Source: Siphonodentalium dalli
Taxonomy: Eukaryota > Mollusca > Scaphopoda > Gadilida > Siphonodentaliidae
Direction: 5' to 3'
DNA: 64,000 nt
Assembly (NCBI GenBank): GCA_032622095.1
Contig: CP136069.1
Span: forward strand, 185,929,122 to 185,993,121
Below are positions 1 to 64,000 of this stretch, piece by piece. Under the pieces are notes generated by a model. It saw only the letters and a program-made list of their open reading frames with translations. It ran no database searches and had not been told where the DNA came from. A program made the translations under genes and the position numbers. Every line of letters begins with the position of its first letter. The first letter of the stretch is position 1.

Positions 1-362
1 TATAAGAGAATGCATTGGCCTAACAATTTTTTATCATGTTTTTTAAATAAATGTTTCTTACAATTTTTAGGACATAAAATAAAAAAAAACATCCATTACC
101 GTGCAGGGAGCCCCACACTTATATAGAAGCACCTAGAAGAGTGTCGTCTGCTCATGTTTGTCTGGGGCTCTGTATGGGTGAAATTATAAAATTGTTAAAG
201 AATACAAGAACAAATTATTAAAATTGTAAAAAATTGTTAGGCCAATGCATTCTCTTATATATGCGAGGCGACCTATGGTCGACTCGCATATATAAGAGAA
301 TGCATTGGCACAGGGTAAAAAAATCCCGACTTCCGACTGGATTTTATATGGCGGGTCACATA
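1..362. mobile_element. J-family MITE, left part cut by window edge
   Basis: This is the right-hand part of an element whose other copy is at 884-1350. It contains one copy of the palindromic core (about 241-309), then CACAGGG, a segment reading AAATCCCGACTTCCGACTGG, and the end GGCGGGTCACA. The very first bases (TATAAGAGAATGCATTGGCC) are the right arm of a second core. The A/T-rich spacer between the cores matches the spacer of the complete copy in reverse order. It is non-coding; short open frames across it are palindrome read-through. Confidence 0.75.
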
Positions 363-605
363 TGTACATTTCCCTCCTATGTTCCAATCAATGGAGTGCG
401 ATTTCTAGATAAAGCGGGATATTTGACTCCAATTCCAACCTTTTGTTCGTATATCTTTAGAACATTTTGATTAAATATGTCGTTTCAAAACTTCTTAGGT
501 GGAATATTTGTAAACATAGATATTTCATCGAAATGATGTTGTAGTAAGTGCAGTTTTAATTAAAATTAGACTCGATCAAGTTACGCGTTACAGAGTCTAA
601 AGGGT

Positions 606-870
606 GTCGCTATCATTCACATTACCGCCGCTACAATAGCTTCTACATATATTACCTGTAGTATGTCGTTACATTCACATTACCGCCGCTACAATAGCTT
701 CTACATATATTACCTGTAGTATGTCGTTACATTCACACTACCGCCGCTACAATAGCTTCTACATATATTACCTGTAGTATGTCGTTACATTCACATTACC
801 GCCGCTACAATAGCTTCTACATATATTACCTGTAGTATGTCGTTACATTCACACTACCGCCGCTACAATA
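606..870. repeat. 58-bp tandem repeat, about 4.5 copies
   Basis: The phrase ATTCACATTACCGCCGCTAC recurs every 58 bases from 614 onwards. Alternate units carry ACATTA or ACACTA, so the array has two unit types. The last unit is interrupted by the J element at 884, and the rest of that unit (CCCGTAGTATGTCGTTA) reappears after the element at about 1354. No coding role is seen. Confidence 0.9.
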
Positions 871-883
871 GCTACTACACATA

Positions 884-1350
884 TGTGACCCGCCGCCATA
901 TCAAATCCAGTCGGAAGTCGGGATTTTGTTTTACCCTGTGCCAATGCATTCTCTTATATATGCGAGTCGACCATAGGTCGCCTCGCATATATAAGAGAAT
1001 GCATTGGCCTAACAATTTTTTACAATTTTAATAATTTGTTCTTGTATTCTTTAACAATTTTATAAGTTCACCCATACAGAGCCCCAGACAAACATGAGCA
1101 GACGACACTCTTATATGTGCTTCTATATATGTGTGGGGCTCCCTGCAGGGTAATGGGTGTGTTTTTTTTATTTTATGTCCTAAAAATTGTAAGAAGCATT
1201 TATTTAAAAATCATGATAAAAAATTGTTAAGCCAATGCATTATCTTATATATGCGAGGCGACCTATGGTCGACTCGCATATATAAGAGAATGCATTGGCA
1301 CAGGGTAAAAAAATCCCGACTTCCGACTGGATTTGATATGGCGGGTCACA
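884..1350. mobile_element. Complete J-family MITE inserted in the 58-bp array
   Basis: The ends are inverted repeats starting TGTGACCCGCC and ending GGCGGGTCACA. They continue inwards through the CAGTCGGAAGTCGGGATTTT motif and its complement. TA flanks both sides (882-883 and 1351-1352), which fits a TA or ATA target duplication. The interior has two copies of the palindromic core in opposite orientation, separated by about 200 bp of A/T-rich spacer. No transposase is encoded, so the element is non-autonomous. Confidence 0.8.
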
Positions 1351-1598
1351 TATTACCCGTAGTATGTCGTTATACCGCACAAACAGCTTCCCGACTCACA
1401 TAATGATATCTTCTTTCGATTTCGTTTTGTCGAATAACCAGCAGATACCTTGTAAATTCTTGTAAACTTAATTCTATTATTTGTAACAACAGATGTTTCA
1501 TGGAGCTTGCTGTAAGTGGTGCAACTGGGAAATAGAGACTCTTTATCGTAACGTTACATGCACGAACAGATAACAGTATGCACTAAATATTTTCACAG

Positions 1599-1835
1599 GG
1601 TGGCCTGGGGACGAAGGAAGAGATGTGCCTCGGATTTATATGGTACTATCCTAGGTCGGCACTGACACAGTGCGGATCCGTGCCGACCTATAATCTCACC
1701 TTCGAGATGATAGACGCGGGCGTCAGTGAAATGATGGTCGATTATAACTGGTCGGATCCCACCGTGCGGACGTCATTCGATGAGCTGAAGGAGTCCTCGT
1801 ACCACATCTATCATTGTGAGATCAACGGAACAAAG
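1599..1835 (+). CDS. DBH/MOXD1-like copper monooxygenase, one C-terminal-domain exon
   Basis: The exon follows the acceptor TATTTTCACAG and ends before the donor GTTAGT. It is 237 bases, phase 0 on both sides, and encodes 79 residues. The translation begins GGLGTKEEMCLGFIWYYPR, which matches the conserved GG-x-T-x-EEMC-x-x-F-x-x-YYPR block of dopamine beta-hydroxylase and MOXD1-type enzymes. The Met in EEMC is the expected CuM ligand, and a later Cys (YHC, about residue 73) aligns with a conserved cysteine of the domain. Enzymes of this family hydroxylate their substrate using copper, ascorbate and O2 in the secretory pathway. If the donor is not used, the same frame runs on to a stop at 1950-1952 (a lysine-rich tail ending RKQKKH), so this could be the terminal exon. 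Upstream exons lie outside the window. Family call is strong; the exact paralogue is unknown. Confidence 0.85.
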
Positions 1836-2479
1836 GTTAGTCACGATGATCGCGTCAAACAATTTTACATCATTCGTTTAAAGGCACGTGAGGCCTTAGT
1901 TGTCGAAAATATTCATATGTGTTCCAATCACCGTAAACAGAAAAAACATTAAAACGCATACGGTTTCGTTCATATATACCATGACCATCGCGTAAACAGC
2001 ATGTTATCATAAAGATTTACTATATTTTACCTAAGCAAGAGCCTGATTGTGTTACAGAAGACAACACAATGCTGCTGGCTAATCACACACAAATGGCATA
2101 AACGCTCTTTATTCGTTCCATATCAGGAATTCACCCACAAAGAACGCTCTTTATGTTTACCATCATAATATAAACAAACACCAGAAAAGTAACTTTTTAT
2201 GCCTTTGTTTACATAACAATGGTCAAAAATATGACAATAACATACTGTTTATGCGATATTTCTTATTTGTATACGGACAAAGTCTGTCTACATTTTGTTG
2301 TTCTTTCTGTTTGTGGCGGTTTTTGACGGGTGGAAATATTTTCACAGGATACCCACCGCCAAGGCCAACCGTACCTTTAAACATACTTATTAATTTTACC
2401 AATTAACGCTCATAAATTACTATTTCTACAGACATGACAATTGGAACTTATTCCCTATTCCTTATTCCTTATTTTCAAA
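1836..2479. other. Unassigned sequence after the monooxygenase exon
   Basis: This is either intron or 3' flank. The open frame continues to 1952. A weak acceptor (GTTACAG at about 2052) precedes a short open stretch with no recognisable homology. No clear AATAAA signal is seen. The GC-rich satellite starts at the right edge. Confidence 0.5.
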
Positions 2480-4412
2480 AATGTCGCTTTCGACCGATTT
2501 GACGGCATGGGTGGGTGGCCCGCCCAAATACCATCTAGAAACACCCCGACCCCCACCCATCACCCCAGGGGGGGGGGGGGGGGGGTGCCACCCCGAGGGG
2601 GTGAAAATGGGGTATGGACCATTTTCGAGAACGGTAAGTATTTCGACCGATTTTACGGCATGGGTGGGTGGCCCGCCCCAAATACCACATAGAAACACCC
2701 CGACCCCCCACCCATCACCCCCGGGGGGTGCCACCCCGAGGGGGTGAAAATGGGGTATGGACCATTTTCGAGAAAGGTAAGGATTTCGACCGATTTGACG
2801 GCATGGGTGGGTGACCCGCCCCAAATACCACCTAGAAACACCCCGACCCCCACCATCACCCCCGGGGGTGCCACCCGAGGGGGTGAAAATGGGGTAAGGA
2901 CCATTTTCGAGAACGGTAAGTATTTCGACCGATTTGACGGCATGGGTGGGTGGCCCGCCCCAAATACCACCTAGAAACACCCCGACCCCCACCCATCACC
3001 CCCGGGGGGGTGCCACCCCGAGGGGGTGACAATGGGGTATGGACCATTTTCGAGAACGGTAAGGATTTCGACCGATTTGACGGCATGGGTGGGTGGCCCG
3101 CCCCAAATACCACCTAGAAACACCCCGACCCCCCACCCATCACCCCCGGGGGTGCCACCCCGAGGGGGTGAAAATGGGGTATGGACCATTTTCGAGAACG
3201 GTAAGGATTTCGACCGATTTGACGGCATGGGTGGGTGGCCCGCCCCAAATACCACCTAGAAACACCCCGACCCCCACCCATCACCCCCGGGGGGTGCCAC
3301 CCCGAGGGGGTGAAAATGGGGTATGGACCATTTTCGAGAACGGTAAGGATTTCGACCGATTTGACGGCAAGGGTGGGTGGCCCGCCCCAAATACCACCTA
3401 GAAACACCCCGACCCCCACCCATCACCCCCGGGGGTGCCACCCCGAGGGGGTGAAAATGGGGTAAGGACCATTTTCGAGAACGGTAAGTATTTCGACCGA
3501 TTTGACGGCATCGGTAGGTGGCCCGCCCCAAATACCACCTAGAAACACCCCGACCCCCACCCATCACCCCCGGGGGGGTGCCACCCCGAGGGGGTGAAAA
3601 TGGGGTATGGACCATTTTCGAGAACGGTAAGGATTTCGACCGATTTGACGGCATGGGTGGGTGGCCCGCCCCAAATACCACCTAGAAACACCCCGACCCC
3701 CCACCCATCACCCCCGGGGGGTGCCACCCCGAGGGGGTGAAAATGGGGTATGGACCATTTTCGAGAACGGTAAGGATTTCGACCGATTTGACGGCAAGGG
3801 TGGGTGGCCCGCCCCAAATACCACCTAGAAACACCCCGACCCCACCCATCACCCCCGGGGGTGCCACCCCGAGGGGGTGAAAATGGGGTAAGGACCATTT
3901 TCGAGAACGGTAAGTATATCGACCGATTTGACGGCATCGGTAGGTGGCCCGCCCCAAATACCACCTAGAAACATCCCGACCCCACCCATCACCCCCGGGG
4001 GGGTGCCACCCCGAGGGGGTGAAAATGGGGTATGGACCATTTTCGAGAACGGTAAGGATTTCGACCGATTTGACGGCATGGGTGGGTGGCCCGCCCCAAA
4101 TACCACCTAGAAACACCCCGACCCCCACCCATCACCCCCGGGGGGTGCCACCCCGAGGGGGTGAAAATGGGGTATGGACCATTTTCGAGAAAGGTAAGGA
4201 TTTCGACCGATTTGACGGCATGGGTGGGTGGCCCGCCCCAAATACCACCTAGAAACACCCCGACCCCCCACCCATCACCCCCGGGGGGTGCCACCCCGAA
4301 GGGGTGAAAATGGGGTATGGACCATTTTCGAGAACGGTAAGAATTTCGACCGATTTGACGGCATGGGTGGGTGGCCCGCCCCAAATACCACCTAGAAACA
4401 CTCCGACCCCCA
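2480..4412. repeat. 142-bp GC-rich tandem array, copy 1 (~13-14 units)
   Basis: The unit contains GGGTGGCCCGCCCCAAATACC, a C-run/G-run pair (CACCCCCGGGGGGTGCCACC), GAGGGGGTGAAAATGGGGTA and GAGAACGGTAAGGATTTCGA. GGGTGGCCC recurs at 2948, 3091 and 3233, a spacing of 142-143 that varies with the length of the C/G runs. Sub-variants (TCGGTAGG for TGGGTGGG, AAGTAT for AAGGAT) recur every few units and suggest a higher-order pattern. Long open frames on both strands follow from the repeat and are not genes. Confidence 0.95.
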
Positions 4413-5270
4413 GTTTAATTAGTCTGAAAAAACTGCCAGATCACATGATAACCCACTTCATGACACAGTAGTTGCAAGTTTTAGTTGAATCGCTAAATAT
4501 CATATATAGCACACTCGTATGGACGATGGCCGGTCTATGTCCTATTATGCTTTGCCAGACTCCGTATATGACTGAATTCTTTCTGATACACGTCACACTC
4601 GTATGGACGATCGCCGGTGTTCGTCCTCTTATGCATTGTCAGACTCCATATATGACTGAATTCTTTATGACACACGTCACGCTCGTGTGGTCGATCGCCG
4701 GTGTTCGTCCTCTTATACATTGCCAGACTCCACGTATGACTGAATTCATTATGATACACGTCACGCTCGTATGGTCGATCGCCGGTGTTCGTCCTCTTAT
4801 GCATTGCCAGACTCCACATATAACTGAATTCCTTATGATACACGTCACGCTCGTATGGTCGATCGCCGGTGTTCGTCCTCTTATGCATTGTCAGACTCCA
4901 TATATAACTGAATTCCTTCTGATACACGGCACACTCGTATGGACGATCGCCGGTTTTCGTCCTTTTATGCATTGCCAGACTCCATATATGACTGAATTCC
5001 TTATGATACACGTCACGCTCGTATGGTCGATCGCCAGTGTTCGTCCTCTTATGCTTTGAAAGACTCCATACATAACTGAATGCCTTCTGATACACGTCAC
5101 ACTCGTATGGACGATCGCCGGTGTTCGTCCTCTTATGCATTGTCAGACTACATATATGACTAAATTCCTTGTCATACACGTCACTCTCGTGTGGACGATC
5201 GGCAGTGTTCGTCCTCTTATGCATATATGACTGAATTCCTTATGACACACGTCACGCTCGTATGGCTCGT
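4413..5270 (-). pseudogene. 84-bp zinc-finger-derived tandem array, copy 1
   Basis: After a ~70-bp leader (AGTTTAATTAGTCTG...) an 84-bp unit repeats about nine times. On the minus strand each unit reads like a C2H2 finger plus linker: HKRTNTGDRPYE, then DVY, KEFS, IWSL, MH. Eight consecutive 28-residue units stay open for 229 codons (5224-4535). The zinc ligands are broken. The second His is Asn in all units, the second Cys is usually Tyr, the first Cys is often Arg, and no unit keeps all four ligands. The array is therefore best called a decayed zinc-finger satellite, not a working protein. The plus strand is also open (4472-5059), as expected for a repeat length divisible by three. Confidence 0.7.
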
Positions 5271-6737
5271 GGGTGGCCCGCCCCAAATACCACCTAGAAA
5301 CACCCCGACCCCCACCCATCACCCCCGGGGGGGGGTGCCACACCGAGGGGGTGACAATGGGGTATGGACCATTTTCGAGAACGGTAAGGATTTCGACCGA
5401 TTTGACGGCATGGGTGGGTGGCCCGCCCCAAATACCACCTAGAAACACCCCGACCCCCCACCCATCACCCCCGGGGGTGCCACCCCGAGGGGGTGAAAAT
5501 GGGGTATGGACCATTTTCGAGAACGGTAAGGATTTCGACCGATTTGACGGCATGGGTGGGTGGCCCGCCCCAAATACCACCTAGAAACACCCCGACCCCC
5601 CACCCATCACCCCCGGGGGGTGCCACCCCGAGGGGTGAAAATGGGGTATGGACCATTTTCGAGAACGGTAAGGATTTCGACCGATTTGACGGCAAGGGTG
5701 GGTGGCCCGCCCCAAATACCACCTAGAAACACCCCGACCCCCACCCATCATTCCCGGGGGTGCCACCCCGAGGGGGTGAAAATGGGGTAAGGACCATTTT
5801 CGAGAACGGTAAGTATTTCGACCGATTTGACGGCATCGGTAGGTGGCCCGCCCCAAATACCACCTAGAAACACCCCGACCCCCACCCATCACCCCCGGGG
5901 GGGTGCCACCCCGAGGGGGTGAAAATGGGGTATGGACCATTTTCGAGAACGGTAAGGATTTCGACCGATTTGACGGCATGGGTGGGTGGCCCGCCCCAAA
6001 TACCACCTAGAAACACCCCGACCCCCCACCCATCACCCCCGGGGGGTGCCACCCCGAGGGGGTGAAAATGGGGTATGGACCATTTTCGAGAACGGTAAGG
6101 ATTTCGACCGATTTGACGGCAAGGGTGGGTGGCCCGCCCCAAATACTACCTAGAAACACCCCGACCCCCACCCATCACCCCGGGGGTGCCACCCCGAGGG
6201 GGTGAAAATGGGGTAAGGACCATTTTCGAGAACGGTAAGTATATCGACCGATTTGACGGCATCGGTAGGTGGCCCGCCCCAAATACCACCTAGAAACATC
6301 CCGACCCCACCCATCACCCCCGGGGGGTGCCACCCCGAGGGGGTGAAAATGGGGTATGGACCTTTTTCGAGAACGGTAAGGATTTCGACCGATTTGACGG
6401 CATGGGTGGGTGGCCCGCCCCAAATACCACCTAGAAACACCCCGACCCCCCACCCATTACCCCCGGGGGTGCCACCCCGAGGGGGTGAAAATGGGGTATG
6501 GACCATTTTCGAGAAAGGTAAGGATTTCGACCGATTTGACGGCATGGGTGGGTGGCCCGCCCCAAATACCACCTAGAAACACCCCGACCCCCCACCCATC
6601 ACCCCCGGGGGGTGCCACCCCGAGGGGGTGAAAATGGGGTATGGACCATTTTCGAGAACGGTAAGAATTTCGACCGATTTGACGGCATGGGTGGGTGGCC
6701 CGCCCCAAATACCACCTAGAAACACTCCGACCCCCAG
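5271..6737. repeat. 142-bp GC-rich tandem array, copy 2 (~10 units)
   Basis: This is the same unit, in the same order of variants, as 2947-4412. It differs by a few single-base and C/G-run length changes, for example CCCATCATTCCCGG at 5744 and CCCATTACCCCC at 6456. Confidence 0.95.
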
Positions 6738-7812
6738 TTTAATTAGTCTGAAAAAACTGCCAGATCACATGATAACCCACTTCATGACACAGTAGTTGCA
6801 AGTTTTAGTTGAATCGCTAAATATCATATATAGCACACTCGTATGGACGATGGCCGGTCTATGTCCTATTATGCTTTGCCAGACTCCGTATATGACTGAA
6901 TTCTTTCTGATACACGTCACACTCGTATGGACGATCGCCGGTGTTCGTCCTCTTATGCATTGTCAGACTCCATATATGACTGAATTCTTTATGACACACG
7001 TCACGCTCGTGTGGTCGATCGCCGGTGTTCGTCCTCTTATACATTGCCAGACTCCACGTATGACTGAATTCATTATGATACACGTCACGCTCGTATGGTC
7101 GATCGCCGGTGTTCGTCCTCTTATGCATTGCCAGACTCCACATATAACTGAATTCCTTATGATACACGTCACGCTCGTATGGTCGATCGCCGGTGTTCGT
7201 CCTCTTATGCATTGTCAGACTCCATATATAACTGAATTCCTTCTGATACACGGCACACTCGTATGGACGATCGCCGGTTTTCGTCCTTTTATGCATTGCC
7301 AGACTCCATATATGACTGAATTCCTTATGATACACGTCACGCTCGTATGGTCGATCGCCAGTGTTCGTCCTCTTATGCTTTGAAAGACTCCATACATAAC
7401 TGAATGCCTTCTGATACACGTCACACTCGTATGGACGATCGCCGGTGTTCGTCCTCTTATGCATTGTCAGACTACATATATGACTAAATTCCTTGTCATA
7501 CACGTCACTCTCGTGTGGACGATCGGCAGTGTTCGTCCTCTTATGCATATATGACTGAATTCCTTATGACACACGTCACGCTCGTATGGTCGATCGCCGG
7601 TGTTCGTCCTCATATGCTTTGCAAGACTCCATAACTAACTGAATTATATCTGATACACATCACACTCGTATGGACGATCACCGGTGTTCGTTCTCTTATG
7701 CATTGTCTGACTCCATATATGACTGAATTCCTTATGATACACGCCACGCTCGTATGGTCGATCTCCGGTTTTCGTCCTCTTATGCATTGCCAGACTTCAT
7801 ATATGCTTATAA
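6738..7812 (-). pseudogene. 84-bp zinc-finger-derived array, copy 2, with a longer tail
   Basis: The segment up to 7594 is essentially identical to 4413-5270, and the translated minus-strand 229-residue frame (7548-6859) is the same. Beyond 7594 the array continues for about two and a half more diverged units to 7812. This tail probably preserves the original right edge of the array that the duplication junction cut off in copy 1. The zinc ligands are broken in the same way. Confidence 0.7.
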
Positions 7813-8171
7813 GTCTTAATAATTCTCCTTAGTAAATGCAGCCAAAACATACTCCAAAACTTGTTATTGAGAAAATTGACCGTTGCATATTCATTCATAT
7901 CCATTTATATCCACACAACTGAAACTTATTTGTTTATTCGCTGGAATCCATATCAATATTTAAATCCAATTTATATATTAATCTAATCTGAAAATTATAG
8001 TGAAATATTTAAATTCTTTATGAAGCCATTATTGGTTGTATTTTGTCATTCAGGGGTGCCGGGTAGAATGCCATCATAGGCCACGACACTCCACACAATA
8101 CACATATAAATTCACTTATATTATAATGTATTAATGTATAATGTATTGTGAAATAAAATATTATCCTAAAA
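7813..8171. other. AT-rich spacer between zinc-finger arrays
   Basis: This is unique-looking AT-rich sequence with no gene or repeat that I can recognise. It separates two blocks of the same 84-bp repeat. Confidence 0.5.
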
Positions 8172-8582
8172 ATATATGCCTGAATTCTTTCTCATACACG
8201 TCACTCTCGTATGGTCGATCACCGGTGTTCGTTCTCTTATGCATTGTCAGACTCCATATATGACTGAATTCCTTATAATACACGTCACGCTCGTATGGAC
8301 GATCGCCGGTGTTCGTCCTTTAATGCATTACCAGACTCCATATATAACTGAATTCCTTCTGAAACACGTCACTCTCTTGTATGAACGATCGCCGGTGTTC
8401 GTCCTCTTATGCATTGCCAAACTCCATATATATAACTGAATGCCTTATGATATACGTCACTCTCGTATGGTCGATCGTCGGTGTTCGTCCTCTTATGCAT
8501 TGCCAAACTCCATATATGACTGAATTCCTTATACACCTCACGCTCGTATGGGCGATCACCGGTGTTCGTCCTCTTGAGGACA
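8172..8582 (-). pseudogene. Third block of the zinc-finger-derived 84-bp repeat (~5 units)
   Basis: Diverged units contain CTGAATTCCTTATGATACAC-type and GATCGCCGGTGTTCGTCCTC phrases at 84-bp spacing, with small indels that break the frame. It ends at about 8582 in unrelated sequence. Confidence 0.7.
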
Positions 8583-9571
8583 AAGGAACCACATGGTCAT
8601 CTGATTGTGTATGGAGGCCCCCGAAGGGAACCTGTTATACTAATATATAAAATATATATAAAATATGGATGTTTAAATGATAATACTAATAATTCTCCAC
8701 TCCGTTACAGAGAGACATCACTATTTTGTGTAGTCTTATTTAATGTGATATTTGATTTGGGAAATAGTACACTATGTGTGGTTTCAACACCCATCTTTAT
8801 TCCGGGGATGTCCATGTGCTTCTACTGCGTATGGGCGGGAACGAATAGACACTTATACCGAAACTATTTTCTATCAAGAAAATATTTCTTCATTTGAAAT
8901 TTATGTTTTCATTTTAAGAAATAATATTCTTAGAACACGTTTAGAAAACGTTATTCACATTTATCACATATTCTGCTGTCTAGAATTGTTTTCTAGAATT
9001 AAGAGAAACATTCTAGCTTATAAGAACACCTTTTGTGCTTGTGTTTAGAAAGTGATTAGTGAAAGCGATACGTTTTTCTTCTGATTTAAAAAAAAAAGTT
9101 TTGGAAAGTAAGAAATGTTTTCTTGTGTCAGAAAAAGTGGTAGTGTGATTTCGTTGCTGATTTTAGAAAAAAAGGTTTTATAGAACAAGAATAAAACACC
9201 TATAAGAAATGCATGACTTGATTCTAATCTAATAAGAAAATGAAAACGTTTGTTATCACCCAGCCAGACCAAACCATATATTCAAGTAGATAGCAGGAAT
9301 AACTAACAGTATTCCAAATATTCCCCTGTATGTCATGCAATTATATTTACGTAGAAAGTGTTTTTAACGAAAATTATTTTATTAAGTCTTTTATTTAAAT
9401 AAGAAAATTGTTTTTTCCCAATATAAAAAACCTGCTTTTTTAACTAAGATCAATAAAAAATCATAAAGCAATATTTTCGTGGGTCACTCCCAAAACAATA
9501 AGCGCAATGAGATATTCCTTCTGTGCAATAAGATCTTCACTTTTTGCGTTTAACCTGAATTAGGTTTTCCA
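8583..9571. other. No recognisable feature before the assembly gap
   Basis: AT-rich sequence with short open frames and no family signature. No amylase N-terminal exon was found here on either strand. Confidence 0.5.
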
Positions 9572-9671
9572 NNNNNNNNNNNNNNNNNNNNNNNNNNNNN
9601 NNNNNNNNNNNNNNNNNNNNNNNNNNNNNNNNNNNNNNNNNNNNNNNNNNNNNNNNNNNNNNNNNNNNNNN
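9572..9671. other. Assembly gap of 100 N
   Basis: Exactly 100 undetermined bases. A round number usually marks a scaffold gap of unknown true length. Sequence 3.6 kb upstream of the first visible amylase exon could be missing here. Confidence 0.98.
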
Positions 9672-9754
9672 CAAATATGAAAACAATCGGACAAAAAATA
9701 CTTTGGTTACAGCATCGGATAGCTCATGCCTATGTGCGGATGCAAAGGGTTAAT

Positions 9755-10020
9755 AATTTCTAAACCGATCAACCGATCGATACCAAAAACTATACAGGTG
9801 AGGAGTGTGTCATCATAAACATGCACATAAAATTTTAACAAGATCCGATACAAAATATTCAAGTAAATGAATCGGATAGCAAGTGTCTACGGACAGACGG
9901 ACAGACGGACAGACGGACGGACAGACAGACGGACGGACGGACGGACGAACGACGGATGGTTGATCCGGACGTCGGCATTATGTGTACCATACATGGTATG
10001 GGTACACATAAAAATGACCG
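9755..10020 (+). mobile_element. Pearl/Helitron-like modular repeat end with ACGG microsatellite
   Basis: A conserved segment (AACCGATCGATACCAAAAAC...CGGATAGCAAGTGT) leads into a (GACA/GACG) microsatellite at 9892-9955, then ATGGTTGATCCGGACGTC and the hairpin TACCATACATGGTATGGGTA. The same modules in the same order recur at 59820-60560. This core-microsatellite-hairpin layout is known from pearl-type repeats of bivalves; the link is by architecture only. Confidence 0.6.
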
Positions 10021-10164
10021 AAAGTATAATAGGATATTATTTGACTATTCTGGTCTAAAACGACAATTGCTGGTTGGAATATTAAACTATCACAAATTCA
10101 GAATGAATTCAATCGCTTATCTCCTTTTGGTCTGGAAGTTTGGTCAGGCATGACATTTGCAACT

Positions 10165-10760
10165 ATAAGCCGCCATATGGAATTCATCCACCCCACCCCC
10201 CACCGCTCCGATCACAAAGTCGCCGCCATATGGAATTCATCCTCTACCCCCCCCCCCCCCACCATGCACTGCTCAGATCACAAAGTCGCTGCCATATGGA
10301 ATTCATCCTCCACCCCCCCCCCCCCGCTCCGACCACAAAGTCGTCGCCATATGGAATTCATCCTCCACCCCCCCCCCCCCCCCCACCGCTCCGATCACAA
10401 AGTCGCCGCCATATGGAATTCATCCCCCCCCCCCCACCGCTCCGATCACAAAGTCGCCGCCATATGGAATTCATCCACCCCCCCCCCCCCCACCGCTCCG
10501 ATACAAAGTCGCCGTCATATGGAATTCATCCACCCCCCACTGCTCCGATCACAAAGTCGCCGCCATATGGAATTCATCCACCCCCCCCCCCCGGTGGTCA
10601 AAGTTCTGGAGGTGCATTCCATATGGAATTCATCGACCCCACACCGCTCCGCGGTTTAAGTGCTGCAGATCAAAGTTCTGGAGGTGCATTCCATATGGAA
10701 TTCAAGAATATTCAAAACTCAATATATGGGATGTACCTCCAGAACTTTGACCTGTAGCAC
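10165..10760. repeat. Poly-C-bearing tandem repeat (~55-60 bp, ~8 copies)
   Basis: Units read CGCCATATGGAATTCATCC, then a C-run of 7-17 bases, then CACCGCTCCGATCACAAAGT. Unit length varies with the C-run. The right part (10600-10760) carries GGTCAAAGTTCTGGAGGTGC-type phrases and their complement. The open frames (Pro-rich) are repeat artefacts. Confidence 0.85.
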
Positions 10761-11040
10761 TTAAACCGCGGAACGGGAGCTGGATTGATCCCATATGGTC
10801 GCTACTCGGTGATAGGACTTATTGAAAATGTGGACCCAATCCCCCTCACCTATCGCCACGTCCATGGCAAAACATGTGGTATCTTTATGTGATGAAACCA
10901 CGCGTATAGCTACATCACTGGCGATAATGAACTAAAAAACGCCGTTAAGGTAAAATGAAATGACTTCCAAAATGGCGGCATTTTAGAAGATATGCGCTCA
11001 CTTACTTGTGATACTCATTTTAGAAATTTAGTCAGGCAAT

Positions 11041-11500
11041 AAGCCTGAGTTTAATGTGTCTATCATTTGCAGAATGAGGTCCCCAGAGTGTGAATTTAGT
11101 GATACTATTCCGCATAGCGAGCTAGCATCACTAAATTCAACCTCTGGGGACCTCATTCTGCTTAGGCCTCATCTTCTCTGGAAAGTTTCTTTATTTTCAA
11201 ATTTCTATAGAAACTTCATCACATTGATTCTATTTCTTTTTTAGTTTAGTTTCTCTATATCCCCAAATTAGCAGACGACACATTGCATAATCGAGGTTCC
11301 CAATGGGTGCATATCACAATATTCACCATTTGGGAACTTCAAGCTGAGTCTATATTTCCCATAGCAGATGAGGCCATGCAGAATAAGGTCCCCAGAGGGT
11401 AAATTTGGTGATATCTTGCCCTCTGTGTGGGATAATGTCACCAAATTCACCCTCTGGGAGCCTCATTCTGCAAATGACAGGCACACTAACCTCAGGCTTG
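11041..11500. mobile_element. C-family composite hairpin element (complete)
   Basis: The ends are inverted: AAGCCTGAG...TCATTTGCAGAATGAGGTCC and GACCTCATTCTGCAAATGACAG...CTCAGGCTTG. Two hairpins (11070-11160 and 11375-11470) have stems containing GGTGAATTTAGTGATGCTA-like sequence. A ~210-bp spacer (CTTAGGCCTCATCTTCTCTG...) joins them. The same layout recurs at 15647-16071, 36861-37231 and 49465-51693. Confidence 0.8.
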
Positions 11501-11876
11501 TCAGGCAAGTCTTCTATATTTATAATACCAGGGCATTTTACTTTCCCACATCAACCACTGCTATCAAGATGCCCACCAGAATGGCTTCCATAAATGAAAA
11601 TTTTTTACAATTTTGTTCAGACATTTCTACCAACAACTTATGCACATCAAACCTTCAGAAGTCAATATAGTTCGATTAACATCAAGCTGTTCCATATATA
11701 ACTTATCTCCCACATGCATGGTGCGTTTCCGCTCTGAGTTAGAATGTCTCTGTAAATTTATTTTTATTTAATAAATAGCTCTGGTTTTGACAATGCTCAT
11801 TCAGTTATAGTTAACTTGTTTTCAAATCGGTTATAACACATACACTTAATCTAAACAAGAATTATTTCTTATAATT
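11501..11876. other. No feature recognised
   Basis: AT-rich sequence between a C and an F element. No convincing exon was seen. Confidence 0.45.
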
Positions 11877-12353
11877 TAAAGGTACTCAATCCGATCAGAG
11901 GGTCCCCATCTCAACAGATTCCAACAACAACAATCCGATCAGAGGGTCCTATATTACTATTTCTTTGGCTTTGGGGGTAAAAAATATTTGATTCGAGTCG
12001 AGGAACCCATCAAACAAAGCTCAAAGTTATTAGATATTGATTTTTGAAATTTGTTATTTTCTCGAGATGAGTACTAATAATTGCCCTTAACTTCGTAATC
12101 TGCTCGAGGTGTGTACACCAAAACACTATTCAAACAGACAAGGATGGATAACTCTAAAATCAAGTGGTAATAATAACGCAATTGTGACTGTGTTCTGGGA
12201 CAGAAAGAATAGAAATAACGAAACTTCAAATATTGATATCTGATCACCCTGAGCGTTGATTGGTAGGTTTCTCGACTCGAATCAATTATTTTTTACCCCC
12301 AAAGCCAAAGAAATAGTAATATAGGACCATCTGATCGGATTGAGTACCTTTAA
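11877..12353. mobile_element. F-family MITE, copy 1
   Basis: The terminal inverted repeats are TTAAAGGTACTCAATCCGAT and ATCGGATTGAGTACCTTTAA. Inner arms carry ACTATTTCTTTGGCTTTGGG, GGTAAAAAATATTTGATTCG and GTCGAGGAACCC with their complements. No coding capacity. Five related copies are in the window. Confidence 0.85.
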
Positions 12354-12656
12354 CACAAGGCTTGGTAAAAAAAACATCTAGTTTCCAGATATATTTTCAT
12401 AAATTCGGGTAAATTCATTGTGAGCAACAATTATGTCTTGGTGAAAAAAATTCTGTCAATCACCTGCACATCCAGTTGAAGAGAAACTGAATTTTCATTG
12501 GTTGGTCAATTGAAATTTACAAGTCTGGCATTTTATAGAACATGTGTGATACTGCTGCATGGTGTCAGGAAACTATGTCATGCACCTGCATGAGCTTTCG
12601 AGAAAAGTGACGTTGAATGACAACGATTAAGTGTATCGGCATATAACCCTCAATGG

Positions 12657-12822
12657 TTAACCCTTTACCCAACAAACCGGCCAAAAACGGTCAAATAAAG
12701 CTGCAACAGCCTAAATTATCTTGGGTCTGTCTCAATAAAACCATACAAATATGGATATCATTGGAACCGGCTCATTGACCACATTGTGATGGTTACAGTT
12801 ATGCCCTGTGCCCTGTGGTTAA
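12657..12822. mobile_element. A-family MITE, short deleted copy
   Basis: It starts at TTAACCCTTTACCCAACAAA and keeps the GGCCAAAAACGG, GATATCATTGGAACCGGCTC and GTTACAGTTATGCCCTGTG parts. It then stops at GTGGTTAA without the palindromic cores and without a clear right end. Confidence 0.7.
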
Positions 12823-12837
12823 TTTAGTGACAACCAT

Positions 12838-13230
12838 TTAAAGATGCATAATCCGAATTAACGCTCCCAGTTTACTATTTTTTTGGCTTCGGGGGGTAAA
12901 AAATATTTGATTCGAGTTGAGGAACCCACCTAACAAAGCCCAGAAAAAAGTCGTCAAACCGACGGTCTCAGACAAAATCGCGGATGAAGATGGATAACCC
13001 TAAAAGCAAGTGGTAATACGGCCAAATTTTGTTATACTCAAGTGATAATACGGCCATATTTCGTTGAACAACATGTTGATAAATAACACGTTTAAGAAAT
13101 TTTATACCATATTTGAGAGCAGTTAGCATTATTTTGTTCTAATTAATCGATTCTGATAAATAAAGCCTATTTTTAAATGTTGTTGTAACTTGATGATATG
13201 GGGACCGTCTGATCGGATTGAGTACCTTTG
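12838..13230. mobile_element. F-family MITE, copy 2
   Basis: Diverged left end (AAGATGCATAATCCGAATTA) and conserved right end (GATCGGATTGAGTACCTTTG). Its right end is about 30 bases before the first base of the amylase exon. The left arm has one TTAA at the site where copy 3 carries an inserted E element. Confidence 0.8.
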
Positions 13231-13259
13231 AATTATATTGTTTTATCTCCAACATGCAG

Positions 13260-14158
13260 GATATATGTGGACACTGTCATCAACCACATGACCGGATCTG
13301 GCGGTGATGGTCACGGCACAGGAGGGACCTATTTTAATGCAGGATCATTGAGTTTCCCAGGGGTTCCATTCGGCTCCACTGACTTTAATGGAGGAAACAA
13401 TTGTCACACCAGTGATGGCAGCATCCACAACTACAACAATGCCGATGAAGTGCGCAACTGCCGACTAGTTGGACTGCTGGACCTCGCACTAGGAAAAGAT
13501 TACGTCAGGCAAAAAATAGCAGATTATATGAACCATTGCATTGATCTGGGAGTGGCTGGCTTTCGAGTGGATGCTGCTAAGCATATGTGGCCGGGTGACA
13601 TGTCAGCTATATTCTCACGCCTAAAATCTCTCAACTCACAATATTTCGGACAAAACGCACACCCATTCATCTTCCAAGAAGTAATAGACATGGGTGGCAG
13701 CGAGCCAATCAAAGCCAACCAATATTTCGGTAATGGACGTATCACCAACTTCATATATGGTTCTAAATTGGGAGATGTTTTCTTAGGACATAACCATTTG
13801 AAATTCCTCACAAATTGGGGTGAAGGATGGGGGATGATGCCAAGTTCTGAGGCAGTTGTGTTCATTGATAACCATGACAACCAGAGAGGTCACGGTGGTG
13901 GTGGCACCATTATTACTCATAAGGACCCAAGAGACTATAAGATGGCGACGGCGTTTATGTTGGCGCATCCATACGGCTTCACTAGAGTTATGAGTAGTTA
14001 TTCCTTCTCGGACTCGTCAGCCGGTCCACCCCATAACGGAGATATGTCAACCAGCGACGTTCCCATTCATAGTGACATGGGGTGTGGAGGGGGTTGGGTT
14101 TGCGAACATCGTTGGAGAGAGATCTACAACATGGCTGCCTTCAGGAACATAGCAGCCG
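13260..14158 (+). CDS. AMY: Alpha-amylase, main catalytic exon
   Basis: The exon (899 bases) follows the acceptor CCAACATGCAG and ends before GTAAAT. One base completes the preceding codon, then 299 codons, then one base. It encodes most of a GH13 animal alpha-amylase, a secreted digestive enzyme that cuts alpha-1,4 bonds of starch and glycogen. All four GH13 regions are present: YVDTVINHM (region I), GFRVDAAKH with the nucleophile Asp at 13570-13572, FIFQEVI with the acid/base Glu at 13678-13680, and FIDNHD with the third Asp at 13876-13878. The chloride-site Arg (GFRVD), Asn (IDNHD) and Arg (GFTRVMSSY) are kept, so the enzyme should be chloride-dependent. [11 protein letters not shown] near the end is typical of animal amylases. 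The N-terminal ~100 residues, including the signal peptide, should be in upstream exons, but I find none in the window. Confidence 0.96.
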
Positions 14159-15368
14159 GTAAATAAATTGAATATTCCTCACATGAGTATACGTATATAG
14201 GAGATTAGGAGTTATACCCAGGTATCACAGAAGGGTTCACACTGCCCGGACATTTCTTTTGGCCACTATAATTTTGACCATTTCTGAATCTTTTGGCAAT
14301 TTTTCAGAAACTTTGGCCAAATTGAAAAAAAAAAAAATACATAGGATCATAGAGAAACCCGAAAATAAAATAAAAATAAAGAAATACACAGAAAAATAAC
14401 TGATAAATTTTGAGTTGGACAAAATTTAGAGGTGATTACTAACTGTAACGTTGAAACTTTTGGCCAAAACGTTAGGCCAAACCCTATTTTCTTAAATATA
14501 ATGCAAACTGTCCATTAATTCCTTTTAGAATCCAGTGATGTCAGGTAAATATATAATGATAAAAAATGCTCTTTTAAAGAAGAGCGTTGTTTTCGCTATT
14601 TTCTTAGACAATTTTTCAAAATCAAGACATTCAATGACTGTTGACACGCCCACCTGCATATGACTGTAAAGACTGAGACTCTGAAGATTACAGTCAGTAC
14701 GTGTCATCATTACCACAGTTATTCTACAAAGTCCCAGCTCCTAATGAAGCCACTGTTTTGGGGGACACTGTGGCCAGGCCTTTTATTTAATTTGATTTTA
14801 ATGGTAGGCATATCAGTGATATGTGCTTGTTTATATTCCAGACTCCAGTATGTCATATAAAATCACATCTCAATGACATGATGACATGTGTACAATTTAA
14901 CTCTAGCTGGATGAAGCTAATTTGACTGAACTTTCTGGTGAGAGAGGTGGGGGGTAGTGGTGGGAATCTTGGCCAGCCATGAGGGGGGGGGGGGGGGGGT
15001 GTGGTGATGGAAAGGGAAGTTTAATGAGTCTCAGTGATTTCATTAAAGATTCAAGTTTCACAACTTTGCAGATGTTATAATGGCCTTAGATTATCAAATT
15101 TTGTTTAGCATGGTAAAACAAAATATTTAAATTGAACAAGGAGTTAAATCTAATCTTAATTAAATAATTTTTTTTAAATACTTTTGAAATTGGGGGAACA
15201 CAATCGTCCACTCGTATCGCTGTGTTCACAGTGCTACAAGCCGATATCTCGAAGCAGCTCCAAGCTTATTGTTCAGACATTTCAATGTTATCCTTGGTTC
15301 AATGATTGGGACTGCTATATAATATTTCACTAAATTTTGTCTCATTAATCAGTCCATCATTCAATCAG
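14159..15368 (+). other. Amylase intron between exons
   Basis: Intron from GTAAAT to AATCAG. It is AT-rich, with a G-run at about 14983-14999. No other feature was recognised. Confidence 0.85.
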
Positions 15369-15638
15369 GTACTGGAGTGAATAACTGGTGGGATAACGGA
15401 AACAACCAGATTGCATTCTCACGAGGCGACAAGGCTTTTATCGCTATTAACCGGGATGGGAGTGATATAAATGAGAACCTGAAGACCGGGCTCTCTCAAG
15501 GAGAATACTGCGATGTGATATCGGGTAATCTGGAGAATGGACGATGCACGGGTTCTTCAGTTCACGTTGGCGGAGATGGGCGTGCTAGCATTCATGTGAG
15601 CCATACGACCGAAGATCCAATGATTGCCATCCATATAG
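15369..15638 (+). CDS. AMY: Alpha-amylase, C-terminal domain exon
   Basis: The acceptor is TCATTCAATCAG and the donor GTGAGA. The phase joins the previous exon exactly (g + gt gives Gly). It encodes 89 complete codons of the C-terminal beta-sandwich: [20 protein letters not shown], then [16 protein letters not shown] with two cysteines, then [10 protein letters not shown]. The order and spacing match domain C of animal amylases. A C-family element begins eight bases after the exon. The exon ends with one base of a split codon. Confidence 0.95.
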
Positions 15639-15646
15639 GTGAGATT

Positions 15647-16071
15647 CAAGCCAAAGTTTATAGTGTGCCTGTCATTTGCAGAATGAGGTCCACAGAGGGT
15701 GAATTTAGTAACGCTATCCCGCATAGCGGGCTAGCATCACCAAATTCACCCTATGGGTACCTCATTCTGCTTAGGCCTCATCTTCTCTGGAAAATTTCTC
15801 TATTATCAAATTTCTATAGAAACTTCTTCACATAGATTCTATTTTTTTTTAGTTTAATTTCTCTATATCCCCAAAATGGATGTACATCACAATAGTCACC
15901 ATTTGGGAACTTCAATCTAAGTCTATGTCTCCCATAGAAGAATGAGGCCATGCAGAATGAGGTCTCCAGAGGGTGAAATTAGTGATGCTAGCCCAATATG
16001 CGGGATAGTGTCACTAATTTCACCCTCTGGGGACCTCATTCTGAAAATGACAGCACACTATTATCAGGCTA
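15647..16071. mobile_element. C-family composite element in the last amylase intron
   Basis: Two hairpins (15680-15775 and 15955-16045) with CAGAATGAGGTCC stems are joined by the CTTAGGCCTCATCTTCTCTG spacer. The left end is CAAGCC and the right end TCAGGCT. It begins eight bases after the amylase exon. Confidence 0.8.
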
Positions 16072-16189
16072 GTAGGTGAGATTTCTTAAAGGGCCTCAAG
16101 GAGTTCACAACGTGAATAGAGAGTTATTGAAATTACGCGGATCAACTAACAAATGACAACGTATGCGAATGATATCGTATCTACGTATC

Positions 16190-17460
16190 AACATTTATCC
16201 ACCGCTCACTACGTCTATTGACTACATAAAGCCTGCCTAATAAACGTTACGTTTATTACGCCAATGTAGCTTTATTAGGTCAACGTAGCTTTATTAGGTT
16301 AGTACTACTTTTATGACGTAATTTGATATGCAAATTGCGCAGGTAACTAGGGACGTCATCTGACCTTAATGACGTCATTGTGATTTGAGAACGTTTTTAT
16401 CGTGTATAATTCACTAAAATAATTCGTAAAATGATATATGTTTTAGCTCTAAAATAACTATAAAACCTCAGAACAAGGTCTGCTTATAATAAATGTAAAA
16501 ATGCCAACGAACTATTTCGCTCTAAGCTGCACTCCGGTTTTCCCACGTCATGAATGCTAATTGGGGTGCTTGACCTAATAAATGTAATGGCGTCATCAAA
16601 GTAACGAATGTAAAACTGAGGAAAATGACAGATTTACCTCACAAAAGGCAAGTTTTGTGCGATGGATAAATAAAATATGTAGCTAATGTTGTCGCTTAAA
16701 CTGTTTATATCCGCTCGGGGGATTTGGCATCTATTGGACTCGGCAGAGCCTCGCCCAATAGATGCTCAAATCCCCCTCACGGACATAAACAATTTAAGCG
16801 ACGACACTAGCTACATATTCTATATTTATCCACCGCTCCCTACCTCTATTGCCTACATAAAGCCTGCCTAATAAACGTTACTTTTATTACGTCAATGTAG
16901 CTTTATTAGGTCAACGTAGCTTTATTAGGTTAGTACTACTTTCATGACGTAATTATATATGCAAATAGCACAGGTAACTAGGGACGTCAATTGACCTAAA
17001 TGACATTGTGATTTTGGGACTTTTTTATTGTCCATAATTCCCCGCAATTGATACAAAATTTGTAAACGGATATGTGTTTTCGCTCTAAAACATCTATAAA
17101 CCATTAGAACAAGGCCAGCTTAGAATAACTATACAAAAACAAACTATTTCGCTCTAAGCTGCAGTCTGGTTTTTCCACGTTATGAATACTAATTAGTTTG
17201 CTTGACATAATAAATGTAAGGGCGTCATGGAAGAAACGAATGTAAAACTGAGGAAAAAGACAGATTTACCTCACAAAAGGCAAGTGTTGTGGAATGGATA
17301 AATAAAATACGTAGCTAATGTTGTCGCTTAAACTGTTTATGTCCTCTCGGGGGATTTGGCAACTATTGGACTCGGCAGAGCCTCGCCCAATAGTTGCTCA
17401 AATCCCCCTCACAGACATAAAAAGTTTAAGCAATGACACTAGCTACATATTCTATATATA
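16190..17460. repeat. 632-bp tandem duplication carrying a hairpin
   Basis: Two copies, about 16190-16825 and 16823-17460, are shifted by 632 bases. Each contains CATAAAGCCTGCCTAATAAA, TAGCTTTATTAGGTCAACGT and, at its end, a long hairpin (16688-16810 and 17320-17440). The hairpin stem reads GTCGCTTAAACTGTTTAT...GGGGGATTTGGC. The loop region GACTCGGCAGAGCCTCG is the same in both copies. The stem differs between copies by a paired change (see findings). No gene. Confidence 0.85.
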
Positions 17461-17527
17461 TCACATAAAATCATATGTGTTTGAACAAATTCCCTCTATT
17501 ATTTATGTTCGTCTTAGTAATAATTAT

Positions 17528-17916
17528 TTAACCCTTTCAGTGCCAGGGGCCGATCTCATCGGCCCTAATTTACGGTCTGTATAATCGGCCCTAAAATTAT
17601 TATTATTTTTTATTTTTTATTATAGATTTTTTTGGGTTGAATTTTTTTTGGGTATGCTTAAGCATGCTATAGCGAATTTAAAAACAAACTGGATAAAACC
17701 TTAGGGGCAATGTTATAACTCAAAACTATCACCAAGTATTCATAGTAATAATTTTGATGCCCATGAAAAACGTAAGATTCCCTGGCACTAAACCTACAAA
17801 ATAAGTTCTCTTATATATGCGAGGCGACCTATGGTCGACTCGCATATATAAGAGAATGCATTGGCACAGGGTATATTGGTTGATACAAAAATCGGACCTG
17901 GCACTGAAAAGGTTAA
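17528..17916. mobile_element. E-family TTAA MITE, copy 1
   Basis: Starts TTAACCCTTTCAGTGCCAGG and ends CCTGGCACTGAAAAGGTTAA. It contains GGCCGATCTCATCGGCCCTA and, at 17810-17868, one (partly shortened) palindromic core with CACAGGGTATAT after it. Non-coding. It lies in the last amylase intron. Confidence 0.85.
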
Positions 17917-17947
17917 CAATCTTGGTATGATTTTGCAGCTGCACCGA

Positions 17948-18120
17948 CAAGCCTGAATTTAGTGTATCTGACATTTGCATAATGAGATCCCCAGAGGGTG
18001 AATTTAGTGATGCTATCCTGCACAATGGGCTAGCATCACCACTAGTCCATGTGCGGGCTGGAGTCATTAAATTCATGGGGGACCTCATTCTGCAAATGTC
18101 AGACATACTAAATTCAGGCA
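17948..18120. mobile_element. C-family hairpin element
   Basis: CAAGCCTGAATTTAGTGTAT leads into a hairpin with ATAATGAGATCCCCAGAGGG and GGGGACCTCATTCTGCAAAT arms; the right end is AAATTCAGGC. The loop carries an extra ~30-bp segment (ACTAGTCCATGTGCGGGC). Confidence 0.75.
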
Positions 18121-18187
18121 CGTGTACCGACCGTGAAGCGTTCCGTAGCTTTAGCATGTATACAAATACATTACTCACTATTTGCAG

Positions 18188-18225
18188 GGGCCAAAGTTGG
18201 ATCGAGTAGCAGACGAACAGGATAA
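18188..18225 (+). CDS. AMY: Alpha-amylase, last coding exon
   Basis: Acceptor ACTCACTATTTGCAG. The split codon (g + gg) gives Gly, followed by AKVGSSSRRTG and a TAA stop at 18223-18225. The phase matches the preceding donor, and a short tail after the IAIHIG segment is what animal amylases show, so this joins well. It ends the protein after about 401 visible residues. No clear AATAAA follows; GATAAAA occurs at 18221 and 18289. Confidence is lower than for the other exons because the exon is short. Confidence 0.75.
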
Positions 18226-18330
18226 AAACAGCATTTCTTTCTTATGACCAGAGAATGGGAGATGAGCCACATATTACATACATGAGATAAAACATATACT
18301 GGTACATGAAGTGTATCTTAGAACCTTTAA

Positions 18331-18724
18331 TTGTTCACCCAACAGAAGGGCCCTGTGCCAATGCATTCTCTTATATATGCGAGTCGACCATAGGTCGCCT
18401 CGCATATATAAGAGAATGCATTGGCTTAACACATTAAAAATTATAAAATTGTTAAAGAATGTAAGTCAAAATGGTAAAAAGTGTTAATTTTTTTTTTTTT
18501 AGGCCAATGCATTCTCTTATATATGCGAGGCGACCTATGGTCGACTCGCATATATAAGAGAATGCATTGGCACAGGGTATAACTGTAACTATCACAATGT
18601 GGTCAAGGAGCCGGTTCCAATGATATCCATATTTGTATGGTTCTATTGAGACAGACCGAAGATATTTTAGGCTGTTGAAGCTTTATTTGGCCGGTTTTGG
18701 CCGGTTTGTTGGGTAAAGGGTTAA
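18331..18724. mobile_element. A-family MITE
   Basis: In reverse orientation. It has two inverted palindromic cores (18358-18424 and 18503-18572), then GGCATAACTG-like sequence, GAGCCGGTTCCAATGATATC and the end TGTTGGGTAAAGGGTTAA. The left end is altered (TTAATTGTTCACCCAACAGA). The right TTAA is followed directly by a B element. Confidence 0.85.
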
Positions 18725-19010
18725 TTGTTCACCCTTTCATGATAGGAGGTACGCTGATGCAGCATTAACAATACCACTATATAAATTTTGCGAAAACCCT
18801 GTGCCAATGTATTCTCTTATATATGCGAGTCTCCCATAGGGAGCCTTGCAAAAAGGAGAAGCTGAATGCACTGGCTGTCAAGGTAAATATTGTTAGCCAA
18901 TCTATTCTCTTATATATGCGAGGCTCCCATGGGAGACTCGCATATATAAGAGAATGCATTGGCACAGGGTTTTCGCAAAATTTCAGGAAGCTCCAGTCAT
19001 GGAAGGGTTA
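18721..19010. mobile_element. B-family MITE
   Basis: TTAATTGTTCACCCTTTCATGATAGG begins it and CTCCAGTCATGGAAGGGTTA ends it. Two cores with the CTCCCATAGGGAG-type centre are present; the first has lost most of its right arm. Confidence 0.8.
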
Positions 19011-19645
19011 TTAAGGGTCTCACTGCAGTTCAGCTATTTAATTGTGGGTGCCCCTACATTACAATAATAATGCCAAAAAGTTTGCTGTGACTGTGACATT
19101 TCAATTTTTTCTACTTTTGAGTAAAACATGATGCATCAGTGCAAGTGATGATGCAAGTCCAAAGTCTCAAGGCTATTAGATTATGTCAGTAGGACTAAAG
19201 TTATCATCTTGAAAAAAAAACCCAGACAAATAGGACTGACAGATCAACGGATGGACCAATAATATGTCTAAACAAGAGCATCGCTAGGCCATGGCAAAAT
19301 AAGTCTGTGGTAATTCCAACAAAGGTCTGGTGAAAATTGGTGGGCAGAATCCAAATTTGATGATCTCAACCTGTATTTTGGGCTAGTCAACTCACAGACC
19401 AAATTTCATTCCATTGTTCAGACTTACTAAAGTTGGCGGGCAGAACCCAAATTTGATCTTGACCTGCATTTTGGGCATGTAAACTCACATACCAAATTTT
19501 ATTCCATTCAGTTCAGACTTACTAAAGTTATTATCCGGAAATGAAAAAAGCAAACAGATGGACCAATATTTTATACTGTTTTTTTAAAATGGGCATATAA
19601 AAATAATGTAATTTTTTTTTTTAAATCTGTTACAGGAGCATTGTA
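19011..19645. other. Dispersed-repeat remnants
   Basis: Contains ACAGATCAACGGATGGACCA, then two copies of an AACTCACAGACCAAATTTCATTCCATT-type phrase, and AAGCAAACAGATGGACCAAT. The 3' part (19498-19645) is copied at 26033-26180. No gene was seen. Confidence 0.5.
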
Positions 19646-20047
19646 TTAACCCTTTACCCAACAAAACGGCCAAAATCGGCCAAATAAAGCTTCAACAGCC
19701 TAAAATATCTTCGGTGTGTCTCAATAGAACCATACAAATATGGATATCATTGGAACCGGCTCCTTGACCACATTGTGATAGTTACAGTTATGCCCTGTGC
19801 CAATGCATTCTCTTATATATGCGAGTCGACCATAGGTCGCCTCGCATATATAAGAGAATGCATTGGCCTAAAAAAAATCTTTTTTTTTAACACTTTTTAC
19901 CATTTTTTCTTACATTCTTTAACAATTTTATAATTTTTAATGTGTTAAGCCAATGCATTCTCTTATATATGCGAGGCGACCTATGGTCAACTCGCATATA
20001 TAAGAGAATGCATTGGCACAGGGCCCTTATGTTGGGTAAAGGGTTAA
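19646..20047. mobile_element. A-family MITE (complete)
   Basis: TTAA at both ends (19646-19649, 20044-20047), with ends CCCTTTACCCAACA and TGTTGGGTAAAGGG. It holds GGCCAAATAAAGCTTCAACA, GATATCATTGGAACCGGCTC and two opposed palindromic cores. It carries the private variant TCGGTGTGTCTC, shared only with the copy at 26181. Confidence 0.9.
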
Positions 20048-20548
20048 ACTAATCCCTTTAGGTCTGCTTAATTTTGTACATGATTTACTAATTGTAAATA
20101 ACAATACAAATTTAAACTTTGATTAGTCTTACAAACATATTTATTAAAAAATTAACAACACAACACTATGCAAATTCTCACACGAATCATCAAGTCCATG
20201 TGACACTAACTCTGTAATGAGGAACACAAATAATGAAATTCACAATAATGAATGAAGGCACAGAAAGATTGCAGGTTCACTGGTCTTGATGAGTAGTTAC
20301 TTTATTCCCATGCAGCCACTTGTAGGGATATTCAGCTAGTGAGGTCAGCAGAAGTATAATTTAAACATGCCAACAAATGATTTATTTGTTTATTATCTGA
20401 TAATCATTACAAATGAATGAATGGGAATCCATCAAGTTTCTATGCATTCGCTCATCTAATTGTAACAAAACTACAAATGAACATTAATGAACAATTCCAG
20501 AACTCATTTGATGAAATGTTTTCTGCAATTCACTATCCGTCAGTATCA
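20048..20548. other. No feature recognised
   Basis: AT-rich sequence between MITEs. No coding signal was seen on either strand. Confidence 0.45.
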
Positions 20549-20810
20549 TTAACCTGTTCATGATGGGAGCTGCGCTGGTGCAGCATTAAAGATCCTGTGC
20601 CAATGCACTCATTTATATATTCGAGTCTCCCATAGGAAGACTCACATATATTAGAAAATGTACTAGATTACAAGTTCAAGGTAAATGTTGTCCTGCCAAT
20701 ACATTCTCTTATATATGTGAGGGTCCCTAAGGGAGACTCGCATATATAAAGAGTGCATTGGCACAGGGTTTTTGCCAAATTTCAGGAAGCTCCAGTCATG
20801 GAAGGGCTAA
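20549..20810. mobile_element. B-family MITE
   Basis: Left end TTAACCTGTTCATGATGGGA and right end CTCCAGTCATGGAAGGGCTAA. Two diverged cores with CTCCCATAG/CTAAGGGAG-type centres. Ten bases separate it from the next C element. Confidence 0.8.
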
Positions 20811-20820
20811 GTCATGAATT

Positions 20821-20949
20821 CAAGCCTTGAAATGAGGTCCCCAGAGGGTGAATTTGGTGATGCTAGCCCGCTATGCGGGGTAGCATCACTAAATTCACCC
20901 TCTGGGGAACTCATTCTGCAAATGACAGACACCCTATTTCAAAGCTTGT
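20821..20949. mobile_element. C-family single-hairpin element
   Basis: CAAGCCTTGAAATGAGGTCC ... CACCCTATTTCAAAGCTTG. The stem has CCCCAGAGGGTGAATTTGGT and its complement, and the loop is GCCCGCTATGCGGGG. Confidence 0.85.
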
Positions 20950-21442
20950 ACTTGGAGTCAAAATGAATTCAAGTGAAATTTTACATCTAACAGCAATCAT
21001 TGAAATTTTTTCGGCAAATCACTAGACGACAGTATCGTTAAGAAGTCAAATATAATCTTTCAGGAGTAATGTCTCTTTAATTTGTATTCAAATCCCATTT
21101 CTGAGGACTTTCCAAAGCCACATGTAAGTAACACATCCTTTCCAAATATAGCACACGTCTTGTTTGATACTATCATTATTATTATTGTATTAATCAAAAC
21201 ATTTATTAAAATGAAATGCGAACGAATAACCCTAGACTAAATAATATGACATCATATAATAAAAAAATAAATAGCAGTCAACTACATGTATGTATATATT
21301 GGTTGCATTTTGTGTATTTAATCTTTAATGATAGCTTGGAAAAGGGTTATATAACAAGTAATCGATTTACTCTCACATAATGTATAAATATATAAAAGGC
21401 AATCATAAATCAATGTTCCTCATTATGAATATTGACCTTAAA
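20950..21442. other. No feature recognised
   Basis: AT-rich sequence with simple TTATTA and TATATA tracts only. Confidence 0.45.
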
Positions 21443-22120
21443 GGGGTACATTACACTAAATCCGGCTATTTATGGGACCATCTCCTTTTATACTCAACAG
21501 AATGAATTTGAGCCATACATGTATATGAGTGCAAAACACTCTCATTCACTTTATGAACGATGTAAAAAAAACATGGTAATTATAATGAAAATGAATTTAT
21601 GACTGGAGTCATAAATTCATTTTCATTATAATTACATAGAGGATCTCACATGAGTTTCTAATTTATACGGAATTTATCAACCGAGTTCACTAAATTCGAT
21701 TTGAGCCGAGGTTTACCGAGGCTCAAATAGAATTTAGTGGACGAGGTTGATAAATTACGTATAAAATAGAACGAGTTTGAGATACCTTTTATCACATGAT
21801 CAAATAAACCCGAAGCAACGCGCAATATTCATCGAAAACAACAATCATAAACTACAGCGATCGCAAGTTATTTGAAGAACGCCGTGACGTCATTGCACGC
21901 GCTGATATCAAACGTGTCTATTACCGATAATTATGAAACTGCTTTTATGGCCAAATTATGTGATAAAATGTTGTTTGCATCATTCATAAAGTAAATGAGT
22001 GAACTTTGCACTAATCCATGCTCAAATTCATTCATTTGTTGCATAAAATTATATTATGTTGAGTATAAAAGAATGTGGTCCCATAAATGATCAGATTTAG
22101 TTAACAGTACGCCTTTAAGG
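21443..22120. mobile_element. Long-inverted-repeat element (~0.68 kb, non-coding)
   Basis: The left arm (CCTTAAAGGGGTACATTACA, TATTTATGGGACCATCTCC, TTTTATACTCAACA, GAATGAATTTGAGC) is mirrored by the right arm (GCTCAAATTCATTCATTTGT, GTTGAGTATAAAAGAATGTG, GGTCCCATAAATGATCAGAT, CGCCTTTAAGG). Inside is a near-perfect palindrome, ATAATGAAAATGAATTTATG with its complement (21578-21638). Pieces of this element also occur at 55300-55590. No transposase. Confidence 0.75.
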
Positions 22121-22245
22121 CAGGTCAGTTACATCGTGAAAAGTAATGACATTTCTGAACCATGCTGCTACCCAACCATCATTAAATGGGATTCGTAATA
22201 CAAATTAAAAAGATAAATACGCTGTGCATCAGTATGTATAGTAGA

Positions 22246-22368
22246 ATGTGACCATAAATACACAGAACGACACGATGTGTAAATGGATGTGACCATAAAT
22301 ACACAGAACGACACGATGTGTAAATGGATGTGACCATAAATACACAGAACGACACGATGTGTAAATGG
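22246..22368. repeat. 41-bp tandem repeat, three copies
   Basis: ATGTGACCATAAATACACAG recurs at 22246, 22287 and 22328. It is followed at 22388-22446 by a strong hairpin with arms CGGAAGGATAGAATGAGAGG and CTCGAGTTCTATCCTTCCGCG around GCGCTTGCGC. Confidence 0.9.
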
Positions 22369-22446
22369 GTTTGTCGATACGGCACGAGTGCTGTCACGGA
22401 AGGATAGAATGAGAGGCGCTTGCGCCTCGAGTTCTATCCTTCCGCG

Positions 22447-23108
22447 ACAACACAAGTGTTTATTACAAGCTTCACGTCCTAGAATTCATGCATTAAAAAT
22501 ACAGACTTAGGTTTATTTAGGCACATAGAGGGCGTGTTTTGTCATGTGTGATGATGCTTTTATTTTATAGTTCCGGTTTCATGGTTGAGGCGAACGTCAT
22601 GTACGTCATTTTATGTCAACGAGATGCGTATGGAACGTATGTTCCATACGTATTTGTAAATATGGAACAGCAATAACACTGTACTTTTGGGAACAAGCGT
22701 GTAATAAAGAAACTGAGCAGGATGATGCGAAGAAGTGCCCTACCATCAGTTTCTCTGGTCAAATTCGACTAAACACAAGTATTAGCAGATAACCATTCTA
22801 TGTCTCTTTTTTCAGTCTAGCATGGTATTAACCAGCTCGTCTGTGGTTTGAATGAGCGTCTGAAAGTTTGAGGCATTGGCAGCATTGTATTGATTGTAAG
22901 ACAATTGTACCACAGGTTACTGACCAATCAGGACAAGCCTTGTATGCAGTTTTTGGCAAGGTCCCTATTACAAATCACATTTGAACAAGACTTATAGAGA
23001 CATTAATCCCAAAGATTGATATCATTGTGTTTCAAATCCCTTTGTGAACTCAATACTCACACCAATAGGGTCATTGTCACAAGACACCGATCTCATTCGT
23101 AGCTGGTT
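22447..23108. other. No feature recognised
   Basis: Mixed-composition sequence with a short palindrome ATGGAACGTATGTTCCAT near 22630. No exon was supported. Confidence 0.45.
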
Positions 23109-23481
23109 TTAACCCTTTACCCAACAAAACCGGCCAAATAAAGCTTCAACAGCCTAAAATATCTTCGGTCTGTCTCAATAGAACCATACAAATATGGATA
23201 TCATTGGAACCGGCTCCTTGACATCATTGTGATAGTTACAGTTATGCCCTGTGCCAATGCATTCTCTTATATATGCGAGTCGACCATAGGTCGCCTCGCA
23301 TATATAAGAGAATGCATTGGTCTAAAAAAAATCTTTTATTAACACTTTTTACCATTTTTTCTTACATTCTTTAACAATTTTATAATTTTTAATGTGTTAA
23401 GCCAATGCATTCTCTTATGGTCGACTCGCATATATAAGAGAATGCATTGGCACAGGGCCCTTCTGTTGGGTAAAGGGTTAA
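23109..23481. mobile_element. A-family MITE, second core shortened
   Basis: TTAACCCTTTACCCAACAAA ... TGTTGGGTAAAGGGTTAA. The second core has lost 16 bases of its left arm and centre (CATTCTCTTATGGTCGACTC). Confidence 0.9.
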
Positions 23482-23910
23482 ATTCAATTACAAGTTTAGC
23501 CAGATTTCCACAGGTGATAACATTCATAGCTTGCTTTTCATATTCCATCATTTTATGACACGATATATGTTATCGCATTCGCGACTACAATGGCGACAAT
23601 CGAGGGTTCATATATTTATTAAGTTATCAGAATATAACTTGCACTATTTCGTGACATTGATTGAAAATCTTAGGTATATATTAAAATGATAAACTAATAG
23701 GGCTATTTAATCTTAGGTATATATTAAAATGATAAACTAATAGGACTATTTAATTCATTTTTTCTCTTATGTAAGCTGTTTTTTATTCATATGCAAGAAT
23801 GTGATTAGTGTAATTATAGTATCGTTCATTATACCCATATATGAAAAGCTGGGTATGAATTTGATTGCCCTTGAAAAGCCAGCTATATTTGTGACCTTTT
23901 TTAAAATCTG

Positions 23911-24119
23911 GTTACGAATGTTATCTGTGCCTTGTGACAATGACACCATCAGTAATACTCAGTGATGAGTAGTTACTTGATTGTTACGAATGTTATCTGT
24001 GCCTTGTGACAATGACACCATCAGTAATACTCAGTAATGAGTAGTTACTTGAATGTTATCTGTGCCTTGTGACAATGACACCATCAGTAATACTCAGTAA
24101 TGAGTAGTTACTTGATTGC
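23911..24119. repeat. 72-bp tandem repeat, three copies (last one shortened)
   Basis: GTTACGAATGTTATCTGTGC starts units at 23911 and 23983; the third begins GAATGTTATCTGTGC near 24051. Units end GATGAGTAGTTACTTGATT. A separate direct duplication of TATATATTAAAATGATAAAC lies just upstream (23672 and 23716). Confidence 0.9.
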
Positions 24120-24150
24120 TATTTCGTTATTTATATGAATGTTTAGCCGA

Positions 24151-24532
24151 TTAACCCTTTACCCAACAAACCGGCCAAAAACGGCCAAATAAAGCTGCAA
24201 CAGCCTAAATTATCTTGGGTCTGTCTCAATAAAACCATACAAATATGGATATCATTGGAACCGGCTCCTTGACCACATTGTGATAGTTACAGTTATGCCC
24301 TGTGCCAATGCATTCTCTTATATATGCGAGTCGACCATAGGTCGCCTCGCATATATAAGAGAATGCATTGGCCTAAACTTTTTACCATTTTTTCTTACAT
24401 TCTTTAACAATTTTATAATTATTAATGTGTTAAGCCAATGCATTCTCTTATATATGCGAGGCGACCTATGGTCGACTCGCATATATAAGAGAATGCATTG
24501 GCACAGGGCCCTTCTGTTGGGTAAAGGGTTAA
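24151..24532. mobile_element. A-family MITE abutting a B element
   Basis: Complete, with TTAA at 24151-24154 and 24529-24532. The right TTAA is also the left TTAA of the B element that follows. Confidence 0.9.
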
Positions 24533-24968
24533 CCCTTCCATGTCTGGAGCTTCATGATATTTTGCAAAAACCCTGTGCCAATGCATTCTTATATATGCGA
24601 GTCTCCCATAGGTAGCCTTACATATATACAGTAATGCCCTAAATAATCGACTCCTTAACCACAGCAGAATTATGGGTAATATTTCAGGATTTAGTCTCAG
24701 TGAGAGCTTTCCGATGAATGGCAACAAGCCATATTCCCGACTAAATCCTGAAATATTACCCATAATTCTGCTGTGGTTAAGGAGTCGATTATTTAGAGCA
24801 TTACTGTATGAGAATACATTGGCCTAACAATATTTAATTGAACTTGTAAGCCAGTGCATTCTCTTATATATGCGAGGCTCCCTATGGGAGACTTGGATAT
24901 ATAAGAGAATGCACTGGCACACAATCTTTAATGCTGCACCAGCACAGCTCCCGTCATGAAAGGGTTAA
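24529..24968. mobile_element. B-family MITE interrupted by a D element
   Basis: TTAACCCTTCCATGTCTGGA ... CTCCCGTCATGAAAGGGTTAA. The D hairpin at 24629-24806 sits inside the right arm of the first core. Confidence 0.85.
24629..24806. mobile_element. D-family long hairpin with TA target duplication
   Basis: CAGTAATGCCCTAAATAATC ... GAGCATTACTG forms a hairpin with ~75-bp arms (CACAGCAGAATTATGGGTAA and complement). TA flanks each side, and the surrounding B core (CATATATA/GAGAATACATTGG) is the interrupted target. The TA duplication fits a Tc1/mariner-type non-autonomous element. Confidence 0.85.
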
Positions 24969-26000
24969 GTTCGACAAACAGATTGGTAAAACATCCATAT
25001 AAATGAATCCTTCAGAGAGTTTCTCTGCTTATAATATAATACGCAAGGCATATAGAACAACCCTGGTATCGTGTAACGGGGAAGATCCTTACGAATGTAA
25101 ACAGTCATTAACCTATGTACCTATATAGGCCTAATGCATGGCAACGAAGCACATGCTTGATTATTCATGTAGATGATTTTGGATGTGAGTAGACTTTGAT
25201 ATGCCTATTTGGTTTAGGCATCAGCCTTTGATAATAAATGCCCAGCATTTAATAATATTGAATGCTATACAATGTATGGTGCTGCAATTAAGCCTATAAC
25301 TAAGGATGCCACATTGAGTCCTATAAGTTCTGCCCAATAAGGGCACACTGTATCTATGAATTGAAACATGACTAGAAATGAGGGTTCATACGGACACATA
25401 TCCGGTAGATATTGTATATGAATGTCCCTTGCTATAATAAATGAAGCGTGTCTGCATATATAGGTCTAGTCTACTGAGAGGAAATCAGTGACGTAGTCCG
25501 AAGATGACATGACAAACCTACAAGTGCAGTCTTGTCTGGATTCCGGCCAGCAAAGACAAATGGCGCTTTGACGTCATGAAACATGTCATGACGTCATAAC
25601 TTGTTTTCATTAAGCTAACAAATGAAATTGATCTAACATGAAATTATTTATAACACCTGTTTATAAATAAATACATCAATTCATTGTCACATATCGGAAG
25701 TTGCGAAGTAGCACACTTTCTTTTCATCATGTTGCTCCATTGTGATTCTGCACTTTTGCGCAACCACTGTGGAAAATCACGTTATTTTTTTCACGAAAAA
25801 GTTGACGTGGCAAAGATTTCATCGACATGGTATACTGCCAATTATGTGTGACGACGCAAGTATGCACACCCGCCACATTACCTATACAAGACCTGAGCTT
25901 GGCTCATTAATATCTAAACTAATGGCATGCAGTGTCTATAACAGAAATTGTGTAGAAAAAATAATCTTGTGCATGTCATATTAAATTTACAACAATAGAA
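24969..26000. other. No feature recognised
   Basis: About 1 kb without MITEs or recognisable exons. Short open frames (for example 25742-25984 +) show no family signature. Confidence 0.45.
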
Positions 26001-26595
26001 GGCATGCATGTGTAGCTTCTTATAGTCAGTGTTTATTCCATTCAGTTCAGACTTACTAAAGTTATTATCCGGAAATGAAAAAAGCAAACAGATGGACCAA
26101 TATTTTATACTGTTTTTTTAAAATGGGCATATAAAAATAATGTAATTTTTTTTTTTTAAATCTGTTACAGGAGCATTGTATTAACCCTTTACCCAACAAA
26201 ACGGCCAAAACCGGCCAAATAAAGCTTCAACAGCCTAAAATATCTTTGGTGTGTCTCAATAGAACCATACAAATATGGATATCATTGGAACCGGCTCCTT
26301 GACCACATTGTGATAGTTACAGTTATGCCCTGTGCCAATGCATTCTCTTATATATGCGAGTCGACCATAGGTCGCCTCGCATATATAAGAGAATGCATTG
26401 GCCTAAAAAATATCTTTTTTTAACATTTTTTCTTACATTCTTTAACAATTTTATAATTTTTAATGTGCTAAGCCAATGCATTCTCTTATATATGCGAGGC
26501 GACCTATGGTCGACTCGCATATATAAGAGAATGCATTGGCACAGGGCCGTTCTGTTGGGTAAAGGCATGCATGTGTAGCTTCTTATAGTCAGTGT
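26001..26595. repeat. Copied segment with A-family MITE, flanked by a 32-bp direct repeat
   Basis: GGCATGCATGTGTAGCTTCT plus 12 more bases occur at 26001-26032 and again at 26564-26595. The DNA between them (26033-26563) is a copy of 19498 to about 20034, holding ~148 bp of non-MITE flank (TTATTCCATTCAGTTCAGAC...) and an A element cut just before its right TTAA (GGGTAAAGG). Confidence 0.85.
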
Positions 26596-26670
26596 GGGAT
26601 TCATTCTCATTTTGACGGCTGGTTACATGAACAAAGTCAATAGAACTGAATTGGTCACTTGCAATGGCTA

Positions 26671-26892
26671 CAGTAATGCTCTAAGTAATCGATGTCTTAA
26701 CCACAGCAGAATTATGGGTAACTTTTCAGGATTTAGTCGGAAATATGGCTTGTTGCCATTCATCGGAAAGCTCTGAAAGCTCTCAAGGAGAGCTTTCTGA
26801 TGAATGGCAACAAGCCATATTTCCGACTAAATCCTGAAAAGTTACCCATAATTCTGCTGTGGTTAAGAAGTCGATTAATTAGAGCATTACTG
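26671..26892. mobile_element. D-family long hairpin, second copy
   Basis: CAGTAATGCTCTAAGTAATC ... GAGCATTACTG, 222 bp, with TA on both sides. The arms are longer than in the copy at 24629 because the GATTTAGTCGGAAATATGGC part is present on both sides. Confidence 0.9.
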
Positions 26893-27051
26893 TATGTGGA
26901 CATCACGTTACCCCTGTGGGGCAGCAAATTACCCAGAATTCAATCCTCCTGACGGTCACAACTTCAAATTTGCCAACAAAATTGGTGTCACATTTAGAAT
27001 TTTTGGATATGCCAGAAATATATCTGATTTCAACACTCAAAACTATTTTAC

Positions 27052-27413
27052 GATACCATGGCAAGACAATTTAAGCTTGAGTGGTACCATGGCAAGTCAA
27101 TTTAAGCTTGAGCGGTACCATGGCAATTCAGTTTAAGCTTGAGTGGTACAATGGCAAGTCAATTTAAGCTTGAGCGGTACCATGGCAATTCAGTTTAAAC
27201 TTGAGTGGTACCATGGCAAGTCAATGTAAGCTTGAGCGGTACCATGGCAATTCAGTTTAAGCTTGAGCGGTACAATGGCAAGTCAGTTTAAGCTTGAGTG
27301 GTACAATGGCAAGTCAATTTAAGTTTAAGCAGTACAATGGCAAGTCAATTTAACCTTGTGCGGTACCATGGCTAGTCAATATAAACTTGAGCCGTACCAT
27401 GGCAAGTCAGTTA
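27052..27413. repeat. 31-bp minisatellite, ~11-12 copies
   Basis: The unit is GGTACCATGGCAAGTCAATT followed by TAAGCTTGAGC. Variants alternate between AAGTCAATTT and AATTCAGTTT. KpnI-, NcoI- and HindIII-like sites recur in each unit. Non-coding. Confidence 0.95.
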
Positions 27414-27522
27414 CATATATATCCTCATTCTGCAAATGACAGACACACTATTTCCAGCTGCATGAACAATTAAGGTGCAACCAAATGAGAATATGGCCTC
27501 AAGGGATATATTTGTGAGATTT

Positions 27523-27785
27523 TTAACCCTTTCATCATGGGAGCTGCACTGGTGCAGCATTAAATACCCTGTGCCAGTGCATTCTTTTATTTATGTGAGT
27601 CTCCCATAGGGAGCTTTGCATATTAAGAGAATGCAATGACTTACAAGGTCAAGGTATATATTGTTAGGCCAATGTATTCTCTTATATATGCGAGGCTCCC
27701 TATGGGAGACTCACATACATAAGAGAATGCATCGGCACAGGATTTTTTGCAAAACATCAGGCAGGTCTAGTCATTGAAGGGTTAA
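27523..27785. mobile_element. B-family MITE
   Basis: TTAACCCTTTCATCATGGGA ... GTCTAGTCATTGAAGGGTTAA. Two diverged cores with CTCCCATAGGGAG centres. Confidence 0.85.
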
Positions 27786-27930
27786 ATTTGAAAAAGTTCA
27801 TAAAATTAACAGAAAACAGTTAAAATCTATCATATGTAGTAAATAACACTATACAGCTGGCGGTATATTAAAATGAAAGTGTCAATGACACTTAAGCTCA
27901 ACTTCGAGAGGGTCTAATCTCAAATGTTAG

Positions 27931-28329
27931 TTAACCCTTTACCCAACAAACCGGCCAAAACCGGCCAAATAAAGCTTCAACAGCCTAAAATATCTTCGGT
28001 CTGTCTCAATAGAACCATACAAATATGGATATCATTGGAACCGGCTCCTTGACCACTTTGTGATAGTTACAGTTATGCCCTGTGCCAATGCATTCTCTTA
28101 TATATGTGAGTCGACCATAGGTCGCCTAGCATATATAAGAGAATGCATTGGCCTAAAAAAATCTTTTTTTAACACTTTTTACCATTTTTTCTTACATTCT
28201 TTAACAATTTTATAATTTTTAATGTGTTAAGCCAATGCATTCTCTTATATATGCGAGGCGACCTATGGTCGACTCGCATATATAAGGGAATGCATTGGCA
28301 CAGGGCCGTTCTGTTGGGTAAAGGGTTAA
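27931..28329. mobile_element. A-family MITE (complete)
   Basis: TTAACCCTTTACCCAACAAA ... TGTTGGGTAAAGGGTTAA, with two opposed palindromic cores and the GATATCATTGGAACCGGCTC segment. Confidence 0.9.
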
Positions 28330-28379
28330 TGGAACGATAAGGAATCGGAAAGTTGGTATGTCTATGTAATACTAAATGT

Positions 28380-28923
28380 CAACATGAAGAGATATATGTG
28401 GCCTGTAGGGTGTGCCAACAGATTTCGTCATAAAAAGAGTAAAATACAAGATGGCCACTGGCAGCCATGATTTTTTAACAGAATTTAGAAGAAAAAAAAT
28501 GGTAAGCTCCCATCTAGAGTTCAACCCGAGGATCCATGTGAAGTTTGGTGACAATCGGATGACGACTGTGACCTTGAGGGTGTGCCAAAGGATTTAGTAA
28601 TGCAAAGTAACATCCAAGATGGCTGCCAGCGGCCATGTTTTTCATCAAAAACATTTTGCCAATAACTGTGGGCTGCATAGTGTGCCGGTGGATTCAAATG
28701 CGAAATCCAAGATGGCCACTGGCAGTCATGTTTTTAACAGATTCAGAAAAAATGGTAAGCTCCCATCTAGAGATCACGCGGATGATCCATATGAAATTTG
28801 ATGACGATTGGATGATATAACTGTGACCTGTAGGGTGTGCTAAATGAAATTATTGACTGATGCACACATGGACGAACAACCCATGGCAATAGCTCAAACT
28901 TGACTTTGTCAAGATGAGCTAAA
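28380..28923 (+). mobile_element. Modular (pearl/Helitron-like) repeat with short tandem core
   Basis: Two to three diverged units contain CCAAGATGGCCACTGGCAG, GGTAAGCTCCCATCTAGAG and GGTGTGCCAAAGGATTTAGT. They are followed by ACACATGGACGAACAACCCA and a terminal hairpin, AGCTCAAACTTGACTTTGTCAAGATGAGCTAA. The same end occurs at 39960-40040. The tail hairpin followed by CTAA resembles a Helitron 3' end. Confidence 0.5.
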
Positions 28924-29655
28924 AATAAATGGCACCTACCAATCAAATATTGACTTTGTGTGCTCGTATAAGCATAAGTCAGATAATTTCCATAAATGAA
29001 AGTATATTTTAATTCAAGAAGTCCATATGAAATCTTTTGTTGACGACGACACATTTTGGTACCAATACTTTATTAATTTAAATTTTCCAAAGTGAGGGAA
29101 AGAGTTGTAAATTTATATCACCAAAAAGTGAACAGCTGGTTTTGACACTGACTAGTGTCCTGTTTATACACTCGGTCAGACACTCAATCAGCCAAGCATA
29201 AAGTTTAACATAGCCAACCAGCTGGTTGAAGTCCCAATCAGAATTAATCAAGAGATTACTCAATGAATTCCAATTTCCAAAGACTGGATGCAGACTGGAT
29301 AGTGATAATCATACCACACCAGTGATATATGATTACTGGTATGTAATTTCAAAATTCAAACATTATAATAACATCATGTTCTGTGGTGTAATGTATAGAG
29401 TTATCAATAAAACATTCTTGATAGGGAACTCCAAAATCAGGACGTACTATATTTAAAAATTAACCAAACTTGTTCCCGGAGTCCATATTGGAGTGGTTTT
29501 ATTGCAATTTAAATATTTATTCAGGATTCTAAAAATAGAGTTACAATAACATTCAACATCACTTTTGGCTTTGATACACAGAGAAAAAAATAAAAACCAA
29601 ATGTGACCAAAACACTAGACTAATCAATTCCAAACTATATAATTTTGATAGTGAA
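28924..29655. other. No feature recognised
   Basis: AT-rich sequence with no repeat family or exon signature that I can place. Confidence 0.45.
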
Positions 29656-29659
29656 AAAT

Positions 29660-30057
29660 AAGTCTTTCAGGGGGGAGCCTTTCATATATAAGAGAATACA
29701 TTTGCCTTGATATTGTAAACCAGTGCATTCTCTTATCTGTGAAGCTCCCTATGGCAGACTTGCAAAATAAGAGAATGTACTGGCACAGGATCTTTAATGT
29801 TGCACCTGCGCAGCTCCTGCCCAAGCCTTGACATACATGTAGTGTCTGTCATTTGCAGAATGAGGTCCCCAGAGGGTGAATTTAGTGATGCTACCTCATT
29901 CTGCTGAGGTGTAAGCAGAATGAGGTCCCCAGAGGGTGAATTTGGTGATGCTAGCCCGCTATGCGGGGTAGCATCACTAAATTCACCCTCTGGGGACCTC
30001 ATTCTGCAAATGACAGACACACTATTTCAAGGCTTGCTCCAGTCATGGACGGGTTAA
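29660..30057. mobile_element. B-family MITE with a nested C element
   Basis: The left end is eroded. One core (CATTCTCTTATCTGTGAAGC...) and the right end CTCCAGTCATGGACGGGTTAA are visible. The C element at 29822-30036 lies between the core and the right end. Confidence 0.75.
29822..30036. mobile_element. C-family element, nested in B
   Basis: CAAGCCTTGACATACATGTA ... CACACTATTTCAAGGCTTG. It carries a second, partial hairpin unit (GAGGTGTAAGCAGAATGAGG) like the copy at 38049. Confidence 0.85.
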
Positions 30058-30152
30058 GGTTAATAAATGTTTTTGAGATAAAAAATTTGATTTGTTCTAT
30101 TCCTCTAAATGCCATAAAATAAATGCATGTAGCATGCATCTTTTAAGCTGTA

Positions 30153-30977
30153 TTAAAGATGCACAATCTGAATTAACCCTTTCAGTGCCAGGGGCCGATC
30201 TCATCGGCCCTAATTTACGGTCTGTAAAATTGGCCCTAAAAAATTTGATTTTTTTGGGTTGAATTTGTTATGGGTATGCTTAAGCATGCTATAGCGAATT
30301 TAAAAACAAACTGGATAAAACCTTAGGGGCATGTTATAACTCAAAACTATCACCAAGTATTCATAGTAATAATTTTGATGCCCATGAAAAACGTAAGATT
30401 CCCTGGCACTAAACCTACAAAATAAGTCTGTTAAAGAATATAAGAAAAATTATTAAAATTGTAAAAAATAATAACAAATGATGAAAAATTGTTAGGCCAA
30501 TGCATTCTCTTATATATGCGAGGCGACCTATGGTCGACTCGCATATATAAGAGAATGCATTGGCACAGGGTATATGGGTTGATACAAAAATCGGACCTGG
30601 CACTCAAAGGGTTAACACTCCTAAATTACTATTTCTTTGTCTTAGGGGGTAAAACATATTTGATTCGAGTCAAGGAACCCATCCATCAAAGCTCAGAGTG
30701 ATCAGATTTTGATTTTTTAAATCAGTTAATTTTCACCACCTGGAATATTTGGTGGCCTGGCAAATATTCGACGAATGATGACCAACATACTTTCGATTCA
30801 ATTTGCGTTGAACAAAATGTTGATATATAACACTTTTTGGGCAATTTTATGCTATAGTTGACTTAGCATTATTTTTTGTCAATTAATCAATTCTGATAAC
30901 TGAAACGGCATTTCGAGAAATGTTGTTGTTGGAATCTGATGATATGAGGACCATCAAATCAGATTGTGTACCTTTAA
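30153..30977. mobile_element. F-family MITE split by an E element
   Basis: The left arm TTAAAGATGCACAATCTGAA stops at the E insertion; the arm resumes after 30615 with CACTCCTAAATTACTATTTC and GGTAAAACATATTTGATTCG. The right end is ATCAGATTGTGTACCTTTAA. Confidence 0.85.
30173..30615. mobile_element. E-family TTAA MITE, copy 2, nested in F
   Basis: TTAACCCTTTCAGTGCCAGG ... ACCTGGCACTCAAAGGGTTAA. One full palindromic core (30496-30563), and long stretches identical to the copy at 17528 (GTTATAACTCAAAACTATCA). Confidence 0.95.
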
Positions 30978-31044
30978 AGATAATAAAAAGACTTTCATTT
31001 ATACATTCAATTATTATATTGTGCTTATCATCTTGATTGAAAAT

Positions 31045-32595
31045 TAAAATCAGACGGACGGACGGAACCCATTACTATATCCCCCGCAAATTTTAAATTT
31101 GGCGGGGGATAATAATATTTTCTGGGAAGCCAATAGAATATTTTGAGTAGGGTGATTTTTTTAGGGTAGATATGGTCAGGGGAATCAAATAAAATAAAAA
31201 GTTTGGCCTAAAGCCAAATAAAAATTATGATTTGAGTCTCAGACACTGCCACATTGGACATTTTATTTCGATTTTTGATATTACAACCAAAATGTTTTTT
31301 TTAAATATTATTTTGGTATGTTTTTACCAATATGTCCACATGTATTGAACATTAATTGCAACATACATGAACTCTTAACATATCTCTGTGATTGATAGAT
31401 TTACTATAATGTATACACATAGTGACATAGAACGTTAAGTAGATGATCACATTGAAGAAAATGATCAGCAGATCATCATAGTCTGGTGTACTTAGAGTAA
31501 CTGTCCAGTCAATTTATAGACAACAAGCAGTCGCAGATGGCGGTATCCCCCCGCCGAATTGTGCAGTTGGGGAAGTGCATTCTCAATAATGTTTGCGTTC
31601 TCAGTATGTGCTAAACAAGAGGTGGGATTTTGTCAAAAAGCCTGGCTTGCGAACTCATTTTAGGTACTGGTCATGGGAACGAATATACCAAAAATCTTTG
31701 AAATCCGTTGACATTTGTGGAAATTAGCCCTGTGACATCGTCCATTTGCACCAAAAATAATAAACAAAGTCCAACAACTCTGCTGATAATATCCCGCCGG
31801 ACCTGGTTTGCGAACTCGTTTTAGGTACTGGTCATGTGAACTCATATACAAAAAATCTTTGAAATCCGTTGACATTTGTGGAAATTAGCCCTGTGACATC
31901 GTCCATATGCACCAAAAATAATAAACAAAGTCCAATAACTCTGCTGAAAATATCCGGCCGGACCTGGTTTGCGAACTCGTTTTAGGTACTGGTCATGTGA
32001 ACGAATATACCAAAAAATCTTTTAAATCCGTTGACATTTGTGTAAATTAGCCCTGTGACGTGGTCCATTTGCACCAAAAATAATAAACAAAGTCCAATAA
32101 CTCTGCTGAAAATATCCGGCCGGACCTGGTTTGCGAACTTGTTCTAGATACTGGTCAGGTGAACTCAAATACCAAAAATCTTTGAAATCCGTTTGATGTC
32201 GTCCATTTGCACACAAAAGTCCAATAAGTCCGCTTAAAATATCCGGCCGGACCTGGTTTGCACACTCGTTCTAGATACTGGTCATGTGAACTCATATACC
32301 AAATATCTTTGAAATTCGTTGAGATTTGTGGAAATGAGCCATGTGACGTCGTCTATTTGCTATTTGGTAAATTCAACAAAAATAATAAACAAAGTCCAAT
32401 AAGTCCACTTAAAATATCCGGCCGGACCTGGCTTGCGAACTCATTCTAGGTAATGGTCAGGTGAACTCATATTCCAAAAATCTTTGAAATCCGTTGACAT
32501 TTGTTCAAGTTATGACTCTTTACAAATTCAGGACGGACGGAACCCATTCCTGTATACCCCCCGCAAATTTCATTTGGCGGGGGATAACAAAAACA
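31045..32595 (+). mobile_element. 161-bp tandem core plus GC-hairpin end (modular repeat)
   Basis: From 31635 to 32515 a 161-bp unit recurs about five times (TAGGTACTGG at 31661, 31822, 31983; diverged later). It contains ATATCCGGCCGGACCTGGTT and CTTTGAAATCCGTTGACATT. The array ends in GACGGACGGAACCCATTCC and the hairpin CCCCGCAAATTTCATTTGGCGGGG. An earlier solo end of the same type is at 31052-31110. No gene; short open frames across units are artefacts. Confidence 0.7.
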
Positions 32596-32816
32596 ATTGT
32601 TAATAGTCAGGGGCATTAGAATATTATTGGTAATCCCTATGTCAAACATGTACATGTATACTACATGTAAGCACAATGTAATTTTTATATCATATTAAAT
32701 GAGTGTTTATGCAAAACTATGTTCCCTCTACATTTTCTGACTATTATTAGATAAGGGAAGTTATCACGATCCATGCTTACAATGTGCAAAAAACAATAAA
32801 CAATTAAAACAAAGTC

Positions 32817-33205
32817 TTAACCCTTTACCCAACAAACCGGCCAAATAAAGCTTCAACAGCCTAAAATATCTTCGGTCTGTCTCAATAGAACCATACAAAT
32901 ATGGATATCATTGGAACCGGCTCCTTGACCACATTGTGATAGTTACAGTTAGCCCTGTGCCAATGCATTCTCTTATATATGCGAGTCGACCATAGGTCGC
33001 CTCGCATATATAAGAGAATGCATTGGCCTAAAAAAAAACTTTTTTTAACACTTTTTACCATTTTTTCTTACATTCTTTAACAATTTTATAATTTTTAATG
33101 TGTTAAGCCAATGCATTCTCTTATATATGCGAGGCGACCTATGGTCAACTCGCATATATAAGAGAATGCATTGGCACAGGGCCCTTCTGTTGGGTAAAGG
33201 GTTAA
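32817..33205. mobile_element. A-family MITE (complete)
   Basis: TTAACCCTTTACCCAACAAA ... TGTTGGGTAAAGGGTTAA with two opposed cores. The flanks read TTAAAACAAAGTC on both sides, so the target held a 13-bp tandem duplication or one was made at insertion. Confidence 0.9.
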
Positions 33206-33374
33206 AACAAAGTCTTCCCTCCCTCATTGATTCAGAAAGAAAATTGTCTGAGACTCAAATATTTTTTTGTTTTGGCCTAAGTAAGTACTGTAGGATTTCA
33301 AATAGATGCAATTCAAAATTAAATCAGTTCAAAATTATATCACATATTAGGCCACACAAAGTCAGTATCCTTTT

Positions 33375-34465
33375 ATCAGGCATGTGCGCATCATCAAGAA
33401 ACACCCCTCCCCGTGCATCGTCAAGAAACCCTGTTTATCAGGCATGCACGAATCATCAAGAAACCATGTTTATCAGACCTACATGCATCATCATGAAACC
33501 CTGTTTATCAGGCATGCACGCATCGTCAAGAAAACTCTGTTTATCAGGCATGCACACATCGTCAAGAAACCCTGTTTATCGGGCATGCACGCATCGTCAA
33601 GAAAACCCTGTTTATCAGGCATGCATGTATCATCACAGACCTGCATGCATCATCAATAAACCCTGTTTATCGGGCATGCATGCATCGTCAAGAAACCCTG
33701 TTTATCAGGCATGCACGCATTGTCAAGAAACCCTGTTTATCAGGCATGTACGCATCATCAAGAAACCCTATTTATCGGACATGCATGCATCATCAAGAAA
33801 CCCTGTTTATCAGGCATGCATCATCAAGAACCCTGTTTATCGGGCATGCACGCATCACCAAGAAACCCTGTTATCAGGCATGCACGCATCATCAAGAAAC
33901 CCTGTTTATCAGGCATGCATGTATCATCACAGACCTGCATGCATCATCAATAAACCCTGTTTATCGGGCATGCACACATCGTCAAGAAACCCTGTTTATC
34001 AGGCATGCATGCATCATCAAGAAACCCTGTTTATCAGGCATGTACGCATCATCAAGAAACCATATTTATCGGACATGCATGCATCATCAAGAAACCCTGT
34101 TTATCAGGCATGCATCATTAAGAAACCCTGTTTATCGGGCATGCACGCATCGTCAATAAACCCTAGTTATCAGGCATGCATGCATCATCAAGAAACCCTG
34201 TTATCGGGCATGCATGCATCATCAAGAAACCCTGTTTATCGGGCATGCACGCATCATTAAGAAACCCTGTTTATCAGGCATGCATCAAAAACCCTGTTTA
34301 TCGGGCATGCACGCATCACCAAGAAACCCTGTTTATCGGGCATGCACGCATCATCAAGAAACCCTGTTTATCAGGCATGCATCATCAAGAAACCCTGTTT
34401 ATCAGACATGCATCATCAAGAAACCCTGTTTATCAGGCATGCATCATCAAGAAACCCTGCTTGTG
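33375..34465. repeat. 35-bp minisatellite, ~30 copies
   Basis: The unit is CATGCACGCATCATCAAGAA followed by ACCCTGTTTATCAGG, with variants ATCGTC/ATCATC, TCAGG/TCGGG and shortened ~26-bp units lacking CATGCACG. Two larger blocks repeat (near 33620 and 33915: ATGTATCATCACAGACCTGC). The 386-codon open frame is read through the array and is not a gene. Confidence 0.95.
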
Positions 34466-34822
34466 CAACCTTTTTATTTATGTTTATTATATCGGGAAAA
34501 TTTTAATCTACACAAATTAATTGCGGTACATTTTTTATATAATCAAGGATGGAAGTTGGATCGAAAAGACCTGTTTTCCCATTCAGATTTGTAATTCATT
34601 ACTGAAACTCAAACAACATGTGTTTAAAACGTGTGGAATGGCGACTGCAATCTTGATTACAAACGTGTCCACAAGCAACTGAAGTTAGACCCATATCTAG
34701 CCTATGACGTGATGAAATGTTAAATTTTTTGGTGCGTGCCCCTAAAATAATATATAAAATCATGCATGCTTTTAAGATTGTTTTGGCCTGAGTAACAGGA
34801 AATCAACTTTGTATGGCCTTAG

Positions 34823-35310
34823 TTTAAAGGTACTCAATCCGATAAAACTCCTCTCAATTACTATTTCAATGGCTTCGGGGGTCAAAAATATTTGATTCGA
34901 GTCGAGGAAGTCACCCACCAAAGCTCAGATTTGTTTGATATCGATTTTAGAAATCTATTATTTTTCATTATCGGGAATTCTTTCTGGCCCAGAAGACAGT
35001 CAAAATTTCGTTATTGTTACCACTTGATTATAGAGTTATCCATCCTTGGCTGTTTGAATAGAGTTTTGGCGTAAAATCTCGAGCAGGTTACCAAATTGAC
35101 GGCAGTTATTAGTACTCATCTCGAGCAATTGACAAATTTCAAAAAACAATATCTAATAACTCTGAGCTTTGTTTGATGGGTTCCTCGACTCGAATCAAAT
35201 ATTTTTTACCCCCAAAGCCAAAGAAATAGTAATATAAGACCCTCTGATCGGATTGTTGTTGTTGGAATCTGTTGAGATGGGGACCCTCTTTACGGATTGA
35301 GTACCTTTAA
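34823..35310. mobile_element. F-family MITE, copy 4
   Basis: TTAAAGGTACTCAATCCGAT ... ACGGATTGAGTACCTTTAA. It keeps the TTTGATTCGAGTCGAGGAA arms and an internal GTTGTTGTTGGAATCTGTTG segment like copy 1. Confidence 0.9.
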
Positions 35311-36229
35311 TTCTTTTGTAGATTATACAGTTTTAAAGCTAATATTTTGACCAGTATAATAATAAGCTTGATTGCTTAGTATCTTCACATAGTAATTTCG
35401 GCAGGAAAAATTCTGATTTTCTCTTGAAAATCAGGAAGTGCTTTGAAAGAAGTGGTAAAATAGCTGTAACAGCATACGGTTGGGTGTAAAAATAGCCTTA
35501 TCACACTTTATACTGGGAAAACCCCAAGTTTTGATCAGACAAATGAGTGGTTGTAAATGATAACATGAAAACAGAAATTATGCAAACTCGTTGGGTAAAA
35601 CCACAAGTGTGTGAACAAAAAATAGTCATAGCACAAGAAGTATGTGAATTATGGTATAAGAAATAATAATTTAACCCTTCAATGACTGGAGCTTCCTAAC
35701 GACCAGAGCGCCGGATCCCTCAATAAAACACACGTGCACTACATTCATTTCATATTTATATACCTTTTTGATGATTTATTCTCTTTTAAAAGTTGAATTA
35801 ATTCTTATTTATTTTGACAAAATCTGCTAAGAATTTGAAACTAGCCCACACAGCTCTATAAGTCAGCCCAATAACAGATTTTAAAGCAATTATCAAAGAT
35901 CATGTGATCAATATAAATAACTGGCTTCAGATGCCATTCAGCTCAACTTTTAAAAGCATGCCCAATTATTCAGCGGACCGATTTTAGTGATTAGGTCAAC
36001 ATCTTTTTATGTTCGTGTCACAGTATGTTTCATTGGTATATGAAATGGGTGACCCAATTGGCAGTTGACCAATCACCAAACAGGATTTAGTGTAACACAG
36101 GGAGCTATGTAAATATTATTAAAAATAAGATCATAGTTCATCTATTTCTCAAGGTTCTTCTTCATGATAATAATTTTAGACTTTTATCATTTTTTACAAA
36201 TTTAACTACTGTGATGACCCTATGTCCCT
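35311..36229. other. Mostly unassigned; stray B end at about 35692
   Basis: TTAACCCTTCAATGACTGGAGCTTCC at 35690 looks like a lone B-family end. Otherwise AT-rich with no exon seen. It may include the distal 3' region of the acyltransferase gene on the minus strand. Confidence 0.45.
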
Positions 36230-36507
36230 TTAAGAACCCTTTCATGATGGGAGCTGCACTGGTGCAGAGTGGTGCAGCATTAGAGACCCTGTACCAGTGC
36301 ATCCTTTTATATATATGGAGTCTCCCATAGGGAGCCTCACATAAATAAGAAAATGTACTGGCTTACAACGTCAAGGTAAATATTGTTAGGCAAATGTATT
36401 CTCTTATATATACGAGGCTCCCTATAGGAGACTCACATATATAAGAGAATGCATTGGCACATGATTTTTCGCAAAATTTCAGGAATCTCCAGTCATGGTA
36501 GGGTTAA
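36230..36507. mobile_element. B-family MITE downstream of the acyltransferase stop
   Basis: CCCTTTCATGATGGGAGCTG ... CTCCAGTCATGGTAGGG, with TTAAGAACC on the left and TTAAGAACC on the right. Two cores with CTCCCATAGGGAG centres. It lies 84 bases past the stop codon on the minus strand, so it may be in the 3' UTR. Confidence 0.85.
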
Positions 36508-36590
36508 GAACCTTCTCTTGTATTTAGGTGCTTTTTGTGCTATGACTAAATTTTGTCTGTGACGTGTGGGTAAAATGATATGACTCCTCT

Positions 36591-36690
36591 TCATTGTTCC
36601 TTTGGTTTCTGTTCTCTTTTGGCAGGCTTTAGAAATGTGAAGTATATTATTGGAGCAACTGATGCAACGTGCAAGAAGAAATATAATGAT
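36591..36690 (-). CDS. MBOAT1/2: MBOAT1/2-like acyltransferase, last coding exon
   Basis: On the minus strand the acceptor TTTTCATTTCAG precedes a 100-base exon. One base completes a codon, then SLYFFLHVASVAPIIYF (a membrane segment), then a lysine-rich tail KPAKREQKPKEQ and a TGA stop at 36593-36591. The phase fits the preceding exon, and the position matches the C-terminal membrane helix plus basic tail of MBOAT1/2 proteins. Confidence 0.92.
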
Positions 36691-36860
36691 CTGAAATGAA
36701 AATAATAACAACAATCAGAAATATTAAAGTGATGTGAACTTGTGAAGCACTCCAATGGGACCAGTATTTTCATGAATTTTATATTAAAATTGGAAGCACA
36801 TATTAAGGGAATTCTTCTACATAAATAACATTATGTAAAGAGTGCGATAAGTAAAACCAG

Positions 36861-37231
36861 GCCTGAGCTAGCATCACTAAATTGACCCTCTGGGGACCTC
36901 AGTCTGCTTAGGCCTCATCTTCTCTGGAAACTTTCTTTATTATCAAATTTCTATAGAAACTTCTTCACATAGATTCTATTTCATTTTTAGCTTCTTTATA
37001 TCCCCAAATTGGCAGATGACATACTGCATAATTGAGGTTCCCAATGGGTGTACATTAGAATATTCACCATTTGGGAACTTCAATCTGAGTCTATGTCTCC
37101 CATAGCAGATGAGGCCATGCAGAATTAGGTCCCCAGAGGGTGAATTTGGTGATGTTATCCCGCAAGCATCACTAAATTCACCTTCTGGGGACCTCATTCT
37201 CCAAATGAGAGGCACACTAAACTCATACTTG
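36861..37231. mobile_element. C-family composite element, left hairpin truncated
   Basis: AGCATCACTAAATTGACCCTC, the CTTAGGCCTCATCTTCTCTG spacer, then a full second hairpin and the right end GGCACACTAAACTCATACTTG. It lies in the last intron of the acyltransferase gene. Confidence 0.75.
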
Positions 37232-37878
37232 ATTAAAACACTCAACACTGTGGTGATTTTATAGGGGAGATTGATTCAATCAATCAACTCAAAACCGAAA
37301 GAATAGGGAGCGATATGTTGTAATTAACATGGTGGTAGTAGTTTTATCCAAACCTCTACACACCTTGAATCATCACGACACACTGCGAACCTTCTGTATA
37401 TGCAACGGGAATCGCATTGCATAGGTATACAATTTCCACAAATTGTAATTTTCGCAGCCATTAAAAGTTTGAACAAGATAAGAAAATTATCAATATTTAG
37501 TTAATATTGTTATCAAATAAATCTAAATGGTGTAAAATATTCTAAGTAGTTGTCCGTGTTTTGTGACGATTCTCAGAGGTTTACATTGATTCTCGGAGAG
37601 CCCTGGTCAGCAACCCTGAATTTAATGTGTCTGACTTTTCAGTCTTATAGATGATTTATGTTGGAAATCTTCCATGAATGTATGTTTTCCTATTGCTCCT
37701 CCCAGATTTACATATACATTAAATAAGATTAACATACATGGCTTATTTTAAGCTACATATAATATATGTCTTGGAAATTCAGATGATACCCACAGTTGGA
37801 TATGAGGGTGGACACCCACCCCCTGTCCCATATTTGTGACTCCATTGATTGTAATATTTGCTAATAATATACACTTAC

Positions 37879-38030
37879 CTAAAAACAGAGTAAACAGCAT
37901 ACATCTCTAACAAAACAAATGGGAAGATCATATAACAGTTATATATCCTAGTGGTGACGAATGTTAAACAGTCATAAAGGAACGCTTTATTCTGTGATGT
38001 TTGAAACATCGGCCGAATGTTCCTTCGTAC
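37879..38030 (-). CDS. MBOAT1/2: MBOAT1/2-like acyltransferase exon (C-terminal region)
   Basis: 152 bases, acceptor TTTTATTAATTCCAG, donor GTAAGT. Phase 0 in, two bases over, matching the one base that opens the last exon. The translation is VRRNIRPMF, then AFLYDCLTFVTTRIYNC, then MIFPFVLLEMYAVYSVF. The FLYD motif and the FPFVLL membrane segment correspond to the region after the catalytic His in MBOAT1/2. A C-family element begins 18 bases into the intron on the acceptor side. Confidence 0.92.
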
Positions 38031-38048
38031 CTGGAATTAATAAAAGGT

Positions 38049-38301
38049 CAAGCCTTGAAATAGGGTGTCTGTCATTTGCAGAATGAGGTTCCCAGAGGGT
38101 GAATTTAGTGATGCTACCCCGCATAGTGGGCTAGCATCACCAAATCACCCTCTGGGAACCTCATTCTGCCGAGGTGTAAGCAGAATGAGGTCCCCAGAGG
38201 GTGAATTTGTTGATGCTAGCCCGCTATGCGGGGTAGCATCACTAAATTCACCCTCTGGGGACCTCATTCTGCAAATGACAGACACCCTATTTCAAGGCTT
38301 G
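38049..38301. mobile_element. C-family element, complete, two hairpins
   Basis: CAAGCCTTGAAATAGGGTGT ... ACACCCTATTTCAAGGCTTG gives a near-perfect ~20-bp terminal inverted repeat. Two hairpins (38078-38170 and 38180-38270) are joined by CCGAGGTGTAAG. It sits 18 bases from the 3' splice site of the exon at 37879-38030. Confidence 0.9.
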
Positions 38302-38970
38302 TAAATGGTATGCTCAAAAGCGGCAGATAAATTTCAATTCTCAAACTAAAGGGACACAAGGCATACACATTCCAGTACAAAGGGAGACAGAAGTGCATTT
38401 CCATATCCACTAATCTTTACCAGAGCGCACCAGTCATACATAATTTTTCAGAGCACACCAGTCATACTTCAATGTTAAGGGAGATCACTGCTGAAAATCG
38501 AGTATGCATATCCACAACCAAGCTTGGAGTGACACAGTGGTCACTCTTGAGTTAAGTATGTCAACCTAAATATTTGAAATGCACACAGACAAATGTTGAT
38601 TTTCTCTAAAGTCATGCAGCAATCTACATGGTTGTGTTCTAATTCCTTTTGATGATGTTCATAACTACTTGCATATCAGAATAATTAATTGGAGCATGTA
38701 ACCACCCATCTTCTCAACATAATGTTGATGCAGTTAAAATCAACTCGATGTTAATTTTCATCTATAATATGCACATTGATACCCTTAGGAATGATAAGAA
38801 CCGATACTGTCACCAGATAAAAGTCTTTTATGAAAATAGTTTTGTCAGTTTTGAATTCGCGCAACACAGTGCGCGAATTAATGGTGTGCGAATACAAAAC
38901 TGAGCGAAAAACTGCATGAATATAAATACAAATAAGGTGGAGTACTTTTTTCGTGAAATAAATACTATTT
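38302..38970. other. Intron sequence, nothing recognised
   Basis: Part of the acyltransferase intron. Contains a small inverted pair, TTCGCGCAACACAGTGCGCGAA (two 20-base-or-less arms), near 38855. Confidence 0.5.
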
Positions 38971-39460
38971 TTAATCCTTTCATGATGGGAGCTGCGCTGG
39001 TGCAGCATTAAAGATCCTGTGCCAATGCATTCTCTTATATAAGCGAGTCTCCAATAGAGAGCCTTGCATATATAAGAGAATGCACTGGCTTATTTACAAG
39101 GTCAAGGTAAATAATGTTAGGCCAATGCATTGTCTTATATATGTGAGGCTCCCTATGGATATCATTGGAACCGGCTCCTTGACCACATTGTGATAGTTAC
39201 AGTTATGCCCTGTGCCAATGCATTCTCTTATATATGCGAGTCGACCATAGGTCACCTCGCATATATAAGAGAATGCATTGGCCTTAAAAAATCTTTTTTT
39301 TAACACTTTTTACCATTTTTTCTTACATTCTTAAACAATTTTATAATTTTTAATGTGTTAAGCCAATGCATTCTCTTATATATGCGAGGCGACCTATGGT
39401 CGACTCGCATATATAAGAGAATGCATTGGCACAGGGCCCTTCTGTTGGGTAAAGGGTTAA
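38971..39460. mobile_element. Chimeric MITE: B left half joined to A right half
   Basis: The left end TTAATCCTTTCATGATGGGA and first core are B type. At GCTCCCTATGG (about 39155) it switches to A sequence, ATATCATTGGAACCGGCTCC, and continues through two A cores to TGTTGGGTAAAGGGTTAA. The two parents share TATGG at the switch. The right TTAA ends nine bases before the exon at 39470. Confidence 0.85.
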
Positions 39461-39469
39461 CTAACTTAC

Positions 39470-39667
39470 CAATCTTGCTGCGACTATACCCATTCCTCCT
39501 GTTAAGAATGTAACATAATACCCTGGGTAAAATCCATGCCATATCGCACTGGCAGTAAACACTGCCATTGTATTATATTTAGGAACTTGATCGTAAACAA
39601 CTGCTCGTAACCAGTGAGTTGTTGAAATGTTCCATCCATTTATATTGGATTTCAAGGTATTTCCCAA
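39470..39667 (-). CDS. MBOAT1/2: MBOAT1/2-like acyltransferase, catalytic exon
   Basis: 198 bases (66 codons), phase 0 on both sides, acceptor TTTTGTATTTCAG, donor GTAAGT. It holds the two MBOAT catalytic residues: the Asn in NGWNISTTHWLR and the His in SAIWHGFYPGYY. VVYDQVP and TFLTGGMGIVAARL are also family blocks. The enzyme family transfers fatty acyl groups from acyl-CoA to lysophospholipids in the ER membrane (Lands cycle). This exon identifies the gene most clearly. Confidence 0.97.
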
Positions 39668-40106
39668 CTGAAATACAAAATTTAAATATCATTTCGGCAA
39701 TAATCATAGGAAGAGAAAAACAAAAGGAAATGGAAAGCAATATGTTGCGTTATCAAAAATTGACACTAAAAACATAGCTCAAGACAATTTATGGCCATGT
39801 TTTCATCGAAAGTTGTTCATATTCAATAGCTCCCATCTAGAGGTCATCCCAAAGATTTGTATAAAGTTTGGTGATGATCGGATGAGGGATGTGGCCTGTA
39901 TGCTGTGCCAAAGGATTTAGTCCAAATTGTTCAAATTCAAAAGCTCCCATATATAGATAATCCTAAACATACACTGACGAACGGATGGACACCAAGCCAA
40001 AGCAAGAGCTCAAATTTGACAAAGTCAAGTTGAGCTAAAAAACAAAGTCACATATTCTTGGGCTCCAACTAAACATGCATGCACGTTTATTATTTTCTTG
40101 GGCAAT

Positions 40107-40137
<31 letters not shown>

Positions 40138-41262
40138 TGCACAGTGCTTATTTGGGTCTGCACGTTTATTAATTTTGATGCTATGAAAATTGAAATCAAC
40201 ACAAACTCAAGATTTCTATATGATTCCCGATATCAAATTGTTGATCTTTAAAAACCGGTATAACTTTATGCATGTACATGTACATGTATATGGCATACAT
40301 GTGAACATTTTAATATTGAATAAAACACCACATGACACATACTGTCTTGATTACTATACTTGACCTACTAGTACAATACAAATACTTTGTTTAACCACAG
40401 TTAATATGTTGATGTTTTTCTCAGAGTTCCCCCTGCACTATTATTTGGGTCTGCACGTTTATTAACTTTCAATGGAATTTACCCCCTGATCTATTATTTG
40501 GGTCTGCGCTTTTATTTGGAGCCCAAGAGTCATATGTATTCAACAATGATGTTCAGGGAAGTCTCTTTTTTATAATTCCATTCACGGGAGACTCATTGTC
40601 AGGGGTGTTAAATTGGAAAGGGTAATAATGCTTTGACTGGATTAAATTCTCCTTTCCTATTCTAAATGAATACATTGGAATGGTCCATACATCATTCGTA
40701 GGGATGTTCAGATACTATGACAGCCCTCGAAATTAGCTACAGCAAAAGCCTATGCCATAGAAAAAGCCATAGAAGCCAATATAGAATTTCATGAAATGAA
40801 GAAACACTCTACTCAGGAACATGAATAATACCTCAAAATTCGGCATAATGTTTGAAATTTTTATTTTATTTATCTGTCATCTGCTTATATTACCTGTACA
40901 TCACTGCAAAACAATAATAGACCATTCCGATGTACACTTTTTAACTGACTTGGAGAAACCATTTAGTATAAAAAGGGTCAATAACGACCTCTATAATCTA
41001 CCAAATTATTTCGGACCAAATTTAACCTTTTCAATGGGGTGGGTTTGATGTACATGATAGTTACATGTAGTCGCCCCATCAGGTTTGGAGCTTCCCCAAA
41101 TGGTGTCATTTATTTTCCCTCAGTGGTAACCCTTATAGAAAGGACCAGTCACTTGTCAGCCCTTGAAATTAGCTACAGCAAAAGCCTACATGTACATGTA
41201 TGCCATAGAAAAAGCCATAGAAGCCAATATAGAATTTCATGAAATGAAGAAACACTCTACCA
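39668..41262. other. Intron with repeat remnants and a 30-base C-run
   Basis: 39820-40040 is a modular-repeat remnant ending in the hairpin AGCTCAAATTTGACAAAGTCAAGTTGAGCTAA. A run of 30 C occurs at 40108-40137. A ~100-bp phrase (ATTAGCTACAGCAAAAGCCT, GAATTTCATGAAATGAAGAA) occurs at 40728-40815 and 41161-41262, with a diverged form near 54640. No exon was seen; the exon phases on either side already fit. Confidence 0.6.
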
Positions 41263-41651
41263 CAAGCCTGGATATTGTGTGTCTGACATTTGCAGAATGA
41301 GGTCCCCAGAGGGTGAATTTAGTGACGCTAAACCGCACACCAAATTCATCCAGAGGAACCTAATTATGCTTGGGCCTCAAATACTATGGGTGACCTAGGA
41401 TCAGATTGAAGTCCCGAATGGGCTGATTACATAATATGACCTTATTTCAAAAGGGTGCATAAAAAGTAACTAAAACAATGTTAATTTGAGACAACAGATA
41501 CTTCCAAGAAGATGAGTCCTAAGCAGAATGAGGTCCCCAGAGGGTGAATTTGGAATTTGGTGATGCTAGCCCACTGTGCAGGGGTAGCATAACTAAATTC
41601 ACTCTCTGTGGACCTCATTCTGCAAATGATATAAGACACTCTATTTCCAGT
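41263..41651. mobile_element. C-family element, diverged
   Basis: CAAGCCTGGATATTGTGTGT starts it; hairpin pieces lie at 41295-41370 and 41522-41625 (CAGAATGAGGTCCCCAGAGG, GACCTCATTCTGCAAATGAT). It ends near CACTCTATTTCCAG, about 50 bases from the exon donor at 41703. Confidence 0.7.
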
Positions 41652-41702
41652 GTATAATTAAAAGCACTTACCTCAACTAAGTGTATAATTAAAAGAACTT
41701 AC

Positions 41703-41806
41703 CTCAACTTGTCGTATATCAATGTTTTTTAGTAAATCCCATTTTGGTTGACCATCTTTCTCATAACCATTGAAGCCGAACCCTGCAGTAAGGTTGACCA
41801 ACTCAC
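41703..41806 (-). CDS. MBOAT1/2: MBOAT1/2-like acyltransferase exon
   Basis: 104 bases: two bases finish a Gly codon, then 34 codons. Acceptor ACTATATTCTAG, donor GTAAGT. It encodes ELVNLTAGFGFNGYEKDGQP followed by KWDLLKNIDIRQVE. The N-x-x-AGFGF-x-GY-x-x-x-G-x-x-KWDL block is diagnostic of MBOAT1/2/LPCAT-type enzymes. Confidence 0.96.
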
Positions 41807-42075
41807 CTAGAATATAGTTGGTTAACCATTTTTTACTGATGGATTCTCCCATTCAGTTATAACAGAATACATTGGAATGGTCAATTATTCATCTGGAGGG
41901 ATGTTCAAAGCTCTTGAAATTGACAATAAATTGCCTCTGCAACATTTTGCTGTGAGTAGATCACACAGTGGGGAATCATGTGGTTTCGAGTTGATGAGTA
42001 TCACTCATTCAAAATGGCAGAGGCGATCGCAAAAGCGACCAGAAATGAGGATGGGATAATGATATATAGTAGGCC

Positions 42076-42200
42076 TAAGCAGAATGAGGTCCCCAGAGGG
42101 TGAATTTTGTGATGCTAGCCTTCTATGCAGGATAGCGTCACTAAATTCACCTTCTGGGGACCTCATTCTGCAAATGACAGGCACACTAAACTCAGATTTG
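42076..42200. mobile_element. C-family single hairpin
   Basis: AAGCAGAATGAGGTCCCCAG ... GACCTCATTCTGCAAATGAC, then AGGCACACTAAACTCAGATTTG. The loop is GCCTTCTATGCAGGATAGC. Confidence 0.8.
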
Positions 42201-42479
42201 ATTTTGTTTGGTCATAATATCATTTGGCACCTTCTGATAGAATTTGACAAACAATATTTTTAAGATAAATATGGGCCAGCTGTGGTCACATTAATGAAAG
42301 TACCATCAAAATACTTTCAGTAGATTTATAATATAGCCCACATTGTAATATAAAAAGAGAGAGAAAAGTGTGGGAGTCGCATCAAAAGAAACAATGCCAG
42401 CAGAAATCACCAATCGGTCACCCATCCAAGAATTAACCGAGCTCTACGTGATCATTAACTTCAGTGATCACATAAAATG

Positions 42480-43455
42480 TCTAATTAAGGCCAAAAAAAA
42501 AAGTGTTTTGATTCTCAGGCAATTTTTTTTGAGAATCGATGAGGGAGCGAGGGTTTTATTTTTATTTTTTGTTATTGGGGATAATGCCCATAGTTAGCAT
42601 GGGTTATTATGCCTTCCCAGGTTAAGAAAATGTAAGGAGAACATTGTTTTGATATAAACTAATGTATTCCACTATAAAAATTGGCCAATTATCACATTGT
42701 ACTACCCGTACATCAAATCTGGAATAAAGAATTACATAAATATATGACATTGTACTCTCCGTACATCATATAGGGATTTACCAGAATGATATATTTGTAC
42801 AATGAATATTTCAATTTACTGTTGTTGATATATTTGATATATGTATGTACCTTTTTATAGTATATATCAATTTATATCTATCTATATGCTTTAATATTTA
42901 TCCATCTAAACTTTAGTAACTATACATATGCTAGCCATAAAAACATCAAATACTATTATATTAAACCAGCATACACAATGCCAATACGCACCATAATGAT
43001 TACTTTCCTGTTTGCATTTCCGAAATTGGAAATCTCAGAATTGTTTACGAAAAGTGGGTTATCTACCTTGCCGAAATATTTGAACATTACATTCCGCCGT
43101 TCCGGTGCGTTTTGCGTCCGTAATTTCGTACGCAGAGGTGACCATTTAGCAACGTCCAATTTATACCAACCAACCATTTGACTTAATAAACTTGGGGGGT
43201 TGGGCAGCTTGTGGTGACAATATACCTGGTAGTTATCGTTGCCTAGTGTCTGTTTTTGAATACCAACACATACACCATTGTATGTATATCATATTCGATG
43301 TTTGAAACATAACTAATTTCCGTTTTCTAGTTTCCTATTTTCGTGTTATCATTTGACAGCATCGGTCGAAAATCGTAATAAAATGGTTCAACGCGGGCCT
43401 TTTTTCCAGACGCGGCTATGCCCGAGAATCAAAACACTTCTTTTTTTTTGGCCTA
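42480..43455. other. Segment bounded by an inverted repeat (possible DNA element)
   Basis: AAGTGTTTTGATTCTCAGGC (42502) is mirrored by GAGAATCAAAACACTTC (43423-43440), each followed by an A or T run and GGCC. Between them are two short open frames on opposite strands with no recognisable family (42956-43177 and 42978-43181). It lies in the intron between exons 41703-41806 and 44355-44453, whose phases already agree. Confidence 0.4.
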
Positions 43456-43457
43456 AT

Positions 43458-43624
43458 TTAACCGTTTTATGATGGGAGCTGTGCTGATGCAGCATTAAAG
43501 ATCTTGTGTCAGTGCATTCTCTTATATATGCGAGTCTCCCAAAGGGAGCTTTGCATATATAAGAGAATGCATTGGTACAGTGTTTTCGCAAAATTTCAGG
43601 AAACTCCAGTGATGAAAGGGTTAA
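43458..43624. mobile_element. B-family MITE reduced to one core
   Basis: TTAACCGTTTTATGATGGGA ... CTCCAGTGATGAAAGGGTTAA with a single core. Its right TTAA (43621-43624) is the left TTAA of the next A element. Confidence 0.85.
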
Positions 43625-44009
43625 CCCTTTACCCAACAGAAGGGCCCTGTGCCAATGCATTCTCTTATATATGCGAGTCGACCATAGGTCGCCTCGCATA
43701 TATAAGAGAATGCATTGGCTTAACACATTAAAAATTATAAAATTGTTAAAGAATGTAAGAAAAAATGGTAAAAAAAGATTTTTTTAGGCCAATGCATTCT
43801 CTTATATATGCGAGGCGACCTATGGTCGACTCGCATATATAAGAGAATGCATTGGCACAGGGCATAACTGTAACTATCACAATGTGGTCAAGGAGCCGGT
43901 TCCAATGATATCCATATTTGTATGGTTCTATTGAGACAGACCGAAGATATTTTAGGCTGTTGAAGCTTTATTTGGCCGGTTTTGGCCGGTTTGTTGGGTA
44001 AAGGGTTAA
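43621..44009. mobile_element. A-family MITE (complete, reverse orientation)
   Basis: TTAACCCTTTACCCAACAGA ... TGTTGGGTAAAGGGTTAA with two opposed cores and the GGAGCCGGTTCCAATGATAT segment. Confidence 0.9.
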
Positions 44010-44354
44010 CAGAGAGATCTAATCATTGGCCTCTATATCAGGGGCATATTCCTTTAATTTGATAACTGTAACAGGTATGGGCGGTCTAAAGCCCAAATAC
44101 ATCTGAGGAAGAAATACTGAACCTTAGAAATCACAGTTATCTTGCTACTGATGAATAATAATGGTGAATTCATAAACATTGAGTTAACTTGGGGTCTCAG
44201 GAGGCAATTTTATGGTATTAAGAAATAATTATAATAATCCGTTATTTAATTGGAGACAGACACAACACAGAAACAGTGCCTGCAATAAATTTGAGGATTC
44301 CTCGGTTCAATATTTACACCACCACACTGGTAAATAATCCTATGCTATACTTAC

Positions 44355-44453
44355 CTAATTTAAATGCAAAGTAATATCTGCCTCTCAAAACACCCACTGC
44401 GAAGAATAGATATCCGAGCTTATAGAAGAAAGATGAATTCTGGTATTCAGAGG
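44355..44453 (-). CDS. MBOAT1/2: MBOAT1/2-like acyltransferase exon
   Basis: 99 bases: two bases finish a Thr codon, 32 codons, one base over. Acceptor TTCTCCTTTACAG, donor GTAAGT. The translation is SEYQNSSFFYKLGYLFFAV then GVLRGRYYFAFKLG. The RxxYYFAFKL block matches the RPKYYFAW-like block just before the AGFGF motif in vertebrate MBOAT2. Confidence 0.95.
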
Positions 44454-44529
44454 CTGTAAAGGAGAATTTTAGAAGAATTTGAACATCACACTTAGTGTAA
44501 ACATATTTTTTATTTCCAAATCCTATCAT

Positions 44530-44800
44530 GTTTAACCCTTTCTATGCTAAATTGATTCTCCCGTTCATGCAACATTATACATTGGAACGATTTATAATTC
44601 ATTTATAGGGGTTATCAGGTAATAAAAGCAGATGACAGACAGAAAAACAGATAATACAAGAGCAGAATAATTCATATTCTTTGGTGGGAAATGGTCAGAT
44701 AATAAGTTCAACCTATGGTTGTTTGTTGAACTTATTATCTGATCATTTCCCAAAGGAACTACTCGCCAATGAGTTTTCAGTATAGTAATGGTTAACACAT
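44530..44800. mobile_element. TTAA-bounded hairpin repeat
   Basis: TTAACCCTTTCTATGCTAAA ... TATAGTAATGGTTAA, with an internal hairpin, ATGGTCAGATAATAAGTTCA and TGAACTTATTATCTGATCAT, around 44689-44752. A related element is at 62740-63185, and a fragment lies near 41835. Confidence 0.55.
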
Positions 44801-45144
44801 GTTACCATATACATACATGTACATGCATACAAACATACATATATACATGTACATACATACAGACAAGAATCGCATAAGAGATGTGGGTTCGAGTTTCGTT
44901 AGCTATGCCAAACATGGGTTTGGATTGAAAATGCATTGATTGTAACTGGCTATGATACACATAACACTGTTGAGGAAGTCTGACATACAAAATAGCAACT
45001 CAAGTCAGTTGATAGATGGTCAAGTTATCGATCAAGACATTTCATAGTACTCTGGATGAACACAAGTAATTATCTGTAAGCGTTATTGTGATACTGTATC
45101 TGTAAATAATCTCATAATACCCACTCCGGATGAACAGAAGTAAT

Positions 45145-47592
45145 CATAAACCAGCCTTTAATATTGGTGTGGCCTCATAAACCAGCCTTTAATATTGGTG
45201 TGGCCTCATAAACCAGCCTTTAATATTGATGTGGCCTCATAAACCTGGTAATATATTGGTGTGGCCTTGTAAGCCAGGCAATAATATTGGAGTGGCCTCG
45301 TAAGCCAGGCAATAATATTGGTGTGGCTGTATAAACCTGGCTATATATTGGTGTGGCCTCTTAAACCAGGCTATAATATTGGTGTGGCCTCATAAACCAG
45401 GCAATAATATTGGTGTGGCCTCATAAACCAGGCTATAATATTGGTGTGGCCTCATAAGCCAGGCTATAATATTGGTGTGGCCTCATAAACCAGGCTATAA
45501 TATTGGTGTGGCCTCATAAGCCAGGCAATAGTATTGGTGTGGCCTCATAAGCCAGGCAATAGTATTGGTGGGGCCTCATAAGCCAGGCTATATTATTGAT
45601 GTGGTCTCATAAGCCAGGCAATAGTATTGGTGTGGCCTCATAAGCCAGGCTATAATATTGGTGTGGCCTCATAAGCCAGGCTATAATATTGGTGTGGCCT
45701 CATAAGCCAGGCAATAGTATTGGTGTGGCCTCATAAGCCAGGCAATAATATTGGTGTGGCCTCATAAGCCAGGCAATAGTATTGGTGTGGCCTCATAAGC
45801 CAGGCTATAATATTGGTGTGGCCTCATAAGCCAGACAATAGTATTGGTGTGGCCTCATAAGCCAGGCTATAATATTGGTGTGGCCTCATAAACCAGGCAA
45901 TAATATTGGTGTGGCCTCATAAACCAGGCTATAATATTGGTGTGGCCTCATAAACCAGGCTATAATATTGGTGTGGCCTCATAAACCAGGCTATAATATT
46001 GGTGTGGCCTCATAAGCCAGGCAATAGTATTGGTGTGGCCTCATAAGCCAGGCTATAATATTGGTGTGGCCTCATAAGCCAGGCTATAATATTGGTGTGG
46101 CCTCATAAGCCAGGCAATAGTATTGGTGTGGCCTCATAAGCCAGGCAATAGTATTGGTGTGGCCTCATAAGCCATGCTATAATATTGGTGTGGCCTCATA
46201 AGCCAGGCAATAGTATTGGTGTTGCCTCATAAGCCAGGCAATAATATTGGTGTGGCCTCATAAGCCAGGCAATAGTATTGGTGTGGCCTCATAAGCCAGG
46301 CTATAATATTGATGTGGTCTCATAAGCCAGGCTATAATATTGGTGTGGCCTCATAAGCCAGGCTATAATATTGGTGTGGCCTCATAAGCCAGGCAATAGT
46401 ATTGGTGTGGCCTCATAAGCCAGGCTATAATATTGGTGTGGCCTCATAAACCAGGCTATAATATTGGTGTGGCCTCATAAGCCAGGCAATAGTATTGGTG
46501 TGGCCTCATAAGCCAGGCTATAATATTGGTGTGGTCTCATAAGCCAGGCAATAGTATTGGTGTGGCCTCATAAGCCAGGCTATAATATTGGTGTGGCCTC
46601 ATAAGCCAGGCTATAATATTGGTGTGGCCTCATAAGCCAGGCAATAGTATTGGTGTGGCCTCATAAGCCAGGCAATAGTATTGGTGTGGCCTCATAAGCC
46701 AGGCTATAATATTGGTGTGGCCTCATAAGCCAGGCAATAGTATTGGTGTGGCCTCATAAGCCAGGCTATAATATTGGTGTGGCCTCATAAGCCAGGCAAT
46801 AATATTGGTGTGGCCTCATAAGCCAGGCAATAGTATTGGTGTGGCCTCATAAGCCAGGCAATATTATTGGTGTGGCCTCATAAGCCAGGCTATAATATTG
46901 GTGTGGCCTCATAAGCCAGGCAATAGTATTGGTGTGGCCTCATAAGCCATGCAATAATATTGGTGTGGCCTCATAAGCCAGGCAATAGTATTGGTGTGGC
47001 CTCATAAGCCAGGCTATAATATTGGTGTGGCATCATAAGCCAGGCTATAATATTGGTGTGGCATCATAAGCCAGGCAATAGTATTGGTGTGGCCTCATAG
47101 GCCAGGCAATAGTATTGGTGTGGCCTCATAAGCCAGGCTATAATATTGGTGTGGCCTCATAAGCCAGGCTATAATATTGGTGTGGCCTCATAAACCAGGC
47201 TATAATATTGGTGTGGCCTCATAAACAAGGCTATAATATTGGTGTGGCCTCATAAGCCAGGCAATAGTATTGGTGTGGCCTCATAAGCCAGGCTATAATA
47301 TTGGTGTGGCCTCATAAGCCAGGCAATAGTATTGGTGTGGCCTCATAAGCCAGGCTATAATATTGGTGTGGCCTCATAAGCCAGGGTATAGTATTGGTGT
47401 GGCCTCATAAGCCAGGCTATAATATTGGTGTGGCCTCATAAGCCAGGCAATAGTATTGGTGTGGCCTCATAAGCCAGGCTATAATATTGGTGTGGCCTCA
47501 TAAGCCAGGCAATAGTATTGGTGTGGCCTCATAAGCCAGGCTATAATATTGGTGTGGCCTCATAAGCCAGGCAATAGTATTGGTGTGGCCTA
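45145..47592. repeat. 31-bp minisatellite, ~79 copies, inside an intron
   Basis: The unit is TATTGGTGTGGCCTCATAAG then CCAGGCTATAA. Two main unit types alternate irregularly: CAGGCTATAATATT and CAGGCAATAGTATT. A third, CAGGCAATAATATT, is rarer, and AAACCAGG replaces AAGCCAGG in clusters. The left edge is more diverged than the right. The array ends 11 bases before the first intronic base (47602) of the donor of the next exon upstream in the gene (47603-47693). Confidence 0.97.
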
Positions 47593-47602
47593 ATGCACTC
47601 AC

Positions 47603-47693
47603 TGATTAAATAAGCTGATGGAAACAGTGGAGGTAGCAACGTCATCAGAACTGCACATGCAAGTGTCACTCCAAGAAGTCTTAGAATTATCAT
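47603..47693 (-). CDS. MBOAT1/2: MBOAT1/2-like acyltransferase exon
   Basis: 91 bases: 30 codons and one base over. Acceptor TTTCCTCTCTTTCAG, donor GTGAGT. It encodes MIILRLLGVTLACAVLMTLL (a membrane segment) then PPLFPSAYLI. The phase fits both neighbours (phase 0 in, one base out). Its place matches the helix after the variable loop in MBOAT1/2. Confidence 0.93.
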
Positions 47694-47732
47694 CTGAAAG
47701 AGAGGAAAAATAATCTTCAGTTCGATGCTGAG

Positions 47733-48440
47733 TTTAGTGTGCCTGTCATAAATTTGCAGAATGAGGTGAATTTAGCGTAGCGGGCTAGGTAGCAATACAC
47801 GATTTCATGGGTTGTAGGAGGGCTGAAAAATATGATTTTAAGCATATAAGGGCTATAACTGTTATACCTGGGAGTAATGGTTTGATGGTTTAATTATTTT
47901 ATAAAGGTACCATAGTATACAAAATGGGATGATATTTGAATACGAAGTATGTTTTTGGAATCTGATGTCAGCCAGCTCTGTGTGGTACTCCACCGGAAAA
48001 CACCTCGAATTCTCTCCCTTGAAAACAGTCGTCTGCACTTCTGAGAAATTTGTTTTAAATTGCTACGATAACTTTTTTTTATTTTTCAATATATCTGACA
48101 TATATCTCGGGTCTATCAGCTCATAAGGTGATTATAGACTGACATTCGCTCTGTCATGGTTAGCTATGCGACCGAAAACGGCCAATTTCGATCAAAAAAT
48201 GGCTAAAATGAAGATTTTTAAAAATCAGTCTAGGGGAGATAATTCTACTTGTGATGATGCAATTTTTTCCAAAAGACAGACGAATTATCCTCTGACCATT
48301 TCTGTATCTTGTAACCAAACACTCATGTTCTGTTTATCAATGACCATGGTGCAGCAGAAGTACAGTACAGTACCCCCGTCAAAATGGTCAGAAATCGTGT
48401 ATTGCTACCCTAGCATCACTAAATTCACTCTCTGGGGACC
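47733..48440. mobile_element. C-family element split by a second element
   Basis: GAGTTTAGTGTGCCTGTCAT ... GCGGGCTA stops at 47787 and resumes at 48410 with CTAGCATCACTAAATTCACTC, TGGGGACCTCATTCTGCTTA. The interruption is the element at 47788-48409. Confidence 0.85.
47788..48409. mobile_element. 622-bp element with 19-bp inverted ends and CTA duplication
   Basis: GGTAGCAATACACGATTTC at the left is exactly mirrored by GAAATCGTGTATTGCTACC at the right. CTA is repeated on both sides, and other C elements show the uninterrupted GGGCTAGCATCAC. The inside has no transposase. A 3-bp CTA duplication could fit Harbinger/CACTA-like machinery; the family is unknown. Confidence 0.85.
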
Positions 48441-49464
48441 TCATTCTGCTTAGGCAGGCTTTCCGCTAGTAGGGCAGGGGGTCCCTTAATGGTCCCTTCC
48501 CCCCAGCCAATTTCCCCCCTTCTGTCATACCACAGGACATTTTCCATATGTATAAAGATGTTAACTTCTCAATTTTGTTGAGACAGTGCTAAGATATTTA
48601 AATAGTTGTTAACTTTATTTGAAATTCTAGCGAGAATACACAATCGGACAGATCTAACACTAAAAGTTGGATGTCAGTATGTTTGTAGGCCGGAGCTAAC
48701 ATTCAACGTGCAGGGTCGATGTGTTCCATTTAGAATATAGAGTACACTTTATTTAGTTTTTACTGAAATGCTCTGGATTCTGAACGAGCACACACGGCTC
48801 TGCACGTTGCACGCTAGCTCCAACCTGCACTGTGCAGACACAGTTAGATGAACTGAGGAAGTGATCACCCGACATCGCTAGAACACATGCTTTGGTGTCC
48901 GCTGGTTACATTGCTGCGGTTAGGTTACGAAAAATGACTACCCACTGATTCTATCTTCATGTCGTAAAATATATATATCACTCCATTTTTTTCAAAGCAT
49001 CTTATCTATGTTTATTATAATTTAGCTTGATATTTAGAACTAAAACATTGCGCCTTTATTCTATTCCTTCATTGCTTCCAACCTGCTAATCGTCTATCTG
49101 CTGAGTATTATATTCCGGCACGTTATGCATCCGAACTATCTGCCGAGTCTTGAATAGTGAGTCGTTTAACTTCAACGGGCGCGTTTCCGTATACTGGGAA
49201 CAACGCAAGGCCTTCACCACCGGTGACATTAACCTGGCAATTAATTTTTATCTAATAAATTTTCTAGGTTTTAAAGTTATTGCGGTTGATAGCATAGTAA
49301 CTTGGGTAGAAAATGGATGCAAAATGATTAGCAAATCTACTCTCTGATTCTTCTATTGGCCGATACAAGTAGGTCCAACAAGTAGGTCCACTAATGTTTC
49401 CACGACATTGAAAACATTGACTGCATTTTCCCCTCGGCGGATACAGGACCTGTTCCCCAAAACC
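48441..49464. other. Intron sequence, nothing recognised
   Basis: Intron between exons 47603-47693 and 52021-52083. CTCTGCACGTTGCACGCTAG/TAGCTCCAACCTGCACTG-like pieces form a weak inverted pair with 48680-48720. No exon. Confidence 0.45.
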
Positions 49465-51693
49465 TGGCGGAAAGCCTGGCTTAGGCCTCATCTTCTCTGG
49501 ATAGTTTCTTTATTATCAAATTTGTATAGAAACTTCTTCACATAGATTCTATTTCTTTTTTAGTTTAGTTTCTCTATACCCAAATTGGCAGACGACACAT
49601 TTCATAATCGAGGTTTCCAATTGGTGTACATCACAATATTCACCATTTGGGAACTTCAATCTGAGTCTATGTCTCCCATAGCAGATGAAACCATGCAGAA
49701 TGAGGTCCCCGGAGGGTGAATTTAGAGATGAGGCCCCACACAGTGGGCTAGCATCAACAAATTCACCCTCTGGGGACCTTATTCTTCTTAGGCCTCATCT
49801 TCTGAGAAGTATCTATGGTCTCAAATTAACATTGTTTTTAGTTACTTTTCACCATCTGTTCAGTTTATAGACCCCCTAATTTGCAGAAGATAAAATGCAT
49901 AATTGAAGTGACTACCGTATTATCGCGGGTATAAGACCAGGGGGCCTAGGGAATAAATAGCTTGAAAAGGCATGGGTGGTCTTATACCCCGAAAAAATTG
50001 AGAAAATATGGCATTGGACGATGGATGAGTAAGTATATTTAGCGTAAGTATGTTGAACATATCTCATTTCTGCATTTCGAGGTATAAGTAAACGTAACTT
50101 TACCAGAAAGCTGGGATTTCCCCACATTTAGTTTCGGTTTCGCACGTGGTCGATACAGAATTAACGTTGAATTGGAAATCTTACACAGAAAATATGCACA
50201 GAAACAACAGTCAATATAACACATGTGATACATAACACAGTATAAGAATATATATATGCCTAGAAACGTATGTAAAACTTTGTCTAGATAAATTATTTGG
50301 GAATTACAATGGGGATTTATATTCCGATAATCGTTTCGTAAACGGAATCCTGCATTCTGTAAAATATTTAGTTTCTGTTGACATTAAAACAAGAATGTTG
50401 TGCTTCATATGTCAATCAATGGAAAGTGGGCGTTAAATTTAACTGAGAAATCCAATCGCTATTCAGAATGAGAAAACAATACAGCTTATGCGGTTACATA
50501 ACTTACATTGTGTACATCAATGCATGAATCCCGCATCTATAGTCTATAGTAGTCTATAGTTTATATCAATGTTCAGACTTAATCCGATTAGGAAACTAAT
50601 AAACCCGACGCTTTATTCGTGATCCGTCAGGATCCGTTGTCCACATAGAGGATGTTACAATAGCGACTAATTGCATGTTTGACAAAAGCCAGTGAGTGTA
50701 ATTATTTAACACTAACAGTACTGACAAAAGAGTTGTATTTCTGCTAAAAAGCACGTGTTTTAATAAATAGAGTTATCGCTCCTAAACTGTTTATACTGTA
50801 AAACGTGAACAAAATGCAGCTTAAAAATGTTAATGTCAATAACCTTTATTTTGGTTTCGAGTACGTAACGTTGACGTAGTTTGGAAGACATTGTTGTTCA
50901 ATGACAAGTTCCCCTTCTGCTTCTTTTTATACCCACTGTGTGTTTACATAACCAGGAAGCCAGTTCTCTGTGTTTGGTTACATGAAGGAACATACCGACG
51001 TTGTCACTGAACGCGAAAAATATGTTTTTACAGTACTGTAGTTGGACAGACACGCAAAGCACACAGCCGCGCATGGCTTTTGAACTTGAAGCTACATAAT
51101 TATATACGCTGTTAGCTACTCGGTTCATTTGTATTTGATGTCTGTTAATGATTTGTTTCCCCGGGAAGTATAATTTAATAAACAAATAAGATTTTAAGAT
51201 TCACTTTATTTTATTTTATTGAATATTCTCACTTGCCTACGAAGTATAATTTTCCGTTTTGAATATAAATATTATATTTCTCGAGTTCGTCAATCTTTTT
51301 TTCTGTCTACAAGCTGATATCAAATACTTACTTACGACCGCTGAAATTGAACAAAATTTGGGATGGGCCTAAACTCGAATATACCCCTTTGCATGGAATA
51401 AACTCGTTTTGGAGGGGTTATGGTTAGGGCCTAGGGAGGGGGTGGTCTTATACCCCGGAAAACTTACTTCTAGTGAAAATACTGGGGTGGTCTTATGCCC
51501 GAAAGTGGGCTTATACCCGCGAAGTAATGGGTGAATATCATCAACTTCAACTGGGGAACTTCAGTCTGATCCTAGGTCTCCCATAGCAGTTGAGGCCTGA
51601 GCAGAATGAGGTTCCTAGAGCGGGATAGCTTCACTAAATTCACCATCTGGGGACCTCATTCTGCAAATGTCAGATTCCCTATTTCCAGGCTTG
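49465..51693. mobile_element. C-family composite element interrupted by a long insertion
   Basis: The spacer CTTAGGCCTCATCTTCTCTG and a hairpin (49697-49790) are followed by a second spacer copy that breaks at about 49910. It resumes at about 51531 (GGGGAACTTCAGTCTGATCC) and ends with a hairpin remnant and CCTATTTCCAGGCTTG. Confidence 0.65.
49911..51530. mobile_element. ~1.6-kb inserted element with CGCGGGTATAAG ends
   Basis: The left end ACCGTATTATCGCGGGTATA and the complement of the right end, CCATTACTTCGCGGGTATAA, are inverted. GGTGGTCTTATACCCCG-type sequence lies inside both ends. About 1.3 kb of AT-rich interior has no recognisable transposase. The target was a C element. Family uncertain. 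Confidence 0.6.
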
Positions 51694-52020
51694 TGTAACG
51701 GTATCTACCTTTTTGCAGAATTGAGATCTCACTTGCCAAATGAAAATAATTTTGACGATTAGTAGATAATTTAGCATTTGGCAATTTGGAAAACAGTTCT
51801 GTTTTTTTTAAAGTTATACGGTATATAAATGTATATACATGTAGAATATCTTTCTATTATGGGAAAATGTTGGGTTCTAGAATAAGTCCCAAATTAAGAT
51901 AATTTGAATACGTGATACTTGTACCAGGGCAGAATGTTTTAGATATCTAATGTTTTAGATATCTAAAACATAGGTATCAAAAATAAAAATCAAGCTAATA
52001 AAACTAAAAAAGTAACTCAC

Positions 52021-52083
52021 ATTTTCTGGATGCAATATCCTTTTGTCATTATCTGAGACCTTAGAATTACTGGTTTCTTCTTT
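52021..52083 (-). CDS. MBOAT1/2: MBOAT1/2-like acyltransferase, short loop exon
   Basis: 63 bases, phase 0 on both sides, acceptor ATTTTATCTCCACAG, donor GTGAGT. It encodes KEETSNSKVSDNDKRILHPE plus Asn. This hydrophilic stretch sits where MBOAT1/2 proteins have a poorly conserved loop, so support rests on splice sites and phase more than on sequence identity. It could be skipped without breaking the frame. Confidence 0.75.
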
Positions 52084-52454
52084 CTGTGGAGATTTTATTT
52101 TTATTGAGAAATGCATGTGAAAACTAATAATATTGAAAATACAATCTTGATGTGGGAGAGAAAACAATTAACTTTAATTAAAGCCCTGCAAGGTGTTTGC
52201 AATGTTAATATCTAGTAATTAGAATTAGGCCGCTCAACTAACCAATAATAACAATTATTAGCTATATGTCGAGTTGTGGAATTATGACAATAGCCTGGTT
52301 GGCTTCATCACTTTACTGTTAAGTGTTGTGTCTGGCTGACACAGACGTAATGCTTCTTGTGATAATGGAATTTGCTGCTATTTTCTTTAAACTCTGTAAT
52401 GCGTAGCTTGTTCAAGAGTCTTATTTAATTAGAACTGATAAAAACAGTACTCAC

Positions 52455-52593
52455 TTCAAGAGGTTTATTGTTTTTACTGGAAGCTGTTCCATTAATGAAT
52501 GAAGTATAATCTGAGTAGAAAGCGAATGGACCACACAACACACCATGAAAATAGAAGACGTAGCTGTAATATTCCAGCAATCCTGGGAGCTTC
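52455..52593 (-). CDS. MBOAT1/2: MBOAT1/2-like acyltransferase exon
   Basis: 139 bases: one base completes Pro, then 46 codons. Acceptor GATTATTTTGCAG, donor GTGAGT. The translation is KLPGLLEYYSYVFYFHGVLC, GPFAFYSDYTSFINGTAS, then SKNNKPLE. The PSLLEY-S-x-x-x-F-x-x-x-x-x-GP-x-x-x-x-DY-x-x-FI pattern is the classic MBOAT1/2 block. Confidence 0.96.
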
Positions 52594-52635
52594 CTGCAAA
52601 ATAATCACATTCAATGGAAGGGATGGGCCTGGATT

Positions 52636-52990
52636 TATAAAGGTACATAATCCGAATTAATGCTCCTAAATTACTATTTCTTTGGCTTCGGGGGTAAACA
52701 ATATTAATTTCGATTCGAGTCGAGGAACCCACCCATCAAAGCTCAGAGTTATTAGATAACGATTTTTTAAATCTGTTTTTCTCACCACCTGGAATATTTG
52801 GCAGCCTAGCAAATATTTGAAGACACGGCCGACATACTCTTGATGTACCAAATGGTGCTGAATAAAATGTTAATATATCACATGTTTTTGGAAATTTTAT
52901 CCTTAGTTGACAGAGGTGAGCATTATTTTTTGGTAAATATCAATTCCGATAACTGAAGCGTCTTTTGAAGAAATATTGTTGTTGTTGTAA
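52636..52990. mobile_element. F-family MITE, right end eroded
   Basis: AAAGGTACATAATCCGAATT, ACTATTTCTTTGGCTTCGGG, GTCGAGGAACCCACCCATCA are present. It starts 42 bases upstream of the acceptor of exon 52455-52593. Confidence 0.75.
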
Positions 52991-53583
52991 ACTTAGTACA
53001 TGTTTAGTGATGTTTTTTTACATAACAATGGTTCCATCACGCGAACTTTCATTATTGGAGAACTATCAATGAATATAAGAACAAAGTTTATTTATGTTCT
53101 TCTTAGCGGTGATGTTTTAACAGACTTCCATATTTTTTGCACATTTACCCACTGCGAGTGCCTTGGGTCCCTTCCATTTGAAAAATACATGTTATAGTAG
53201 GCCAAACTATTGTATGCAATGCAATGAAAGTACGACATCTGAATCAATTATATCTGATGTGTCATGCCAGCATTGAAGATCTGTCAGACTTTGTCAAATC
53301 TCTGATAAACTTTGAATTAAATCCGCGTTGGTTTCAGACATACAATGCACACAAAGTTGTCACATTCGGCTTTCCGTACATAAGGTTTGGAAATCCTTGT
53401 TAACAAGAGGAAATACGCCGATGAGGTAATAATTCTAGTTTTATTATTTTGATTCTGCACTGGGTATACAATATGCAGGGCTATTATAGAGCATACGATA
53501 CCCTAATATCAATTGGAAATTAATCAGATAGGCCTAACCATGTATAGAACAGTAACATTAGGCTAGTTAATTAGCATTGTGCA
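52991..53583. other. Intron sequence, nothing recognised
   Basis: AT-rich; the short open frame 53000-53197 has no family signature. Confidence 0.45.
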
Positions 53584-54047
53584 TTAACCCTTTACCCAAC
53601 AGAACGGCCCTGTGCCAATGCATTCTCTTATATATGCGAGTCGACCATAGGTCGCCTCGCATATATAAGAGAATGCATTGGCTTAACACATATTAAAAAT
53701 GATAAAATTGTCAAAGAATGTAGAAAAATATTATAAAAATTGTTAAAAAATGTAAGAACAAATTATAAAATTGTTAAAGAATGTAAGAAAAATGGTAAAA
53801 AGTGTTAAAAACAGATTTGTTTTAGGCCAATGCATTCTCTTATATATGTGAGGTGACCTATGGTCGACTCGCATATATAAGAGAATGCATTGGCACAGGG
53901 CATAACTGTAACCATCACTATGTGGTCAATGAACCGGTTCCAATGATATCCATATTTGTATGGTGTTATTGAGACAGACCGAAGATATTTTAGGCTGTTG
54001 AAGCTTTATTTGGGCGTTTTTGGCCGTTTTGTTGGGTAAAGGGTTAA
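53584..54047. mobile_element. A-family MITE, expanded spacer
   Basis: TTAACCCTTTACCCAACAGA ... TGTTGGGTAAAGGGTTAA. The spacer between the cores is longer than in other copies because ATAAAATTGTTAAAGAATGT-like sequence is repeated three times. Confidence 0.9.
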
Positions 54048-54104
54048 GCTTTTAATTGCCTTAGTATAAATAAATCTGCCACAAACAACATTTAAACAGA
54101 GTTG

Positions 54105-54353
54105 GCTCCATAGGGAGCCTCGCACTTATAAAAGAATGCACTGGCTTACAAGGTCAATGCATTCTCTTATATATGCGATGCTCCCTATGGGATAGGGAGC
54201 CTCGCACTTATAAAAGAATGCACTGGCTTACAAGGTCAATACATTCTCTTATATATGCGATGCTCCCTATGGGAGACTCGCATATATAAGAGAATGCATT
54301 GGCACAGGATTTACGCAAAAAATTGCAGGAAGCTCCAGTCAAGAAATGGTTAA
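54105..54353. mobile_element. B-family MITE with an internal duplication
   Basis: GGGAGCCTCGCACTTATAAA and CATTCTCTTATATATGCGAT occur twice (54115 and 54187), then the second core, and the right end AAGCTCCAGTCAAGAAATGGTTAA. The left end is missing. Confidence 0.75.
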
Positions 54354-54757
54354 TTAGCCACCAACATGACATCAGAAGCACTTTGATGAGTCTACTACAG
54401 AAATACGTCATTGCATGTGACGTTCGAGCCCTGATGTAGGAAATATCATGTCAATACAACTTTGCATTTGCATTCGATGCGATGAAAGTACGTCTGTATC
54501 AAAAGTTGGTCGTATCAAACTTTCATCAGAAAGGCAGGGAATCGATTTATAGAAAGTCCGGTTTGGAGAGGTTTTAGTGTAAATTCATTTGCTTTAAATA
54601 AGCAATTCTGTCTCTTAGGCAGTCCTTGAATTACCGGTAGCTATGGCAAAAGTCAAAGCTATCGAAAAAGCTGTAGAAGCCAAAATAGAATTTCATGCAA
54701 TTCTAAGGCAAGCCATAGAAAACAAATGCCAATTTCATCTAGTCGAGAAATATTTAC

Positions 54758-54868
54758 GGTATAGATCTCTTTCTCTGTTCTTCGCTCAATTTGTCTTTGT
54801 CAGAGAATAGACCATCATAAAGAGCGACTGCGATGCTTGTTACTTTCTGTGTAGATATCATGAGTGGC
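54758..54868 (-). CDS. MBOAT1/2: MBOAT1/2-like acyltransferase exon
   Basis: 111 bases: one base completes Gly, 36 codons, two bases over. Acceptor ATATATTTTCAG, donor GTAAAT. It encodes PLMISTQKVTSIAVALYDG then LFSDKDKLSEEQRKRSI. The P-x-MI-x-TQK-x-T-x-x-A-x-x-x-x-DG block is highly conserved in MBOAT1/2. Confidence 0.96.
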
Positions 54869-54898
54869 CTGAAAATATATAATATACCAGCTGAAACA

Positions 54899-55187
54899 GG
54901 ATCCCAAAGAGAGTCTTTACTCAGGCGTGTCGGGGAAAAGGATCCCAAAGAGAGTGTTTACTCAGGCGTGTAGGGGCAAAGGATCCCAAAGAGAGTGTTT
55001 ACTCAGGCGTGTCGGGGCAAAGGATCCCAAAGAGAGTCTTTACTCAGGCGTGTAGGGGCAAAGGAACCCAAAGAGAGTCTTTACTCAGGCGTGTAGGGGC
55101 AAAGGATCCCAAAGAGAGTCTTTACTCAGGCGTGTAGGGGCAAAGGAACCCAAAGAGAGTCTTTACTCAGGCGTGTAGGGGCAAAGG
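54899..55187. repeat. 41-bp minisatellite, seven copies
   Basis: The unit is GGATCCCAAAGAGAGTCTTT followed by ACTCAGGCGTGTAGGGGCAAA. Variants GTGTTT/GTCTTT and TCGGGG/TAGGGG are present. It starts 30 bases into the intron, on the acceptor side of exon 54758-54868. Confidence 0.95.
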
Positions 55188-55239
55188 CCTGAAGCACACA
55201 TATTGATCTTTTAAATATTTTGATTTAAAAAAAAAAAAA

Positions 55240-55620
55240 TTATTCTGATAGTTGGCCATTGCAATATTGATACAAATACAACTGGAGGAAATAAAGGGCC
55301 CCATTTTTGTCTCCAACGTGGTACTGGTAATTGCTATGATAATACGTCATTCTGAGGCATATAAAGTCTGTATCTCACCTGCCCGGTATTTTTCAATCTA
55401 TTTTGATCCCCATAACATGGCAGGAACTCATTTTCATTATAATTACCATGTGGTTTACATCGTTCATAGAGCAAATGAGTGTATTTTGCACTCATCCATG
55501 GCTCAAATTCATTCATCTGTTGCATTAATTCTGTTGAGTATAACAGGAGATGGTCCCATAAATTATACTCTGATGAATCTGGCATTTGCTACTCGAAACG
55601 AATATCGAATCAAATCGTCA
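55240..55620. repeat. Fragment of the long-inverted-repeat element
   Basis: Shares TCATTTTCATTATAATTACC, TACATCGTTCATAGAGC-like, GGCTCAAATTCATTCATCTG and GAGATGGTCCCATAAATTAT with 21443-22120. An open frame runs through it but matches the same phrases and is not a gene. Confidence 0.6.
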
Positions 55621-55679
55621 CTTATTAAAATTCTAAAAATTAGTTTTGAGCAATTGTTTATTGCAGCGAACTGAGAGAA

Positions 55680-57621
55680 GTTTTCCGACAAAGGAGACTA
55701 CACACATTTTATCTAATATATTTTTACAAATTTATGTACATTGGAATTCTCGTACTGGTTGAATTCTTGAATCCTGACCGGGATAGGTATAACTGTACAT
55801 ATTAGGTACATGTATACAACCGGCCGGCATTCACATTTTGACCTTACATTGTTTCATATGCGCTGACTTGTTCCGAAATGTAATTTTTGGTGCAAATTAT
55901 ATGATCACATTACTTGGACAGTTATATTTTCGTCGCTGAACTTCGGAAGAATTTTCGGAGATAAAAATATATGGTTCTAAGTAATGTAATCGTACTGTTT
56001 TGTACAATTTGTGGAAATGGATAGATTCGATACTCGATAGATGTGCGACACTGTCATTGATTGTGACAACCAGATCATATTCACAGTACTGTCGCTACAA
56101 ATCGAAAGTACTTTTCGCAAGCTGGATAACTCTATTACTCAATTGAGTTAACTCGTGAAGTTTGCCACATGTTCAGGTATTGACTGGAGTCTTACGTGAC
56201 AATACGCATGTATTTGCTAAATTTTCACGAAATTAAACGAGGAAATAAATGATGTAACAAATATTCAAAATATAAACGAATCTCCCGACGTTATTTGAAT
56301 CGAATCAGTTGGATGATTTTAGATGATTTTGAATTGAATCCAATCTGGAACCTTCATCGGAGTCTACCATAAATGTCCTGATTTAGTGTACAATCCCCCT
56401 TCAATAGAAGTAATTGTAAAAGATGATGGTGAAAGGATCATCCATCATTATAACTAAACCTGGTGAATCAATTTTAACTATCTGATACTCTGGATACCTG
56501 CTAAGAGTTTGAACACATTTTTCAAAGTGAAATTCCGTTACTTTTTCAGGACTAGCAGACAGATATCCAGTACAATGTTGATCATACTATTACTAATATT
56601 GTATTGACTGGTATAAAATCATAACTTTTTATAATTATGTTACTTACCATATAAACAAGTTAACAGGAATGAAAAACTTGAACTTAAACTGCAATTTTCA
56701 GTTATACCAACATTGAACTGGATACTTAACAAAACATATGTCATGGAAAACAATTCTCAGTTACAATCAGACCACAAGTTTTTTATTATAATTTGGTAAG
56801 ATGTTTTTGCCAGGTATTCCCGGTATTATCCAGTATTACTAAAACATGTAAATTTTTTCCACCAATTTCCTTAACCTGGAATTTCTAATGTTTATTTTAC
56901 TGTACTTTCCAATTTCCAATGTAGGCGTATGAACCCTGCCTGCTGATGGGTAAATGTTTGATTCCCATTCATTCATTTGGATTGATGTTCAGCTAAGGCC
57001 GCTATTATTAAAATATTTGTCTCCCATTCCCTACCGAACGTAAAAAGTTAGAGTAGGTACCCAGTAAGTCGTTTAATATTGTATTGTGTTTTCTCCGTTA
57101 TAAAACCTCTTATTTGTCTTTTAAAAGATATCCAATCATTCATTTAACAAAAATGTATTATCTTGGATCCCAATTTATAACACTATTGTTTAGTTCTTCA
57201 TAAAAAGTACCAGAAATAACTGAGAAAATCACATTTTTTTAAACGAAAGTATAAATCAATGGCTGAACAATAAAATAAAATGTACTTTTAAGGCCAAAAA
57301 TAAATACCTGTGTTTAGTGTTTCCCTACTTACTCTAGAAAAAGGTGCCTACCCAAAACTTTTTATTGGACTGTGGACAAAGATTTCTTTTTTGTTCAGTG
57401 GGAAGGGCGTCGAAAGGTATCTTACCCATTTTAAAACCTCTCCTATAATTTGTATACAAAAAATTTGAAGTTTATTAGTCTAGTGCTTTGACTAATTCAA
57501 GATAACAATATTTAGTATTGAACCTTTCAATTAATCTGAATTGTGAAGCTTTCTAGATTGAATTGTCAATGACCCAATGGAATTCAGAACAAAAATATTT
57601 GAAAAAAAAGAAAAAGATTCC
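55680..57621. other. Intron sequence, nothing recognised
   Basis: About 1.9 kb of AT-rich intron without MITEs. No exon is needed here because neighbouring exon phases agree. Confidence 0.5.
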
Positions 57622-57629
57622 CTACCTAC

Positions 57630-59065
57630 TAGGGTCCTGTGAATATTCGATATTCGATTCGAGATTCGATTCGAAAGTCAAATTCGATTCGAAATTTCCA
57701 ACTCGAAATTTCGAATATACACTGACAAAAAAGTAAGCTGTTTACGGACAAGTTCACACGTCTATCTTTGCTGTTTCTGTGCCATATATAATTCCCGAAA
57801 ATTATGAATATATGCACCTTATAATTCTTATTGTACATCGCGAATGTTCGCATGCTATTAAATATAAGTATAGCCAGTAATTAGCCACTATAGGACGACT
57901 AAATACATCTGAATTCTAGCTTTGAACATGGTAGCCAAAAGCTCAGAGATCGCCGATGGACCGACAACACGCGTAAATTATAATAGCGATGAGATGCTTA
58001 AAAGCATTGTCCAGATTGGTCATTACTCGAGTTACCATGGATATCTCGATCCAGTTTTGTGGTGTAATTCTACTTTTTCAAATTGTACAACAAAAACAGT
58101 TTATTCAGATCGCCGCACGCGACTTTTCCCGTTTTGTCTAAAACCGTGCACATGAGGTACCAATTGAGTACACCGCTAACCCCTTTTCTAGTGATTCGTA
58201 TTTCGAATGAAGTATGAATGCAAATGGATATTGGCCATATGATTTTATACATGGTATGTTGATATATGTTACGACCAAATTAAGTTACTTAATAAGTGTA
58301 TTTAACAATAAAATAAATGTAACTTTCCCATCCTCCGCATTCGTCGTGGTCGACATTCGTTCTGTAATATCGCCGAGATTGTAAACAACACGTGCTCCCG
58401 GCGTCGAAGAGTGCGTGTGGCAGTGTTTTCTTTTGAAGTTGACTTTCAGTTTCGGAGCGTTCCTTGAAACTTGACAATTTGTCGTCCGTTATTCATGTTT
58501 ATTTTAAACATGATAAAAGCTACATGTAGTGCAGAAACTTACACGTGTGATGAATGCAACGTGGTATATAAATCGCAAGCGTCTGGGACAACACTTGAGA
58601 CATCTAATCATCCAACACTACATAAACAGGCTACCCTGCGACTGTTGTTACATCTTCAAGTTTATAAAAACTGGTGTTTCTGAGTGCCGATTTGCAATTG
58701 TGCATGTACATGCAAACTCTACAAATTGCCGTAATTTTAATTCCGATAATCCGTTTAGTGGTTATATATCTAATCGTGGTTACGACCGCATGGACGTTTT
58801 AATCTGTTTCTTTTTTCTCTAAACAATTCTCAATTGAAGTTAATAGTATCGGGAACGACGGTTGATCGCCACACAAGTTATGATGGAATTTCATGGAAGT
58901 TCATAGAACGTTTCTCAAATCGTCTAATCATTGACATTAAAAGCCTAATTGAGAATGCAACACACAGGTATGATTCGATTCGATATTCGATTCGATATTC
59001 GATTCGATTACGTAGACTCGATTCGATATTCGATTCGATCAAAATCTCCAATTCGCAGGACCCTA
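57630..59065. mobile_element. 1,436-bp hAT-type element with 8-bp target duplication
   Basis: The ends TAGGGTCCTGTGAAT and (complement of right end) TAGGGTCCTGCGAAT match at 14 of 15 bases. CTACCTAC flanks both sides (57622-57629 and 59066-59073), the 8-bp duplication expected for hAT. Sub-terminal ATTCGATTCGAT repeats lie at both ends. A short open stretch (58549-58640 +) reads TYTCDECNVVYKSQASGTT and then NHPTLH, which resembles a BED-type CxxC...HxxxH finger. No transposase core or dimerisation domain remains, so the element is non-autonomous. Confidence 0.85.
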
Positions 59066-59299
59066 CTACCTACCTACCCTAATTATTATAGACCATGTAA
59101 CCCTAAACACAGGTATTATTTTTGTGGCCTAATCAGGATTATAAAATCAAAGGTTTGAGAATAAACAGAGAACAGAGCTGAATGCTACCAATCTTAACTA
59201 GAGGTGTGACTGTCCCGTGTTTTTTAAATACTAAGATGTTTCACATGTCAGTAAACATTTAGTTAAAATAATAAAATAACAGTTCCCATTGCAGGTGCA

Positions 59300-60560
59300 C
59301 AACCCTAACCCTAATCTTAAACCTATTGACTGAAAAATGTAGGAATAAAAGCTCGGACAAAATTATGCATGTTTCGAAAATGTTCTAAGTCGAAAAAGGG
59401 GAATAACTCCACAAAACAAAGTCGGACAGACATCATAATCGCAGGTGCACAGGTTCCCATGGTACTAAATATCAGTGCCAAGATTAAAAAACATTGACCT
59501 AAAAATGTAGGAATAAAAGCTCGGACAAAATTATGCATGTTGCAAAACAATTTCTAAGTCGAAAAAGGGGGATAACTCCACCAAGAAATGTTGGACAGAC
59601 GTCATAATCGCAGGTGCACAGTTTACCATGGTACTAAATATCAGTGCCAAGATTAAAACAAATTGACCTAAAAATGTAGGAATAAAAGCTCGGACAAAAT
59701 TATACATGTTGCGAAAAATTTCTAAGTCGAAAAAGGGGGGATAACTCCACCAAAAAAATCCAACAGACGTCATAATCGCAGGTGCACAGGTTCCCATGGT
59801 GGTTGATGTCTGTGCCAATGTTAATATTTTCTAAACCAGTCAACCGATTGATACCAAAAACTATACAGGTGAGAGGTGTGTTATCACAAACATGCACATC
59901 AAAATTTAACAAGATCCGACAAAAATACTTGAGTTATCGAGTCGGATAGCAAGTGTTTACGGACAGAATGACAGACAGACAGACGGATGTACCAACAAAT
60001 GGGTAGATATGTGGCTTCGACCTATGTGGCTAGAAATGGTAATGTGGCTTTAGTTTTTATGTGGCTTCTCAAGTAGCCATAAAATTTTAAGTGGCTATCA
60101 AGTAGTAGATAGTGATAAAACTCCAGATTATGGATTCATAACATGTTGGAATTATAGCAGAAGAAGCTGATTAAAACTCAAAAACTTGCTCACAGCAATT
60201 GGGACAGTGGAATAGGAGAAACTGACAGGTCCGTGATTGGGTGGCTAGCCACATAAATGTCTTGTCAGTGTCCGACATCTCCTATTGACGGGTCATGGAT
60301 GTCTAAATCGATGGACTTTTTTTTTCCAAATTTTGAGTGACTACAAAATTAAATAAGCTGATTAGGCCAAATAGATCATTTTAGAACGTCCATCTGAAAG
60401 CTGTTACGTGGCTAGCCACGCAACGGAAGTTATGCACATAAATATCCATTTTACACAATCTTAGCCACATAAGTAGTCATTAGTAAACACGGACGAACGA
60501 TGGTTGATCCGGACATCAACATTATGTACACTGTACCTGGTATGGGTACACATAAAAATG
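59300..60560 (+). mobile_element. Modular (pearl-like) repeat: 168-bp core x3, microsatellite, end
   Basis: AGGAATAAAAGCTCGGACAA recurs at 59341, 59509 and about 59679, with GATAACTCCACC and ATAATCGCAGGTGCACAG in each unit. Then come the AACCGATTGATACCAAAAAC module, a GACA microsatellite (59963-59985) and the end GATGGTTGATCCGGACATC with a TACCTGGTATGGGTA hairpin. A ~490-bp segment rich in GTGGCTAGCCAC-like phrases (about 59990-60485) splits the microsatellite and may be a separate insertion. Confidence 0.65.
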
Positions 60561-60758
60561 TCCCAGTAGCAGGCTTTTTCTTGGGTAGGTAGGTGGTGTG
60601 CAACCAAAATGTTTTTTATTTTGGCATAATATGTTCAACAAACAGCCTTACACTGTCATGGTTTTATTGCTTTTCTGAGACTCAACCATCTAAACTTCTC
60701 TCCTTAGATTTCAATTCCAGGTTCTTGCAGAGAAAACTTAAATCTGTGTGTGATACAA

Positions 60759-61002
60759 TTAACCCTTCCATGACCGGAGCTTCCTGAAATTTTGCGAAAA
60801 CTCGGGGCCAATGCATTATCTGAAATATGCGAGTCTCCCAATCGCATATATAAGAAAATACTTTGGCCTAACAATATTTACCTTGACCTTGTAAACCAGT
60901 GCATTCTCTAATATATGCGAGGCTCCCTATGGGAGACTCGCATTTACAAGAGAATGCACTGGCACATGAACTTTAATGCTGCACACGTGATGAAAGGGTT
61001 AA
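60759..61002. mobile_element. B-family MITE
   Basis: TTAACCCTTCCATGACCGGA ... CACACGTGATGAAAGGGTTAA. The first core is partly deleted in its centre (GAGTCTCCCAATCGCATATA). It ends 50 bases from the donor end of the exon at 61053. Confidence 0.85.
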
Positions 61003-61052
61003 TTATTATTTGCATATAATAATGATGAAATAATACTACATGTATTTCATAC

Positions 61053-61220
61053 CCTGTGATGTCAATTGTGTATCCACCATAATCATAGTACTGCCTGTAC
61101 ATATGGGCAACGCACATATATATCATGGCAATAAGAAATACCACGTTAGACATTGACTTCCCTCCGAACTTCATAATCCCATAGCACATCGCTGGCTGTA
61201 TGAAGAGGTGGATGATCTGA
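61053..61220 (-). CDS. MBOAT1/2: MBOAT1/2-like acyltransferase exon
   Basis: 168 bases: one base completes Ser, 55 codons, two bases over. Acceptor TTCTATCTAATTTCAG, donor GTATGA. It encodes QIIHLFIQPAMCYGIMKF, then MSNVVFLIAMIYMCVAHMYR (membrane), then QYYDYGGYTIDITG. The DYG-x-Y-x-x-D-x-(S/T)G motif is conserved in MBOAT1/2. Confidence 0.95.
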
Positions 61221-61929
61221 CTGAAATTAGATAGAAGTCATAATGCAGATGTATTAGGCATTTTTTTTTTTTTTTTTTTTTTTTAAAGTTTTATTGATCA
61301 AAATTAAATGCATATATATATATTGTAACAAAATTAGCAAAACGATGATCTCACACACACACTCTTTCGTTCCCCAGGCTATCAATAACTTGCACACATC
61401 CTTTCACTCACCTGCTATTTTACTCATCGTGACATGTCTATAAATATACACGCTTCTGGTATGGGTCCCGCAAGCTATGTTAGACATAGATTTAGTCAAA
61501 GAGCTAATTGACCCAATCATTCCAATGTTTATAAGATATTAATTGTATATATAGCCCTTTGCTAAGTATAATGGGATCTTGATTAATGTAGAATAAGTTA
61601 ATTCCCTTTCCTGGTGGAACAAATCGACGGTTCCTAGGCACTTATTCCTCTGGCCAATACTTGTGAGTTTGAGAGATAAAGTTGGGTTTCGGTGGAAATG
61701 ACATTTTGATACATCATGGTTTGTTTGCTTCTGACATTTTTTAGGAGCTTGTACGAATAAAAACCAGTTTTAGGCATTATTTGACAATTTATCTTGAACT
61801 TGTTTCTTTTCACTCTAAATAATAGAGGTCCTGCAAAATTAAAGAGTTCATACATGTAGTTACAATACATGCATCTTAGGTTTCCTAGGTATATTAACAG
61901 ACATGCTAATTTGAGACTAAAGATACTTC
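61221..61929. other. Intron sequence with a 24-base T-run
   Basis: A long T-run at about 61261-61284 precedes AAAGTTTTATTGATCAAAAT. The rest is unassigned intron. Confidence 0.5.
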
Positions 61930-62056
61930 CCAGGAGGTCACAGAGGGTGATTTGGTGCTGCTAGCCGGCTGTGTGGGGAAGCATTACTAAATTCACTCTC
62001 TGAGTACCTCATTCTGCAAATGTCAGAGTACTCAGACACACTATTTCCAGCTTGAC
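61930..62056. mobile_element. C-family hairpin, diverged
   Basis: CAGAGGGTGATTTGGTGCTG ... GTACCTCATTCTGCAAATGT, then CACACTATTTCCAGCTTG. The loop is GCCGGCTGTGTGGGG. Confidence 0.7.
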
Positions 62057-62328
62057 AACATATATAAAACATCTCAAGATAAAGCTCAAGCATAAAGAAG
62101 GCATAGCATTATTTCCATAACATCTTAGTTTCAACGGTGCTACTATGCCTAATAATAGTGATGGGTGGCCCAGGGTGGGGTTTATGCTGAAATTAATAAT
62201 AGTGATGGCAATTTCACTTTTGGTCTCAATGCCAAATACATGTAATAGTGATCGTTGCAAATTTTCTCCAAAATTAATAATCATGCCGACACTATTATTA
62301 AGCACTTAAGAGTACAGGTACATATACG

Positions 62329-62734
62329 TTAAAGGTACTCAATCCGATTAAGCACCCCTAAATTACAATTTCTTTGGCTTCAGGGGTAAAAAATATTTGA
62401 TTCGAGTCGAGGAACCCAGCCATCAAAGCTCAGAGTGATCAGATATTTATCTTTGAAGTTGTTATTTCTCGAGATGTGTACTAATAATTGGACGAAGATG
62501 GATAACTCTAAAATCAAGTGGTAATAATAACGCAATTTTGACCGAGACCATCCTTTTGACGGCGTGTTTCTGGGCCACAAACAAAAGAAATAACAAAATT
62601 TCAAAATATTATACATGTATCTGATCACTCTGAGCGTTGATGGGTAGGTTCCTCAACTCAAATCAAATATTTTTTACCCCCGAAGCCAAAGAAATAGTAA
62701 TTTATGAGGGTCTGATAGGGTTGAGTACCTTTAA
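62329..62734. mobile_element. F-family MITE (complete)
   Basis: TTAAAGGTACTCAATCCGAT ... TAGGGTTGAGTACCTTTAA, with TTTGATTCGAGTCGAGGAAC arms and GATAACTCTAAAATCAAGTG inside. Confidence 0.9.
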
Positions 62735-63185
62735 CCTTTTCTATACTGATTAGATTCTTCAATTCCGTTATAAAAGTATAAATCGGAATGGTCTATATTT
62801 ATTCATGTGTTCAGGTACAAAAAAGCCGACAACAGATAGAAAAACAGATAATACATGAGCAGTATGATTCATAATCATTGGTGGGAATGTTCAGATAATA
62901 ATTGGATTGGTCTATTATTCATTTGGAGGGGTGTTCAGGTAAAAAAAAAAAACCAGACGACAGACAGAAAAACAGACCATTCAAGAGCAGAAAGATTCAA
63001 AATCATTGGTTGCAAATATTTGGATAATAAGTTCAACAAACGTCCTATGGGAAATGTTCGGATTAAAGTTCAACAAACGACATTATTACACATACATTGT
63101 ATGGTCGTTTGTTGAACTTATTATCTGAACTTTTCCTGAGGGATACCTATCACAAATTTATGAGTATGTAGTATGGACAGGGTTA
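62735..63185. mobile_element. TTAA-type hairpin repeat related to 44530-44800
   Basis: TTAACCTTTTCTATACTGAT at the left; GACAGATAGAAAAACAGATA occurs twice (about 62829 and 62957); a hairpin of AGTTCAACAAACG and CGTTTGTTGAACTTATTATC lies at 63066-63125. Confidence 0.5.
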
Positions 63186-63356
63186 AGGTACACCGTACAG
63201 GGTATATGTGGACAGTCTAGCTTGACTACAATGTATGTCACGCAGCCTTAAAAATGCAAACCATAATGGCCAAGTTTTAACAGCAGCTTAAGCCTCAAGG
63301 GAAAAATACTAATAGCAGAGAATATAACAAGTGTGTTAGAATATACATATACGAAC

Positions 63357-63502
63357 CTTCCAAAACAGAAGTATGTGAACAATATACCCAAGGTAAGTTC
63401 AATACAGTGTCTTACAGCTGAGGAGGTGGTCGATGGACATAGTATTCTCCTGAAGAGTAATCCAATGGCAAGCGAGGACAACTCACAAATCACAAAGTTT
63501 AT
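63357..63502 (-). CDS. MBOAT1/2: MBOAT1/2-like acyltransferase, first exon in window
   Basis: 146 bases: 48 codons and two bases over, acceptor TTTCATTTCTTCTCACAG, donor GTTCGT. It encodes INFVICELSSLAIGLLFRRI, LCPSTTSSAVRHCIELTL and GILFTYFCFG. This matches the N-terminal NFVVCQL...FR...L-x-x-x-x-TS-x-x-x-RH...FCFG block of MBOAT1/2. The exon starts in phase 0 with no start Met, so one upstream coding exon (about 25 residues in relatives) lies beyond the window. With the ten other exons it gives 1,371 coding bases. Confidence 0.94.
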
Positions 63503-63567
63503 CTGTGAGAAGAAATGAAAATGAAAAGAAAACAAGAATAAGCAGATGAAAACACACTTACACATCT

Positions 63568-63676
63568 CACTGAGAGCTTTCCGATGAATGGTAACAAGCC
63601 ATATATCCGACTAAATTCTGAAAAATTACCCATAATTATGCTGTGGTTAAGGAGTCGATTATTTAGGGCATTACAG
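63568..63676. mobile_element. D-family hairpin, one arm only
   Basis: GAGAGCTTTCCGATGAATGG to GGGCATTACAG, matching the right arms of the copies at 24629 and 26671. TA follows. It begins 65 bases upstream of the exon acceptor at 63502. Confidence 0.8.
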
Positions 63677-64000
63677 TATTCTCAAAATACATGTACAGGA
63701 GTTCCAACCAACAGTGCTTCAATGCGGTTGCAATGAATTATGTTCCTCAACACGTTGGAATGACAATCAACGCAACATAACACAGTGGAGGTAACCATTA
63801 ACGAAACATAATGATGTTGTAGGTTCTGCCACCGATACTTCGGGAAGTCTTTGTGACTGCTGATCGATATACATGTAAGAGCAATTACACCACATCCGGA
63901 GACTAGGAGACTAGGAGTGGGAAATAACACAAATTATTCAGAGCTGAACATAAATTAAATTAAATTAGAATATATACTGCAAAATAAACTAACACAATTC
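63677..64000. other. Intron or 5' flank, nothing recognised
   Basis: Presumably the intron upstream of the first visible acyltransferase exon. No start-codon exon was identified. Confidence 0.45.

Follow-up and report, generated by a model that had tools for sequence, protein, structure and literature searches.

A hairpin interior shared by MITE families with different ends and target sites in Siphonodentalium dalli

How does one hairpin come to lie beneath the ends of several families of mobile elements? In the window, i.e. the whole stretch of 64,000 nt analyzed here, a palindromic core adjoins the ends of four kinds of short elements, A, B, E and J, all of which are non-autonomous DNA elements (MITEs). 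This arrangement, claimed in an earlier note on the same DNA, was borne out both in the window and elsewhere in the genome. We observed the following elements and remnants in the window:

1..359, minus strand: J element; core 242-308, second core truncated where the window begins, left end lying outside, ATAT at 360-363
885..1349, plus strand: J element; cores 941-1007 and 1232-1298, ATAT flanks 881-884 and 1350-1353
12657..12822, plus strand: coreless A element; a long A end is followed by CCCTGTGCCCTGTGG and TTAA
17528..17916, minus strand: E element; single core at about 17805-17864, inner edge missing
18320..18724, plus strand: A element; degenerate left end with an approximate start, cores 18358-18424 and 18504-18570
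18728..19011, plus strand: B element; diverged B-type cores, target sites degenerate on both sides
19646..20047, minus strand: A element; cores 19800-19866 and 19950-20016
20549..20810, plus strand: B element; diverged cores
23109..23481, minus strand: A element; core 23402-23450 with an 18-bp deletion ending at the loop
24151..24532, minus strand: A element; cores 24305-24371 and 24435-24501, right TTAA common to the B element 24529..24968
24529..24968, minus strand: B element; a different palindromic repeat within (24626-24809)
26181..26565, minus strand: A element; cores 26335-26401 and 26473-26539, right TTAA missing
27523..27785, plus strand: B element
27931..28329, minus strand: A element
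29662..29789, strand not assigned: fragment with two damaged B-type cores
30173..30615, minus strand: E element, long form; single core 30497-30563
32817..33205, minus strand: A element
36231..36507, plus strand: B element; start approximate
38971..39460, plus strand: B/A chimera; left half of B as far as its second core's loop, joined near 39155-39159 to A, common letters TATGG
43458..43624, plus strand: B element cut down to a single core
43621..44009, plus strand: A element; TTAA common to the B element 43458..43624
53584..54047, plus strand: long-linker A element; cores 53615-53681 and 53827-53893
54107..54353, plus strand: B fragment; core tandemly duplicated (82-bp unit)
60759..61002, plus strand: B element; diverged cores 60808-60866 and 60896-60962

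The core is a hairpin of 67 bp: two arms of 32 nt enclose an ATA loop, and a T.C mismatch is fixed at one position. The palindrome previously given as about 68 bp is real, but it is imperfect and polar, lying in nearly constant orientation with CCCTGTG outside and CYTAA inside; where CTGTGCC/GGCACAG was proposed earlier as the border, the outer side has (C)CCTGTG and the inner side mostly CYTAA or CTTAC. A script paired 33 palindromic units in the window, and DNA folding of three units gave energies between -29.6 and -36.3 kcal/mol, with z between -13.6 and -14.4. The mismatch, at pair 27, recurs as T.C in 50 of the 52 distinct A-type units and in 24 of the 26 distinct B-type ones. B, previously said to share the core, carries a separate subtype, with CTCCC/GGGAG in the loop-side stem compared to CGACC/GGTCG. 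The consensus sequences of both subtypes, A-type and B-type, retain pairing and polarity, even where the stem next to the loop has changed on both sides, and it is only at this consensus level that pairing is preserved. Compensatory mutation in resident copies was rejected: two-sided changes numbered 0 in distinct A-type units versus 0.44 in shuffles, and 10 versus 11.4 for B-type. We also discarded the idea that one arm at locus L009 was copied from its partner, since the sole sign is a single base (pair 27), which one substitution explains equally well. Within the window, Rfam gave no match at the gathering threshold, so that the core was not matched to a structured RNA family; a tRNA search (bacterial code) found none, and a search of viral contigs for the core returned none.

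A and J consist of two inverted hairpins around an AT-rich linker, E has one hairpin and the linker with the second hairpin absent, and a minor B-ended type, B', holds an A-type cassette. A, E, J and B' have an interior in common, which consists of the hairpin, the AT-rich linker and, in all but E, a further hairpin in inverted orientation. Full B elements also have two inverted cores around a linker, but the hairpin is diverged and the linker differs from that of the other types. In 12 of 13 comparisons among A, E, J and B' linker similarity exceeded the best of 200 dinucleotide shuffles (E-J 80 versus 36, A-B' 111 versus 58); for E-A it is low (47 and 55, where shuffles reached at most 49 in each case), and the other scores may be inflated, because these shuffles break the repeat structure of the linkers, which in A and B' contain repeats of 31-33 bp. 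The short B linker rose above shuffles in one of six comparisons, and barely so (23 versus 21). The earlier suggestion of one hairpin placed into several backbones is supported; what the families share, hairpin plus linker, exceeds the piece proposed.

The ends were previously described as unlike in all four families. This does not fully hold for A, B and E, which all start with TTAACCCTTT; mutually unlike piggyBac lineages of this genome likewise start with it. By eye, A and E have outer repeats of their own (CCGGCC pairs, GGCCGAT/ATCGGCC), and the outer ends of J look unrelated to those of A, B and E. Complete A, B and E copies have TTAA at both ends, as had been noted, whereas J sits at ATAT rather than TA/ATA: ATAT follows GGGTCAC in 43 of 49 J ends and TTAA in 1, a count partly forced by the search pattern, although the unforced fourth base is T in 47 of 49. 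A, B and E resemble piggyBac-type MITEs in being short, in having TTAA on both sides and in ends beginning CCCTTT; they differ from these in that three end types share one interior, and J, with its ATAT, lacks the TTAA target of such elements.

One rather improbable explanation is that A, B, E and J derive from a single long parent with nested ends and differ by the ends used. It would account for the common start of A, B and E and for B', which connects B ends to the A-type cassette and is a partial intermediate. However, that start is also found in mutually unlike piggyBac lineages, J differs in its ends (by eye) and its target, and motif hits and visual inspection of the loci read revealed no element in which the ends of two families are nested on one side; no parent carrying all four ends was found. 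The B' junction occurs in 8 exact copies on six contigs, and 4 of 7 copies fetched have B ends on both sides, two of these being a local pair. This type favours end exchange from a common lineage.

Could the core simply spread by itself? Its half-site was matched 77 times in the window (at most 3 mismatches) compared to 0.03 expected in shuffles. Exact 26-bp core halves number 274,098 in the genome of 2.2 billion bases, and the window is enriched, with 45 exact 26-mers compared to a genome average of 7.9 per 64 kb. MITE hairpins may amplify during replication, according to an older proposal for the fish Angel elements. We regard it as quite improbable that the core or the cassette parasitises MITEs by moving or amplifying on its own. 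The very high copy number and sameness of the core (81,050 identical 75-mers genome-wide) would suit such an origin, but this number is of the order expected from the genome-wide counts of A ends (91,621) and E ends (14,969), whose search patterns contain TTAA by design. The outer (C)CCTGTG border is sharp in the contexts seen, and there are 275 exact solo hairpins with two outer borders, counted as a class and not read one by one; yet solo forms can be deletions inside A, as is the solo form at L073. Contrary to the earlier inference of a possibly mobile core, no free core occurred in 40 core-picked loci, so that host-free copies as expected of a stand-alone, REP-like mobile palindrome were not seen among them: among 20 chosen for an exact core, an A, B, E or J end is present in 18, the other two being truncated E; 20 more, selected because their outer base is unusual, again comprise 18 with an end, and the remaining two (L089 and L093, considered as free cassettes) are truncated J.

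A role for the hairpin in transposition was also considered. The genome contains 128 piggyBac transposase matches, some genes being counted twice. The A end matches L066, L114 and L123 in 17 of 18 letters, the B end partly resembles L130, and the E end partly resembles L001/L048 or L131. None of the A, B, E or J ends was found in exact form on an autonomous partner; one apparent candidate, L067, with A ends 2.4 kb apart, was set aside, and about 2 kb of other sequence lies inside its linker. Known piggyBac ends carry a palindromic internal repeat (PMC7351741), and the hairpin might be a subterminal transposase-binding site, comparable to the 19-bp palindrome bound by the piggyBac cysteine-rich domain, that was retained while the tips diverged. 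Its position next to the ends and the consensus-level pairing and polarity fit this idea. We nevertheless consider it unlikely: 44 piggyBac loci, each read over 3.8-4.7 kb, have no core inside the element (both element ends being recognised in only a few), the transposases of the lineages with ends most like A, B and E (L114, L130, L131 or L001) are 28-38% identical, J has another target, and E has a single copy of the hairpin, while the outer repeats of A and E could serve instead. Nor did the earlier suggestion of a role that different transposases exploit find positive support, with no core in the part read of these 44 loci and with substitutions in resident copies uncompensated.

We think it probable that the MITE interior was exchanged between families via breaks at hairpin tips and then amplified by several transposases. 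Hairpins would extrude and have their tips cut, and the cut ends would be joined to nearby MITEs through short shared sequence. An occasional product with two usable ends of another family could found a new family, mobilised in trans by a different transposase; three piggyBac lineages may move the TTAA families and another transposase J at ATAT. The hairpin would then ride along as a passenger and bring about exchange while lacking mobility of its own. An improbable extension would make it, as a double hairpin, a second-order parasite: immobile by itself, it would move between transposon families via tip cutting and arm recombination, would in this way change its transposase and even switch its target from TTAA to ATAT, and would have reached more than 81,000 identical copies.

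The deletion breakpoints inside cores are consistent with exchange at hairpin tips: 11 of 31 touch the loop compared to 4.05 expected (P 0.0002). Also in line with it, one arm is flipped at L031, and L068 carries an additional inverted copy of loop and arm. Since the loop positions also form short microhomologies, breakpoints could equally be put there by slippage of the polymerase. Deletions are not unusually frequent in cores, whose breakpoint density (31 in 9,758 bp) is no higher than that in the rest of the elements (83 in 22,916 bp); a general deletion hot spot was therefore rejected, and only the position within the core is skewed. The B/A chimera at 38971-39460 is joined at the hairpin loop. 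Its junction was found once in the genome, and as this is the only loop-joined chimera seen, no founding event has been caught. Amplification of arm-deletion or chimeric copies was likewise rejected, the deletion junction of L045 occurring twice genome-wide; these low counts do not prove such copies immobile, because most copies never become founders.

Modular, chimeric MITEs are already known, and this hairpin-sharing set is a variant of them. Galileo copies from Drosophila mojavensis combine ends of one group with the interior or other end of another, ascribed to inter-copy recombination (PMC3573991). Our elements likewise mix ends and interiors of different groups; however, the Galileo chimeras are between subfamilies of one transposon, whereas in our set the ends are similar to those of different transposase lineages, there is more than one target site, and the observed junction sits at a hairpin loop. 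The pearl-family MITEs of the bivalve satellite-TE network are also modular with internal tandem repeats, a likeness at the level of description, but our interior is a double 67-bp hairpin with AT-rich linker; in that study, 13 of 16 junctions of one satellite were associated with its longer palindrome, and palindromes were judged not a necessary determinant (PMC5139131). As in bacterial REP/BIME, paired palindromes are abundant and alternate in orientation, but REP are extragenic (PMC2817692), and the palindrome here was found only within MITEs or their remnants.

In the present genome one interior lies under four end types and at two target sites, and both an intermediate with B ends and a chimera joined at the loop can still be seen. 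To our knowledge, a MITE interior gaining new ends and a new transposase has rarely been caught in the act. If hairpin tips drive exchange, palindromes inside transposons would act as engines for the turnover of families, and this genome, with its tens of thousands of copies, permits a statistical test.

The MITE families A, B, E and J are named by their end sequences. A, E and J have a common interior with B', a minor type with B ends, and we observed an intermediate, breakpoints biased to the hairpin loop and one loop-joined chimera. The half-site CCAATGCATTCTCTTATATA matched 77 times in the window (at most 3 mismatches; 0.03 expected), and pairing of the half-sites gave 33 palindromic units. 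The A-type unit, CCAATGCATTCTCTTATATATGCGAGTCGACC-ATA-GGTCGCCTCGCATATATAAGAGAATGCATTGG, is 67 bp long and with short flanks was predicted to fold at about -36 kcal/mol (z about -14). In the genome (2.227 Gb, 9 contigs) we found 137,010 + 137,088 copies of the 26-bp half (none of a reversed control) and 40,622 + 40,428 copies of the 75-mer CCCTGTG-core-C, which are lower bounds as only exact matches were counted. The window holds 45 exact halves, whereas 64 kb of the genome contain 7.9 on average. The core hairpin has a polarity: in nearly all units the T.C mismatch (pair 27) lies on a fixed side, as does the (C)CCTGTG border, with CCCTGTG at the outer side and CCTAAC, CTTAAC or CTTACA at the inner side. 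Locus L031, with a flipped arm, is an exception, and core units in tandem arrays have no outer border. A and J consist of two inverted cores around an AT-rich linker, E of a single core with part of the linker, and B of a 29-bp linker between two cores that belong to a different subtype (CTCCC/GGGAG). In single-stranded form, one core of A can also pair with the other.

Next, we compared the linkers of A, E, J and the minor type B'. In 12 of 13 pairwise comparisons the score was above the best of 200 dinucleotide shuffles (E-J, 80 versus 36; A1-J, 66 versus 31; A2-B', 111 versus 58; A2-E marginal, 55 versus 49), while A1-E (47) stayed below its best shuffle (49); as shuffling breaks repeats, linkers that carry them may score too favourably against each other. 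The short B linker exceeded the shuffles in one of six comparisons, and barely. A second common hairpin-like module with GGGGCTC/GAGCCCC arms was seen by eye in the J linker (e.g. window 1070-1170) and in a B copy (L084, about 260-340). In L032 an A-type core lies beside a B left end, and this junction has 8 dispersed copies in the genome. B ends were recognisable on both sides in 4 of 7 newly fetched junction copies (L108, L111, L112 and L113; L111 and L112 are near-identical neighbours). One copy has a B-like outer arm (CTCCC) and an inner arm closer to A (L109), another a truncated left core (L110), and the others carry A-type cores. Thus, B' combines B ends with an A-type core and an AT-rich linker. 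Because B copies are more diverged, we infer that B came first, followed by B' and later by A/E/J.

For the breakpoint analysis, A, E and J copies and L032 were aligned to five reference copies, leaving out local duplicates (L023, L028, L039) and alignments scoring <240. We found 57 deletions of at least 8 bp across 144 core instances. The loop was touched by 11 of 31 in-core breakpoints, where uniform placement would give 4.05 (P 0.0002, 20,000 draws), and by 5 of 14 at J loci, which were chosen without regard to the core. Breakpoint density was not higher in the cores (31 in 9,758 bp) than elsewhere (83 in 22,916 bp). In L068, loop and arm are present in an additional, inverted copy. The junction of the chimera is single-copy in the genome. 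Features of the window are:
1587-1949, copper type II monooxygenase exon (Cu2_monoox_C)
12657-12822, A element without core
13222-15832, Alpha-amylase exons (Pfam Alpha-amylase, Alpha-amylase_C)
38971-39460, B/A chimera, joined via TATGG at a B-core loop
45144-47591, minisatellite, 31-bp unit, 79 copies

Pairing was assessed in ungapped units, of which 52 distinct ones were A-type and 26 B-type; 158 of 218 hits were retained, with L023, L028, L039 and L112 excluded. Substitutions in these resident copies were not compensated: A-type units had no two-sided changes and B-type units 10, versus 11.4 in shuffles. The subtype consensus sequences differ in two adjacent pairs, on both arms. Thus, pairing is maintained, or restored via copying back, only in family-founding copies.

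The earlier note had supposed that the core may itself be mobile. Twenty loci from the beginning of contig 1 were chosen for an exact core (local duplicates L027/L028 and L038/L039 included) and another 20 loci for a pyrimidine before CCCTGTG (1,043 such sites in the genome). In 18 of the former, the stretch read included an end of A, B, E or J, the other 2 being truncated E; the latter gave 18 with an end and 2 truncated J. Hence none of the 40 core-chosen loci held a core without MITE sequence around it. Core sequence was present in all 20 J loci chosen by end alone (8 with a deletion of at least 8 bp touching it), in all 8 loci chosen by A-end pairs (L067, L073, L075-L080), and at least in part in 5 of 6 E loci, chosen mostly for odd length, of which L072 retains one arm. 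The core is missing from the A element at 12657-12822 in the window and has been lost from the E locus L071. Solo hairpins with two outer borders, a class including the A copy L073, gave 275 exact genome matches (count only). Cores were found at 5 of 6 B-left sites; the remaining one, L083, consists of B left ends repeated in tandem (1-401; unit of about 37 bp, most units with TTAA as judged by eye). B-type cores also form 97- or 104-bp tandem arrays (L034, 791-1162 and 2268-3013; L088, 256-697), which are MITE interior turning into satellite. At G000:C1:820000-930000 core spacing alternates between about 5.0 and 6.2 kb; this is an 11.2-kb tandem array with MITEs in it.

Exact genome matches numbered 91,621 for the A end TTAACCCTTTACCCAACA, 14,969 for the E end TTAACCCTTTGAGTGCCAGG, 4,980 for the B left end and 3,171 for a J 35-mer. 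The J target was ATAT in 43 of 49 ends, which is partly forced by a search pattern ending in ATA; the base after ATA, free of the pattern, was T in 47 of 49. The piggyBac transposase domain PF13843 had 128 genome matches, some genes being counted twice. We read 44 piggyBac loci (6 + 20 + 18; 3.8-4.7 kb each, both element ends identified in few), whose transposases form 15 clusters at 60% identity. Closest to the A end were the piggyBac ends of L066, L114 and L123 (17 of 18 letters); that of L130 is B-like and that of L001/L048 or L131 E-like. Since the transposases of L114, L130, L131 and L001 are only 28-38% identical, this end likeness suggests that different transposases probably serve the MITE families. 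The piggyBac ends of L001 and L048 have their own subterminal palindrome pair, CTACGAG..CTCGTAG. As piggyBac has a transposase-binding palindrome (PMC7351741), the core could be such a site; this reading is weakened by the absence of the core from piggyBac elements at all 44 loci within the stretches read (in L119 and L123 a B and an E MITE lie outside the left piggyBac end), although other end designs exist, such as that of piggyBat (PMC11707139).

We favor exchange of interiors through the hairpin, which would be extruded and cleaved at its tip; joining through microhomology could then found new families, which would be mobilised in trans. Mixed ends, and mixed interiors too, occur among Galileo copies (PMC3573991), and bivalve pearl MITEs are modular; 13 of 16 junctions of one clam satellite were associated with its longer palindrome, palindromes not being held necessary (PMC5139131). 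Compared to these accounts of Galileo and pearl, what is new here is exchange at very high copy number across target sites and across end types of probably different transposase lineages, with the hairpin at the sole junction caught.

Elsewhere in the window, an array of G/C-rich 143-bp repeats (2488-7805) includes two C2H2 zinc-finger repeat blocks with an 84-bp unit (4510-5224, with a Pfam zf-H2C2_2 match, and 6834-7548), from which a stretch of about 2.3 kb appears to be duplicated.
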